NCBI GenBank assembly: GCA_947034885.2
Contig: OX344750.2
Coordinates: 12,580,053-12,644,052, forward strand
Source of the DNA: Thuidium tamariscinum
Lineage: Eukaryota; Streptophyta; Bryopsida; Hypnales; Thuidiaceae
DNA: 64,000 nt
Direction: 5' to 3'
Shown here: positions 1 to 64,000 of the stretch, in pieces
Numbering within the stretch: the stretch's first letter is position 1
Layout: the number at the start of each line of letters is the position of its first letter
Notes under the pieces: model-generated
The model's input: only the letters and a program-made list of their open reading frames with translations
The model's database searches: none
Told to the model about the DNA's origin: nothing
Position numbers and translations under genes: made by a program

Positions 1-13
1 AGCCATTGGAAAG

Positions 14-229
14 TGTTGAGAATAGAATACTAAACCAAATAGCAAAGCAATAAACAACACCAAAGTATACTCAAAAGAACTAAGTGTCTTCATAATAAGT
101 TGGTGGTATATACAAAGGGAGAAGGGAGAGAGACAATGAATAGTTCCCTTCTCCCATTGGACAAGAATGATTCCCTAAGCCACGTGTCACTCACCATTAT
201 GGTGAGCGTTCACACTACATATCTTAACA
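14..229 (-). repeat. 3' LTR of the copia element
   Basis: This is a direct repeat of 6798-7013 with one visible difference, near position 110. Because the element reads on the minus strand, this copy is its 3' LTR. On the minus strand it begins TGTTAAG and ends CTCAACA, the usual TG...CA termini. Confidence 0.93.
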
Positions 230-304
230 CTTCTCCTTGCTCAACATAATAATGGTAAAATAAAATTTTAATAAGTACTAATCGATGAAGGCTATAAAAT
301 CAAA

Positions 305-540
305 TAAAAACCAGTTACTGTCGCCAAGTCGTGGACTTGGTCAGCTAGTTTCATACATCGGTGGTCAACTGATCGGTCCGAGGTTTGATACCCGTCGGCC
401 TTGTCGACTGATCCGGGAAACTCGCGGCTTGGCATTGCTAGTGAGGTAGGAATAAACAGCCGACCCGCTACCCTACCCCTAAGCTGTGATGTGACAAGAT
501 GCAGGACCCCCCAAGATGGTACAAGCTCTAGCATTGAAAC
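305..540 (+). repeat. Possible tRNA-derived SINE inside the copia 3' untranslated region
   Basis: This GC-richer segment is unlike the surrounding AT-rich 3' region of the copia element. It holds TGGTCAGCTAGT (338-349), resembling a pol III A box, and GGTTTGATACC (382-392), resembling a B box. The spacing fits a tRNA-like head. I saw no clear target-site duplication or 3' tail, so it could be unrelated inserted DNA. Confidence 0.35.
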
Positions 541-777
541 CTAAACCGTAGTTCTCACCACGATCCCACCTTTTTCTATATGAAAATTTTGTAAAAGTTT
601 ATAAATGTTGCCTCGTTAAAACCTTATCTGGGAAAACCTTAATATATTTTAAGGATAAAACCACATATGAAGGAAAAAGAATACAACTCCTTTATCAATC
701 CAATCTCATAGTAAAACCCAGTGGGAAAAATCTATGGAAAGAAATTAAAAAGGGTCAATAAACTTTATAAAGAGAAA

Positions 778-3414
778 CTATTGAATTTCTTGTTCCAAAC
801 TACTAAGTCGCCGCATTCCAATGCCATGGACAAGTCGACGATGGGTAGTTGATGGAAGAGCCTTGGTAAAAAGATCAGCAAGATTATCTGCTGATGCAAT
901 TTTCTTAACTTCAAGTACTTTGTTTATAATTAAGTTATTAGTAAAGGTGAAATACTTTGGATCAATATGTTTTGTACGATCACCTTTAATAAAACCTGCT
1001 TGCATTTGAGTAACACAAGCACTATTGTCTTCGTATAAAACAGTTGGAGAATTATCATAAAATAATCCACAGTTTGTTCGAATGAACTTGTCAATTGATC
1101 TCAACCAAATACATTCACGAGATGCTTTATGTAAAGCAACAATTTCTGCATGGTTAGATGATGTGACAGTAATAGTTTGCTTTACAGATTTCCAAGATAT
1201 TGCAGCTCCATGTCGCAAGAAAACATAGCCTGTTTGAGATTTAGATGTTGCAGGATCAGATCTATATCCTGCATCAGCATATTCAACTAATGTTGGATCA
1301 AGTGATCGAGTATAGTGTAGTCCTAAGTCTTCAGTTCCTTTCAAATAACGGAAAAGGTGTTTGATGCCATTCCAATGTCGAAGTGTAGGTCGAGCACTAT
1401 GCCTTGCAAGAACATTGACTGTAAATGAAATATCACGTCTTGTAGACGTAGCCAAATATAAAAGTGCTCCGATCGCAGTGAGGTATGGATAATTTTCACT
1501 CAGTGTTTCCTCCTCCTCCTCACAAGGACAGTAAGGGTCTTCACCTTGAGAATTGCGACCGACCATAGGTGTTGACAGAGGATGTGCATCAAACATGTTG
1601 AATCTTTTTAAGATTTGGTTGATGTAGGTTGTTTGAGAAAGAAAAATACTACCATTTTTCAAATGATGAACTTGCAAACCAATACAAAAGGTAGTATTGC
1701 CAAGTAATTTCATTTCAAACTCTTGAATAAGTAGTCGAGTAGCTGCAGTTAATGCAAATTTGGTACCCACTAAGTTTAAATCATCAACATAAACTGCAAT
1801 GATGACAAAACCATCTTTGTCTCGTTTAATAAAGAGACATGGAAGTAATGAATTATTAATAAAGCCATTTGCAATAAGAAATTGTTGTAAGCGTTGGTAC
1901 CACATGCGTCCAGATTGTTTAAGATCATATAGCACACGTTGTAATTTAACGCCACGATGTTTGCCTGGAATAGTAGTGCTTGGAGTTGTAGATTCAAGGC
2001 CAGGTGGGACTTTCATATAAATATTGGTATGAAGTGAGCCATATAAGTAAGCAGTAACGACATCCATAAGTATCATCTCAAGGATAGTGTGGACTGCCAT
2101 TCTAAGGAGATAACGAGAAGTAATATTATCCATAACTGGTGAATACATGATATCATAATCAATGCCAAACTTTTGTGTGTATCCTTGAGCAACAAGACGA
2201 ACTTTGTATCGAATAATTTCACCTTTGTCATTTCGTTTGCGTACAAAAATCAATTTGTATCCAAGAGGTCGTGAATTGAGATTATCCACGATAGGTCCAA
2301 AGACTTGTCGTTTTTTCAAAGAAACATATTCCTCCTCAATAGCAGCTTTCCACTTGAGTCAATCAGGGCGACGCCTAGCATCTTCAACTGTACATAGTTC
2401 GGGGTCATCTTTTTCGCAAGAAAGATTTTCGACAATCATAGAAATGAATGGTTCATCGATGTCGATGTTTGCTCTATGCCATATATCACCAGTACTACAG
2501 TACATCACAGACAATTCTGTATTTGAATTAGACATAATTTCTTGAGAAGTAGATGGTTGAATAAAATTGGAAATGGTTGATGTAAGTAGAGAAGGAGCAA
2601 CATCAATAATAGTCTTGCGTTTGCTTGGTTGTTTGTCTGGTCCACGAGTTCGTTTATCAATAGATTGAGGAGTAACAATGGTTGTGGTTTTTGGTACAAA
2701 AACTCGAGCAGGAAGATTTCGAGCCTCATTCAGTGGAGTTTTAGTGATCCTTGGAGCATCATTGAAACCATTAGGTGTTTGGTCCGCAATCTTTTGTAAA
2801 TGTAAAATTTTGGCAACTTCGTTTTCAGTCAAAGATGTTCGTGGATTAGGATTTGATATAAATGTTTGAGGTGTTCGAAAAGTAAGACCAGTAGAAGTCT
2901 CTTGAATAGATTCTCCTCCTTTTAAAGATGGAAATACATCTTCTTCAAATTGACAATTGGCAAAACGTGCACGGAGTAACGTACCAGTAGAAGGGTTGAT
3001 GTAACGAATAATGCTTGGAGAGTCAAATCCCACATAAATACCTTCTTGGCGATGAGCGCCAATAATATGACGTTGAGGTTCTGCAATTGAAATCCAGACG
3101 CAGCATCCAAATACTCGTAAATGAGAAACATTTGGAACACGTCCTGAAAGAAGCTCTTGTAAAGAAGCAATCTCTACGGATGAAGGACGAAGTCGAATTA
3201 GAATTGCAGCATGGAGAAGTGCATGTCCCCATATATATGCAGGCAAATTTGCATGTAATAATAAAGGTCTTGTTATAAGCTGAATGCGCTTGATAAAAGA
3301 CTCTGCCAATCCATTTTGGGCATGTTCATATGGAATTGAATATGTCAATTCAATCCCAGTAGCAATACAATAATCTTCGAAAGATTTGGACCGAAATTCT
3401 TGGGCATTATCCAT
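778..3414 (-). pseudogene. Copia pol: integrase C-terminal half, reverse transcriptase and RNase H
   Basis: One frame runs from 3414 to 778 and is broken by a single TGA at about 2356-2358, where the related copy at 36 kb has Trp (RCPDWLKWK). The upstream part holds the integrase core: MDNAQEF with the second catalytic Asp and NGLAESF with the Glu. Downstream, the RVT_2-type reverse transcriptase carries VYVDDLNLVG (YVDD active site). It is followed by a Ty1-type RNase H region with YADAGYRSD and SSNHAEI. The protein would copy element RNA into DNA and insert it in the genome. The Trp-to-stop change (TGG to TGA) is one G-to-A transition. The remaining integrase lies upstream in another frame. 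Confidence 0.92.
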
Positions 3415-3662
3415 CCGAAGTGTTTTGATAGGATGATCGGGGAAAATGAGCCTTGAATCGGATCAACATTGAAAGTAAATTGGAAAAAGCCAAATTTCGA
3501 GTTGAAAGTAGAGAAACATGAGATTGTCTGCCTGAGGCATCAACCAAAACAAAAAAATATCGAAATGGTCTAGACATAGGTGTTATAGGACCACAAATAT
3601 CACCACGTAGCCTCGAAAGCATTGGTGGTAATTCATTGGGCAACTTCCATAGAAATGGTTTG
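3407..3662 (-). pseudogene. Copia integrase core, N-terminal part
   Basis: This frame (3643-3407) includes LRGDICGPITP, with the first catalytic Asp of the integrase DDE triad, and FRYFFVLVDASGRQSHVSL, typical of rve domains. It joins the next pol segment (from 3414) only through a frameshift. On its upstream side the coding is cut at 3662 by an inserted element, and it resumes beyond 4311 with the CQACVQGK motif. The protein is therefore non-functional. Confidence 0.85.
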
Positions 3663-4310
3663 TGTTACGAACCTTGCCCAATATATTTAATCTATAAGCT
3701 CAACCACCCGACCATAGAGGAGAATCTAACAAGCAAGTTTCTTTCCTCACCCCCGAGCTTTACATCTTATAGTCTCTAGGACTATGAGTTCCAACAAGAT
3801 GAACTCTAGTGGAACTCCAATCACTCTTTTACTTTATTATCTTTACTTGATTCCTTCCAATCTTAACTATGCATAGATAGTCTCTAGAAGCTTCCATCCT
3901 TATCTATGGACTACACAACTCTTAATATAGTCCACTTGTCCATATCCAGTGCTCCCTTGAACTCATCCAAGCCACCGGTCCACCCCAGTGCTCCTTTGAA
4001 TTATCCAAGCCACCGATTTACTTCAGTGCTCCCTTGAACTCATCCAAGCCACCGATCCACTCAGTGCTCCCTTGAATTATTCAAGCCACCGATTCACTCC
4101 AGTGCTCCCTTAGACTCATCCGAGCCACCGGTCCATCCCAGTGCTCCTTTGGATTATCTAAGCCACCGATTCATTCCAGTTGGAGTTGTTCTACTCCATT
4201 GCACACGTCTGCAATGTAATCTTGACCTTTGTGCTTACACACTAGCCATACAAAATATGGTTAGTACCTTCATCCAACATCCATCCACATATCCTTCAAG
4301 GTACCTTATA
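3663..4310. mobile_element. 648-bp LTR-like insertion (probable solo LTR) in the copia integrase
   Basis: The insert is flanked by GTTTG on both sides (3658-3662 and 4311-4315), a perfect 5-bp target-site duplication. It starts TGTTACGAAC, like many plant LTRs, and ends TTATA rather than the usual CA. Removing it joins the two integrase halves. It contains about six copies of a roughly 38-bp repeat built on CAGTGCTCCCTTGAA (about 3945-4180). No coding sequence was seen. It is probably a solo LTR of another retrotransposon, though the terminal TA is atypical. Confidence 0.65.
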
Positions 4311-4560
4311 GTTTGGCAATCAATTTGCCTTGTACACATGCTTGGCATAATGTCATAGAATTTACATCAGCTGGCTATAAATTATGACCAAGAACACATG
4401 GAAGAATTTTACGAAATAAAGTGGAGCCTGGATGATCCAGTCTTCCATGCCACAATGAAGTTTTATTACTAGAAGAAGATAAAGCAAAAATAGATACATT
4501 TGGTGGTCGGATTGGAATCCGATACAAGCCACTTGCCACAACAAAGGTTGTTTCTACTAC
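4311..4560 (-). pseudogene. Copia GAG-pre-integrase / integrase zinc-binding region
   Basis: A minus-strand frame reads LWHGRLDHPGSTLF followed by CQACVQGK. These are the His and Cys positions of the GAG-pre-integrase zinc-binding segment that precedes the integrase core. The segment ends at the target-site duplication of the 648-bp insert and connects on its upstream side with the protease region. Confidence 0.75.
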
Positions 4561-5948
4561 TTTATTATTCTGTACAAAACCAGAGCCTCTCGCCTATCTA
4601 AAATTTTGGTCGAGAGATGGAAACCATTGGTGCGGATATCTCGATAGCTGATCAGGCTTCGAGGCGCAGAGGGAGAAAACATAGCACGCATGCATGTTAT
4701 GGTGGTGCCCTCAAGCAAAATCACCTTTGCAGGTCCCTTCTGGAAACGAAACACATTCGATCTAGCCATAATTATTAAACATCTGATTTGTCAGGTTGAG
4801 AGATTATCAACATCAAAAAATTGTTTATTCTGTAAAATAGTATTTGTAGTTGCAGAGTCAAGGAGTGCATCACAAGACTCACTAGTGGAGGTATCCTCAG
4901 CAATATGTGTTTCAAAGTCTTCAGCTCCAAACGGGTCCATAGACGCATCCATAGTATGGGTTTCACGACCCTAAGCTCGAAGTTTTTTATCTTCTTGAAA
5001 CATCTTGACAAAGTAGTTTGATGTACAACAAACATTTGCCAAATGTCCAACTCTTCCACATTTGTGGCAAGAACGCGTCTCTGACTGACGCTTACCATGG
5101 TTTTGAGTAGAAGAATTAGTATTCTTCTTATGCGCATGACTATGACTACTTGGCTGTTTATAGCGATGTTTCTTAAATTTGTGTGTCTTAGGTTTGACAT
5201 GAGAAACCTTGACAACATGAGACTCAAGAACTGTAGTCCCAATGGGGCGGGCTTCTGCATTTCGTAGAAGAATCTCATTTTGCTTTTCAGTAAGAAGTAA
5301 TAGAGACTTGAGATCTGAGTGATTCTCAAATTTCATGTTTCTATATTGTTGAGCAAGTACAGCAGAAACTGGTGGAAATGTTGAGAGAGTTTTCTCAATC
5401 ATTTCTTGCTCAGTTATGGATTGAGCTCACAATCGCAATTGTGATATGATGCGATACTATTCATTGTTAAAAACAACGAGTGTTGGAAAATCCAATACTC
5501 GTAAATGGGTCCAATCATGAAGAGCCCTAGGAAGAAACATCGTTTTCTGATGGTCAAAACGAGATTTCAGCTTTTGCTAAAGCTCATCTGGTTTCTCTAT
5601 CTCTAAATATTGATGTTGTAAAGAGGGAACAACATGGCGACGGAGCAAAAATAATGCTTTCCAAGAAATGGCTTGAGAAACAGTGGTTGCAGGAATAGCA
5701 ACATTCTCAGTAGAGCTTGTAGCAGTAGGAGCAGTGGTACTTATAGTGGGGGTAGTGTCAAATACAATAGCGTCTGATAGTCCCTCAGCAAATATATGTG
5801 CTTTAACCGTCCTCGCCCATAATAGATAATTGCTCCCATCCGTTGCAAGTTGTGAAAAAAAAAGAGGCTGAAGCCTTGGTGGCTCAATAATAGTGGTAGC
5901 CACCGGAATAGTCGTAGATGTAGCAACAGAAGATGTCGAAGTAGTCAT
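4557..5948 (-). pseudogene. Copia gag with zinc knuckle, and protease
   Basis: The gag ATG is at 5948-5946. The N-terminal 123 codons are Ser/Thr-rich and contain ATDGSNYLLWA, typical of copia gag (UBN2-like). The frame is then broken by several stops and resumes at 5402-4971 with a CCHC zinc knuckle, CHKCGRVGHLANVC. Further downstream in the same frame comes a retroviral-type aspartic protease segment with DSATTNT in place of the usual D-S-G/T-T-N-T. Gag would package element RNA in virus-like particles. The stops mean this copy cannot make it. Confidence 0.85.
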
Positions 5949-6797
5949 GATGTAGAAGAAAGAAGAAAAATATGGCTTTGGGAGAAATTAGGGTTTGGAA
6001 TGAGAAATAAAGATAAAGATAAAATAGAAACTAAAGATAAAGATAGGATAAAGACAAAGATAAAGATGGAATAAAGATAAAGATAAGGTAAAATAAAGAT
6101 AAGATAAAGATAAAGATGGGATGAAGATAAAGATAAATTTTATTTAATTATTTATTTATAATTAAGCAAAAAATAAATAAAAATATAAGTGAAATGAAAT
6201 AAAATTCAGAAAATAAAAATCAATAAATAGTAAAAAGATTTAAAAAGATAAAAAGATAAAAAGTAAAAGGTAAAAATAAAATAAAATATAGATGAAGATA
6301 ATTTTTATTTATCTATTTATTTAAATTAATAATTTGATAAATAAATAAATAAAAATTAAAAAAAAAATTTGTGTCAATTGGAGGTGAGGGTTTGGAAGAG
6401 AAGCAAGGAGGCAGATGGGAGAGGAAGCCCAGAATTGAGTCGGGGGAAGTGGTGCCAGGGGTGCAGCATTCAGGGAGGGGAGACTGAACCAGATGGGAAG
6501 GAGGGATTCCAGAGAGTTGGAGGGGACTGAGGGGATTGAGGTGAGGGAAGAGTACTGAGGGGACTGAGAGTGAGAGTCCAGTTGAAGAAGGGGAGAGGGA
6601 GTTACAGAGAGGGAGTCCAGAGAGGGAGTCCAGCGAGGGAGTTAGAGAAGGAGTCAGAGAAGGAGTCCAGAAAGGAAAAATGCACAGAGTGAAGTGGGGG
6701 GTGTGCAAAACCTCCTTTCAAAAAAACAAAAACAAAACCGGATGAAGAGAATGTTTAGAAAACTAAAAACTATAGTACGGAGAGCGTGCTGATAACG
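5949..6797. other. Copia 5' leader: AT-rich simple repeats and GA-rich tract
   Basis: Between gag and the 5' LTR lie low-complexity repeats: AAAGATA-type hexamers (about 6000-6150) and AT-rich tracts to 6360. On the plus strand a GGGAG/AGTCCAGAG-type minisatellite follows (about 6560-6670). The ORF that crosses it (6313-6708, Pro/Ser/Leu-rich) is a product of the repeat. A candidate primer-binding site with TTATCAGCACG (minus strand) abuts the LTR at 6797. Confidence 0.6.
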
Positions 6798-7013
6798 TGT
6801 TGAGAATAGAATACTAAACCAAATAGCAAAGCAATAAACAACACCAAAGTATACTCAAAAGAACTAAGTGTCTTCATAATAAGTTGGTGGTATATACAGA
6901 GGGAGAAGGGAGAGAGACAATGAATAGTTCCCTTCTCCCATTGGACAAGAATGATTCCCTAAGCCACGTGTCACTCACCATTATGGTGAGCGTTCACACT
7001 ACATATCTTAACA
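6798..7013 (-). repeat. 5' LTR of the copia element
   Basis: This is a near-identical direct repeat of 14-229. On the minus strand it is the upstream LTR, with the leader and gag following it. It is followed at 7014 by GAACG, against GAAAG at the other end. Confidence 0.93.
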
Positions 7014-7837
7014 GAACGGCCGCAAGTTGTCAGTTCAGTTCTTTTGCGTTCATGTTTTACTTGATTTGAGATTTGATTTTTTTTTTCCTTTGAAAATGGT
7101 TTCAATGGAAAATGTAAAGAGTTTTCGTAATTTTCACCATTAAAAATTTAAACATGCAATTGTTGATTTGGAGTTATTTGTGATGTATACTTATAAAAAA
7201 AATATTGCATTTCAACAATTGTAAGGTGGATTATCTAATGAGTTTGATAGCTCTTTATTTTGAAGTCAAGCTTTTTGAAAGCACTTTTTAGTATTTTAAC
7301 ACAATTTTTAGTTCTTCATATCACCACCAATCCCAAAAATCTCTTTTTTGCAAATTTCTTGAACATTGGAAGTAGGAGTAGTATACTAAAAATCATTAGT
7401 GGAGTTTTCAAAAAAATGCAAAATATTAAACCTAATATACCATGAGTGTAGAAATGATGAATTAAAATAACTATAAGGGATATACTTACAGAGATGAATG
7501 TTAGAACATTACAGAACATAAAGGTCTATTTCATTACTATATGAAAAAATACCAATCACTCTAAATATACCTCATGGATGCTTTAGTTACGACGGGTCTG
7601 CTTAAAATGTACTTGGAGTGACTTCCACCCAAGACCTAAAGCTTTCTATATGACAATGTAAATTAAATCTCTATTAGATTGGAGAAAAATTGTCACTACG
7701 AAGGTTTTAATAGCATATAAAGAAATGAAATCAATAAATATAGGAAAAAAATCCAATAATGTTGAGTTTAAAAAAAAATTAGTCCCCTCCAAATGAAGAT
7801 TTGAGGTATAAAATTGTAACAATTGTTTCATTTTTAA
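7014..7837. other. AT-rich intergenic DNA
   Basis: No coding sequence could be recognised. The small ORFs in both strands are short, unrelated to known families and typical of AT-rich chance frames. Confidence 0.6.
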
Positions 7838-8771
7838 CCCCTACAGGACCAAGGCTATTTTTCTATCAAAACCTCTCAAAATTGCCATTTCTACTGCATT
7901 CACCAAAGAAAACAAAAGAAACATTTGTTTAAAAATCGAACTATAGGATCTTCTATCTAACTTGACTAGGATCATGAGATAAAATTTTCATGAAGTTTGA
8001 CTATATAGATTGAAAGATATGAGCATTATATATTGGAAAAATAAATTCTTTGAAATTTCCATTTGCAATTTATATGACTTTGACGGCCATTTGTTAAAAA
8101 AAGTTTACACAATAGAATTTGAATTTATAATTTTTTGTATTGAAAAATTGGATTGAAGGTCTAGAAAAAAATTTCACAAAAACATTTTATTATCATTTAA
8201 AAAAAATTGTTCAATAAGTAAAGTAGGTCCAAAATTGTAAGAAAAACTAAATGATTAAGAGCTCTAAGATGGGATTGAAATACAATGATTCCAATGGTGA
8301 GATTATTCTAGCAAGTAAATATAACATTGTCCAACTATTTTTTTGAAAAGTTGTAAGAATTGCATTCAGAAATAAATCCTAAAAATAGCATTACAACTTT
8401 CAAGAAGATGTTTAGATTGCCTGAAAAACAAAATTGTTCATAACTTTTTCATTACTTGTCCAAATAGAATGAATCAAATCTTCGCATATAGACACAAATA
8501 TATTAATTTAGAAATTTTAATTTAATTTAATCTTGAATTTTTGGAAAAAAAAATTCTACTTGCTAAGTTTAGTTTCCGGTTTAGTTTTAGACTTTTGTGG
8601 TATAATTTTTGCTCTTGGGCACAATTGAACTAAAAATTATATTTCCACAAAGCTTATCAATTTTTCTATCTTATGAGAATGTTTCAAAAAATTTCACCAA
8701 AAATTGAAGTCATAAGAACTTGTCCAAAATCCATTATGTCCCTTGAGGGGACAACTGTGGTCCTTTAGGAG
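7838..8771. mobile_element. MITE-like element, family 2, copy 1
   Basis: The ends are inverted: CCCCTACAGGACCA at the left and TGGTCCTTTAGGAG at the right, with TTAA directly outside both (7834-7837 and 8772-8775). The 934-bp interior is AT-rich with no coding sequence. A related but diverged copy lies at 34805-35576. The TTAA flank and C/G-run ends resemble piggyBac-type elements, but a 4-bp duplication of another family is equally possible. Confidence 0.55.
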
Positions 8772-9424
8772 TTAACACCTAAATCAATAGAGGCAATGAC
8801 CTTTCACTCAGATTTCTACTACCAAACTAACCAAAGTAAATTTAAACTTCAAATATTTCATTGATACAAATTTTGATATTTTCCAAATTATGAAAAAACT
8901 CTTTTACTACAAGTGATAATTATTTTAGAGTTTTTGGGAAAAAATGAAATTACATTGACTTTCTAAATTAAATGTATAAACAAATTATATCAATTATAAT
9001 ACAAATAGAATCATGTGGGATTTTTATTTTGAAAATGCACAATACATTGAGAATTTTCAATCATTATTTTCTAGCTTGAATTAGAAAAACAATTCTTCAT
9101 GAAGAAAGTACAATGGAAAGAGACATGGTATTCAATATCAAGAATATTAACATTTCATACCTTTGATTACAATAATCCATTGTATTTTTGGAAACTTAAA
9201 ATTTTTATATTTAATAGAATTAGAATTATTCAAGTTTCATTCTTTTAGTTTAATTAAAATATAAAATCCTTATTTTATAACTTACAATTAAATTGACTAA
9301 GGCATCAACTATATGGCGAATTTTGTTAAAATGGTGGTATTCCATTAGTTTAATATTTTTGACAGGTTAGATCATGCGGTGTAAAATCTAAAACTATCAT
9401 AGATTTTTGAAATCTATATGTGTT
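8772..9424. other. AT-rich intergenic DNA
   Basis: No gene was found. The end of this stretch (about 9300-9420) holds a degenerate repeat with GTTAAAATGG and GCGGTGTAAAATCTA, also seen near 10190-10400, 10780-10870 and 14010-14110. Confidence 0.5.
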
Positions 9425-10157
9425 GGGTTGTTGCAAGAAACACCGTGCAAAAAGCGTAGCGTTTTCAAACGTAGTCTTTTTTTTTCCGGGAGTACTTTAA
9501 AATTAGAAAAACAAGTTTTAAAAAAACTAAAAAGTATGTTTCATATATAAACCTTTAAGAAGAATGTACCCTAAAAAGGAAAGGCATAGGAAAAATCTCT
9601 AAGTAGGAAATCCAGAAAAGTGCAAAATCTCATGAAAATTAGTACTTCCACATTTTAATTTGTAAAAAATAGGAAAATCAATTTTAAGGAAAACTAAAAA
9701 TTGTCCATTTGAGGAAAGTTGATTTTGATGAGATTTGACCAAAAGAATGATCTTAAAACCATCATCAATGTTCAAAAATTGTGTGCCACGGGAAAAAAAT
9801 TGTACTCATGTGGAGGACATAAAAAAACATATTTTAAGATTTTTATTTGGAATTTATAGGTTTTACACCTATGCAAATAGACCATGAAAGTTTTGTCTTC
9901 AAATCATTAAATTTAGACACTGCGAACGTAATGATAACCATAAACGTAATTTTGTGACAGCTCAACGAAAATGTTTTTTAAATATAAAATGAGTTTTTAA
10001 AATTTTTGAGAAATAATTTATTTAATAAACTTCAAGTCAGGTGTGTTCAATAAAAATTTCATGTTCATTGGACTTAATCTCCAAAAGTTATAGTGGAAAA
10101 CAAAAAAGTGGTTCACGTTGTGACGCGAAATAGGATCTGTGTTTCTTGCAATGACCT
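9425..10157. mobile_element. MITE-like element, family 1, copy A (733 bp)
   Basis: The left end is GGGTTGTTGCAAGAAA and the right end is TTTCTTGCAATGACCT, an imperfect inverted repeat. TGTT flanks both sides (9421-9424 and 10158-10161). The interior has no ORF and matches the copies at 12337, 48447 and 59041 over most of its length. It was apparently inserted into an older degenerate repeat. Confidence 0.75.
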
Positions 10158-12336
10158 TGTTGTAGATGTCTGAAATCTACATGAGTCTAGGATGTTTTAG
10201 ACCACATGATTTGAAATCTAAACATGTCATAGATTTTGGAAATCTACATGTATCTAAGTTGTTGGGAATCCATACCTGCCCTAAATGTTAGTTTTGGTTA
10301 ATACCGTGTGGTTTGAAAAATGGCATAAGGAATATTTCCATTTTAATGAAATTTGAAATTTATTTTTTGATATAGTAAAAAACAAATTGCCACCAACAAT
10401 CTAATAAGAAAAAGCAACAAACTATAAGTCTACAATTAACTTGTCCTTGTCGCATTGATACAATTTTCAAGTAAGCTAAAACTTAGCATAAACTTCTTTA
10501 TTTTAAAGCTTATGTCAATGCAAACTTCAAGAGTCAATGAACTTTGTGCAGCCACATAATTTTCAATCCTAATTTCCTATTATCATTAGATGAGATTTGA
10601 GGGCATCAAGGGACTTTTTCAAGCCCATTTCCAATGCTATAAACCAACTAGTGCTAGGCAAAATAAGAAATGATTTTTAAATGATTTTAAAAAAATATAT
10701 TTTTTAAATTCAAAAATTCTCTAAAAAATATTTAAATTCAAAAATCCTCTACCTTAATGGCTTAAAGCATGCATTGCTAGGATGGTAAATTTTGTTAAAA
10801 TGGCAATATTCCTACAGAATGGTGCACATTTCATTAAAATGGCATTGAATATGTCAAAAATGACAAAACAATTTATATAAGTGGCATGGACTATATCTAA
10901 AATGGCAAAAAAACCACTTCCATTTCAATGAAGTTCACCATAAGAGTCTATTGTTTAATACACAATATAGTGAGATTAGATTGCCTTACATGAATCAAGA
11001 AAGTTACTTTATGGTTTACAAGCCATCTAAGTCAACAAATACTTCTAAAAATATCTCCATTTGTACATATAGGGGTTCACATTAGAGAAAATCGTTGACA
11101 AAGATGCATTTTAGCTTGTGTGAATATTGGGAGCATCCTATCAATTTCTCTCCTTTTTTAATTCCGGATCTGTCAAAAGAATTATTTTGAAGCCTCTCGG
11201 ATATAGTTTCTTATCATTAGCAATTACTTTTGTCAAGGAAAGATGACAAGCTCTCGCTTTCATGGTCCACCATGAAGCTGTAGCTTGAATATTTTTTCAT
11301 TTTCTTTGCCATTAAATGCTTTGACAATTGCAAAACTAACATGAGCAATAATAGGAGAAAAAAACCTGTCACGCAAAAATAAATGTTATTTGAGGATACC
11401 TTTGGTAGTAGCTTCTTAGCAGCCCTGTAGAGAGTCCATATTTTCTCTAATGCATGTCGTTCCAATTACGGTAACACCTAATTCAAAAGTAGTGCATTTT
11501 TGGACAATAACTGAAATTATATTTGCATAATTTCAAACAGAAATTCGTGTGGGGGCTACATGATTCCACTATTTTGTGTACAGCATGGTGGTGATTCATG
11601 CTTCCGTCCTGTACGCGAATGAATCCACATGCATGATTTCAATTTGTAGACTTTAATTACATGATTTAATTACATGATTCCTGATTGAATTGGTTGCCGT
11701 GTGCACCACCCAGTCACCCACTTGATCGGAGAGTCGGAGACACGGTCCCGCAAGGTCGCCAGGGTCGCGGAAATCTATCCGGGAAGCTCAATTCAGGCAT
11801 TTCAGGGGATGGAGTATGGACGGAGCAAGCGGGAGCTGGGTGTCGGATCGAGTGAGGCAGGCCAGCAGCGACGTCCGTTCCAAGGACGACAGCCGGAAAT
11901 GAGCCTCCTTCACTTTTGTTGAATCTCCCGGCGAAAAAGTACTCGCCGAAGACTTATCCGGCTTCTGTGCAGTTGGGTATGATGATAATCTGAAGGCTTG
12001 TATCCGGCTACAGTACTGTACAACGCAGTCGGCCTGTGTCTAGATATATTGCAGGTATTTCTTGGAAAATGCAAACCTTGCAGCAGCAGGTCAACTGTAT
12101 ATGAGGAGCCCCAACTGATGTTCCCACAATGCACTGATGATTCCATTTTGATAGTTGGGCTCCAACTCAAAAAATATGTTTTTTTTTGAAGAAATTTCAG
12201 ATTTAGAGAAGGAGCAACAATTTCCCAAAATGCACTGAAAATAGCATATTTTGTGATCAGTTTCTTTTTCTAATTTCTTATTCACGTGCACAGAAACACT
12301 CACAAGACTACAAAGTTAATTAGGTACTCTTTATAA
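10158..12336. other. Intergenic DNA with a GC-richer island at about 11690-12120
   Basis: Most of this stretch is AT-rich with no recognisable genes. The island stands out in base composition. It contains an ATG at 11816 followed by about 29 plausible codons (begins MDGASGSWV) and then TGA. That could be the 5' exon of a decayed gene, but I recognise no family. The minus-strand ORF at 11217-11465 has a run of hydrophobic residues that looks like low complexity. Confidence 0.4.
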
Positions 12337-13069
12337 GGGTGATTGCAAGAAAGACCGGTACTATTTTGCGTCACACTTTGAATGTCAAAGTTGTTATTCA
12401 TAATAACTTTTAAAGTATGAACCATATGAACTTGAAATTTTGACTAAAGATTTATGATATGACAACAATCAAATTCTTTATTTTTCAGAATTTTTCAAAA
12501 ATCATTTTATAATTAAATTTCAATTAAGCTAATTTGTCACACTTTGCGGTTTAGGGGTTTTTAGTACTGGGGAGCATCCAAAATTAATGATCTAAAGTTG
12601 AAATTTTAGTGGCCTATTCCCATACTAGATAGGCATGTTCCTACCAAAGGAATTCTCAAAAATCATTATTCTCTTTCCTCTACATGTGCGCGAACAGGCC
12701 GCCCTTGCTCGTATATTTTTGAACATTTAAAATGGTTTTGAGATCATTCTTTTGGTGAAATCTCTTCATCATAAAGTTCTCCCCAATTGCCAATTTTTAA
12801 TTTAAAAAAAATTTATTTTTCCTATTTTTTACAAATTAATTTGTCAAAGTACCTATTTTCATGAAAATTTGCACTTTTCTAGTTCTCCTACTTAGAGAAT
12901 TTTTCTACACTTTTCCTTTCTAGGGTATCTTCTTCTTAGAGGTATATACATAAAACATATTTTTCACATTTTTAAAAAATTGTTTTTCTAATTATACAAT
13001 ACTCCCGAAAATTTCAGCAGTACTGTGGAAAACGCTACATAAACCGGTCGGTCTTTCTTGCAATGACCC
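12337..13069. mobile_element. MITE-like element, family 1, copy B (733 bp)
   Basis: The left end is GGGTGATTGCAAGAAAGACC and the right end GGTCTTTCTTGCAATGACCC, a clear terminal inverted repeat. A perfect 4-bp duplication ATAA lies at 12333-12336 and 13070-13073. Its interior is in the opposite orientation to copies A and C; for example, the stretch around 12820-12980 is the complement of 9560-9680. Confidence 0.82.
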
Positions 13070-14554
13070 ATAATCCTTTGTGAAAGGTCAAGCAACAATA
13101 AACGGATGAAAAACTGCTGGCAAATTCCCTGGACACTGTTGCATCCAAGCGCCACCGAAATGGGGTCGCCGGCGCTCCAGGGTTAAGGTCTGCAGCACAC
13201 TGTCACGCGTAGACCGATACCGATAGTTAGTCTGCAAAATCCGGATTAGAAAGTACTTCCGACGGAGAGATTGTAGGTGGAACTTATTGTACTAGGGAAC
13301 GTTCCGCGATCCGCATCTGGCGGATTCTGCATCGTACGTGGTGTCGGTGGTGAGGCCGCGGCCGAGCCAGCTGGCCGAACCACGATGCAGAATCCGCCAG
13401 ATGCGGAACGTTCTCTAGCGTCGAAGGTCGAGGGAAACGTCTGAATCAAGTTAACTTAATCTGCCCAGGTGCCGATTCTACAAGCGTCTGCCGAACTGGA
13501 AACGTCGGCCGGGCCGACTCTGCAAAAGTCGTCCGATTCTGCCAAATACAACGGCTCCAAAGTAAGCAGAATCGGACAACGAGGCCTTTAACGTATACGA
13601 ATGGACGCTGCTAACTTAATCTTCAAGCATCTCAACGTAGCTCTGCTAAATTTTCTGAAGCTCGAACTCGCCTTCTGCTCGGTCGACCAACTTCAATTTG
13701 ATCAGCCCGATCATCAATTGATCTTCGTACGTGCCGGTTGCGTCCCGCTTCTGTCTATCGCTTCGTTCACATCGGCCTCAAGCCCTCAACACTCGCGAAA
13801 TCTTCAGGACTGGTGCGCTGTGGTACAATTTCTAGCTTTCTGGTCAATCATGCTTTATTAATTTTCACTGTCATTTTCCTCCCAAATCATGCCGTTTCAT
13901 TCCTTTTTAAGTGAGGGTTCACTCTGCCTCTCCATTTTAATGGAATATAGCCAATTTGAAATTGACGTTAGTAGATCTTGTGACTTGTGTAACGCTCAAA
14001 ACCGATATTTCGTTAAAATGGCGGTATGGAACTTTCAGGTTTAGACCGAGCGGTGTAAAATCTATACCGCCTTTCATAGACATGAATGGAAAAATGGCGT
14101 ATGGATTCACACTGCCGTTTTAACGAAATTTCCCATTCAACCTCGACAGTAGAGCCTTTCGATCTCGAAGACCAATCTTCTCAAAACATCGTCAGAACTT
14201 GCTTTCTTACAATCATAGGGAGATTTCCAGTATCAGATGTGTGTTGGATTTCCAAACAATTGTTCACAATTTCACAGTCATGCTGTCCTGGGCTCCTGGC
14301 TAGGTCGTAAATCGATTATTGAGTGGGAAACTTTACGTTTGACCTCTCCTGTTGAGATGCTGACTGTGTACGGTTCCATTCGTAATCTAGAATTAAAATT
14401 ATTTACTGATCTAACTTTAAATGAATTCTTCATTTTATGTTAGATCAACCAGAGCTTGCCTGATGATATAATCAACGGATTATTTCCTTTAATTGTCATC
14501 AGTTCACCGACTGATTTTCCAAGATCGAGCAGGTTTCAGTAAATCAGTTTGATC
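13070..14554. other. GC-mixed flank with hairpins; possible decayed exons
   Basis: This stretch is richer in GC than its surroundings. It contains the hairpins listed at 13297-13413 and 13531-13577. A plus-strand ORF of 86 codons (13601-13861) follows; it starts with ATG, but I recognise no family. Repeat-like sequence related to the 9.3-kb repeat occurs at 14010-14110. It may be 5' sequence of the gene interrupted at 15114. Confidence 0.35.
13297..13413. repeat. Strong inverted repeat (about 32-bp arms)
   Basis: CCGCATCTGGCGGATTCTGC at 13311-13330 is repeated in inverse as GCAGAATCCGCCAGATGCGG at 13387-13406. The arms extend to GAACGTT at both outer ends; the left arm carries a 7-bp internal duplication. 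A loop of about 46 bp is GC-rich. A second small hairpin lies at 13531-13542 / 13566-13577 (GTCCGATTCTGC and its complement). Confidence 0.8.
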
Positions 14555-14840
14555 ATGAAGAACACGGAAGTCGTAGACCGTGATCGTGAACTACACGAGG
14601 CTGCAAGAGTCGTGAACCCCACCCTGCAAGAGTTGGTCCTTCGCTTTGGGAACCACAACTGCCTTGCTAAAGTCGCCACAATTGCAGACGGGGTTGAGCA
14701 CAAAATCGAGATCGACATCAACTAGACGTACCAGGAGTTTTGTTTGGATCCTACAAACGCTGGTCATGAGCTGCAGAAGATCATTCTCAGCTCAGATGAC
14801 TGTTGTGATTTCGAGCTCATGATGGTGACCATCTCCGAAG
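14555..14840 (+). pseudogene. Candidate exon of the host gene split by the giant transposon
   Basis: An ATG at 14555 opens a frame with protein-like composition and mixed GC. It is interrupted by one TAG at 14723-14725, continues in frame to 14840, and ends at a strong splice donor, GAAG/GTAAGTTA. The exon leaves one base over (phase 1). The candidate exon right of the transposon (57804) begins with two bases before its open frame, so the two would splice in frame. I do not recognise the protein. With the in-frame stop it is either a pseudogene or a misread start. Confidence 0.4.
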
Positions 14841-15105
14841 GTAAGTTACAACTGGAAAAAGTTGCTCGGGGCCACACCAACGACAACATCGATCATCGTC
14901 CGGTGGTCACCAAGTGGAGGTCGCTCTTCACGTGGCTCCTTCCGTGATAGTGATGCTGCTGCTCATGTAAATGGTGTACTTGATTTGGAAACCGGGAACG
15001 CCCATGGCCCTGCTGAAGGTGAGCTGAGATTTGTTCCTGCTCCCTCTGGGTCGGGTCCAGCATTTGCTAACTTTTTATCAATTTTGTGAACTTGAACATC
15101 GAATG

Positions 15106-15113
15106 GTGATAAC
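15106..15113. repeat. 8-bp target-site duplication, left copy
   Basis: GTGATAAC, identical to 57618-57625. Eight base pairs is the usual duplication length for hAT elements. Confidence 0.9.
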
Positions 15114-15126
15114 CAGGGTTGTCATA
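15114..15126 (+). repeat. Left terminal inverted repeat of the giant hAT element
   Basis: CAGGGTTGTCATA matches the inverse of 57605-57617 over 13 of 13 bases. CAGGG is a common hAT terminus. Confidence 0.9.
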
Positions 15127-15276
15127 CCTGGCGGACGTCCGGTATGCCCGTCTGTCCGTCCGGGACGTCCGATAGAGCTCTCGCCCGTCCGGTAGAGTCA
15201 ACACATAGTTGACTTTTTGATAATGGAAAAATAGGCCACGTGGCTGCCACGTGGCTGCCATGTGGATTCCAGAACA

Positions 15277-15352
15277 TGCAGGGCGCGGACGTGATCGTCA
15301 GAGCGGGGACGCGATCGTCAGGGCGTGGACGCAATTGTCAGGGCACGGACGG
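15277..15352 (-). repeat. Left subterminal GTCCGCGCCCTGAC-type array
   Basis: About four units read on the minus strand as GTCCGCGCCCTG, GTCCCCGCTCTGAC, GTCCACGCCCTGAC and GTCCGTGCCCTGAC, spaced by 4-6 bases. The right-end array (57165-57506) reads on the plus strand, so the two are in mirrored orientation. Repeated subterminal motifs are binding sites for transposase in other hAT elements (for example Ac); that role here is inferred. Confidence 0.75.
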
Positions 15353-15369
15353 GATTTGGGACCACCTTA

Positions 15370-17450
15370 AAATTAATTAATATGCTTCTACATATTTCCT
15401 TTTTATATTCCATATTCCCACTTTCCTAGTCACTCCAACACTTTATATTTTTTTTAATGTTACATCATATCACTCTAATTAGTCTAATACCCAAACCATT
15501 TTCATATCCAAATTACTCCACCATTCCATTTTTTTTTAGGTGTGAAATTACATCATTCTAACATCCAAACCATTTTCATATCCAAATCACTACACCATTT
15601 TATTTTTTTAGGAGGTGTTAAATTACCTCACTATAACATGCAAACCATTTCCATATCCAAATCACTCCACCATTCCATATATTTTTTGGGTGTTAGATCA
15701 TATCACTCTAACACCTAAGCCATTTCTATATTCCAAAGCACTCTTCCATCCCTTATTTCTTTTAATGTTAGATCATATTACTCCTAAAATAAATTGGTAT
15801 GCTTTTCAAAAGCTTGGGTCACTTTACCTCCCCTTTTGGACATTGACTTTTGAAGCAGACTTCCATTCCAAGTCTCTGCGATTATTTTTATTGGCGGAAT
15901 CATTCCCTTTCCTATATCTTCGCATCATTACCAAAACTCTTCGATTTTAATTCAATGCCATTTGTCTAGTGTAGAATGATTTCTTTTCCCTATTTTATTT
16001 CTTGTGATTACCAAAATTGTTCCATTCCAACCAAAGGCCATTTATTTTTGGTTGATCATTAGCAAAACTCTTTCATCCGAACTCAATTCCATTTATTTTT
16101 TGTGGCATCCCAACTCTATCCCAACTCTATCCCAACTCAATGGTAATTTGTGTTGGTTGTTAGTTGAAATCACTTTGACTCCTTATTTTTTGTGGACTTA
16201 TCCTTCTTTCATTGAGTTTGCTTTTATCAACAACATTTTGTTAACATAAAGCTTAAACGGATTTTCAAAACCCAACAACATTTTATTTCCCTCCTTATTT
16301 TTGTTTATCATTCATATCACATTAACATCCAAACCATTCCAAGTTTTTTTAATGTTAGATCACATCACTGTAGCACCCAAACCATTTCCATATCCTTAAT
16401 CACTCCACCATTCCAAAAATTTTTTAAGTGTTAAATCATTTCACTCTAACACCCAAACAACTTTAATTTATTATTCCATCATTTCCTTCCAATTTCTTTT
16501 GCATCATAAGCAAAACTCTCCCATCCCAAGTCAATGCCATTTGTTTTTTGTTAAATCATTCCTTTTTCTATTTTTCTCGCCTCATTAATTAACAAAGCTT
16601 TTCTATTTTTTTCCTTCAATCCTAAAACTCTTTCATTCCAAATCATTGTCATTTTTTTGGATGAATCATTTCCTTTCCCTTTTTTTTGGCTTCATTCCTA
16701 GAACTCTCCCATCTGAATTGAATGCCATTTTGTATTTGTTCCATCATTTCGTTTCCTATGTTTTTTATTAATTAGCAAAGCTCTTCTTATCCCAACTCCA
16801 TGCCATTCTTTTTGGTTTAGGTCATTCTCTCTCTTATTTTTTTGGCTTCATTCCTAAAACTCTACCATCCCAACTCATAGTTTTTCTTTTAGTTTTTCTT
16901 GAATAATTCCATCTTCGTTTCTGTTTTGCTTCATTAATTAACAAGACTCTCCCATCCTAATTCAAAGCCATTTTTCTGTAATTCCATCATTCCCTTTCCT
17001 TTTGGGGGGCCTCCTTTCTAAAACCCTTCCATCCCAATTGAAAGCAAAATGTTCATTTTCTGTTCCATATTTTCTTTCCCTATTTTTTTGGCTTCATTCC
17101 TACAATTCTCCCATCCCAACTCATAGTTGTTGTTCTCTTTTTTGTTGAATCATTCCTTTTTCTTTTTTGTTTACCGTCATTAATTAGCAGGACCACTTTA
17201 TTCCAACTCATAGTTCCTCTTTATTTGTTGAATCATTCCCTTCCCTATTTTATTTTTGTAATATTTCCTAAAGTTCTTCCATCCCAAGTCAAAGCTATTA
17301 TTTTTTTTGTTCCATCTTTCCTTTTCCTTTTTTTGTTTTCTCTTCATTCCTAAAATTCTTCCATTCTACTTCAATGTCATTCATTTTTTTGTTGGATCAT
17401 TCATTTTCCCTTCTTTGGGGGGGCTTCATTAACTCCTAAAACATAGGCAT
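15370..17450 (+). repeat. Degenerate satellite-like array, about 75-bp unit
   Basis: Repeated phrases such as TTCATTCCTAAAACTC, CCATCCCAACTC, AATGCCATTT and AATCATTCCCTTTCC recur through 2 kb with strong drift. The reverse complement of the same unit makes up 24990-27080. ORFs crossing it (for example 15615-15950) are repeat translation and not genes. Confidence 0.8.
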
Positions 17451-17745
17451 AGTGAAAAAAATTAAGTGTATGCATTTTTATACCAAACTATTGCATCCAT
17501 AGTTTTCATTTACGTTTTATCATCAATTCATAGAAGTCATAAAAAATGCCATGAGGAAAGAACAATGAAAGGGCATATTAATATATTTTGGGATTTTGAG
17601 TATGGTACACAATTACACATCCGATTTAATATATATTCAAGCTGTTTGGCAATTGCCAAGTAGGTACATAGGCTCCTCTATGAGGATGATTTTCTTCTAT
17701 GCCTGAAATATATGCTAAACTACAAAAAGTATTAAAAACAAAATA

Positions 17746-19227
17746 CTATGTACGATAACAACAATCCGGCATCATCCAACAGTGGGGGGCCTTCTTCAAT
17801 TTGTCTAGAACATCTGGCACTATTGCCTTTTCACGCACATCTTCTTTTACGAGGTTTCCCAATTTGATCCTGAAATTCTGATACTGCTCTGGGTTTTTCG
17901 TTGTGAAGTATTTAGGGTCCCACTCTTCATTCCAAATTGCAGAAGCTATCCATCCCACCGCATATGCATCAGCTGCCATAGAATACAAATGCGTTTTTTG
18001 CATGGCCTCAATGGAGTTTGATGAACCCTGCTCTCCGTATACATAAAACAATTCTGGGGCCGCAAACCTTCGCTTTTTTTTCTCCTTCGCAAGGATCTCC
18101 ATACTCGGATAGCCATACCTTGATGGCTCCTTCTCCACAACTCGGCTAGAAAGTCCCCAATCACATATCCCTATGTACACCCTATTTCGTTCCCAAGGAT
18201 CAAAATGGAGCAAAACATTGGATGGAGATATGTTGTTGTGCATGTACTGCGCATCATGGCATTTCCCCACAATGACAAGTAATGACAATGCCAATTTCAC
18301 TCAATTTCTCCGATACGTTGCAACCCATGAAAGTTCCTCTTCCGTCAGCCCCGTAGAAATTTCACTCTCAATCTCATCCACATCCAGTGCTTCGCTCACT
18401 TTCGCACTGCATTTGGACAAGAAAGAAATTAGAGATCCTCCATTCCACCATAGTGTGTAGCCTTCCATTGTTTTAGGGTGGAGGTACGCAATTCAAATGA
18501 TGCCAGGATGATTCACTGGACACCCTCCTGCCTCATTGATCATTGCTTGGCGTTTCTCCTTTTCATTCTTAGTCTTCAAGCTCTTTCCAGCAAAAAATAT
18601 CCAACTAGGAATGCTCTCAAGTTTCGTAAAGATCACCTTCCTCACAGTCCCATACGACCCAATCACAATTTGTTCCGACATGGGGATGACTTTCACGGAA
18701 CTTTCTAGCCACTTGAATGTTCCACTCACGCAATGAGCCGTTATCGCTTCTTCAATTGTCACTTTCCATGGTACTTGCTTTTTTCTACGTGAAGAAGAAT
18801 ATCGTTGAGCAAACGTTTGAATCTCCTTCACTTTTGTAACCATCTCTCTGTCTTCCGTGTCCCAGTCGCTACCATCTTCTTTCTTACCCGTGTGATAACA
18901 CCAATTACACACTATATTGGTTGTCAAGGCGACCACTTGTTTATCCAGCCACTCTTGGTGCAACCAATAATCTGAGAAGTTGAATTCTTCTGATTCTTCA
19001 AACTTTGACTCCAGCTCCTTTCGCAGGTCCCTCGTCAGTTTGTGGTACCCTTCTTCGTTGAGCAACACATACTCCCTGTTCAACATATTTGTACTTCGAC
19101 GAGTGTAGAGTACCACAGCTATTTTTCTCCCTTCGACTATGAATTCATGTCCAGGTATTTGGGAATTTTGTTCTTTCTTGCGTTTTTTCTGGCCTGATGA
19201 GGAAGGATTTGATGAACCTGAGGCCAT
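17746..19227 (-). pseudogene. Protein-kinase-fold gene with degenerate catalytic loop (pseudokinase), two in-frame stops
   Basis: The frame runs from ATG at 19227 to a stop at 17746 (494 codons), interrupted by TGA at 18493-18495 and TGA at 18301-18303, both in the same frame. A basic N-terminus (QKKRKKE) and an unrecognised domain of about 170 residues precede the kinase fold. Kinase landmarks are present: glycine loop IGSYGTVRKV, the Lys strand FAGKSLK, HNNISPSNVLL for the catalytic loop, ICDWGLSS for DFG, and APEL for APE. The normal HRD...K is replaced by HNN...S, so the catalytic Asp and Lys are missing: a pseudokinase even if the stops were read through. It is divergent from the ORF at 19464, with about 240 bp between starts. 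It lies inside the giant transposon, flanked by inverted satellite arrays. Its role is unknown; it may be a captured host gene. Confidence 0.78.
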
Positions 19228-19463
19228 CAACGTGTTTGTACATGGAATTACTGTCTCACCGATGTCCTATTGTAAATTCCTACATAGTGTACAAACATAT
19301 TATAATATGTTTTATTGGGTAGCTTCAAGGTGACGTTATTCTTTGAGTAACTTCAAGGTGACGCTGTTCTATTGAGATGTACAACATCCATATAAGAACA
19401 CGATTTTGCCTTAGAGTCTCATTGGATTTCGTTGGTGAGTTTAGTTTTCACATTAGAATTAGA
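19228..19463. promoter_or_regulatory. Shared intergenic region between divergent cargo genes
   Basis: The kinase-like gene leaves leftwards and the unknown ORF rightwards from this 236-bp gap, suggesting a bidirectional promoter. It contains two copies of a phrase around AACTTCAAGGTGACG (near 19320-19365). No GTCCGCGCCCTGAC array is present here, unlike at the other two gene promoters of the element. Confidence 0.4.
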
Positions 19464-19922
19464 ATGTCGAACTGGAGGGTTTTTTCTGAGTCTCAAGATG
19501 AAGAGCCTCAACCGGAGGTTGAATTTGAACTTTCGTTGTCACAACTACCGGATCAACCTCTTCTGTTGCGAGATATTGTATTGCCGCGTGAGCATCCACG
19601 AGATGAAGCTGGGCCTTCTCGACTGCCGAAACAACCTCGTGTGAAGCAACGGTGGCACGGGAACCTTCAGCGAGATGCTCGAGCTTTGGTGATCTTATTG
19701 CAAGTTGGGTGTGTTGAGCCCGGAAATCGTGAAGTGACGTTTGAAGGATGTTTTGAAGGTCTAAACGACGAACAATACTTTGGTATGGTGAGGCTTATCG
19801 AAGGGAGTCGCGGTCACGAACGATGGTTAGAAGGACCGGTGAATCCTTTGACAAAGGCGGAACGTGCTGATTATGTCGCCACGACAATCAAACGCATCCT
19901 CAAGTTTCTGCAGATGGAGTGA
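19464..19922 (+). CDS. Unknown 152-residue cargo ORF
   Basis: An intact frame from ATG at 19464 (an upstream in-frame ATG is at 19377). The sequence around 19464 is a good start context, and the upstream part looks like leader sequence. The N-terminus begins MSNWRVFSESQDEE and is acidic. The middle has a basic Pro/Arg-rich stretch. The C-terminal half (from about residue 70) looks like a small globular alpha/beta domain with LVILLQVGCVEPGN. I recognise no family. The start resembles that of the gypsy gag at 60891 over about 21 bases (ATG.GAACTGGAGGGTTTTT), so an origin from a gag gene is possible. It is the only undamaged-looking ORF of the cargo. Confidence 0.55.
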   Translation: MSNWRVFSESQDEEPQPEVEFELSLSQLPDQPLLLRDIVLPREHPRDEAGPSRLPKQPRVKQRWHGNLQRDARALVILLQVGCVEPGNREVTFEGCFEGLNDEQYFGMVRLIEGSRGHERWLEGPVNPLTKAERADYVATTIKRILKFLQME

Positions 19923-21996
19923 AGCTTCGATTGGAACTCTAGTTTTTTACCTCTAGTAAACATTTATTGAATGTTAGTTCTTAATTTTATATTTTGAGTA
20001 TTTTATTTTAATCGCAATGTGTGATTAAATGTAGAATAAAGTTTTTATGATAGAAAAATTAGCTTGGGGTTTGATGATAAGGGAGAGTGTGAATGGGGAA
20101 ATGATTGGAATCTTAGGTGGGCTCTTGGTAGGGGTATGGGCTGATGTGCCTCACCCCCTCACTTATGATGGGGAGGAAATTAGGGAAAAGATGCTTAGTT
20201 GGTGTGTGGAGAGGGAGTTTTGTGTGTGTGTTTTGGGAAGTTTTGGGCCGAATTTCGGGTTGATGTAGCTCATTGAGCATTGAATCTTTGGAATTGAAAC
20301 TTTGGCAGCTGATTCCTTGTGATTAGACCTTTCCAAATTGTGCTTGCAAGTTGAATTTGGACTTGTGAATCAAAAGTTATAGAGTTTTGAAGTTGAGAGG
20401 ACCTAAGGCCTTCCATTGAGAAGAGCAGAGGCTTCTTCGAGCCATAACTTTTGTAGTATTTTTCATCTTGTCCTGAGATTTGGAGGGATTGTATATCATT
20501 GTAGTATCTTTCTAAGAAGTCATCATTCATCTGATTTGGAGTTTGGAGGAGAAAGTTATGAGGAGTTGAAGGTCTGGAGGAAAATTGAAGTTTGGAAGGA
20601 GAAAGGCCGTGACTTGAAACGACCACAACTTTGGGTGTGTTTCTCATATGTCTTTGAAACTTCTTGTGGAGTTAGTTTGTAGAATTTTCTATTCATAATG
20701 AGTTCATTCACTTCATTTGAACTCTTTTTGAAGAAGTTATAGAGTGTAGAAGATAGGAAGGAGTGTTGCCTTTGTAGTTTAGAAACCCAAGACTTTGTTC
20801 TTTAATAACTTTTGGACAGAGTCTTAGTTTCTCATTAAACTTTCTGAGATTGTGGATATTATTTTGTGGATTCTAAATTGCTATCACACTTGCAATTTGG
20901 ATTTGTAGTTCAAAAGTTATAGAAAAATATAGAGGCAGTAGTTGGTTGCCAAGGGATTTGAGGAACCGCTACTTTGCACTCTAATAACTTTTGGACAGTA
21001 GTTTAGATATAGTTGAGATTTGGAGGGTGTTTTCCTTATAAAGTTATCTTTTCAAAATGCTATTACATTAAGTATTTGGAGACTTGAACCATCTGTAGCA
21101 CTAGAAAGAAGGTCGCAGCTAGTAAGAGGAGAAGTTTTCTAGTGTTTTTTGAGGTTCTTTGAAGTTCTTTGGGGTTTTTGGAGTTCTTGGGGTTCTTTTG
21201 AAGACTTGAAGATTCGAAGGCCGTACATGCCGAGGACCTAGCCTTGTATTGTGGCTTGTGGCTCGTTTTCATTTCTGTTATTCCCAGCCAGTTTTAGAGG
21301 TTAGTTGAAAATTCAATTTCTGCATTATAAAACCGTTGCGAGCCGTGGTTATCCAGTAAGCGCTTCATTTTGTGTTTGTGGTGACGAAGTGGGGTTAATG
21401 GCCCACATGGTCGATCTTTTATGTTGTTCCCATTGATAAAAGGCGCTTCCTAATCATCGTGGGTTTGAAGTTTAGAGGCCCATCATTCGGACAGTCACTC
21501 GTGTTGGCCATCCCGTTTTACCCGTCCAAAGCCTTATTTCTTATCACCCAACTTCACCCTTGGCCCTATAGAGCCAGCCACAGGATAGGCCAACGAAAGA
21601 ACAAGTGAAGATTCAAGCAGAGATTCAAGTGAAGATCAAGAGAAGATTCGAGTTTTGAAGACTTACCCAACTTCACTCATCAACGTGCAGACAGACACCC
21701 CGCGTGTTCCCTAAGCGCGCTCCTCTCTACCCGACACCGACATCATCCAAGTCTACAAACATAGGACGTTTGTCCACCGATCCACTCCCTTCACCTGCCA
21801 TAATGGAAAAAAAAAGTTCCAATGGGCCTCCGTATCAATTCCGAAGCAAGAAAGTTTCAAAAAAATTCAAAAAAACCAGGTTTCATATGCAGGCCAAGCC
21901 CAGCACCCACCAAACTCACTCGCACAAGCCGTGGGAACGAACTAGCATGTGAGGTATAGGGCGCGGACTTGGCAATGGAATGAGGGTGGGGACTCG
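19923..21996. other. Non-coding stretch with degenerate internal repeats
   Basis: From about 20330 to 21020 a degenerate repeat recurs with phrases such as AAAAGTTATAGAG, AATAACTTTTGGACAG and GAGATTTGGAGGG. From 21120 to 21200 a GGTTCTTTGAAG-type repeat follows. From 21350 to 21990 the DNA is less AT-rich, with no gene recognised. It is the region upstream of the RING gene's promoter array. Confidence 0.5.
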
Positions 21997-22004
21997 CTTT
22001 ATAT

Positions 22005-22302
22005 AGTCCCCCCGCGCACGTCCCCGCCCCATCCCCATCGCGTTCCCGCCCCAACACGTAGAGTCCCCGCCCTGATACACGCGTCCCCGCCCTGACGGAG
22101 ACGTCCGCGCCTCGACAACGAAGGAGTCCCCGCCTTGACCCTGGCGTCTGTGCCCTGACAACGAAGGAGTCCCCGCCTTGACACTGGCGTCCGCACCCCG
22201 ACATCGATGGAGTCCCTGCCTTGACAGCGATGGCGTTTGCGCCCTGACGTCCCCGACTGCCCCTATATAAACCCGTCCTCGCCTCACTTGTCCCCGCCCT
22301 GC
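22005..22302 (+). repeat. GTCCCCGCCCTGAC-type array upstream of the RING gene
   Basis: About a dozen variants of the element's terminal motif (GTCCCCGCCCTGA, GTCCGCGCCTCGAC, GTCCCCGCCTTGAC and others) in plus orientation with short spacers such as ACGAAGGA and TGGC. The array leads directly into a TATA box and the RING gene start. Long minus-strand ORFs here (21857-22287) are repeat translation. Confidence 0.8.
22264..22271 (+). promoter_or_regulatory. TATA box of the RING gene
   Basis: TATATAAA immediately after the GC-rich array and 137 bp upstream of the ATG at 22401. The transposase gene has the same box in the same arrangement at 51128. Confidence 0.65.
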
Positions 22303-22400
22303 ATACTCTCAGCCTTCCACTTCTTCATTGAGTTGGTTGTGAGCGTTGTGCGGGGTCTTTTTGATTGCCACGTGGGAGGTTTTCACATTTTCCCGTGAAA

Positions 22401-24686
22401 ATGGCTACACCGACAAGACCAAGGAAGGAGGAACGAGACAAGACCCGACTACGACCAGGAAACAAACATCGTAAGTGGTTGCATGTTTTACGTAATCCCG
22501 CAAAGCTTGCATTCAAAGGGTGGGAAGACGTGCCTGACCCATGGACTTACAAAAACTGTGTCAATTACATCGAGTGGTGCCACATTGACAAGGTCTTCCC
22601 AGAAGAGCGACACAACTATCACCGACGCTTCCACAAGGCAAATTTAAAACATTGCATTGATGAGGAGTTCACAAATCGGTGCATCAAAGTGTACCAGGCG
22701 TTGTATGATGTCCCTATCGTCAAACGCAATGAAGTGCATCTCTTCATTGCACGAGGGGTACATGCGGAACTAAAGTTGAACAAGAGAATGGACTGGTCAA
22801 CTTTGAAGACAATGGGGGACAAAGTCAACATTCCTACACCAGCAAATGGATTCATTCCAAGGGGGATAAAAAGGTACCCGCAAGGTGGACTGGGTAAAAC
22901 AACTACACAAGTTGAAGCACCACCATTACATGACACTGAGGACTCTGCTACAGATAACGACTCGGATGGATCTCATGTGCCACATGCACTCAGCTATAGA
23001 ACAAATCTACGGCTTAAAAAGAGGAGGGCTGAGCGTGCAACTGAAGAGGGTGTACAAAAAAATGTTGTGGAGGGACAGGTGCCAGCTACTGACGAACCAA
23101 CAATAGGAATTGTTGATGTTACAGCTACTGCAGATTGAATTCAGAGTTTGAGGACTGAAGTGGAAGAGAGCAATGCGCATCTGCATTCTTTGTATGAAGA
23201 TGTTAATAAATTGAGGGATGAACTCAAAGAAAAGAACAATATTATAAGTGAACAACAACGTGAGATAGAGGCGCTGCGGCATGCTCTTGAAGCAGCCACA
23301 TTGGCCAATGATGGTCAGGATCCACGAGGGGGAGCGCAAGGGCCTCCAATCAATGATGAAATTCCAGTGCAACATGTTGAAGTTGGTGCAACACAGGGTA
23401 CTCAAGATGATGCACTGTCATTTGGAGAATTACCCACAAATGCAGGTCAAGCAATGCCAATTGACCAGAGCACTCAATTGACGGACGCGCTTGCAAACAA
23501 TTTGATATTGAAAAAACAATTGAAAGCGTTGATGGAGCAATATTACCAGTGGAAAATGGCATGCGTCTTTTCTGTTGACAGAACTCAGCAAATGGTGTCA
23601 GAATTTCAAAAAATCGACAACAATTATGGCGCACACAATCAAGAGAGGGTTTTTGGGTTGACATCGTAGGCCCTCGTGGATGATCATTTCAACATGGATG
23701 AAATGGTGACCAAAGACATTGGTGGTGGAACAACAATCATCGATTGGTCCAAACACCATTGGGATTTCAAGAATGAAGTTGGCTCTTCCCTCGACCAGAA
23801 CGGCAATCCACTATTATTATGGCCAAATCCTTCAAGCTTTGTGTATGATGGTACTACGTGTCCCATTTGTCTAAATCCATTTGGCCCTGAAGGTGGAATG
23901 CACCTAGGCACGTGCGAACACTTGTACCATCCATTTTGTTTGATTAGCTTGATGGTTGTTCGTCGACGGTGTTCCTTGTGCAAGGCTCCTTTCCATGAGC
24001 ACTTGTATGATTTGTTTGGATTAGTTTCATACATGCCACCACATTGGGAATATAATGCTGAAAATGCCCCTGATCATGCTCAGAAGTGGGAAACTGACTT
24101 GGTGTGGAGTTGGAAATTGAAGGTCCATTCCTTGGATAAACAAAACCTTTCTGCCGAATGGGGTTGGGAAAAAAATCCAGCTCAAATAGTGGAGGTGTGT
24201 CAATACTTGATTCCAATGAAGGACAAGTATAGCCAAGGACGACGGAATTTCTTCTATCAGTGCTTCAATGGGCATTGGGACGAGGTTTTTGAGAACTTTC
24301 AATTTGGACCTCATCCTAAACAGTGGTTTTGGAATAGGGATGGAGTTCGTATCACTAACGACGATGGGATTCGTATGGTGGACGACATTGACATGCTTGA
24401 CCCTACTGAACTAGTTCAACTAGAGGAGTCAGAGTGGCGAGAAACCTTTCGACATGAAGGGATGGATTTCTTGCTTGATCAGCATAGCCCTCGAACTCGC
24501 CAATGTCTTGAGAGCCTCAAACAATCACAGATCATGAGGGCTGTATTGGAGGAAGATGGACCAGCGCGGAGAACTCGATCCGCAATTCGTAGACTTCGTT
24601 TAGGCTCGGACGAAGACCTTCCCGTCATTGTAGGGACACATGACAACGAGGCTGGCCCAAGTGGCAGTGCAATGGACATAGACTAA
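22401..24686 (+). pseudogene. Long coiled-coil / RING-H2 protein gene with two in-frame stops
   Basis: The start ATG at 22401 sits in GTGAAAATGGCT. One frame of 762 codons runs to 24686, interrupted by TGA at 23136-23138 and TAG at 23667-23669; all three pieces share the frame. Piece 1 (245 residues) is basic, with a folded domain of unknown type and an acidic linker. Piece 2 holds a coiled coil (about 23150-23290). Piece 3 has a RING-H2 at residues about 487-530: CPICLNPF, then GTCEHLYHPFC and RRRCSLCKAPF, giving the eight C/H ligands of an E3 ubiquitin ligase. A conserved-looking Trp-rich domain follows, and an acidic C-terminus. RING-H2 proteins transfer ubiquitin from E2 to substrates; a role here in transposon control is speculation. 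Stop read-through is an alternative to decay. Confidence 0.78.
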
Positions 24687-24989
24687 GTGAAGTTTCTACT
24701 ATCTAGCTAGTGAACTTATGTTTTCATAGAAGACTTAGGGTCCTAGCTTAATATAGGCTTATAGAATTTTGATCTCGGCAATAGATATTATTCGTTATAT
24801 TAGATATTGGCACATGCATTTTTAGATGGTGTCATGGTCATAGTAACCTCGTCATATACTTTTCCAACTATGTATTCCATGACGCTTATGAAATATATAT
24901 TATTTAGCCCAAAATCTAGGCCAAAATCACTTCGTGTTTTTTTTGCACATACTCTTTTGAAACAACATCATACATATACAAAAATTATA
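24687..24989. other. 3' flank of the RING gene
   Basis: AT-rich, with no further coding sequence seen. It probably includes the 3' untranslated region. Confidence 0.5.
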
Positions 24990-27080
24990 TCCTAAAATGA
25001 AATGTCATTGAATTGGAGTATTGTACTATGATTCATTTCCATTTTTCCATGAATGAATAAAATTAGGGAAGGACAACAAATGCCATTATATTGGAAAAAA
25101 ACTCATTTCTAATGTTGCTAATGATAGAAAACAAGTAAATGGCATTCACTTGAGATACCACCAAAAAATAGAGGGCATTCTGGTGAGATGGAACAATTTC
25201 GCTAATCAAGCCCCAAAAAAATAGGGGGGAATGATATACAATAAATAAAGTGCATTGGGATGGCATGGGATAATGTTGCAAATGTTGCCAAAAACAATTA
25301 GGGAGGGAATGATATCCACAAAAAATGGCATTCAATTGGGACAAAATAATCTTTCAAATCAATAAAATAAAACTATAAAGAGTTTAGGAAATAAATTGTC
25401 TTCTGTTGGAATGGAACATGTGGCTAATGAATTTTGAAGAATTAGGAAGGTAATGATCAAAGAAAAATGAATAGCATTCGGTTGGAAAAAAGTTAGGAAG
25501 ACAAGAGTAGTGCCATTTACTTCTTGTATAACTTGAGATGGAACAATTATGCTAATGAAGCCAAAAAAAATGAAAAAAAAATGAATCCAACAAAAGAAAA
25601 GTTGAAAAGGCATTGACTTGGAATGTAAGTGCTTTCAAAATAAATGCACCCAAAAGAGGGGTAGAGAGACCCAAGCTTTCGTAAATTTTATTTGGGAATG
25701 ATTCTAAACTTCACTTACAAGTTAAAGTGATTGACTATAATCCCAAACACTCATCCTTCAATTTCCTATCACGTAATTGCCAGACCTACAATGGAAGTGT
25801 ATTGTTACCCAAAGTACAAAAAAATGGGAAAAGTAAGTAGGGATGATTAAATTGGCATGGAAATAGGTACATATTTAATAAAAAATGGTTACCCAATATA
25901 AAAAAATTTAGTGGCGAAAAAATCAATTTTCATTGACTTGAAATTGATGAAGTAAAATGTCATTGACTTGGAATAGGATTCAATCATAAAAACATGTACG
26001 GAATGAAATGAAAAGTCATTGAATTGGAGTGGAATTCATTTCTAATCTATGAAAAAAATTAGGTAAGGAAAAGAGACGTCATTTAGTTGGAGTGAAAGTG
26101 CATTTTAGATGTTCTTAATAAAAGCAAACAAATGTGAAAGAGATATGAAACAAACATTGTGTTTGATTACCTATTTTAATAAACGAGAAATGGAAAGCGA
26201 ATGGAAAGACTTCCATTTCTTACCATAAAAAACATTTATTATTGAGTTAGGATGGAAGAGTTTTTCTAATGAATAAAAAAAATAGGAAAGGGACTGACGG
26301 GAAAAAAAATTACAATTTATTAAGACGGAAAAGATTTCGGTTCAGGATTAAAAAATAAGGAACGAGAATGAGGGCGAAAAAAAATTGGTATTGAGTTACA
26401 TGGACAAGTTTTGCTAAATAATAAAGTAAAAAACATAATAAAAAATAGTAAAGAGGTTGGTTAGCTGGTGGTACAAAAAAAATTCCCATTGACATTGGAT
26501 GAAAGAGCTTTGCTAATCAATGAAGCCAAATACATTTAGGAAAGGCAATGCAATGATTCAACTAATAAATATTGGTATTGCTAATTACGATGAAAGAGTT
26601 CTAGAAATTAATGAAGACCAATAGAAATGAAAATCTGAAAAGAAAATGGTGACAAAAAAAGATAGAATGATGCAACAAAAAAAGGATGGCATAGAGTTGG
26701 GGAATGAGAGCTTTGCTAATTAATGGGAAATAAATAGGAAAACGAATGACGTAAAAAAAAATTGGCATTCAATTTGAATGCAAGAGTTTTAGGAATGAAG
26801 TAAAAAAAAAGGAGATAAGACGATTCAATAAATAAGGAATGATGCCACAAAACAAGGGGGCTAAATAATTCAACAAAAAGGAATGACAATGACTTCGCAT
26901 AAAAGAATTTTTGCATTAGAGGCCAAAAATATAAGAGTTTTGCTAATTAATGAAGCAAGAGAAATGGACAAGGAATTGAATTAAGAAATAAGAAGATGGC
27001 ATTGACTTCGGATAAGATAGTTTTGCTTTCTATGCATAAAAAATTGGAAAGGGGATGATGAGATGAAAAATTGAAGTGGC
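24990..27080 (-). repeat. Degenerate satellite-like array, inverse of 15370-17450
   Basis: The phrases GGCATTGACTTGG, GGAATGAAGTAAAA, GAGTTTTGCTAATTAATG and AATGATTCAAC recur. Reversed and complemented, they match the unit of the left array (TTCATTCCTAAAACTC, AATGCCATTT). The two arrays therefore form a loose inverted repeat around the kinase, unknown and RING genes. Confidence 0.78.
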
Positions 27081-27565
27081 GTACTGGAGGTCTACAATTT
27101 TTTGTTTAAATCTCTACTACTTCTTTCATTTTAAACAAATTAAGTTTTACCCTTGTATCTAGTACACTACATTTCCTCTATATTCCCTAAATATTTCCTC
27201 AAAATATCCGGAACATTTGCTAAATAGAAGAATTTAGACTTCTTTTTTTAAATCTAAAATTTCTTTTTAGTTCAAAGTACTAGTTTCTTCTTGGGGACAC
27301 AAATAAGGTTCAAAGTAGTTCGGAGTGGTAGAAGACATAAGGAACGACATGTTCCACCACAACAAAGGGTACATGCTCTTCCACGAAGTTTCTTCCAAAT
27401 CTTAGTCCATTGAGCTCTTCAATTTGGCATTTTGCTTTCATGGTCTTGTCGAAATGTAGAACAAGTTGTTCTTCCTAAAATTAAAGGTTCCCCCGCTCCA
27501 AAAAAGGAAGGATTGAAGGATCTCATGCCCAAGCGCATTTCAAAGTCCTCCTTCCTGTGTTGTAC
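27081..27565. other. Segment homologous to 50.2-50.57 kb
   Basis: This non-coding stretch matches the DNA just upstream of the transposase promoter array, for example TTCCAAATCTTAG.CC.TTGAGCTCTT, CATGGTCTT and ATCTCATGCCCAAG. It indicates a duplicated promoter region. Confidence 0.6.
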
Positions 27566-28415
27566 GACCACGTCCGCGCCCTGACGTCAAGTCCGCGCCA
27601 CGTATTAGAATTGTCCGCCCTCAAGTCCGCGCCCTGCGTCCACGCCCTGACATAGCCAATGTCACGAAAACATTGGTGAGAAAAAGCTTTCTTGTCTCTC
27701 CTTCACTATAAAGAATCTAAAAGAAGGCATGACTGAATTTAATGGTTCCTGGTTTTCATGAAAGGAGGGACACAATCTTGTAAGAGCAATAAATAGGAGC
27801 AAGGAGGGATCCCATGCGGGAAGTCAACCTCATTTGCAGTGCATGCACGTTTGCGCACCAAGAATGGTTCGCGCCCTGGAGTCCGCGCCCTCACCTGACG
27901 TCCACGCCCTGAGTAGCGCCAATGCAGTGAAGTTCAAGCCTCCAACTCCTTGGCTTCCCTAGTTCTCATGCCCGATCGCATTTCAAAGTCCTCCTTCTTG
28001 TGCTGTATGCCCTGGCGTCTGCGCCCTGACTTCAAGTCCGCGCCATGACCTCAAGTTCGCGCCCTGACATTAAGTCCGCGCCATGACACAGCCAATGTAA
28101 CGAAAACATTGGTGAGAGAAAGCGTTCTTGTCTCTCCATCACTATAAGGAATCTAAAAGACGGCATGACTAAATTTAATGGTTCCCGGTTTCCATGAAAA
28201 GGAGGGACACCATCTTCCAAGAGCAATAAATAGGAGCAAGGAGGGATCCCATGCGGGAGGTCAACCTCTTTTTCAATGCATGCACGTTCGCGCATCAAGA
28301 ATGGTCCGCACCCTGGAGTCCCCGCCCTGTGCAGGAGTCCGCGCCTTGGAGTCCGCGCCCTGTACTGGAGTCCACGCCTTGAAGTCCGCGCCCTCACCTG
28401 ACGTCCCCGCCCTAA
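27566..28415 (+). repeat. GTCCGCGCCCTGAC-type array with no gene downstream
   Basis: Multiple units (GTCCGCGCCCTGACGT, GTCCACGCCCTGA and variants) occur in three clusters. The region is a tandem duplication of about 443 bp: the phrase CGCATTTCAAAGTCCTCCTT occurs near 27534 and again near 27977, and GGAGCAAGGAGGGATCCCAT also occurs twice. It resembles the promoters at 22.0 and 50.6 kb, but no ORF follows. Confidence 0.75.
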
Positions 28416-28484
28416 GTAGCGCCAATGCAGTGAAGTTCAAGCCTCCAACTCCTTGGCTTCTTGGGTTCAAAGGTTTTAGGAGTG

Positions 28485-28522
28485 TAGGGTTTAGGGTTTG
28501 GAGTATTAGGGTTTAGGGTTTG
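28485..28522 (+). repeat. Short plant telomere-like repeats
   Basis: TAGGGTTTAGGGTTTGG occurs at 28485 and ATTAGGGTTTAGGGTTTG at 28505. These could be telo-box promoter elements or an interstitial telomeric remnant. Confidence 0.7.
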
Positions 28523-28559
28523 AGTTTGGATTGTTTGACTTTATTTCAGATGGTTTTAG

Positions 28560-29850
28560 CCTTTTAAGGTTGAATTAAAAAACAAATCAATGTATTCTAA
28601 ACCTTCGGAAAAGAACCTATGTCATGCATCTGAAAAATATGTCTTCTAAGTTCATGTAAAAAAGATTTTATTGCAGCAATTATTTCTAATTGTGGATTCC
28701 ATTTACAACCTTTCTACTTCAATTTAAGTTGTACGTTTTATTAAGGAAGAATCCATTGTAACAAGTATTTATAAAAATGGATCCTTTCACATTAAGAACA
28801 AAATATAACTTATAATTTTCCATTTCCCCACAAAAACCCTTGTAGTTATTATGCAGAAAAAAGAATCTTTGCTTATGAATAATGGATTTGAAGAAATGAA
28901 ACTCATTTGTTCATTTAAAAAATGCATTCTATCAATTATTCAAGAAAGTGAATCTTTTCATGTGAATCCAAAATAATATAAAGTTCTCATTCAAAAGAAG
29001 AATCTCTTGTACCTTTTATTTAGAAATGACTACTTTCTACGTGAATCTAAGAAACTGAACTTGGAAGTTTTAAAAAAATTATTTGTAACAAGCATCCACA
29101 AAAACAATTCCCTTCACGTGAATCCAAAAGAATGGAAGATCTAAGTTCTCGTTCAAAAAGATTCCCTTGTAGTTAAAATGGTCAAAAATGCATCCCCTTA
29201 TAAGAATAGTGAATTCAAGAATATGATGCTCATACCTTAGGCTACACAAATTATTTGTAACAAGCATCCACAAAAACAATTCCCTTCACGTGAAGCCAAA
29301 AGAATGGAAGATCTAAGTTCTCGTTCAAAAAGAATCCCTTGTAGTTAAAATGGTCAAAAATGCATCCCCTTATAAGAATAGTGAATTCAAGAATATGATG
29401 CTCATACCTTAGGCTACACGAATTATTGTAACAAGCATCCACAAAAACAATTCCCTTCACGTGAATCCAAGAGAATGGAAGATCTAAGTTCTCGTTCAAA
29501 AAGAATCCCTTGTAGAGTTGTAGTTAGAATGGTAAAAAGTGAATCCCTTCCATGTGATTGAAATAAAACAAAATAGTATTCATTTAATGCAATGGTTTGC
29601 CACTCGTTTTAAAAACAAAAAACAAAAAACAAACAAAGCAATAGTAATTCATTAAAAAAAATCCCTTGTACGAAATATAAACCAAAAATGAATTTGTTTA
29701 CGTAAATCCAAAAGAATGTAAGATTTAATAACACTAGTAGGAGCCCCTAATTTTCTGGATGTTACAGATGAACGAACAAGTTTTGGGGAACATATGTGGG
29801 AAGATAGAGTTTCTACCACTTGGGTGCTCATTAAATATGATGCTGAAATG
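28560..29850. repeat. Degenerate repeats including about 2.5 tandem copies of a 172-bp unit
   Basis: The phrase AGCATCCACAAAAACAATTC starts at 29091, 29263 and 29434, giving a period of 171-172 bp for 29075-29515. More diverged, shorter relatives (AAGAATC.CTTGTA, GTGAATCCAAA) extend on both sides. The ORFs at 29079-29499 are repeat translation. Confidence 0.75.
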
Positions 29851-32842
29851 AACACGAGGGAATCACAGTTTTGACATGCTCATGCCACGGCTCACATCCA
29901 TGTTGCAAGTAACATCAGATCCAGCAGACGCTGTTTTGGTTGACATCCCAAAAAACAGGGAAGTGTGCAAGGGGTCTGGGATTTTATTATCAAGCAAGGT
30001 AAGTTCTGTACAGTTACTATATTGTGAGGTAAAATGCTGCCCAAGGTTGCTGAAGTTATTGGTTGGGCAGGTGCTTTGATTTCGGGCATACAGAACTTCC
30101 ATAGATGAATGAAGCTGATGTTCTGAAATTTGGTTTTCATTTCTAAACCACAGCATTATGAACTGTAAGTGCCTTTGAACTGGAGGCAACATGTTCTAAT
30201 CCTTCCTACATTTTGGCATTAAAACAAACCAAACCGCATTTGGCTATTCAGTTATTCAGATTATTTGAAAATTCGTGGCTCTTCTTCAAATTAGCAAGGT
30301 TAAAAAGAGAGTGAATATGATTTCAGTTTTGAACATTTTCTAATTGAAAGCTATAAAAAATTGTTTTCTTCTATTTATTTTAAATGTACTATCATTAAAT
30401 GATACTTACTACAAACAAGATCAAAGTAATTTCCGAAGGAGTTTTGAAATCGTTTCTAATGTTTTTGGAATATTTTGGAATGTTTGTAATCCCTCTAAAA
30501 CCTTTTTGAATTTTTCATAAATCTTTCAAAACCTTTTCAAAATTTTCGAAGATCCTATTCAAATTCATTACTCAAATCTTTTTTTTAAAGTCTTGGAAGT
30601 TGATAAGTAAATAGGAATAAATTTCAATTGATTTCAATCAATTGAAATTTTCTTAAAAAAATTAATTTTCCAAAATGTTTAGAAATCATTTGGAAATTCT
30701 TGAAATGTTTTGATTTTGATGTACAATTTGAATTAAATTTGTATCAAATACAATTTGAATTTGTTGTTCATTTGAATTCCATTCAAATTGAATTATGACG
30801 ATTGAAACTGAAAATTCCATCAAAGCATTTATCGAATTCGCGTACACTTCCATTTGTGATTAAAACAATGGAATGAATGTTGAAACTTTGATTCAATGCA
30901 GTCTATGCAATTCGATTTTTTGGAAAATCCTTTTTCTATTTCTACTGCCATGTTTTCCCAATACAGTTTTCTGTTCGATTAGAATTAGAAATTTGAAGTT
31001 CTTTGAATTTCCAACTCATATTGGTAAATATTTATGTTCTATACCTCATTTGATTATACGTCTACGTTTTGAATCCAAAATAGTTCATTATTCTGCCTTT
31101 TCTGAATCTTTCATGAACTCTCAATTATTTGATGAACATGAGCTTTTCAAGCCTTTCATTGTGAACTACTTTATTGTACTAAAAGTTTCAATTTCAAGAA
31201 ATTGTGTACACTCCTAAAAGGGGCCAAAACTTTTTTTTGGCCCAATTTCAAGGCACTACATTGGGCACTCCAGATTGTGTTTGATTATATGCTCAAATAC
31301 TCAAGGTTGTTCTAGAAAATAAATTCTAACTTCAAATAGAATTACATTTTCAAATAGCATTTCATGAAGGCTGTAATCCTATAGGTTGAATTATCAAGAA
31401 AAAAATTTATAACGTATAACTGAAGAATCTAAATAATTTTTTCCACACCTGTATAATTAACTTGAGTGAATGGAGACTTCACATGTACTTGGAACACCAT
31501 GTCTGAGTTCGAAGCAATTGATTTTCGAAATTTCCTGGGATTGTCGGTACAGTCTACCAAGTTTAATTTAATTTTAAGCTTGTTGTGGAATTGGTTTTTT
31601 TATCGCAAACACTAATTGAAATTGAAATTGAAATTGTGAAAATATAATCATGTTCAGGGTATGTGCCTAATTAACACCATAAATTGAAGTCTTAAGCAAC
31701 TAGCTTGAAGTTTGTTTTTTTCTTCAAAAGAAACAGCGACATAATAATTTGAGTTAAAATTGGACTTTCGACTTCAAATTATGGTAATCCCTATATACTC
31801 TTTATTACATATGTGATTTATTCACACTTTTTTATTCACGCTATTTCATTATTTTTATTCAATGAATGTATGTTGCAAATGCTTTTTTAGTGATATAATT
31901 TGAATAACTTAACCACCTTCTTATAGTACATATGTTTCTTTTCTAATATCACTCTACTATGACTGAATGAGGTTTAATCTTTTATTTTCTGTATGTTCTC
32001 AAGTTTCTGATTAAACTGTAAGTGGTTCAGCTCGTACTCATTCAAAAATCACATCTCATACAGTTTATTCAACCTCCTAGCACCCCACTTGTATTAAGAG
32101 CTTCTCTTTTCTTTCATTGAAGCACCGAAGTTAGTAATGTTCAAAGATTCCTTTCCTTTGCTATTAAAACACTTTGCACTATAGGGTGTTGTAGCATTCA
32201 TCCTCTTCAATAAAAAAATAGAATCAGCGTTGGGATTTTGAATTATTTATATTTCAATTTAAATTGTTAAAGTTTAAATAATTAAATTTTAACAAATTAA
32301 ATTTTATTTAGTGTGCTTGGTTCTTCCTATACGGTACCTTATGAGGCAAATTTGTGGTTTATGAGATAAAAATAATATTTTATGACATGGTTGTTGTTCT
32401 GCTTTTACATGGCACCTTCATGATGACACTCACCCTCCTTGACATAGTGGACCAAAACTCTGCTGAAATGTGTACGAATCAAGCCTTCCACACCCGATCT
32501 AATTTTATAACAAAAACACAAAAAAATCTGCTAGAAAGAACATCAATTTTCCTTTCAGTGACACTGTAATAGTTCTTGTATGTTTACTTCAACCTACTAA
32601 AACTCGAAGCCACAGATGTTGAATGTATTTTACATTGCAAACTTCGATGCAACTCAGATCTTTGCACATTGATAACATAATTTGTACACTTGCACTAAAG
32701 TATGTGAGTGTGTACATCCAACTAGTCATGCATTGGACTATGTTCTCGCTCACCCACATTTCCTGTGACTCTTATGTACATGCCGCCTTCTACAATGGTC
32801 TCCCTCATTGGCTCTGTCGCGAACATGGCTGGTTGCAAGCCT
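29851..32842. other. AT-rich non-coding DNA
   Basis: No gene could be supported. A minus-strand frame of 109 codons at 29863-30192 has protein-like composition, but there is no recognisable family and no splice context. The plus-strand frame at 30873-31217 is Phe/Ile-rich and probably random. Confidence 0.45.
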
Positions 32843-32864
32843 CACTATAAGAAACCCATGTTTT

Positions 32865-34804
32865 TTTTGGTGTCAGGCCAAAAACATAACATGTTTAAAA
32901 AAACATTATATGTTTTATAGAACATTGGGATGTCCAGTGAATGAAGGCTAAAAAAAAGGAAGATTTAATTAAATGTTATAAAAAGCATGCTAAATTATTG
33001 TTACAACAAATTGGTGTTATCCAAAACAATGATGTAGTTTAAAACATGGTTGTCAACATAAAAATGTTTTTAAAATCATCCAAGAAAACATTCATAGCCA
33101 CGTCATTATTGTTGGTCAAACTTAATTAAAGTAATTAACAAAATTCTAGTTCAGTCAAAGGTAAAATGACTGACCGCGATAAAAAAGATGAAAACGGGCA
33201 GATGGTGTGGAAATTAGGTGACATGGCATCTGACATGGAAATTATGTGATGTGGACATGGTATGCTGATGTGGCATGCCACGTCAGCAATCATGACAGAC
33301 CTATGTTACAACTTTGGATGTTTCTTTAAACATCATACTAGACATAAAGATGTTTTTTAAGACATCACTTTTAGCAAAATCGTTATTTACCGTTTGCAAT
33401 CATAACATCAAAGCAAATGTTAATCACTATGCAATTCATAACATCAAAAAGGATAAGCAAACCTTATGCAAGCTACTAGAGATGTCTTCTTTGATGTAAG
33501 CATGACTATAAAATGACCATCAACAAAGGCTTTCATGTGTTGTAAACATCCATATTTTTTCTCTTCCCTTTTGTTGAGCATATTCTTTACTTGATAAAAA
33601 CATTTTTTTCCTTATAATTCCAATTCGAATAGTTTTTGGTAAAATAAGAATTTTTTAAATTTATTCATGACATTATTACAATTAAATATTGTCATTAGGG
33701 AATCTAGGATACTTATATTCTTTATATTATTGTAGTTGAGTATTTCTCTTATTACAAGATTAGAAAATCCCATTTTCTCATTTTTTTTTACTACAATTGT
33801 ATACAAGGACTAAAAAAAAATAACAACACAATTTGTATTTTTTGCACTATTTGTTACAATTGCATATATTTCTTGCACTAATAAGAACACCCATATTTTT
33901 TTAAATCAAAGGTAAGTATTTTTTTTCAATATAAGATTGGAGGATTTCAATTTCTTTGTTTGTTACAATTGAAATTCTCTTCAAATGAATAAGCACACAA
34001 TTCATATTCTTTTCACTATTTGAAGTTTAATATTGTCTCTTTACAAATCTAAACATCCATGTTTTTATTATTATTAATTACATTTGAGTATTAGTAGCAC
34101 CTACATTTTTTTATATGCAATAACTTTAGTTTATAAGATTAAAATCATGTATGCCTTTTTCAAAATTTCAATACATAAAGTAATTAATTTCTTCAAGTGA
34201 ATACAGTAACACCTACATTTTTTCTTTTTTAAGGCAATTTTTAGGACAATTGACCTTTTCTGTTAGAAGAATATTTTTAAGTCTCACAATTGATGAAATT
34301 TACCTTACTAAAATTATAACATTTTATATTTCTTCCTTCTCTTAGATTTGACAATTGACTACAGCTTGGGGAGTCGGGGGGAAGCATTGTTGAAAAACAA
34401 AGGAACAATGTGTACTAAAATATAGGGTCTAATATATTCATTGCACATAAAATTTGTAAGAAATTATATTTATCATAGGGTGCTTTAAAATTGTGAAACA
34501 TGCATGATTATATAGACTATAGAGTTAGACATAATACAATAAATTATGTAAAGAGTACATATAAAATAGTATATTCAAATGTGAGTAACTAAAAAAAGGG
34601 TTATAGATTACCATATGAAACTTTCAATGTATTCATGAATGGGGTGATTTGTCATAAAATTTGGCCCATATTCTAAATACAGTACTTCATTGCAAGGTAC
34701 ATATGGTATATGCAAAAAATACTTTAAAATTTAGTATCTAAGGGAAAAAAAATGGGGTGTAATCTTGAAAAGATTGGGGTTTCTAGGAAAATAATGAGGT
34801 ATAA
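32865..34804. other. AT-rich non-coding DNA
   Basis: No gene was found. The first 700 bp contain recurring ACAT.ATGTTTT and GATGTGGCATG phrases, possibly subterminal repeats of the CACTA-like end. Confidence 0.5.
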
Positions 34805-35576
34805 TCCCTAGAGAACCAAGGCCTTATTTTTTTGTTAAAAATTTTTAAAAAAAATTCTATTTCTATAGCAATGGGTAAAAAAATTTGAAAACTATTTTTT
34901 CTACAAATCTAACCATAGTATTTTTAGTATGAGAGCATGTGGAATGAATTTCAAAATTTTGAACAACATAGATTGCAAGATTTTTTTTGTTAAAGTGAAA
35001 AAACCCAGTTTTTTAGCACATTGTAAGGTTTAATTTTTTTGACTTTGAGCCTTCTTAACTTTATTTTTCTACACTGTAGAGTTTTGAGCTTTAAATCTTT
35101 GAAATGTATAATTGAGTTGAGACTCTAGAGGAAAAAAAAGTACAAAAAAACTTAATTTTTATTCTTTAAAAGAGTATTATATAGAAGTAGGTATGAAATG
35201 GAAGGAAAAGTTAAATAGTATCTTGAAGGTGGAATTAGAATGCACTAATTCCAATGGTGGAATTGTTCTAGAAAAAAAAACACCATCTGGCAATTTTTTT
35301 TAAATATTAAAAATTGCATTTGAAATTGAATCCTACAATTTATTTTTCTTTAAACTCAAATTTTCAAAATTTGTTTTGTTGCCTGATCTCCCTCATTTTG
35401 AACGATTTTGAATATAACTTTTATTCCTAAGCATCAATTGAAAAAATTATATTCCCATAAAGACAATAAACATTTCTATCTTCAAATTTTAAAAAAAGAA
35501 ATCAGGATAAAATTTGAACTTGTAGGTACCTGCCCAAAATTCCATTTGTTCCTCAAAGGAAAATGGTTTTTCGGGG
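34805..35576. mobile_element. MITE-like element, family 2, copy 2
   Basis: The left end is TCCCTAGAGAACCA and the right end TGGTTTTTCGGGG, with ATAA flanking both (34801-34804 and 35577-35580). The internal phrase ATTCCAATGGTGG.ATT.TTCTAG is shared with copy 1 near 8290-8320. It is diverged and has no coding sequence. Confidence 0.5.
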
Positions 35577-36111
35577 ATAAGTAACATATTATATTTTAAA
35601 ATGACCATCAAAAAAATTATAATTACCAATACGATGCAATTAATTAATCACCAATATTTATCTTTAATTTAAAAAATACTATGTCTTTTCATGAATTTTG
35701 CAAGGTAAATAGTCCCCTTTTAAATAAGTCATTACTGTAGGTGTATGCAAAATATAAGAGAGAGTGCCACTTCTTAGGACTACATAAGTCTTCAATAAGA
35801 ATAAAAAAGTTCACATTGTTCTCTTTTTTCATAATTATTTGGCAATTGATTTTTAATAGAGAGTAATTTTTTGCAATTTTTCGTTCTTGTTTATGACAAT
35901 TTTTTATCTAACATAGTAATATATGAGTGTGATAGTTATTTTTAATTCTATAGTGTATTCCTTTATTCCAAAACTTTGTAACTAGAGAGAGTCTTTCAAA
36001 GGAAAATCTGGATGTACTCAAGTCTGACAGTCGGATAATTGTGTTGAATTATGCGACCACAGAACAAGATGTACTTGTAGACCTGACAAACAACCATGCA
36101 AACGCGAGACA

Positions 36112-37984
36112 ATGTCTAATAACATTCATTTTACATCTATAGCAACCACTTCTACTTTACCAAGATCTCTGCCCAACAACACTGCAATTCATGCGGGAAG
36201 ATCTTTCACTTGTGAGCAAGAAGCATTCAAATTGAATAATAAATTATCTATAATGTATTGCAGTATAGGTAATATTTGGGATAGAAAAACGGTTGAATTA
36301 GATGATACCTTTGTTTCTATGATTGCAGAGAATTTTTTTTGCGAGAAAGATGATCCTGATCCAAGGACCATTGATGAAGCAATGCGTTGCCCTGATTGGT
36401 TGAAGTGGAAAGCTGCTATCAAGGAAGAGTATGCTTCTTTGAGGAAAAGACAAGTGTTTGGATCTATTGTCAATGATCTTTCTTCTCAACCTATTAGATT
36501 CAAGTTGGTGTTTGTGCACAAACGAAATGAAAAAAGTCAGATTTTCCGATACAAAGTTCGTTTGGTTGCTCAAGGTTTCAATCAAAAGTTCGGTATTGAC
36601 TATGACTGTACATATTCTCCAATTATGGACTCTATCACTTTTAGATACCTTATTGGAATGGCAATGTATATTATGCTTGAAATGAACCTTATAGATGTAG
36701 TCACTACTTATCTATATAAAGATCTTCATACTACTATTTATATGAAAGTTCCACCTACCTTGAAACATCTAATCTAATAGTTTCCATTCCGGACAAGCAT
36801 CGTGGTGTTAAATTACACAAGGAATTATATGGCCTTAAGCAAACTGAAGTTATGTAATATCAACGGTTGCGGAACTATCTTTTTGAACATCATTTTATAA
36901 ATGACAAATTACTTTCATGTCTCTTTATCAAAAGAGATACATCTGGATTTGTGATTATAGCAATATATGTTGATGACCCAAACGTTGTGGGTACCGAATC
37001 CGCAATCTTTGCAGCAACATAGCAACTTACACGTGAATTTGAGATGAAATTATTGGAAAAAACTACGTTTTGCATAGGCTTGCGAATTAATCATTCCAAA
37101 GACGGTAGCGTCTTTCTTTCCCAAATGACTTATATTAATCGAATCTTAAAAAGATTCAACATGATGAAAGCTTATCCACTTTCCACACCTAATCACCTAT
37201 GGTTGGTCGTAGCAATACAAGTGATGATCCTTATCGCCTTTGCAAAGAGGAGGAGGAACCATTGGGTGAACAATACCCATATCTCTCTGCAGTCGAAGCT
37301 CTTTTATATTTGGCTACTTCTACTAGACCAGATGTCGCATTTGCAGTTAGTGTACTTGCAAGGTATAGTTCCTGACCTACATTACGACATTGGAATGGTG
37401 TTAAACACCTCTTTCGTTATCTAAAGGGCACTAAAGATTTAGGAATACACTATACGCGGGCTATAAATCTTAAGTTGGTTGGATATGATGATGCGGGCTA
37501 TAATTCTCATCCTACAACATTGAAGTCTCAAACAAAGTATGTTTTCATAAGACATGGAGTTGCAATATTATGGAAATCGGTGAAACAAACAATTATAGCT
37601 ACGTCATCAAATCATGCAAAGATTATTGCTTTGTATGAAGCATCTCAGGAATGTATTTGGTTGAGTTCAATTCATAAATTTATTCAAACAAATTGTGGAT
37701 TACCATACGCTGATTCTCCAACTATTTTATATGAAGACAATAGTGCTTGTATTGCACAAATGTAAGTAGGCTTTGTGAAGGGTGATCGAATTACATATAT
37801 TGATTCTAAATATTTTAGTTATACCCATGATTTGATTACAAAGCGAGCACTTGAAGACAAGAAAGTCATTTCAGCACAGAATCTTGAGGATCTCTTTACC
37901 AAGGCTCTTCCATTGAGTACTCATCGTTGGCTTGTTCAATGTATTGGAATGTGGCGACTTAGTATGTTAATGCAAGAAATTTAG
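36112..37984 (+). pseudogene. Copia reverse transcriptase / RNase H remnant
   Basis: The first frame (36112-36774) encodes the reverse-transcriptase N-terminal part with CPDWLKWKAAIKEEYASL and KVRLVAQGFNQKFGIDY. Then follow stops near 36774, 36856 and 37020, the active site IYVDDPNVVG (about 36965-36995), and a frameshift near 37190. The RNase H region with GYDDAGYNSHP and SSNHAKI comes next, with a stop at 37763, and the C-terminal tail ends at 37984. Compared with the copy at 778-3414 it is more decayed. Confidence 0.88.
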
Positions 37985-38200
37985 TTATTGTAAAATCTTT
38001 CTTTTTCCTTCCTTGGATTTTTCCCATTGGGTTTTACGATGTGAATGGATTTACAAAGATGTTGTATTCTTTTTCTTTCATCTTTGGTTATGTCCTTGAT
38101 TCTAATCAAGGTTTTCCAAGATAAGGTTTCAATGAGGCAACAATTGTATATCTTTTAAGATTACAATATTTTTAGTAATAGTATGTCGAGCGAAGAGGAG

Positions 38201-38421
38201 TGTTAAGAATAGCATACTATCCTTATTACACTCTCTACTATAGTTATTTAGAGTTCTCTCTAGTTATAAAGACATATAGGGATAAGATGAGAATACTTTA
38301 AACCAATAGGAGAGAAGAACTACTCTTCTTCTCTCCTCTACATATGTTTCTACTTCCTTCTAAAGTTTACTCTTTCCTTCTTGCATGTTGAGTGTTCTTA
38401 TTTCGTCTCATATTCTCAACA
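38201..38421 (+). repeat. 3' LTR of the truncated copia element
   Basis: Begins TGTTAAGAATAG directly after the purine tract CGAGCGAAGAGGAG and ends ATTCTCAACA (221 bp). TG...CA termini and position after the RNase H frame fit a 3' LTR. No matching 5' copy is present. Confidence 0.8.
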
Positions 38422-40188
38422 TAAAATATAAGATTTATATATTTTTTGAATTTATCATAAAAAACGCAATGTGAAGCGCAAAAAAGTAGAAAGTATACGT
38501 ATAGTATAAAATTATAAAATTATTCTTAAATTCTCTTCAAATAAAAATTTGAAGATATAACTTCAAAAATTCATCAAAAATAAAATTTTTTATTTTTAGG
38601 ATTTGAAAATTTTCAAGGTTGATCAAATTTGTAGTTTCTATTGATTTGTAAGAAAATAAAAAATATCTAGTGATAAGAGCATCAATACTTTTTCCAAATA
38701 CTTAGTAAGTTTTTCAACAATAGGCAATTCTAAATACTTTGGACTAACTCTCTTATTATTTTTGTTAGACTGTACTCATCTTATTTTTTAATATAAATGT
38801 TGAAAGACAAACCAATGTTTTTAAAATTTGAAATTTTTTTTTTGGCCCAAAGTCAAGTAGCACTCCAAAATAGTCACTTGGGCATTTAGGGTTAATGTTG
38901 GAATGATCCATTTGTTTACATCTATATTCACTCTATGATATCGTTGCAAACTCTAAGTGTCTCAAAAATGGATGATTTTCATAGAGAAGAGCCTGTCCTT
39001 ATAAGGTTAATGGATGAAATTTATAAATGTGGATGAAATTTAAAATTATTCATCAAAACAAGTATACCACTCATAAAAAATAGAGCAATATTATTCGTAG
39101 AATTTCTAGTAAATTAGAAATTCCATTTACTAAAATTCCCTCCAAAAAATTCTATTGCTTTTGAGCAAAAATCGCTAAGAAAAACATTGCTTATAGTCCT
39201 TACTTTGTTTTGATGAAGTTGGATAATTGTTTCATTTTTTATAGTCATCACTAAAAAGAATTGCTATAATACTAATTATGATATTATTTAAGCCATTGAC
39301 AGAATGTCTTTTGTATACAAACCTACAAAAATTACTAAAAAAATAGTATAACTATGAATAAGTATGTCAATTTGTTCTATTTATGCATATAACACTAATT
39401 TTTCAAAGATACTATTCATAAAATAATTCAATCAGTGTAGGTTTCTATAGAACCATGTGGTGTCAATTTCCTTCAAGATTACAACATGTAAGTGTAACTA
39501 ATTTAATACCTTCACTAATACTATATCCAAGTGTTACCATTAACGTTCTTTGTAGAATAATCAAATTAATCCACCCAAAAATTAAAAAAATGTTATACTA
39601 ATATCTCCTAATTTACCATATACAGATTTTTTTACAAAAAATTTTTTAGCAAGTTTTAAAATTATTTAGTACTAACCTTAATAGCCAAGTATTATAGTAC
39701 AAATGTTCTAACGAGGAATTAATCATAAATATAATATTTTCAAAATAGGAGACAAGGTTTAGAATTTTGATACTAAGGAAAAATTGTAATGAGCCTTCAT
39801 TTGAAAAAGGAAATACTAGAAAAATTAATACCTTACAACTTCAAAGTTTCAAATGAGTGTGGTGCCTTGGCAATTGATGGGGGTAATGAGAGAAATGCTT
39901 CGCTATCCATCTTCCACCGTGAAAGCCGCAGTTCTTCGCGCAGTTGCACGCAAGGTTCCTGTCTCCCTCTGTCGCCATCACAACCCCCGCACTCTTTTCC
40001 TCTTCCCTTTTCTATGTTAGCAGCGTGAACCCTTTGCCATTTTCGTCCCTCAGAATTTCGTGTCCAAGGGTGTAGCTTGCATCCCCGCATTCGCATTCGA
40101 ATTTAAAGCTTTGCAAGCTTTACTCTCATTTTCGTGGTCTGTGGAGTTTCTTCTGCATTGGAACACAGGCATTACTGGCCCTGCTATG
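38422..40188. other. AT-rich non-coding DNA, then GC-richer 5' region of the Tic22 fragment
   Basis: No gene was found up to about 39830. From there the composition changes to that of plant genic DNA, suggesting the captured fragment begins near 39830 and includes the 5' untranslated part of the Tic22 gene. Confidence 0.5.
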
Positions 40189-42145
40189 ATGGAGGACGCT
40201 TCCGCGAGCCGAGTGTTGTCCACGCCTGCGTTCGGCAGAGGTGTCGTTCATGAGCACTGGCCTCGCTTGAATGGTACTTTGGTGGTCTCCGATTTGCAGA
40301 GGCGATTGGCTGGGGTATAGAATTGGCTGGAGGCAGGGGCAAACACGATTTCGCGCTCGATTGAAGCAGGGAAAGGCTCCATAGCGCAGAGGATTGAAAG
40401 AATTGGAAAGAGAGAGAGAGGCGGTGTGAACAGCGGGCAATTTGATCAACTGTGGATGACTTTGTCAAGGTTTGGAGCGCATTTGCAGAGGGCGAGGTCG
40501 GAGTTAGTTCTGAATCAGGGAGCGCTTCGACAGCCTCTGTTGGCAGCAATGTTGCCTGGAGTGGCGGAAGGGAAGCACATGTTTGATATTGCAATGAGCG
40601 GGGAGCAAGTGGCGAAGCGATTAGATGGGGTGCCTGTGGACACTGTGAGCAATTCCGCTAATGAATTCGTTCTAGTTTCGGATTTGAACACGTCGAAGTT
40701 GCTAGGGATTTTCTGCTTTCGAGAGGTGGACGCTCAAGCGCTTCTTTCTCAGGTACTTAAAAATACTCTCCAATTGCACTGCCGATTTCCGAGGTGCGGA
40801 AATTATTGTATGTCATGGATATGTGACATTAAATAGGAAAATTGTAAAACCCTAGCCTCTAATACCCTTACCTCTCTTACCTCAAGCCTTTTCAAGCGCA
40901 ATTTCCATAATTATCATGTCTGTGTTTCAACCTCCTGCGATGTTAGTGAGGGTGTTGGTACAAGGGGCAAGTACAAGGATAGTCTTGTTCTGAAAACACT
41001 TCTTCCTAGGATTTTGGTGCTATCATAGAATTTTTCTAATAGAAAGTGTGAAATTAGGGAGGTTTGAGTGTCTCTGCAGTTTGCAAATTCAGAGTGTCAA
41101 TCACTTACTGGCATTTTTTTCGTTTTATCTTGGAATGTATGAATTCGTATTTGATCGCAATCCTTTCCTACTAAACTTGCACACTCAACTATGAGCTTCT
41201 CAATATGAAATGTACAGTATGATTGATCTGCATTTTCTTTGTTGGTTCAGGTTCGGGATCGCGAACCATCTTCAGGCCGTGGAGCCAAAGTTGTTGTTGT
41301 ATCACTCGACAAGGTGGGCGTTCAGTCTGTACCTTAAACCGTAGGGTTAAGCCTTCGTGCATAATTACATCGTGTTGACGTCTTATTGCTTCTAATAGAT
41401 ATTTGTAGATTGCGTCTCTTTAACTTGAAGGTTCTGATGGAATCTCTTTGTGCCACAGGTCTACCAACTCAGCACCGAGGGCATTGCTTTCCATTTCTTG
41501 CCAGATCCTCGTCAAGTCAAGAATGCACTCGAGGTAGTTGACTCCCTTTTTTCAATCGACCGAGTCATTTGTGGTGTACAAAACGCAAGTGGCTTAGACA
41601 GCAGAGTCGTTGTCTCGACACTTGTGTATACTTGAGAGAGCAGATTTCGCATTTATGCCATTTGTTTATGACAGCTGTTCGATGACTGGTTGGCAGTGTC
41701 TTCTCAAAGATATCCGGTCCGAAGATTAATTTTATTCCTAATTTTGATGTTGGTATAGACCATGCGCGATACTAAAGGAAATTCATTTTGATCTACTTAT
41801 ATGCCAGGTTTTTACGGCCTTGTTGCATGGCTAGCTTCTAAAGCTGGTTACCTTTGTTACAGACAAGGTTTAAGGTTGGAGAAGCAGGCAAGGCTTTTGA
41901 TGGAGTACCAGTGTTCCAGATATAGCTGCAAGTATTTCTTTGCCGTCACTCTAAAGTGCTAGTCTTGATTAATTCAGCTGTTACTGAGTTGGTTCTTGTT
42001 GGGTAATATATGCTATATTATGGAAATGCATCCATGAGATCGAAGCAGTTCTGAAGAGCATGATGTTATGGTCGTTCATGTGCAGTCTGACAACCTCATC
42101 TTAAGGAGCACTAATCGTCGTTTTTGTCCAATTTTTTTCTCCAAG
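40189..42145 (+). pseudogene. Tic22-family chloroplast import gene fragment, five exons, broken
   Basis: Exons: 40189-40752, 41251-41313, 41459-41533, 41863-41919 and 42086-42145. Reading these in order gives family hallmarks: LDGVPVDTVSNSANEFVLVS, GAKVVVVSLDKVYQL, EGIAFHFLPDPRQVKNALE, AFDGVPVFQ, then SDNLILRSTNRRFCPIFFSK. Tic22 proteins act in the chloroplast intermembrane space in protein import. Breaks: TAG at 40318-40320 in exon 1, and the donor of exon 4 is CAG/ATATAG instead of GT. The last exon of the family, after FSK, is missing. Introns are kept, so this is a DNA-level copy, not a retrocopy. The TTG-GT/AG contexts at the other junctions are normal. It is followed 850 bp later by a second unrelated gene fragment. 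Confidence 0.85.
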
Positions 42146-42991
42146 GTGAGCATTTCTGTACTCATAACATGACCAAGATTCATTTATAATAATGTGGCCA
42201 TCTTCTGTTGTCAGTTTTTATTTTTTTTATTCATTCATGCATCTAATGCTATAGTTCTTTTCGCTCAAGGCGTATGCCGATTTTTATAAAGTCCCGTGTA
42301 TCACCATCTTGGAGGGCTTGTATAAAACCTGAGATACCTTTTTGCAGTATCAATGTTTTGGTCTCTTTGAGCACTATGCAGTTCTTGTTGTGATGTCCTT
42401 CTACAAACTTAAAGGAATGAATTAACAATGTATTTATCTTCTGAACGTGTGGGCCCTAGAGTCTAAACCCTTGAAGCGTAATTGTTTGGTCACAGGCATG
42501 TTGCGGTGCAGTCATTCGGGTGAGAAGGTGGTTTGAGTGGAATGGCGAGATTAAGCTCTGGGGACTGGTTTTAGGGGATTTCTGGGGGATCAGGAAATTA
42601 GGATTAGGAATGTGGCGTTTTATGGCTTGTTGGGAAGAATTTACCGATTTTGCGGAGTAACTTGGTGAATTTGAGTTTGGTCAAAAGAGTAAGGTGGATG
42701 GAGTTTTTGAGTTTCGAGGATTTGGTAGAAAGCAAGAATTTGACTCGAATTTGACTGTATTCAGGGGGATGGGAAAATTAGGGTTTAGATTTGTGGCGTT
42801 TGATTGCGTGTCGAGAGGAATTTAGCGATTTTGCGGAGTATCTTGCTAAATTTTAAGTTTGGTTAAGAGATCAAGGTGGCTGTAGTTTTGGTTTTTTATG
42901 GATTTAGTATGAAGCAAGAGTTTTAGGGAATTTTCCGAAGCTGTCTGAATTTTTATATTGGTGGTTGGGATTCTGAGAGGTTTAGGGTTTT

Positions 42992-44348
42992 GTGCTCGTC
43001 TGTGTGCGGGTAGATGTTTCGGATGGGATTAAGGTGCGTCTCAAACTGTTGGCATCGGAAATTTTGAGAGTAGCGGACCAGATAATGTCGAATTCAACAA
43101 GTGTTCATGACGCAGTTGCTGCTGTTCCCCTTGATCAAGTAAGAATAAGAAAAATGCTGCCTCCATCCCTAAGTCTTAGATCCATGAATTAATGTTTTCT
43201 TTCTTATTTCACGGATTGCAGTTTTAAACCCGGTTTTCAGGTCCTTAACTTATCGGTATCGAGGTTTTTGTTATGATTGGCGTCTCTACAAGTGAACTAT
43301 GAGAATGTGATTGCACCATTGGCAATTCTAGAGTCAGAGGAGTTTGCTTTGGTTCAAAGTTGTGTATTTCCTACCCTGGTGTCGACTTCGAAGGAAGTTC
43401 GAGATGCCAGTTCTGAAGCGGAGAAGAGAATTGATGCCTACAATGTAAAGTGCAGGTAGTTATGTATTTCAGTGTTAGTTTGCAGTCTAATGTGTCTTAT
43501 GTGCTGTATGAAACTCTTGATGTGTTTTATTGGACGCACGTGAAGCCATGTAGTGGGATGTCTTACTATTTGGTGCTATGTACAGTATGCGCGAAGATGT
43601 ATACCGTGTTGTGAAGGCCTTCGCTGAGAAGGCCGATCCTTTGAGCCCTCAAGCCCAGCGATTTGTGGACCATTTCGTGAGTCCCTTCCTTTCACGTTTT
43701 CCCGTAATTAGGGTGGCTACTAGGTTTTATAGTAGAGTATACTATCTACGTCACTATAAGCAATTTAACATACTCAGGACTGTGATTCTTTGGAGGTCAC
43801 TATGGAGCTGTAGAGAGATACCTTTGGGTACTAGAAACAATCTGATGAGATCAATTTTTTTGCTCACTGTGTACGAATTCAACATGAGTCATTACAAGAG
43901 ACGAGGTCAGTTCCCTAATATCGTGTTCTTCATAACCCGTTCGGTTTGGAATTAGTTGTGCGTAAGGTTTTCCAAGAACAACAACATAAAGTAGAGGCTC
44001 CATCAGCCATACAGTACATTTGAGGCTCCATTGACCGTACATGTGAACTTTGATTTGTGCGAAGTGTGAATGGAACCTCTTCCTTGTATTGTGATTGAAA
44101 ACTTTACATTATATACGATCTTTACTCTTCACTAGTGGATCCGATCTTATGCATCTCCTTTGCTGCAGGTCAGAGATTACAAGAGATTGGGTTTGAACTT
44201 ATCTGCAGACATTAGGAGGAAGGTCGAGTTTTTGAAGACCACCATTGGCGAGCTGTGCATCGAATTTCAGTAGAATATGAATGAAGAGAATCGTCGCCTC
44301 TACTTCACTGAAAGTGATCTAGCAGGATTACCTGCGGACTTCATTAAG
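42992..44348 (+). pseudogene. Thimet-type oligopeptidase (M3 family) N-terminal fragment, four exons, broken
   Basis: Exons at about 42992-43138, 43292-43455, 43586-43676 and 44169-44348 encode the N-terminal helical part of a plant thimet oligopeptidase: LASEILRVADQIM, VHDAVAAVPLDQ, VIAPLAILESEEFALVQSCV, MREDVYRVVKAFAEKADPLS and FTESDLAGLPADFIK. The family cleaves short peptides with a zinc HEXXH site. That catalytic domain is absent here, so the piece covers roughly the first third of the protein. Breaks: TAG at about 44271 within exon 4, and the acceptor before exon 2 reads ACAA where ACAG is expected. A following stretch (44525-44560, ELARDSEGKL) may be the start of the next oligopeptidase exon, fused to the RECQSIM fragment. 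Confidence 0.85.
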
Positions 44349-44524
44349 GTCGTACTTCTGTAGGAATTTAATCTTGCCTGGGACTTCTGTGAGACTTGAA
44401 AATTGCAAGCACAGAGTCAGTGTTGTAAGATCAAGTATTTTATAGATAATGATTCTTGTGTGGCTCGTCTTTGTAGCCTGTTCTGCGTTCACGTGGGGGT
44501 TCTAAAGCCTTTTTCTTTCTTCAG

Positions 44525-46533
44525 GAACTTGCTCGTGATAGCGAGGGCAAGCTATTACGAAAATATTGTCGTTGGAAATCAGTCCAAAAGTATAAGAAAA
44601 CAACGCTGGAGGATGGCAAGGTTCATATGGCTATGGCGGAAGGTGACAGCAATGTGGACACAAGCGTAGGGCCCAGCAAGCGGAAATCGGTGAAGTGGAA
44701 TCAAGCAGGCATGGATGCCGAAGGTCCGAAGTCCACTTCGTTGTGGGTTGACGAAGGTTGGTATGACAAGCGTGTCGTCAATGTGGAGAACACGAAGGAC
44801 ACTTCCCCTGTGGAGGACTTCTCCCCTGCGTTGTCTATCTCTCCGGAGGAGCTAAAGAATTTGAAGGAGGCCGCTCTTGGTGACCCTTGCGAAGCGAATT
44901 TGTTGACAGTCTTGGAGCCTGTGTTTGGGTATAAGGCTTTTCGTAGTGGGCAGTTGGTTGCTATTCAGCGTGTGCTGGCGATGGAGTCCACTTTGCTGGT
45001 GCTTCCCACTGGGGCAGGGAAGTCTCTCACCTATCAGGTTCGTGCTCTTCTCGCCTTGTCGGATCTGAAACTCGAAACTCTCGGAGCCTCATCATCTCAT
45101 CTCTTGCGCTTGAGGGAGAGGATACTATGTAAGGCAAGCATTTTAATGTGCTCAGGAGAGTGGTTATTGGGAGATCGATGTAGCTGTGAACAAGTTTCTT
45201 TGTCGAGTGTTTCAGAGTCCACCAGATACATCAAAGTCTATGACCTCAATCAATGTTGAACAAACAGCTATTGAATTGGATCTCAAAGAAGAGGTAAAGA
45301 TATAGCTTCAAACATGCTGTCCCAACTTTAGAGTGAGTTAATCTTTCCTGAAGCAGTGATCTTTGCCTCGATCGTGTCTGAAATGTTGGATGTGCAGGTC
45401 AGGGCTACAATTTTGTCGTTCATGGAAGTCGGAAAGGTGCAGTACGTGCATGTACATTCCAAGTTAAAAGCAACATGAACTTAACGTTCTACAAAGTGAG
45501 TGTTTCTGTTTGTTTAGTCTTTTAACTCTTTTAGAATTATGCAATTATTCACTTTGTATTCTTAAGGTAGACCTTTGTTGAGTTGGAGGGTCTCGTGTCT
45601 CCGACTAAAGCCACTTTTCTTGCAAAACATAGTGCTCTGGTGGCGGCAATTGTCGTAAGGTGACTCCTCTCTCCTTACATAGATTTCACCCATTTTATTG
45701 GATTCTGAAGTAATTTGGTTCTCATTTGATTGTTCTCGGACAAGATCATGTTATTTCTGTCTTCTTTGTGTCATATTATGAGGGCCTGTAGTTCTTTGTA
45801 TTTTATCGGTTGTTTTCAGCATCTGCGATTTCAGGCCGTTGTTGATTTGAAAGCTGGACCAGTTTAGTTTGTCCAGTTTTTGCACCCCTACTGGATGTAC
45901 CTTCTATCAGGTGGCCAAGCTTGATGCAATGTATACTGCAGCAGCAGCTGCCGCGTCTCGTCGTGGCGAAAAGACGAGCAGTAATTCTGAGTGTACTGCC
46001 CAGCAACTATCTCTGCAAAGTAGTATCAGTACATACTTCAACAGATGTGAAGATAACCCGACAACCCCAACTGCACCTAGCATTGTGGAGTCCACAAGGT
46101 AGAGTCCCTATTTCAGGTCTTCTCTACCTTGGTTTCTTATTTAACAATTATCTTCTCTGCCCTACAGCACTTTCCTAGGATTATGAAGCTCTGTACAACT
46201 CTTACAAAGCACTAGTGGTACGGATATTATGGTGTTGCAACTCTTTCTTGAGGGCAGATATCAAGGTATGGTTACTACTGAATCTTTCACCAAAGCTGTT
46301 ATGATTTTTGGAAGTTTGTGGCTGTAGTATTAGTTATTTATTTTTCTGTGTGTAATATTCATGGAACTGCTAAACCTATTCAAAGAACTGATGTTGATAC
46401 GCTCCACTACTGAGCAGGTCTTCTCAAAATCCCACCAGAATGCGAGTTTCACCGGCAGAGTGGTCGCCTGAATATTGCATGGTCTGTGGAGCCCTACACA
46501 TCCTTACGCATCCTAGTGCAAGAATCACTTTTG
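44525..46533 (+). pseudogene. RECQSIM: RECQSIM-type RecQ helicase fragment with the helicase core deleted
   Basis: A frame from the acceptor at 44524 runs through FGYKAFRSGQLVAIQRVL and LVLPTGAGKSLTYQ (Walker A, about 45000-45037). After that the helicase core motifs are missing. C-terminal exons follow: KFLCRVFQSPPD (45180-45290), VRATILSFMEVGKVQYVHVH (45398-45496), SALVAAIV (45620-45655), VAKLDAMYTAAAAAASRRGE to VESTR (45912-46099), FLRADIKV (about 46245-46266), and ILHGLWSP to NHFW (46420-46533). This exon order and content match the plant-specific RECQSIM helicase. Stops occur within several exons (for example TGA near 45476, TGA and TAG near 46470 and 46515). RecQ helicases unwind DNA in repair and recombination; without motifs Ia-VI this copy cannot. 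Confidence 0.8.
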
Positions 46534-48446
46534 GTATGTACCTCATCTCCTATTGAAATTTGATGTTGAAAGAGTAAACAGGTGTGGATAATATAGGTGT
46601 TGGTATCCATTTATAGGTTCTCTTTTGAGACGAGTTGATAGCTAACATATCTACCTCACTGTGCGGGAGCTTCCTCATGCATAGAACGTGGATGTGGCTA
46701 CCGAAGTACTAGTATGTAATATAATGTGTGACTGCTTCCAATTGACTGCAAGTCCACAATTGTCTGTGAAGCACCTCATGACAACTAAGTTCAAAGTGCA
46801 CTGTTGAAGGAACAAACTTTTTGATGAGCATCAAATTAATAGCTTCTATAGTGGAATACACAATTGCTCAGTGCAGAGTTACTGCATCATTTTGAACCAC
46901 TTAGATATTTCATGAAGTGTGATATAGGCTAGGGGGAGGTGCAATGGTTGTCAAGCATGTTCGATGTCCAATTGATTCACCAAGAACAGCATTGCGCAGG
47001 TACTGTGAGCAATGAGTAGCATATTCATTTCTTGAAGAATGAAGATTTCTATACATTTTGAACGACTTTCAAGTCGCAGAGTTTCATAGTTTGGAGCTTC
47101 GTTTCCACACAATTGGTACCTTAGTACCAGAGCTCACATAAGTTAGTGCATGCTTTGCATCCCTGTTCATATAACATGTGTACGATGTAGGCTACCAAAC
47201 TTTGCCTTCATTTTCTAAACGTGATTGTGAGTAGCATTATTAGGTCACCTGACCGTAAAACCAATATAGCTCAATTGAAGAGATACCTATTATAAAAGAC
47301 GTTAATTAGTACATGATGGATAATTAAGTTCCATGCTAGCCTTTCTACCTCAGAAACATATGTGCTATAAGGGAGAAACACCCATTCCCGTCCCTGTACC
47401 TTGCAGTGGAGTGTAGAGTCACTCAAATATGTCCCTAGAGTGTGATTAATGTCTTTGACACATGTGTGAAAATAATTTGTTGACACAGGTGAAGGACACT
47501 TAAGAAAATCTGGTTGGCTCAGGGCTGATTTTCGCAGGGTTCAGTTTTGGGTGCACCTACTGGACACTTTTAGTGGTCTAGACACCCATCACTTCAAAAA
47601 AACATAGAAATTACATACAATGCCCAAAAAATTTATTTCTTTTTTTGAATATTCATAATTTTCACTCGCTAATACTAGAAAAATATCAATTTTAGGAAAA
47701 TCTCCCTCCAACTATGCTGAATTCCTTAAATGGACGGTTTTGGGTGTTTCCACTGTAGTGCAGAATTAGCATATGTTGTGTGTATAGTAGTATGTACATG
47801 CTCGTAGCATGAAATATAGAAACAAATGCTTCATAGCATACTATGTAAAGCATGCAGATGTCAGAATATGCTAATGCACAAGTGTTGTGATGTAATAAAA
47901 TGTTTATGAAGAAGTTGGCCAACATGTTATTCAATGTATAATCTCATCTATGCCTTGTTTATTATGATACGCTTGAGGATGTCAATAATGATGAAATAAC
48001 ATGGAAAATTCAATGTATAATCTCATCAATGCCTTGTTCATTATAATATGCTTGAGGATGTCAATGACAATGCAATAACATGCGGGGAATAAAACATATA
48101 GCACACGTCTATGAGGTATCGATGATTTTCAAGAACATGACCCAAGGAAAAGCAAATGGTTTTTTTAATGTTCAAGTCCTCATTACACGTGTTCAACAAT
48201 GTACAATAGCACTAGGAAAATATTGAATGACAAGGTCAATCTATTTTTGTGGTTGTTGACACTCACATCTTCCAGAATGCACTTGATAGGATCAGCTAAT
48301 TATTCAAAACATTACTCTAATGCGCTACTCATTGTGCAACACATGTACCCTATTGTCAAACTGTACATGGCGAGTTCCATATTCTCTTTGTGACCATGTT
48401 AAGAAGAATGTGCAAAAAATTCTCCACTCTACTGCTATGTTCTATG
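46534..48446. other. Non-coding DNA, partly from the captured gene's 3' flank
   Basis: No gene was found. A 79-bp tandem duplication (about 47931-48088, CAATGTATAATCTCATC) is present. The first several hundred bases are less AT-rich and may be 3' sequence of the RECQSIM donor. Confidence 0.45.
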
Positions 48447-49169
48447 GGGTAGTTGCAAGAAAGGCCTCTCACTTTTTGTCTCGTTTGTGTTTTTCCTTTG
48501 GGAGTACTGTTTAATTAGAAAAATAATTTTTAAAAAATGTGAAAAATATGTTTAGTGCATATACCTTTACGAAGAAGGTCCCATGTGAAGGAAAAGTGTA
48601 GGAAAATTTTCTAACTAGGTGAACTAGAAAAGTGCAAATTCTCAGAAAAAGGGGTACTTTCACATTTTAATTTGTAAAAAATAGGAAAATCAATTTTTAA
48701 AAAAACTAAAAATTGTCAATTTGGGAAGGATTGATGATGATGAGATTTCACCAAAAGAATTATTTTGAAACCATTTTTGATGTTTAGAATTGTATGCGCA
48801 AGGGGCCTCTATTTGCATCAATGTAGAGGACATAAAATAATGTTTTTAAGAAATACTTTTGGTCAACTCATAAATCTTTAGGGCATAAATAGACCACACA
48901 AATTTCAAGTCTACATCATTAATTTTGGATACTCCACAGTACTAAAACCCCCTAAACTACAAAGTGTGACAAATTAGGTAAATTAAAATTTAATTAGAAA
49001 ATGTTTTTTGGAAATTTTTGAAAAATGAGGAATTTCTTTAATATCAAGTTGGACATCTTCAATAAAAATTTCAAGTACATTGGATTAATACCCCAAAAAT
49101 TATAACCAATGGCACAAAAGTCACTTCCATTGTGATGCCAAAAAGGACAGCCCTTTCTTGCAATCACCC
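48447..49169. mobile_element. MITE-like element, family 1, copy C (723 bp)
   Basis: Ends GGGTAGTTGCAAGAAAGG and CCTTTCTTGCAATCACCC, flanked by TATG on both sides (48443-48446 and 49170-49173). Strong similarity to copy A in the same orientation. It lies inside the giant transposon. Confidence 0.8.
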
Positions 49170-49773
49170 TATGGCACACATAGAACTCCACACTATTTCG
49201 TGCAGAATCAGTGGCACTGTTGCAAATGTTGTCTCATTAATCTTGAAAACATAATTAAGTATGAATGTACCAAACACTGAGCAAGCCTCTAAAAACATGC
49301 AATCAAATATAGCGCCTCATTACTTCATCATGGAATTTGTCATTCTAAACACTGAAAATTTGTTGATATTGATAGCCTCAGTGTTACTGTAAACGTCACA
49401 GACCATGTCTCTCCATTTTTCAGAACGTTGAGTTCAACATGAACTGCAATGTTCAACTGAATTGAACGGAAACAACCTCATTCGCCACATCAGCGTCGGT
49501 CTGGTCAGAAAAAAAAAAATTACTTGGGGTTGATATGGCGCTGATGTGGTGCTGATGTGGCTTGTTTTTTTACCCCTTTTTACCCTCAAAATTGTCGTGA
49601 TTTCTGTGATGTTCCTCGCTGAACGCAACATGTTTTTCCTAATTTTGTTGTGTTTTTCCCTTGTCTTTTTTGACGGATTTACCTAGACATTCACAATATA
49701 CATGCCTGATGTTGCAATTCACATCCACCTACGTCTGAGGACGTGTCATAGAAAACGAGGCTTTCTTATAGTA

Positions 49774-50568
49774 TAAATTGTAAACCAGAATTGATCCCCT
49801 ATAGCAATTGTTTAAAGAATTGAATGTGGTGAACATCAGTCTACAAGAATTGAATAACTTTCATTTCATAAATAATCCCTTTCAGCCAAACAATAATACT
49901 TTAAACATTCAACAAAATTGAGCATAATTTATGAAACGTAGCCTTTACGCAAACAAAGAATTTGCTTGAGGAATGTTGAAAATGAATAACAAAATATTTT
50001 GAGTTGTTTGTTTTCATCAGTACATATATTTCCCTTCAATGTTGTTTCTTTACAAAGTAAACAATGACATCTTCCAAATCAAAGAAGGGGACATGGTCTT
50101 TCAAGAAGTTCCTTTGCAATCTTTTTTTATTGATCTCTTAATTTTGGTATCTTCTTTTTTTAAAAGAAAACAACCCTAAACCATTGCATTTATTAAACAA
50201 CAAAGCCAAAGGTTTTGTATGAATGATACGGTTTAAGTATGTCCTATACATTTATTAGGTATTTCCTAAACATTCCTAAATCAAAGAATTTGTGTGATTT
50301 TTTTGGGAAATAAAATATTTCTTGCTTCAAAGTGGTAAAATGGTTAGGAGAACTAAGGAATGACATCTTGCAACACAAGAAACGGGACATGCACTTCCAT
50401 AAATACCTTCCAAATCTTAGGCCGTTGAGCTCTTTAAGGTGGCATCTTGCTGTCATGGTCTTCTCTGAATTTAGAACAAGCTGTAATTGGTTACATTAAT
50501 GGTTCTCCTGCTCCAACAAAAGGTGAATTCAAAAATCTCATGCCCAAGTGCACTGCAAATAGTGCTGG
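49774..50568. other. Upstream region of the transposase gene, homologous to 27.1-27.57 kb
   Basis: Non-coding. The last 350 bp match the DNA before the orphan array at 27.57 kb. Two ORFs crossing it are without support. Confidence 0.5.
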
Positions 50569-51112
50569 ACGAGGACGTCCGCGCCCTGAAGTCCGCGCCC
50601 TGACTTCGAGTTCGCGCCCTGAAGTCCACGCCCTGTCTTCCTGTCCCCACCCAGACCGCTAGGGATTCAGGTGTGCATTTTGAACGTTGTCAAAGTTCAC
50701 CGCCCTCAAGTCCACGCCCTGACTCCCCGTCTCCGCCCTGAAGTCCCCGCTCTGACTTCCCGTCCTTGCCCTGACGCCAAGGATTCAGGTGTGCATTTTG
50801 GAGGTTGTCAAAGTTCACAAATTCTCCGCCCTAAAGTCCGCGCCCTGACTTCCCGTCCCCGCCCTCAAGTCCGTGCCCTGTCTTCTCGTCCCCGCCCAGA
50901 CCACTAGGGATTCAGGTGTGCATTTTGAACGTTGTCAAAGTTCACCGCCCTCAAGTCCGCGCCCTGACTTCCCGTCCCCGCCGTGAAGTCCGCGCCCTGT
51001 TCTCCCGTCCCCGCCCTCAAGTCCGCGCCCTGACGGCAGGGATTCAGGTGTGCATAGACTTTGGGACTGAAGTCCGTGCCCTGTTGACAAGGACAACGGT
51101 GAAGTCCGCGCC
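50569..51112 (+). repeat. GTCCGCGCCCTGAC-type array upstream of the hAT transposase gene
   Basis: More than twenty units with spacers, in plus orientation, arranged in larger repeats. The phrase GATTCAGGTGTGCATTTT recurs at about 50664, 50784 and 50909. ORFs 50447-51171 (Arg/Pro-rich) are repeat translation. The array directly precedes a TATA box and the transposase. Confidence 0.82.
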
Positions 51113-51127
51113 CCTACCTTCCCCAAG

Positions 51128-51135
51128 TATATAAA
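51128..51135 (+). promoter_or_regulatory. TATA box of the transposase gene
   Basis: TATATAAA 261 bp upstream of the ATG at 51389, just after the array. Same layout as at 22264. Confidence 0.65.
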
Positions 51136-51388
51136 GGAAATCCTGAACCCTGCATTCTCTACATTTGTCACCTTGGCCTCTATCTCTTGGACTTCAATTC
51201 ATTTTGAGCTCCTTGTGAGTCTACTTGGGTGGCAGATTGCCCTGATTTGCTACTGAGGTGATGTCAAAATCAGTTCAAGCAGTGGATTAGCGCTAACTGA
51301 TGTTACTGATACTTTGTCCGTTAGATCTTCTGTCTTCTTAAATTCAGCACAAAGAAGGGGAAGGCATTTCAAATTATCTGTGAATACA

Positions 51389-54300
51389 ATGGCAAGTCAG
51401 AGGAGGCAGACCAAGGACTGGGAACCGTGGCTGAACTTCACAAAGAATGGGACTAAAGTGACTTGTGTTTTTTGTACTGGGACCTTCAGTTACAAACGTG
51501 AGCGTGCTTTTGCACATTTCGGATATGGCGCGAAATCGGAGAGGTCAATTTGTCAAAATATGCCTCATGAAGTGCGACATAGGTTTGCCAATTGTACAGG
51601 TTTTGTCCCACTACGAGTGGATGCCGGGAACATGTGTGAAGGAGAACCAATTCAAAGTGGACCGACTAGAGCAACTCCGCTTGCAAGTTCAAGCGAAGCC
51701 ACTGAAAATGAGGTGACGGATGGGGTCACTGGTGGGAGAGTAGAAGAACGGGCAAACGTTCCTGAAGGAAATGAAATTCTACAAACGTCCAATAGTCTTG
51801 CAGGTTCAAATTCTACAAGATCGGGATCATTACGTCAGCAACGCATGGCGGACGCATTCAACATTGCAAAGAGGAAGGAGTTGGATGACAAGTGGGCAAG
51901 TTTTTTCTATGAAGCAAATGTGCCATTTAATATGGCAAGGCATCCAGCCTTCATTGAGGCTGTGAGGGCAACCTCAGTGGCGAGGTTTGAATATAGTCCA
52001 CCTTCTTACCATCAGTTCAGGACTAATTTAATTGAACCGAGGAGGTTGCAAATCGAGAAGAAGATTGAAGAGAAGGTTGGTTTTGCTGTCAAGTACTACG
52101 GGGTGACGATATGCACCGATGGTTGGGATGATGTCAATCGGAGGCCCCTCATGAATGTGATGATGTCATGCCCCGCAGGTGATGTATTTTTGGGGTCAAT
52201 TGACACTACCTCACAAAAGAAAACCATGCGCTATATAGCAGACCAAATGAAAGTTTACATTGAGAAGGTGGGTTCCAAATATGTGACACAAGTTTGCACA
52301 GATAATGTAGCAAACATGCTTGGGGCATTGAGAGACATTACTCTAACCTATCCGCATATATTTGCGCAAGGCTGCATGGCACATGCATTGGATTTGATGT
52401 TGGAAGATTGGGCCAAGATTCAGGAATTTTCCGATTTAATTGACAGGGCAAGAAGATTGTGCCAATACATTCGAAACCATCATGCGACCATATCGGTTTT
52501 TCGTGAGTTGAGTCCAAACCTACAACGTAGTGCCTAACGAAACTTGCTTTGCTTGTAATTTCCTCATGTTACAGCGAGTGGTGAAACTCAAAGGAGTCTT
52601 GGAGCGGTTGAATAACCACCCCCGTGTTATAAATTACTATGATACCCTACGAAACGAACAGAATGGACCACAGGCAGCTACCGCTTCACGTAATGTCAGA
52701 AGAACCATTGAAGATGTGGCCTTTTGGCAACGATGTGTGAATTACGTGTACATGACTGAAGACGTATTGAAGGCTTTGCGTGTGTTTGATGGATGAGAAC
52801 CAGCCATGGGTCGGGCGTGGCTCGTGATGCATAACTTGCGAGGACACGTGTATTCTTTGAGAGAACCACCTTTGAGCTTACGAGATGACATAGCAGTCAC
52901 TTTGGAGAGATCTTTCAATGAAAGATGGGACATGATTTTTGAAGATACGCACTACGCCGCGGCCCTTTTGAATCCATACCTCTTGGATAACGTGGCGCTC
53001 AGGGTAGACGGAACAGCGCTACGTGCATTGTACAGAGTCATCCACAAAATGGAAGATGTAGTGGGTGTCACTTTTGATGATGTGTTGGCGGAATTAACTC
53101 AATTTGAGGAGGGTAGTGGACCGTACAGTATAGCTGAGACACCCAACATCCGTGTGATACAAATGCTTCCCCACCAATGGTGGTATAGGGTTGGAGATCG
53201 GGCTCTTTCAAAAATTGCCGTGCGTATTCTATCCCTCACGTGTTCAGCCAGCTCTTGTGAAAAGAATTGGAGTATGTATTCTTTTGTTCACAATAGGGTC
53301 CGAAATCGATTAGCCCCCGCGAAGGCAAAGTCATTGGTATATATTTATACTAATAGCCGTGTACTTCAGGAAAGACCAGGAGCCGATCCAGTTCGTTGGT
53401 ATGATGCAAATATGTACTCGGAGGATTCTGATCCAGATGCCCTTGGTCCGATCCCTTTGAATGAACACAATCGGGAATTTGACGCAATGCAAGCAGAGGA
53501 AGAAGAAGAGGTTGGTGTGGAAGCCAATGAAGCACCTCAAGAGTATCCGGCGAACCCAGATCTTTGGAGGCGAGGTGCCGATCACCTCGAGGAAGCGAGA
53601 AACTACTATGGAGATGTTGACGATGGAGAGGAAGAACCCGTTGGTGGTCGTTGGGGTCCTTGGGTATCCAATCCTCGTCGCAGTCCTTCACCTCCTCTTC
53701 CTCAAAATGAAGGGGTCGTAGAAGTCCAAGCTTTGTCATCTTCTTCAGAGGCCGCCAATCCAAATGACGATGACGTGGATGATGGTATCTCCCATAACAA
53801 CAATGACAATGATGACGACCTCCCTCCAGGAAATGGCGGTGGAAATGGAAATGGAAGCAATAATGGAAGTGGCGGTGAAAATGAAAATCGCGGCGGAAAT
53901 GGAAATGGTGGTGGAAATGGAAATGGTGGCGGAAACATGGGGAGGACTGCAAATCCAAATTGTGGAGGATCTTCTCACAATCAAGATGGCAATACAGGGC
54001 CTACAAGAATGGGGGCATCAGTTCATAGCAATACAGTTGTTGAACGACACCATGACAGAAACGTTAGAAATGCAAGAATGGCACGCCCTATTGGAAGGAA
54101 TCAATCGGCAAGTAATGTGAGAAGGCGTTTTGATCCAGAGCATGTAGACTACAATGATGTTTTTGCATTTATTGACGCACCAGAAGACCTTGCGCGTGAA
54201 CCCACTCTAGTTGGTTCTGACCGAACTAGCCAAGCGCCACATTCCCTAGACCCATCTTCACCAGCAACTTCCAATGCCATCCAAAGACCTTTTGAAGAAG

Positions 54301-54995
54301 GATTAGGCTCTATGAGAAATGTTGATATGACTCCTCAAAACATTTCTCATGGTACTGTTGGTGGTAGACCACCTACGGCACCTCGGCCCTCCATTCATCA
54401 TGAAGTGGGTCAATATCAACAAGGTCGTGGAAGGATGGGAGGCCTTGGAAGGACGGGAGGCCGTGGAAGGGCTGGAGGCCGAGGAGGGATTGGAGGCCGT
54501 GGAGGGACTAGAGGTCGTGGAGGAAGAGAAGGTCCACATATTGGAGAAGCATCATCGTCAAGGCCTACTCATCGTCCACTCCTTGGAATAGGGGCAAGAG
54601 ACTCAAATAGGGTGGTAGAACCGTTCTTGGATACATACGTACTAGGACCTAGTAGGTCAACCCCGGCATTTGTTGTTTCTCGAATTTCAAGTGGGCCCAC
54701 TATAAATTCTGATGCAGAAGACCCCAACGCACTGCGACATAAGAGGTTCAAGCGCAAACGTAGTCAAGGTCAAACTATTGTAGAGCTTCGAAATGAAAAC
54801 TCAGAGATTGAGGGACATTGGACCACAGATAGTGGTGAAGCAGAAGATGAATATGACAGCAACGAAGATGCCAATGACGAGGATGATCCAAACTGCGATG
54901 AGGCACCACAGGATGATGATGTTGTTGTTCAAGATGCTAATGTAGTGGATCCTAGTGCCCAAGAAGTTCGTAGGTCGAGTCGTTTCAATAACTGA
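51389..54995 (+). pseudogene. hAT-superfamily transposase with a long low-complexity C-terminal tail; one frameshift and one stop
   Basis: The ATG at 51389 lies in ACAATGG and opens a frame of about 1,202 codons. Domains in order: BED-type zinc finger (CVFC at residues 26-29, His/Cys further on); DUF659-like catalytic start with CTDGWDD (Asp about 244) and CTDNVANM (Asp about 305); then GCMAHALDLM. The hAT dimerisation region follows near residues 590-655 (SLTCSASSCEKNWS and NRVRNRL). After that come about 530 residues of tail: acidic, Asn/Gly-rich (53830-53940), RGG-like (54420-54530) and acidic again. Breaks: a +1/-2 frameshift at about 52524-52529, before VVPNETCFACNF, and TGA at 52794-52796. 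hAT transposases excise elements with terminal inverted repeats and make 8-bp duplications, which fits the ends at 15114 and 57617. It is driven from the array/TATA promoter. Confidence 0.88.
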
Positions 54996-55396
54996 GTTGC
55001 ACCAATGGTAGATCTCGTGTCTTTAAGAGTTGAAGATAATTGTAGCAATTAAAAGAAAGATGGATGAGAAGCCAAAGGAATGTCTTAGATAACCGATGAG
55101 AAAGTGGGCATATTTTGGAAGTATAGATTCATTGTATTGTTATTGTACTTTGCAAATTGCAATGCATGAATTTTATAAATACTTTTGGTTATCATAAATA
55201 TTGAAGCCTACTAATATGTCTATAATGTTTTTGTATTTGACATTTTGATGTGCATGTTGGAAACATTGGTGAGTGCAATCATGTAATATATTTTGTAGGC
55301 TAATTCTATTTAATATGAGAGGCACTTTGACTTCAATGATGAATTGGGTTTGATAGTTGAATTTAATTTCAAGGTTTGTGATGTGGCTATTTTATT
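54996..55396. other. 3' flank of the transposase gene
   Basis: AT-rich, probably including the 3' untranslated region; no further coding sequence. Confidence 0.5.
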
Positions 55397-56818
55397 TTGT
55401 ACAATGGGGTACCAATAAAAAAAAGTCTTTTTCGAATTCGCAGTGAGAATTTTTTTGGTATGGCCAACTTTGAAAGCCTCCCGAGAGCTCAAAAAGTAGT
55501 GTTTAACCACAAAATTTTTACTACAGCATAACCTTGAAGTTAATTATATGTATGAAAAATTTCAAGGCCAAAAGATTTAGGAAAGAAAAGTTATTCAAAA
55601 TCTACCAAGATGGGTAGTAGTGAGAAACATTTCACTACTTTCAACTTTGACACCTTTTTAAGGAGTAAGGATTGAGTCTTGGTTCTTTTGTCGTGAAATT
55701 TTTGTCATGGAATAATCTCTATGTTCTTAATATGTTTTCGAACTATTTCAAGGTAAAAAAAGGTTTGGTGAAGAAGATATTTGAAATCTCTCAACATGTG
55801 TAGTTCTCTGAAACTTTTGACAATTACCAATTTTGACACCCTACCAAGGGCTAAAAAATAAGTTTCTTACCATGAATTTTTTTTGGTGAAGTCATCTCTA
55901 TATTCATAATATATGCTACAAGTTTCAAGTTAAAATGAACTACCCAAAAAAAGATATACAAAATCTGACAAGATGTGTGGTTATGAGAATTTTTTTACTA
56001 TTGCCAACCGTTTGACACCCTCCCAAGGGCTGAAAATTTGTCTATTTAACATGGAATTATTTGAATAAAATCAACTTTATGTTGATGTTCCAAATTTCAA
56101 GTTCAAAACACATACCCCAAAAAAGATATTCAAAATCTCTCAACATGTGTAGTTGTGAGGTTGAGTTTCTACATTCGTGACAAACTTGGCTCCACAAAAT
56201 AATACTATACTAAGGACTCAAGAACTTAATCTCATAACCACACATGTTATGAGATTTTGTATATCTTTTTTTTGGTAATTCATTTTAACTTGAAATTTCT
56301 AGCATATATTATGAACATAGAGATAAATGCAGCCAAAAAGAATTCATGGTAAGAAACCAATTTTTTAGCCCTTGGTAGGGTGTCAAAATTGGTAATTGTC
56401 AAAAGTTTCAAAGAACTACACATGTTGAGAGATTTCAAATATCTTCTTCATCAAACCTTTTTTTACCTTGAAATTTTTTATACATATTAAGAACATAGAG
56501 ATTATTCCATGACAAAAATTTCACGACAAAAGAACCAAGACTCAATCCTTACTCCTTAAAAAGGTGTCAAAGTTGAAAGTAGTGAAATGTTTCTCACCAC
56601 TACCAATCTTGATAGATTTTGAATAACTTTTCTTTCCTAAATCTTTTGGCCTTGAAATTTGTCATACATATAACTAACTTCAAGGTTAAGCTGTGGTAAA
56701 AATTTTGTGGTTAAATACTACTTTTTGAGCTCTCGGGAGGCTTTCAAAGTTGGCCATACCAAAAAAATTCTCACTATGAATTTGAAAAAGACTTTTTTTA
56801 TTGGTACCCCATTGTACA
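55397..56818. repeat. Long inverted repeat with arms of about 0.6 kb
   Basis: GTACAATGGGGTACCAATAA at 55398 is mirrored as TTATTGGTACCCCATTGTAC at 56798-56817. The complementarity continues inward to about 55990 and 56236, with few mismatches. Each arm is built of degenerate units of roughly 170-180 bp (phrases such as TTTGACACCCT.CCAAGGGCT). About 245 bp lie between the arms. Transcription would give a long hairpin RNA. It sits between the transposase gene and the right end of the giant element. Confidence 0.85.
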
Positions 56819-57164
56819 AAATAAAATAACCAATTGAAAATTTTGCATGCTAAGCCTTATTACTACTTTTACTTTCCAAGGTTATTTCAAATAATTTTGA
56901 TTGATTTTTCTATTTGTACTCATTTACATTCATTTTTTGCACCAAAAATTATAACAATTAGAAAATTGGTACAAAACAAACTATAATTTCTCATGGTGAT
57001 ATAGAATTAAGAGTTTGAATTAGAATAAATTTTAGATTGTTGTTTGAACACTACCCATACTCAAAAGGCTAAAATTAGTTCACATAAGAAGTTTGACCAC
57101 TTCACAATTGACAAAGTCCTTAAGGGGTTACGGACCTTCTACCCTATAGAACCCATAACTCACT
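56819..57164. other. AT-rich non-coding DNA
   Basis: Nothing recognised. Confidence 0.5.
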
Positions 57165-57506
57165 AACCGTCCGCGCCCTGACCCTTATGTTGAGGTCCGC
57201 GCCCTAACACTAATGGTGAAGTCCGCACCCTACCTATACGCGTCCGCGCCCCGACGTACACGCTGAAGTCCGCGCCCTACTTGTTCGAGTCCACGCCCTG
57301 ACGCTGACGGTGAAGTCCGCGCCCTACCTATACGCGTCCGCGCCCTGACGCACACGCTGAGGTCCGCGCCCTACTTGTTCGAGTCCGCGCCTTGACGCTG
57401 ATGGTGAAGTCCGCGCCCTACCTGTACGCGTCCGCGCCCTGACGGTGACACGATGAAGTCCGCGCCCTGACGTTGACGGAGACATCCGCGCCCTGGATCT
57501 CGCTTT
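57165..57506 (+). repeat. Right subterminal GTCCGCGCCCTGAC-type array
   Basis: About fifteen units in plus orientation (GTCCGCGCCCTGACGC, GTCCGCGCCCTACC and variants) with regular spacers such as TATACGC and GGTGAA. It mirrors the left array. The right terminal repeat follows 100 bp later. Confidence 0.85.
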
Positions 57507-57604
57507 CTAAGCTGACGTGTCAACCCAAAAAAATCCCACTACTTTGAAAAATGGAGCCGTTCGGTCCGTCCGTCCGGGACGTCCAGTGACCCTGACTCGT
57601 CCGT

Positions 57605-57617
57605 TATGACAACCCTG
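57605..57617 (-). repeat. Right terminal inverted repeat of the giant hAT element
   Basis: TATGACAACCCTG, the exact inverse of 15114-15126. Confidence 0.9.
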
Positions 57618-57625
57618 GTGATAAC
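57618..57625. repeat. 8-bp target-site duplication, right copy
   Basis: GTGATAAC, identical to 15106-15113. Confidence 0.9.
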
Positions 57626-57803
57626 AAGGTACTAGTCAATCATTTCTTTGAGAATACCTCTCTCCGTGCTGCACAACAATCATTTTTCTGCGAATAGACT
57701 TTGTTATTAAGAAGCGTAACTTGGTAGATGATTATAGCTTTATAACATTTGATTTCTTCCGGTTGGAATTGGCTTCGTTTCGACGTTCGCACGTGGGTTG
57801 CAG

Positions 57804-58215
57804 CCCCCAAGGCCCAGGTCGCGAGACTGCGAGAGTCGCAGCAAGAAGAGCCCTTGTGCGGCTTGTGGAAGTGGGCGTTCCTCATAATTCACAGCAAGAG
57901 GAAGTAAGTTGATCATGGTCTTGCAAGAATCATGTCAACTGTGTGGTCGGTGTTTCATCCCCTTCAATCTCTGTCTCGGCTAGCTCTTTTGAGTAGGATG
58001 GTAAAATTCTAGCATTGGAGCTCAATTCTGAATTAAGATTTATTGACGATGAAGTGAAAGACTAAGTTTTGTTGTCGTTGACGTCTTTGCAGGAGGCTGC
58101 CGAATGAAGCTGTGCCTGTTGCGAAGGTTGTCGATGCTGGCCATGATTGTTACATCGCTCCTGAAGCATTCTATTCTGTGGAAGCCCTTCGATCGGCCTC
58201 TTTCTTCTCACGGGG
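57804..58215 (+). pseudogene. Candidate exons of the host gene, right of the giant transposon
   Basis: Exon 57804-57903 is preceded by GGGTTGCAG and followed by the donor GTAAGTTG. A second exon starts at 58093 after TCTTTGCAG and remains open to about 58215. Spliced, they read PKAQVARLRESQQEEP, then RLPNEAVPVAKVVDAG and later APEAFYSVEALRSASFF. The first exon takes two bases to complete a codon, matching the phase of the exon ending at 14840. I recognise no family. It may be a live gene whose intron holds the 42-kb element, or a relic. Confidence 0.4.
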
Positions 58216-59040
58216 GTGAAGCTGTTGTTGATTCTGCACCACGTTAAACCGGACGATCCCTCTTCCCAGACCTACACTGCAGGATTAAGCGAGTAAGATG
58301 GAGCTTATCAGTGAGGGAACTCCATCCCATTCAGTTTCAATTTCAGTTACGGGATATGGGTTGGAGGATGAAACCCATCAAGGGTGAAGCTTTATTGAAA
58401 AAGCCAGAGGCGGAAAAGAGGCGCAAAGGTCGTGAAACGCCCGAGGGCAAATGAGAAGAATACACCGGGCAGGCGGGCACCAAAGAGCGGGAGAGACTCG
58501 GGGTTGGAATTGGGTCGGAGAGGATGTTTAGAGACACTTGTGCTACATGTCCTCAATAGAGGGAGACTCTTGTCTAAGTTAATTCATCAAATTACTACCT
58601 CATCACATAATAGAGGTAGTCACCAGCCCTTTTTTTTTACTTTTTGAGAAAGTGCCAAAATGGCGATCACTTCAAATTTGGTGAAGCATTTTATTTTTAC
58701 ATTCATCCATCTTTTGAACTTAAAAACCCTTTCCTGTCATATTCATACACTTTTTCATCCAAATTTGGCAACTTCATCCATATTTTAAAGAGAACTAGAA
58801 AATTTCTAGTGAAAAAAGATAATTTTTATCTTGCGAAAAAAAGACATTTATTTTGAAATAGTGCAATCTGGCCACACGGTGCTAGAAAAAAAAAATATTG
58901 GTAGTCACTAGTCACACCCTCTTCATTACTTGTGAATTCATTGAAGGATGAGAAAAAATGAAGAGCCAATGGGGAACTTGAATTCTTGAAGAAGGTGTGA
59001 CATCCCTTCTTTCAAGAGTGAAAAACAGAAATGGAGAATT
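58216..59040. other. Mixed non-coding DNA
   Basis: A short basic reading frame about 58368-58455 (KKPEAEKRRKG) could be further sequence of the flanking gene. Beyond 58560 the DNA is AT-rich and no gene is seen. Confidence 0.4.
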
Positions 59041-59750
59041 GGGTGATTGGAAGAAACATATGTTGATTTGGTCGTGTTTTCATGATTTTTTGTGGAATAT
59101 TTTAAAATTTTAAAATTAAATTTTCTTTAAATTCAAAAAATATAATTAATGTATACACCTTTAAGACAAAAGAAACCACCAAAGGAAATGCATAGAAGAT
59201 TTTTCTAACTAGGATAATTTAGAAAGTGCCAAACCTCAAAAAAATAGGTATTTTAATGTTTAGATTAGTTTAAAATAGTAAAAATGAGGAGATATAGAAA
59301 TTAATAAATCCCCATTTGTAACAACTTTATATAGATGGTTATTCACCAAAAAAATCCACCAAAATAATATTTTATATGTTTCAAAATACAAGCAAAAAGA
59401 AGCTCACTTAGTAGACTTCTACACCACACAGATATAATCATTTTTAAAACTCCTTCAACCTTTAGCTATAAGTCTACTAGAAGACCATCTCATCCAAATT
59501 TCACCTCAAAATTTGTTTTTTGGATACTAAATAGTACTAAAAAAACTCCAAATTTGCAATTGTGACATTTTGGGATAGTAAACTATTTTTGAAAATTATG
59601 AAAAGAATTAAGGGAGGAATATGATAATCATAAGTACTTTCTGTATAAATCTTAAGTCATTTGGAGCCAAAACACAAAAGTCATAGCCAACAAATAGATG
59701 AACATGCAAAGTGTGATGCAAAATAGTACAAGTATTTCTTTGAATCATCC
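59041..59750. mobile_element. MITE-like element, family 1, copy D (diverged)
   Basis: Starts GGGTGATTGGAAGAAA and ends TTTCTTTGAATCATCC, a diverged version of the family ends. Flanks AATT and ACTT match at three of four bases. Interior phrases (CCTTTAAGACAAAAG, TTTTTCTAACTAGG.TAA) match copies A and C. Confidence 0.55.
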
Positions 59751-60890
59751 ACTTTACAAGTGGACATTGAAAGTTGTACAAAAGCAAAGGAACATAACAC
59801 AAGGACCTAACAGAAGAGCAATGGCAATCAAATATTCCTAAGGAAAAAAATGGTTGCAAAGAACTCTTCATAAAAGAAATCCACCAAGAGTTCTATAGGG
59901 CCAGTCAAAATCCGATTCAAATCCACCACATATATATGCATTCATAGAAGAATTTGTGAGGATGGTGTGACTACCCCTAAAATATACATAGCTACAGTAG
60001 AATCCTTCATATTTAAATAGCTAAAATATGAATACCAACTAATAATCATACAAACTGCTTATTTTGCCATTCCAATTTTTTGCATAGTATGGAAAAAAGT
60101 GAATTTTTTGGCCTAGCATAATTAATACCAACTTCTTAGTTCTTACACAATTCTAATCAAGCATACCAATGTTCAATTTCTTAAAAATCAAAACTTCATT
60201 TTTTGGTAAATATTTTCATTTAATTTTCATGGTAATTCATTGAAAAACATTGGTGATTGAAGATTGAACTCTTCAATCCTAAATTATATTGTTGTTACTC
60301 GATAATGTGTTTTTGTATATGAGAGACAAGTGTATGGATGTTTCCTACATTTTTATGCAATTGGACTCAAAAAATTTATCAGCAATTGTTTTCAAGAAAA
60401 TATTATGTGAAACCATGAAAATTGACTTTAATAATTTACCAAAAATGAGATTTTGCTTGTTTGAAACTGGAACTTGGTGTGCTTGATTGGGATTGCATGA
60501 GAATTGAGTGTACATTATGCAAGATCAATTCTTTTGTCTAAGTTGCAGACAATTCATTACTAACTGGCACTGTACAAGACCAAATATGGGCGCAAAACCC
60601 GGAGCAGAACCCGAAACATAAAGTGATTCTTCACAAAGGCTATTTTTACACAAGGGCCCACTCGTCTCCTCTTTCTCCCTTTCTAAGAAAACCCATCATG
60701 GGTAAGCTTATATAAGAGCCTTGTGCAATTGATCCTACTTCGGAGGTCACCTCAGTTGCTAGAGTCGATCTATCCGTTGTCGTGAGGTAAATGCGTACAC
60801 TATTTAAAATGTATACGTATTTTATATTCAAATTAGATTTTAGTATTTAAGTTTTAGAATCTATTTTTAGGTTTGAAGTTCAACACTAAA
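59751..60890. other. AT-rich DNA and probable 5' region of the gypsy element
   Basis: No gene was found. The GC-richer segment 60580-60790, with TTATATAAGAG at about 60708, may be LTR or leader sequence of the gypsy element, but I could not define an LTR or primer-binding site. Confidence 0.4.
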
Positions 60891-63286
60891 ATGTTGAACT
60901 GGAGGGTTTTTATGAAGTCATGAGATTTGATGGCAAAAACATCTCCAAGTTTTTGAGAACCTATGTTTGTGAAATGGAGGTGCAACAAGTTGGAGAGCCC
61001 CTCATGCTACAGACATTTGATATGGCGGTTGTACCTGACATCAGAGAGCGGGTACATGAGATCCGTGTGACCGCTGCTTCATAGGTTAGATTTGCTGAGC
61101 AGCTACAAGATGAGTTCTTTGAAGAAGATTCGGAGAGAATGACCAAGAGAGCCTTTCTTGAGTGGGTTGAACAACGACCGGGCAACAATATGGGCCCAAA
61201 TGAGCTGCTTAGAGGTTTTGAGAAGAAGTATACTCAATTGCCTTTAGCAGAAAGGCGCCTTCTTGATTCTAGGAAGGCAGAGTTATTTCTTTAAGTAGCC
61301 GATGATGTTCTTGAAGACAGACTTCTACTGCTTCTTGGAGATCGTACTACCGAAGGCGGTTTCACTAATGATTGGAGGAGTGTGGAGGAGACAGTCACTC
61401 TTTTGGCCAAGCAACAACGTGTGAGGTCAAGAGGAGTAGGAGCAAGGATTGACATAGAGCCTATTTACACTTCTAAAACTCCTAAGGTGTCTTTTGCTCC
61501 TTCACCTTCTACACCTTCTACTTCTTCACCTTCCGTTCCTTCAACTCCTACCATGAAGAACATCAAGCCCAATGAAGAAAGTGTCCTTGAAGAACTTGTC
61601 AAAGGATTTAGAGAGCTAAAGGTAGAGTTTACAGAGCTAAAGAAATCTAGAGGGGCTTCTTCTTCCTCTCAGCTATCAGATGGAGTAAGGAAATACCCTA
61701 GGAGATGTGTTTGGTGTGATGAGGAGACTGAACATACTTTGAGAGGATGTGAATCTTATGAGGAAATGCTCAAGAATGGACACGTTTTCTACAAAGATGG
61801 CAAAATTCATGAAACATCCACAGACTCACCTTTGAGGACCAACTTTGGAAGAGGAGGCATGAAGAAACTTATGGAAGAGAGAATAGGAAGATCTAGCTTT
61901 GTACAAGTGAACGGATGTGAGACATATCACATTCAAGTGGAAGAACATACAGTTGATGCGTCTCCTGCTCAAAATCGTGCAGTAATGAAGAGAGGAGCTC
62001 AAGCTATAAGAAAGGCAACTGGATGGGAAGATCCTGTAGATGCAAGAAGCATTAGAGCCTTTTTACATGAAGAAGGAATCCATGATAGGATTTATGATGC
62101 TTCAGTCGAGGAGAAGCGGGTGAGAGTTGATGGTGAAGATGATGAAGAGCCAATATCAAAGAGAAGACCTCCAGTACAGAGTGACCCTGCAAAGCAAATG
62201 AGGAAGAGAGTTCCTACAAGGTCAAAGACTGCTAGCCCTGAATTTGTGCATCCAAGAGATGCTCCACTACCTCATAAAGATGGGGGGCAATCTAGTAGCA
62301 CAAAGAAGGATCAAGTGAAGGAAGACTCAAGCAAAGGCAAAACAAAGGGCCCTGCTTACAAACTCTCATCAGACATTGAAAACTCCATTGATTTGAAGGG
62401 AGTTTTAGAAGAGAGAATCTTGGATGCCAAGATTGAATTCACTTTAAGGGAAGCACTTGGCATTGCCAAGAAAGATTTTCATGAGCTGATCATAGACATT
62501 ATCAAAAGAAAGAGGCAGATGACTGCTGAGGCTGTGATGGTGAGCGCTTTGGACACCCATGTGACTAAAGATGAAGAAACAGAGATTGATGAAGTTTTTG
62601 CCATGATGGATGAGCCTATAGTTCGAAGAGATGAAAATGCAAATCTTCGTGTGGTGGAAGAAAGACTAGAGGGGGTGGCCAGTACTTATAATGTAAAGAT
62701 TGAGGCATTGGAGGAGGAAGATTCGAAGGTTGAGACTCAAACTTTTGAATGTGCTTATGATCATGATGTGAAGGAGAAACATGATGAGAAGGATGAATTT
62801 CACCTTCCATTTTGGGCTAGAGCCACTACTGAAACCAAAGTGAAGCTTGAAGGATTAGATGAGCCTGTACTTGCTCTTGTTGATCATGGCTCTGAAATCA
62901 ACATCATTTCTAGAAATGTGTATGAAAAGGGCAAATGGCCAATTGACACCGAACATGGTTGGGTCATGAGAGCAGCTAATAGTGGGCGCACTCAATTGCA
63001 TGGAGCTTGTCCATCTCTTTCCACAAAGATTGAAGATGTATATGTTGAACAAAACTTTTTTGTTCAAAATTTCAGTGCATATCCAGTACTTTTGGGCCAA
63101 CCGTTTATCACTGCTTCACGAATGGAGACTAAAGTATTGGATGATGGATCACACTATGCTCAAATTCGAAGCATTGATGGAAAGAAGTCAGTACAATTTT
63201 TGACCGTAAGAGCCAATAATGAAAGGCACCGACTTCAACTTAGGGAGACTCCTCTTCCTACTTCTATTAACTTTCCAAATTTTTAA
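60891..63286 (+). pseudogene. Gypsy gag-protease, with early stops
   Basis: A likely start is ATG at 60891 (MLNWRVF), with a frameshift near 60912. The main frame then reads VMRFDGKN and ERMTKRAFLEWVEQRP, with in-frame TAG at 61082-61084 and TAA at 61292-61294, and is open from there to TAA at 63284-63286. Motifs: CVWCDEETEHTLRGC, a C-x2-C-x5-H-x4-C variant of the gag zinc knuckle (about 61707-61751). The aspartic protease has LALVDHGSEINII, with D-H-G-S in place of D-T/S-G (about 62870-62910). Downstream FVQNFSAYPVLLGQPFI completes the protease fold. A 634-codon open segment without ATG start at 61382 is the longest piece. Confidence 0.85.
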
Positions 63287-64000
63287 AGGGCACAAGTGGA
63301 GTGAGGGGATCTACTTGTGCCAAAACATTTGAAGATGTTAAAGTCCCCAATGTGCATGCTATTGTTGGGTGTGGGATTTTGAGTGTAACTAGAGATGAAG
63401 TTATCAGTTTTACAAATATTCAAGACTTAGAACCTATGTATAAAAGATTTGTGAGAAAGATGGAGAAAAACCTAAAAAGAGTGAAGATTTTAGAGGAAGA
63501 TGAAGTCATCTCAGGAGTTTACGAGGAAAATGGTATACCTGATAATTTTTTGCAAATTTTGCAAGAAATAAAGGAAAACAAAGAAGCTGATATGGCTGAT
63601 CCTTATATAATAAGTGTTCATTCAACTTCATTATATCATGAGATTTCAACAACAATTACAGAGCTACATAATTCAAAAATGGATGGGCATAGACTAGAAG
63701 CTGCAGTGCATACTAAGTACAAGACTGTGGCCAAGAAGGTGAAGCCCGTGGCTACTCAGCTACCATCTAATACTAATGAGCATATCAAGCAAGCTGAAAA
63801 AGAGCCAAGTTTGAGGGAGACAAGAAAGATTGGGCACAAGTTTACTAAAGAGAGTTTGGGAAGCTTGAAGATTGGAGGAAGTGATTTTTTGACTGAGCCA
63901 GAGAAGAAAAAATTTAAAGACATGCTTGCTTTGCATGGGAAGGTCTTTGCTTCTTCGCCAGATGAGATTGGTTGTGTGCAACCAAGTGTTGTAACGCCTA
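63283..64000 (+). CDS. Gypsy pol, reverse-transcriptase N-terminal part (runs off the end)
   Basis: This frame is open from 63283 to the window end and is shifted by -1 relative to gag-protease. It starts LKGTSGVRGSTCAKTFEDV and ends near FKDMLALHGKVFASSPDEI. The latter is the segment just before the catalytic core in gypsy reverse transcriptases of this type. The overlap with gag at AAATTTTTAAA and the immediate stop TAA suggest a programmed -1 frameshift. A random one-base indel in the T run is the alternative. Confidence 0.75.

What the first reader, a model, noticed from the sequence alone, without database searches (positions are those of the whole stretch)
15106..57625. A 42.5-kb hAT transposon defined by perfect ends and a perfect 8-bp duplication
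CAGGGTTGTCATA at 15114 and its exact inverse ending at 57617 are bordered by identical GTGATAAC octamers. Inside is a hAT transposase gene of the superfamily that makes 8-bp duplications. Plant hAT elements are mostly a few kilobases; this one has several cargo genes, which makes it comparable in concept with giant cargo-carrying transposons of other kingdoms.
Basis: partly seen in the sequence, partly recalled or inferred. Interest (0 to 1): 0.92.

Follow-up and report, generated by a model that had tools for sequence, protein, structure and literature searches.

The report
Giant gene-carrying plant hAT transposons
The 42.5-kb block is a real hAT jumping gene whose own part is about 20 kb, doubled by two other insertions; it belongs to a many-copy family, most checked members of which carry a kinase gene and a RING-finger gene, an unusually large and gene-rich design for this superfamily.

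Summary
Observation confirmed: perfect 13-bp inverted ends (15114, 57617) between identical GTGATAAC octamers; 0 of 100 shuffles give such a pair. In the window's own 363-Mb genome at least 40 left-end and 40 right-end relatives scored. Among the 30+30 with fetched flanks, 15 left/right pairs formed, and 15 of 15 have identical octamers, at 11.0-62.9 kb.

42.5 kb is not the native size. Two complete relatives (19.1, 20.7 kb) lack the same two blocks: 2.5 kb at 19261-21734 and 20.0 kb at 29732-49773. The larger starts CACTA, is flanked by TAA and holds host-gene fragments: probably a nested CACTA element. The core is about 20 kb.

Its own cargo is a kinase gene and a divergent RING-finger gene, both in 13 of 15 elements. 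A motif, GTCCGCGCCCTGA, stands in arrays at both ends, between those genes and before the transposase. A second family (about 38.8 kb between ends, octamers not matching) repeats the design with another motif. The window copy's three genes are all broken. What the cargo does is inferred.

The parts
15106..15113 (.). Left target-site duplication GTGATAAC
15114..15126 (+). Left terminal inverted repeat CAGGGTTGTCATA
   Evidence: at least 40 scored left-end relatives in the own genome
15279..15355 (-). Left subterminal array of GTCCGCGCCCTGA-like motifs (4 within 2 mismatches, reverse orientation)
15455..17430 (.). Pyrimidine-rich tandem repeats (75-80 bp units), inverted relative to 24995-27077; core (whole in the C7 copy, shorter in C11)
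17746..19230 (-). Kinase-like cargo gene, broken here by two in-frame TGA stops; Pfam Pkinase match below its cut-off here, above it in a close relative
19261..21734 (.). About 2.5-kb nested insertion (TG...CA-like ends, CCGA to CACCGA duplicated), absent from both complete relatives; holds ORF 19377-19922
21960..22290 (+). Motif array between kinase and RING genes, before a TATATAA box
22365..24686 (+). RING-finger cargo gene (one frame, broken here by two stops; Pfam RING matches slightly below cut-off)
24995..27077 (.). Purine-rich repeats, inverted counterpart of 15455-17430; core
27576..28412 (+). Third motif array with a 436-bp tandem unit, next to a diverged copy of the transposase upstream region; no gene seen after it
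29732..49773 (.). 20.0-kb nested CACTA-like element (begins CACTAGTAGGAGCC, ends TTCTTATAGTA, TAA on both sides), absent from both complete relatives
40321..45256 (+). Host-gene fragments inside the nested block: Tic22 (40321-40833, 41438-41632), M3 oligopeptidase-like (43277-43456), RecQ-type helicase (44477-45256)
50575..51120 (+). Motif array before the TATATAAA box of the transposase gene
51389..54995 (+). hAT transposase gene, broken here by a frame shift near 52528 and a stop at 52794-52796
55384..56832 (.). Palindrome with arms of about 606 bp; core, also in the C11 and C7 copies (C7 has about 0.7 kb more in its middle)
57169..57495 (+). Right subterminal motif array, inverted relative to the left one
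57605..57617 (-). Right terminal inverted repeat
57618..57625 (.). Right target-site duplication GTGATAAC

Best explanation
The block is one decayed copy of a giant hAT family with a native length of about 20 kb. Shown: the checked elements share 13-bp inverted ends and 8-bp target duplications; 13 of 15 hold a divergent kinase/RING gene pair; the three elements read in full (window, C11, C7) also hold the hAT transposase gene, and the window and C11 copies have arrays of a GC-rich 13-mer at both ends and before the genes. The window copy differs from C11 and C7 by a CACTA-like element and a 2.5-kb insertion. Inferred: the transposase cuts and pastes the whole element through the inverted ends; its N-terminal zinc finger binds the array motif at the ends to bring them together, and the same motif before the genes ties expression of transposase, kinase and RING protein to transposase level. 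Also inferred: kinase and RING protein are accessory proteins of the element (for instance against host silencing, or adjusting transposase amount), not chance passengers.
For: Ends and duplication beyond chance. 15 of 15 testable pairs have identical octamers. The complete relatives align to the window as 15114-19262, 21735-29731 and 49773-57617, mostly at 96-97% (repeat tracts 84-93%). Kinase within 12 kb inside 29 of 40 left ends, opposite strand in 29 of 29. Both cargo genes in 13 of 15 elements in the same arrangement; 39 of 40 family-1 kinase rows have a divergent RING gene within 60 kb, 38 within 10 kb. 63 of 63 motif copies (up to 2 mismatches) are inside the element, none in 21.5 kb outside; with up to 3 mismatches 69 inside and 4 outside; same five clusters in C11. 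Second family: kinase at 32-34%, RING at about 43% identity, a hAT transposase with an open 833-codon frame, and its own motif GGGGCGACCGCG in arrays before each of five long genes and near both ends. The two best Foldseek matches of the transposase model are Hermes. 11 of 26 full-length kinase rows at 90% identity or more have no stop.
Against: Among 11 stop-free kinase copies (chosen for being stop-free) the ratio of mean dN to mean dS is 0.56 and variable sites fall evenly on codon positions (37, 39, 40), so recent copies drift almost freely. Two of 15 elements (11.0 and 62.9 kb) show neither cargo gene among the scored hits, and 11 of 40 left ends have no scored kinase within 12 kb. One array (27.6-28.4 kb) and, in family 2, one cluster (21.75-22.35 kb of the stretch) have no gene seen after them. 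The family-2 copy's octamers beside its ends differ (CCTTCCAT, GCACAGTC), so its 38.8 kb is not TSD-confirmed. The genome-wide transposase search did not complete, so linkage of transposase is shown only in copies read in full. C11 lacks about 0.7 kb of the left repeat tract and C7 has about 0.7 kb more in the palindrome. No binding, expression or mobility data.
Confidence: 0.85

Rival explanations
1. A single 42.5-kb cargo transposon in which everything between the ends, including the Tic22, peptidase and RecQ fragments, is hAT cargo.
For: Outer ends and duplication are perfect; other TSD-confirmed members reach 34.9, 35.8 and 62.9 kb, so large versions exist and may have moved at that size; those were not read.
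Against: Two complete relatives lack exactly 19261-21734 and 29732-49773, with short duplications at each junction and CACTA-type ends on the larger block.
Confidence: 0.08
2. Kinase and RING genes are passengers: host genes captured once by an ancestor and carried along, with no role in the element.
For: dN/dS 0.56 and even codon-position variability among recent copies; 15 of 26 full-length kinase rows have stops.
Against: The pair recurs in a second, deeply diverged family with a hAT transposase and its own promoter motif arrays; six relatives in the protein collection match 97-100% of the kinase at 59-82% identity.
Confidence: 0.25
3. A macrotransposon: two hAT copies in direct orientation whose outer ends moved the DNA between them, as known for maize Ac (28-kb case in passages of PMC9910405).
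For: The transposase upstream region appears twice, near 27.3 and 50.3 kb, at 74% identity.
Against: Both copies of that region sit inside one 19.1-kb and one 20.7-kb relative, so the duplication is native.
Confidence: 0.02
4. Assembly artefact joining unrelated copies.
For: The element is repetitive.
Against: Identical octamers at 15 of 15 pairs across the genome and colinear relatives are not expected from misjoins.
Confidence: 0.01

Closest known systems
hAT superfamily (Ac/Ds, Hermes; DUF659-type plant hAT transposases)
   Same: 8-bp duplications, short CAGGG ends, DUF659 and hAT dimerisation domains, Hermes-like fold; motif arrays near the ends, comparable to the subterminal repeats bound by the BED finger in Hermes (passages of PMC10368747).
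   Different: About 20 kb with a conserved kinase/RING pair, and the end motif also stands in arrays before genes. Typical hATs are a few kb with one gene (recalled).
Ac macrotransposons / composite insertions of maize
   Same: Large DNA moved by hAT ends (28 kb; passages of PMC9910405).
   Different: Those are formed from several element ends plus host DNA; here one colinear element recurs at many sites.
Pack-TYPE elements (Pack-CACTA, Pack-hAT)
   Same: The nested 29732-49773 block carries host-gene fragments, as Pack-TYPE elements capture coding DNA (start of the abstract of PMC8903248 in a listing).
   Different: The hAT's own kinase and RING genes are multi-copy genes, many with open frames, not fragments.
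Starship giant transposons of fungi; ToxhAT
   Same: Giant cargo-carrying elements; ToxhAT is given as 14 kb (abstract starts in a listing; that ToxhAT is hAT-like is recalled from its name).
   Different: Starships use a different recombinase (recalled); here a hAT transposase, inverted ends and 8-bp duplications, in what looks like a plant.

Membership tests
hAT superfamily | 8-bp target-site duplication | tested here: met
   15 of 15 pairs identical
hAT superfamily | Short terminal inverted repeats | tested here: met
   CAGGGTTGTCATA at both ends of the window copy and, with 0-2 changes, at the 60 fetched ends
hAT superfamily | Transposase with hAT dimerisation domain (and DUF659) | tested here: met
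   PF04937 5.6e-36, PF05699 1e-6, both above cut-off
hAT superfamily | Hermes-like fold | tested here: met
   Foldseek ranks 1-2 are Hermes (2.5e-6, 1.3e-4), but the model is of low confidence (pLDDT 60.8) and TM about 0.25
hAT superfamily | N-terminal BED zinc finger | tested here: inconclusive
   C-x2-C ... H ... C pattern by eye in the alignment, no Pfam BED match
hAT superfamily | DDE catalytic triad | not tested
   Conserved acidic residues are visible but the triad was not assigned
CACTA superfamily (block 29732-49773) | Inverted ends CACTA...TAGTG | tested here: inconclusive
   Left end CACTAGTAGGAGCC; right end reads TAGTA, last base differs
CACTA superfamily (block 29732-49773) | 3-bp target-site duplication | tested here: met
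   TAA on both sides, single in the C11 relative without the block
CACTA superfamily (block 29732-49773) | tnp2-type transposase | tested here: inconclusive
   None among the ORFs of the block that were scanned; not every frame was scanned
Maize-type macrotransposon | Two separate elements flanking carried host DNA | tested here: not met
   Relatives of 19.1 and 20.7 kb are colinear single elements
Starship | Tyrosine-recombinase captain gene | not tested
   No such domain among the ORFs scanned with Pfam, but it was not sought as such

The most novel reading that the evidence does not exclude
Plants (probably mosses) harbour a class of giant hAT elements of about 20-40 kb that carry a regulon: transposase, kinase and RING gene stand behind arrays of the family's own end motif, so that transposase binding sets both transposition and cargo expression. 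Kinase and RING (joined in the second family by an SRA-domain gene) act as a paired accessory system, perhaps against DNA-methylation silencing, that has stayed together while the families diverged to about 33-43% protein identity.
Probability: 0.35. Interest if true: 0.87.

Novelty: new variant of a known kind. Interest (0 to 1): 0.76.

Why it matters
Cut-and-paste hAT transposons are usually thought of as small (recalled). A multi-copy family in which 8 of 15 TSD-confirmed members measure 17-21 kb, larger ones reach 63 kb, and 13 of 15 share a two-gene cargo shows that hAT ends can carry gene sets in what looks like a plant genome. Because end motif and promoter motif are the same, a regulatory model becomes testable: bind transposase to the arrays and look at cargo expression and transposition. 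Stop-free kinase frames, and three copies of the second family's kinase under 1% apart, suggest fairly recent activity.

Tried and rejected
Macrotransposon of two half elements: formed after seeing the duplicated upstream region, rejected when two complete relatives carried both copies. Intron in the transposase: rejected, the stretch is coding in relatives. Native 42.5-kb size: rejected. ORF 19377-19922 as cargo: rejected, it lies in the 2.5-kb insertion. Host gene split by the element: not supported.

Led nowhere: viral contigs and genome contigs gave no relatives; Rfam gave no match at its gathering scores; sequence searches of solved structures gave no transposase or kinase relative; NCBIfam gave nothing useful for the core genes, one weak match of the kinase piece far below its cut-off; the RING-protein model was too poor to use (mean pLDDT 43.3). 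The VIA-align rows for the transposase model were mostly retroviral integrases, with some other proteins, over residues of about 258-355; Hermes is not among the 50 rows shown. Papers: the listings showed me no description of a giant plant hAT with kinase and RING genes, and one search returned none; (a named moss genome) failed and was not repeated. 'Not in print' is only as good as those seven searches.

Rows dropped: one search made 20 pairs from 40+40 ends; only the 30+30 with fetched flanks were TSD-tested (15 pairs). TSD columns printed for minus-strand pairs were taken from the wrong end and are superseded. One search used 48 of 89 kinase rows; one search used 40 (family 1) and 27 (family 2) of the 89 kinase rows and 43 and 29 of the 121 RING rows, leaving out fragments and weaker subfamilies. 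Genome searches scored 40 of 180, 40 of 155, 87 of 629 and 120 of 728 candidates, so counts are lower bounds.
Full report
Check of the observation. A search of the window for any perfect 13-bp inverted pair with identical 8-bp flanks finds this pair and one trivial case inside a palindrome; none of 100 shuffled windows has one. The interior holds a hAT transposase gene.

Other copies. The window lies in a 363,211,507-base genome of 19 contigs, unnamed here. Tic22, TTTAGGG-like stretches and a DUF659 transposase fit a land plant; that it is a moss is my guess and comes from no call. The left 247 bases have at least 40 scored relatives and the right 238 bases likewise (40 of 180 and 40 of 155 candidates scored). 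I paired each left end with the nearest right end on the same strand among the 30+30 with fetched flanks. Fifteen pairs formed, and all 15 have identical octamers: 10,991; 16,952; 18,078; 19,111; 19,723; 19,880; 20,640; 20,669; 20,693; 23,831; 29,823; 34,941; 35,782; 42,504 (the window); 62,924 bp. A chance match of two octamers is about 1 in 65,000, so this is a family of real insertions with a usual length near 20 kb (8 of 15 between 17 and 21 kb). Fifteen left and 15 right ends of the 30+30 stayed without a partner in that set.

What is native and what is nested. I read two complete relatives. Copy C11 (19,111 bp) and copy C7 (20,693 bp) align to the window as three colinear pieces, 15114-19262, 21735-29731 and 49773-57617, mostly at 96-97%, lower in the repeat tracts. 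They differ also in repeat content: C11 lacks about 0.7 kb near 15.8-16.3 kb, C7 has about 0.7 kb more in the palindrome. Missing from both are 19261-21734 and 29732-49773. The first has TG and CA at its ends and a CCGA to CACCGA duplication. The second starts CACTAGTAGGAGCC and ends TTCTTATAGTA with TAA on each side; C11 shows the site without it. It is probably a CACTA element of 20,042 bp. In it lie exon-like pieces of Tic22 (5.7e-19 and 1.1e-8), of an M3 oligopeptidase (2.4e-4 to neurolysin; no Pfam match) and of a RecQ helicase (4.8e-9, 4.9e-13; Pfam DEAD below cut-off), a truncated copia piece and a small inverted-end element. What remains is a core of about 19,990 bp.

The core. From left to right: inverted end; short motif array; pyrimidine-rich repeats; kinase gene on the minus strand; motif array; RING-finger gene on the plus strand; purine-rich repeats that mirror the first; a motif array without a visible gene; a 172-bp repeat tract; the transposase behind a motif array and a TATA box; a palindrome; a motif array; inverted end. 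In C11 and C7 the kinase and RING frames stand back to back about 0.6 kb apart, in C11 with the array between them (arrays of C7 were not counted); in the window the 2.5-kb insertion has parted them. The 13-mer GTCCGCGCCCTGA with up to two mismatches occurs 63 times, all inside the element, in five clusters, with opposite orientation at the two ends (one hit near 21.96 kb, beside the second cluster, is on the other strand). With three mismatches there are 69 inside, 68 of them in the clusters, and 4 in 21,480 bases outside. C11 has the same five clusters.

State of this copy. The transposase has a frame shift and a stop, the kinase two stops, the RING gene two stops. The C11 copy is broken too. 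Other copies are better kept: of 26 full-length kinase rows at 90% identity or more, 11 have no stop. Relatives of all three proteins occur in the public protein collection: 42 for the transposase piece, 20 for the RING piece, 50 for the kinase. The Pfam matches of the window's kinase and RING pieces are below the curated cut-offs; a close kinase relative is above it, the two RING relatives scanned are not, so 'RING' rests on the near-cut-off match and the cysteine/histidine pattern.

Are the kinase and RING genes part of the element? In the genome, 29 of 40 left ends have a kinase within 12 kb inside, all 29 on the opposite strand; 11 have none among the rows used. Thirteen of the 15 TSD-defined elements hold both genes in the same arrangement; the 10,991-bp and 62,924-bp ones hold neither among the scored hits. 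Of 40 family-1 kinase rows 39 have a divergent RING gene within 60 kb and 38 within 10 kb. So the pair is a standing part of the family. Selection among recent copies is weak: for 11 stop-free kinases (55 pairs) mean dN 0.0160, mean dS 0.0285, ratio 0.56, pairwise ratios 0.22-2.29, variable sites 37, 39 and 40 by codon position. That sample was chosen for being stop-free.

A second family. The kinase search also gave 27 rows at 32-34% identity, mostly in a 529-codon frame; three of them, fetched, differ from one another by under 1%. Of these 27, 23 have a same-strand RING relative upstream within 60 kb and 19 within 20 kb, mostly near 11.6 kb. I read one, C9 from 22,568,001. It has a CAGGGTTTTCT end at position 1408 of the stretch and an inverted CAGGGTTTTCT end at 40170, 38,763 bp apart; the octamers beside them differ, so the length is not confirmed. 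Inside are a RING gene (with one stop), two genes related to the N-terminal part of the RING gene product, an SRA-domain frame (PF02182, 2.9e-35), the kinase, and a hAT transposase with an open 833-codon frame, 61% identical over 477 residues to a relative. A different motif, GGGGCGACCGCG, stands in arrays before each of the five long genes and near both ends; one further cluster has no such gene after it. There are 65 copies in the stretch of about 43.5 kb and none in its first 1,400 bases, outside the left end. A tnp2 frame lies beside that end.

Mechanism. Shown: insertion with 8-bp duplications, shared ends, shared cargo, motif arrays in the copies read. From known biology: hAT transposases cut at the inverted ends (recalled), and in Hermes the BED finger binds subterminal repeats (passages of PMC10368747; the same passages call a role of the more interior repeats unlikely). 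Inferred: the array motif is this family's binding site; having it before the genes couples cargo and transposase expression to transposase binding; kinase and RING protein help the element, with anti-silencing as one possibility. The last step rests on conservation of the pair alone and is the weakest.

Verdict. The finding is real but differently built than proposed: a giant hAT family of about 20 kb, one copy of which has been doubled by nested insertions, and a related second family of the same design. It is a new variant of a known kind.

Noticed in passing
window 29732-49773: A 20-kb CACTA-like element with fragments of at least three plant genes (Tic22, M3 oligopeptidase, RecQ), a copia piece and a small inverted-end element; a large Pack-CACTA candidate in its own right.
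   Followed up: partly
L080-L084 (C9:22568001-22611500): Second giant hAT family: open 833-codon transposase and 529-codon kinase frames, RING and SRA genes, own motif GGGGCGACCGCG; about 38.8 kb between CAGGGTTTTCT ends whose octamers differ.
   Followed up: partly
own genome: A further RING subfamily at 40-41% identity with many copies, often with an 829-codon open frame; not read.
   Followed up: no
L081:3167-3646 and 4332-4733: Two similar frames inside the second family, the first with an SAD/SRA domain (methyl-cytosine-binding type, recalled).
   Followed up: partly
C9:106673-169596: A 62.9-kb pair with identical octamers ATTGTAGT but neither kinase nor RING among the scored hits.
   Followed up: no
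window 10-7013: Copia element between 220-bp LTRs that are 99% identical.
   Followed up: no
window 9424-10156, 12338-13070, 48447-49169, 59086-59388: A family of about 0.7-kb elements with GGGT...ACCC-type inverted ends (the copy at 59 kb partial).
   Followed up: partly
window 14543-14944: DUF7748 domain in two same-frame pieces parted by a stop, just left of the insertion.
   Followed up: partly
window 27329-27636 and 50345-50635: Two diverged copies (74%) of the transposase upstream region inside the core; the first has no gene after it.
   Followed up: partly
window 61382-63286: Long frame with DUF4100 (PF13352, 1.7e-11), perhaps part of a retroelement.
   Followed up: no
protein P0072: A relative of the element's kinase that a source names as a Bacilli MAG protein; likely mis-binned plant DNA.
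   Followed up: no
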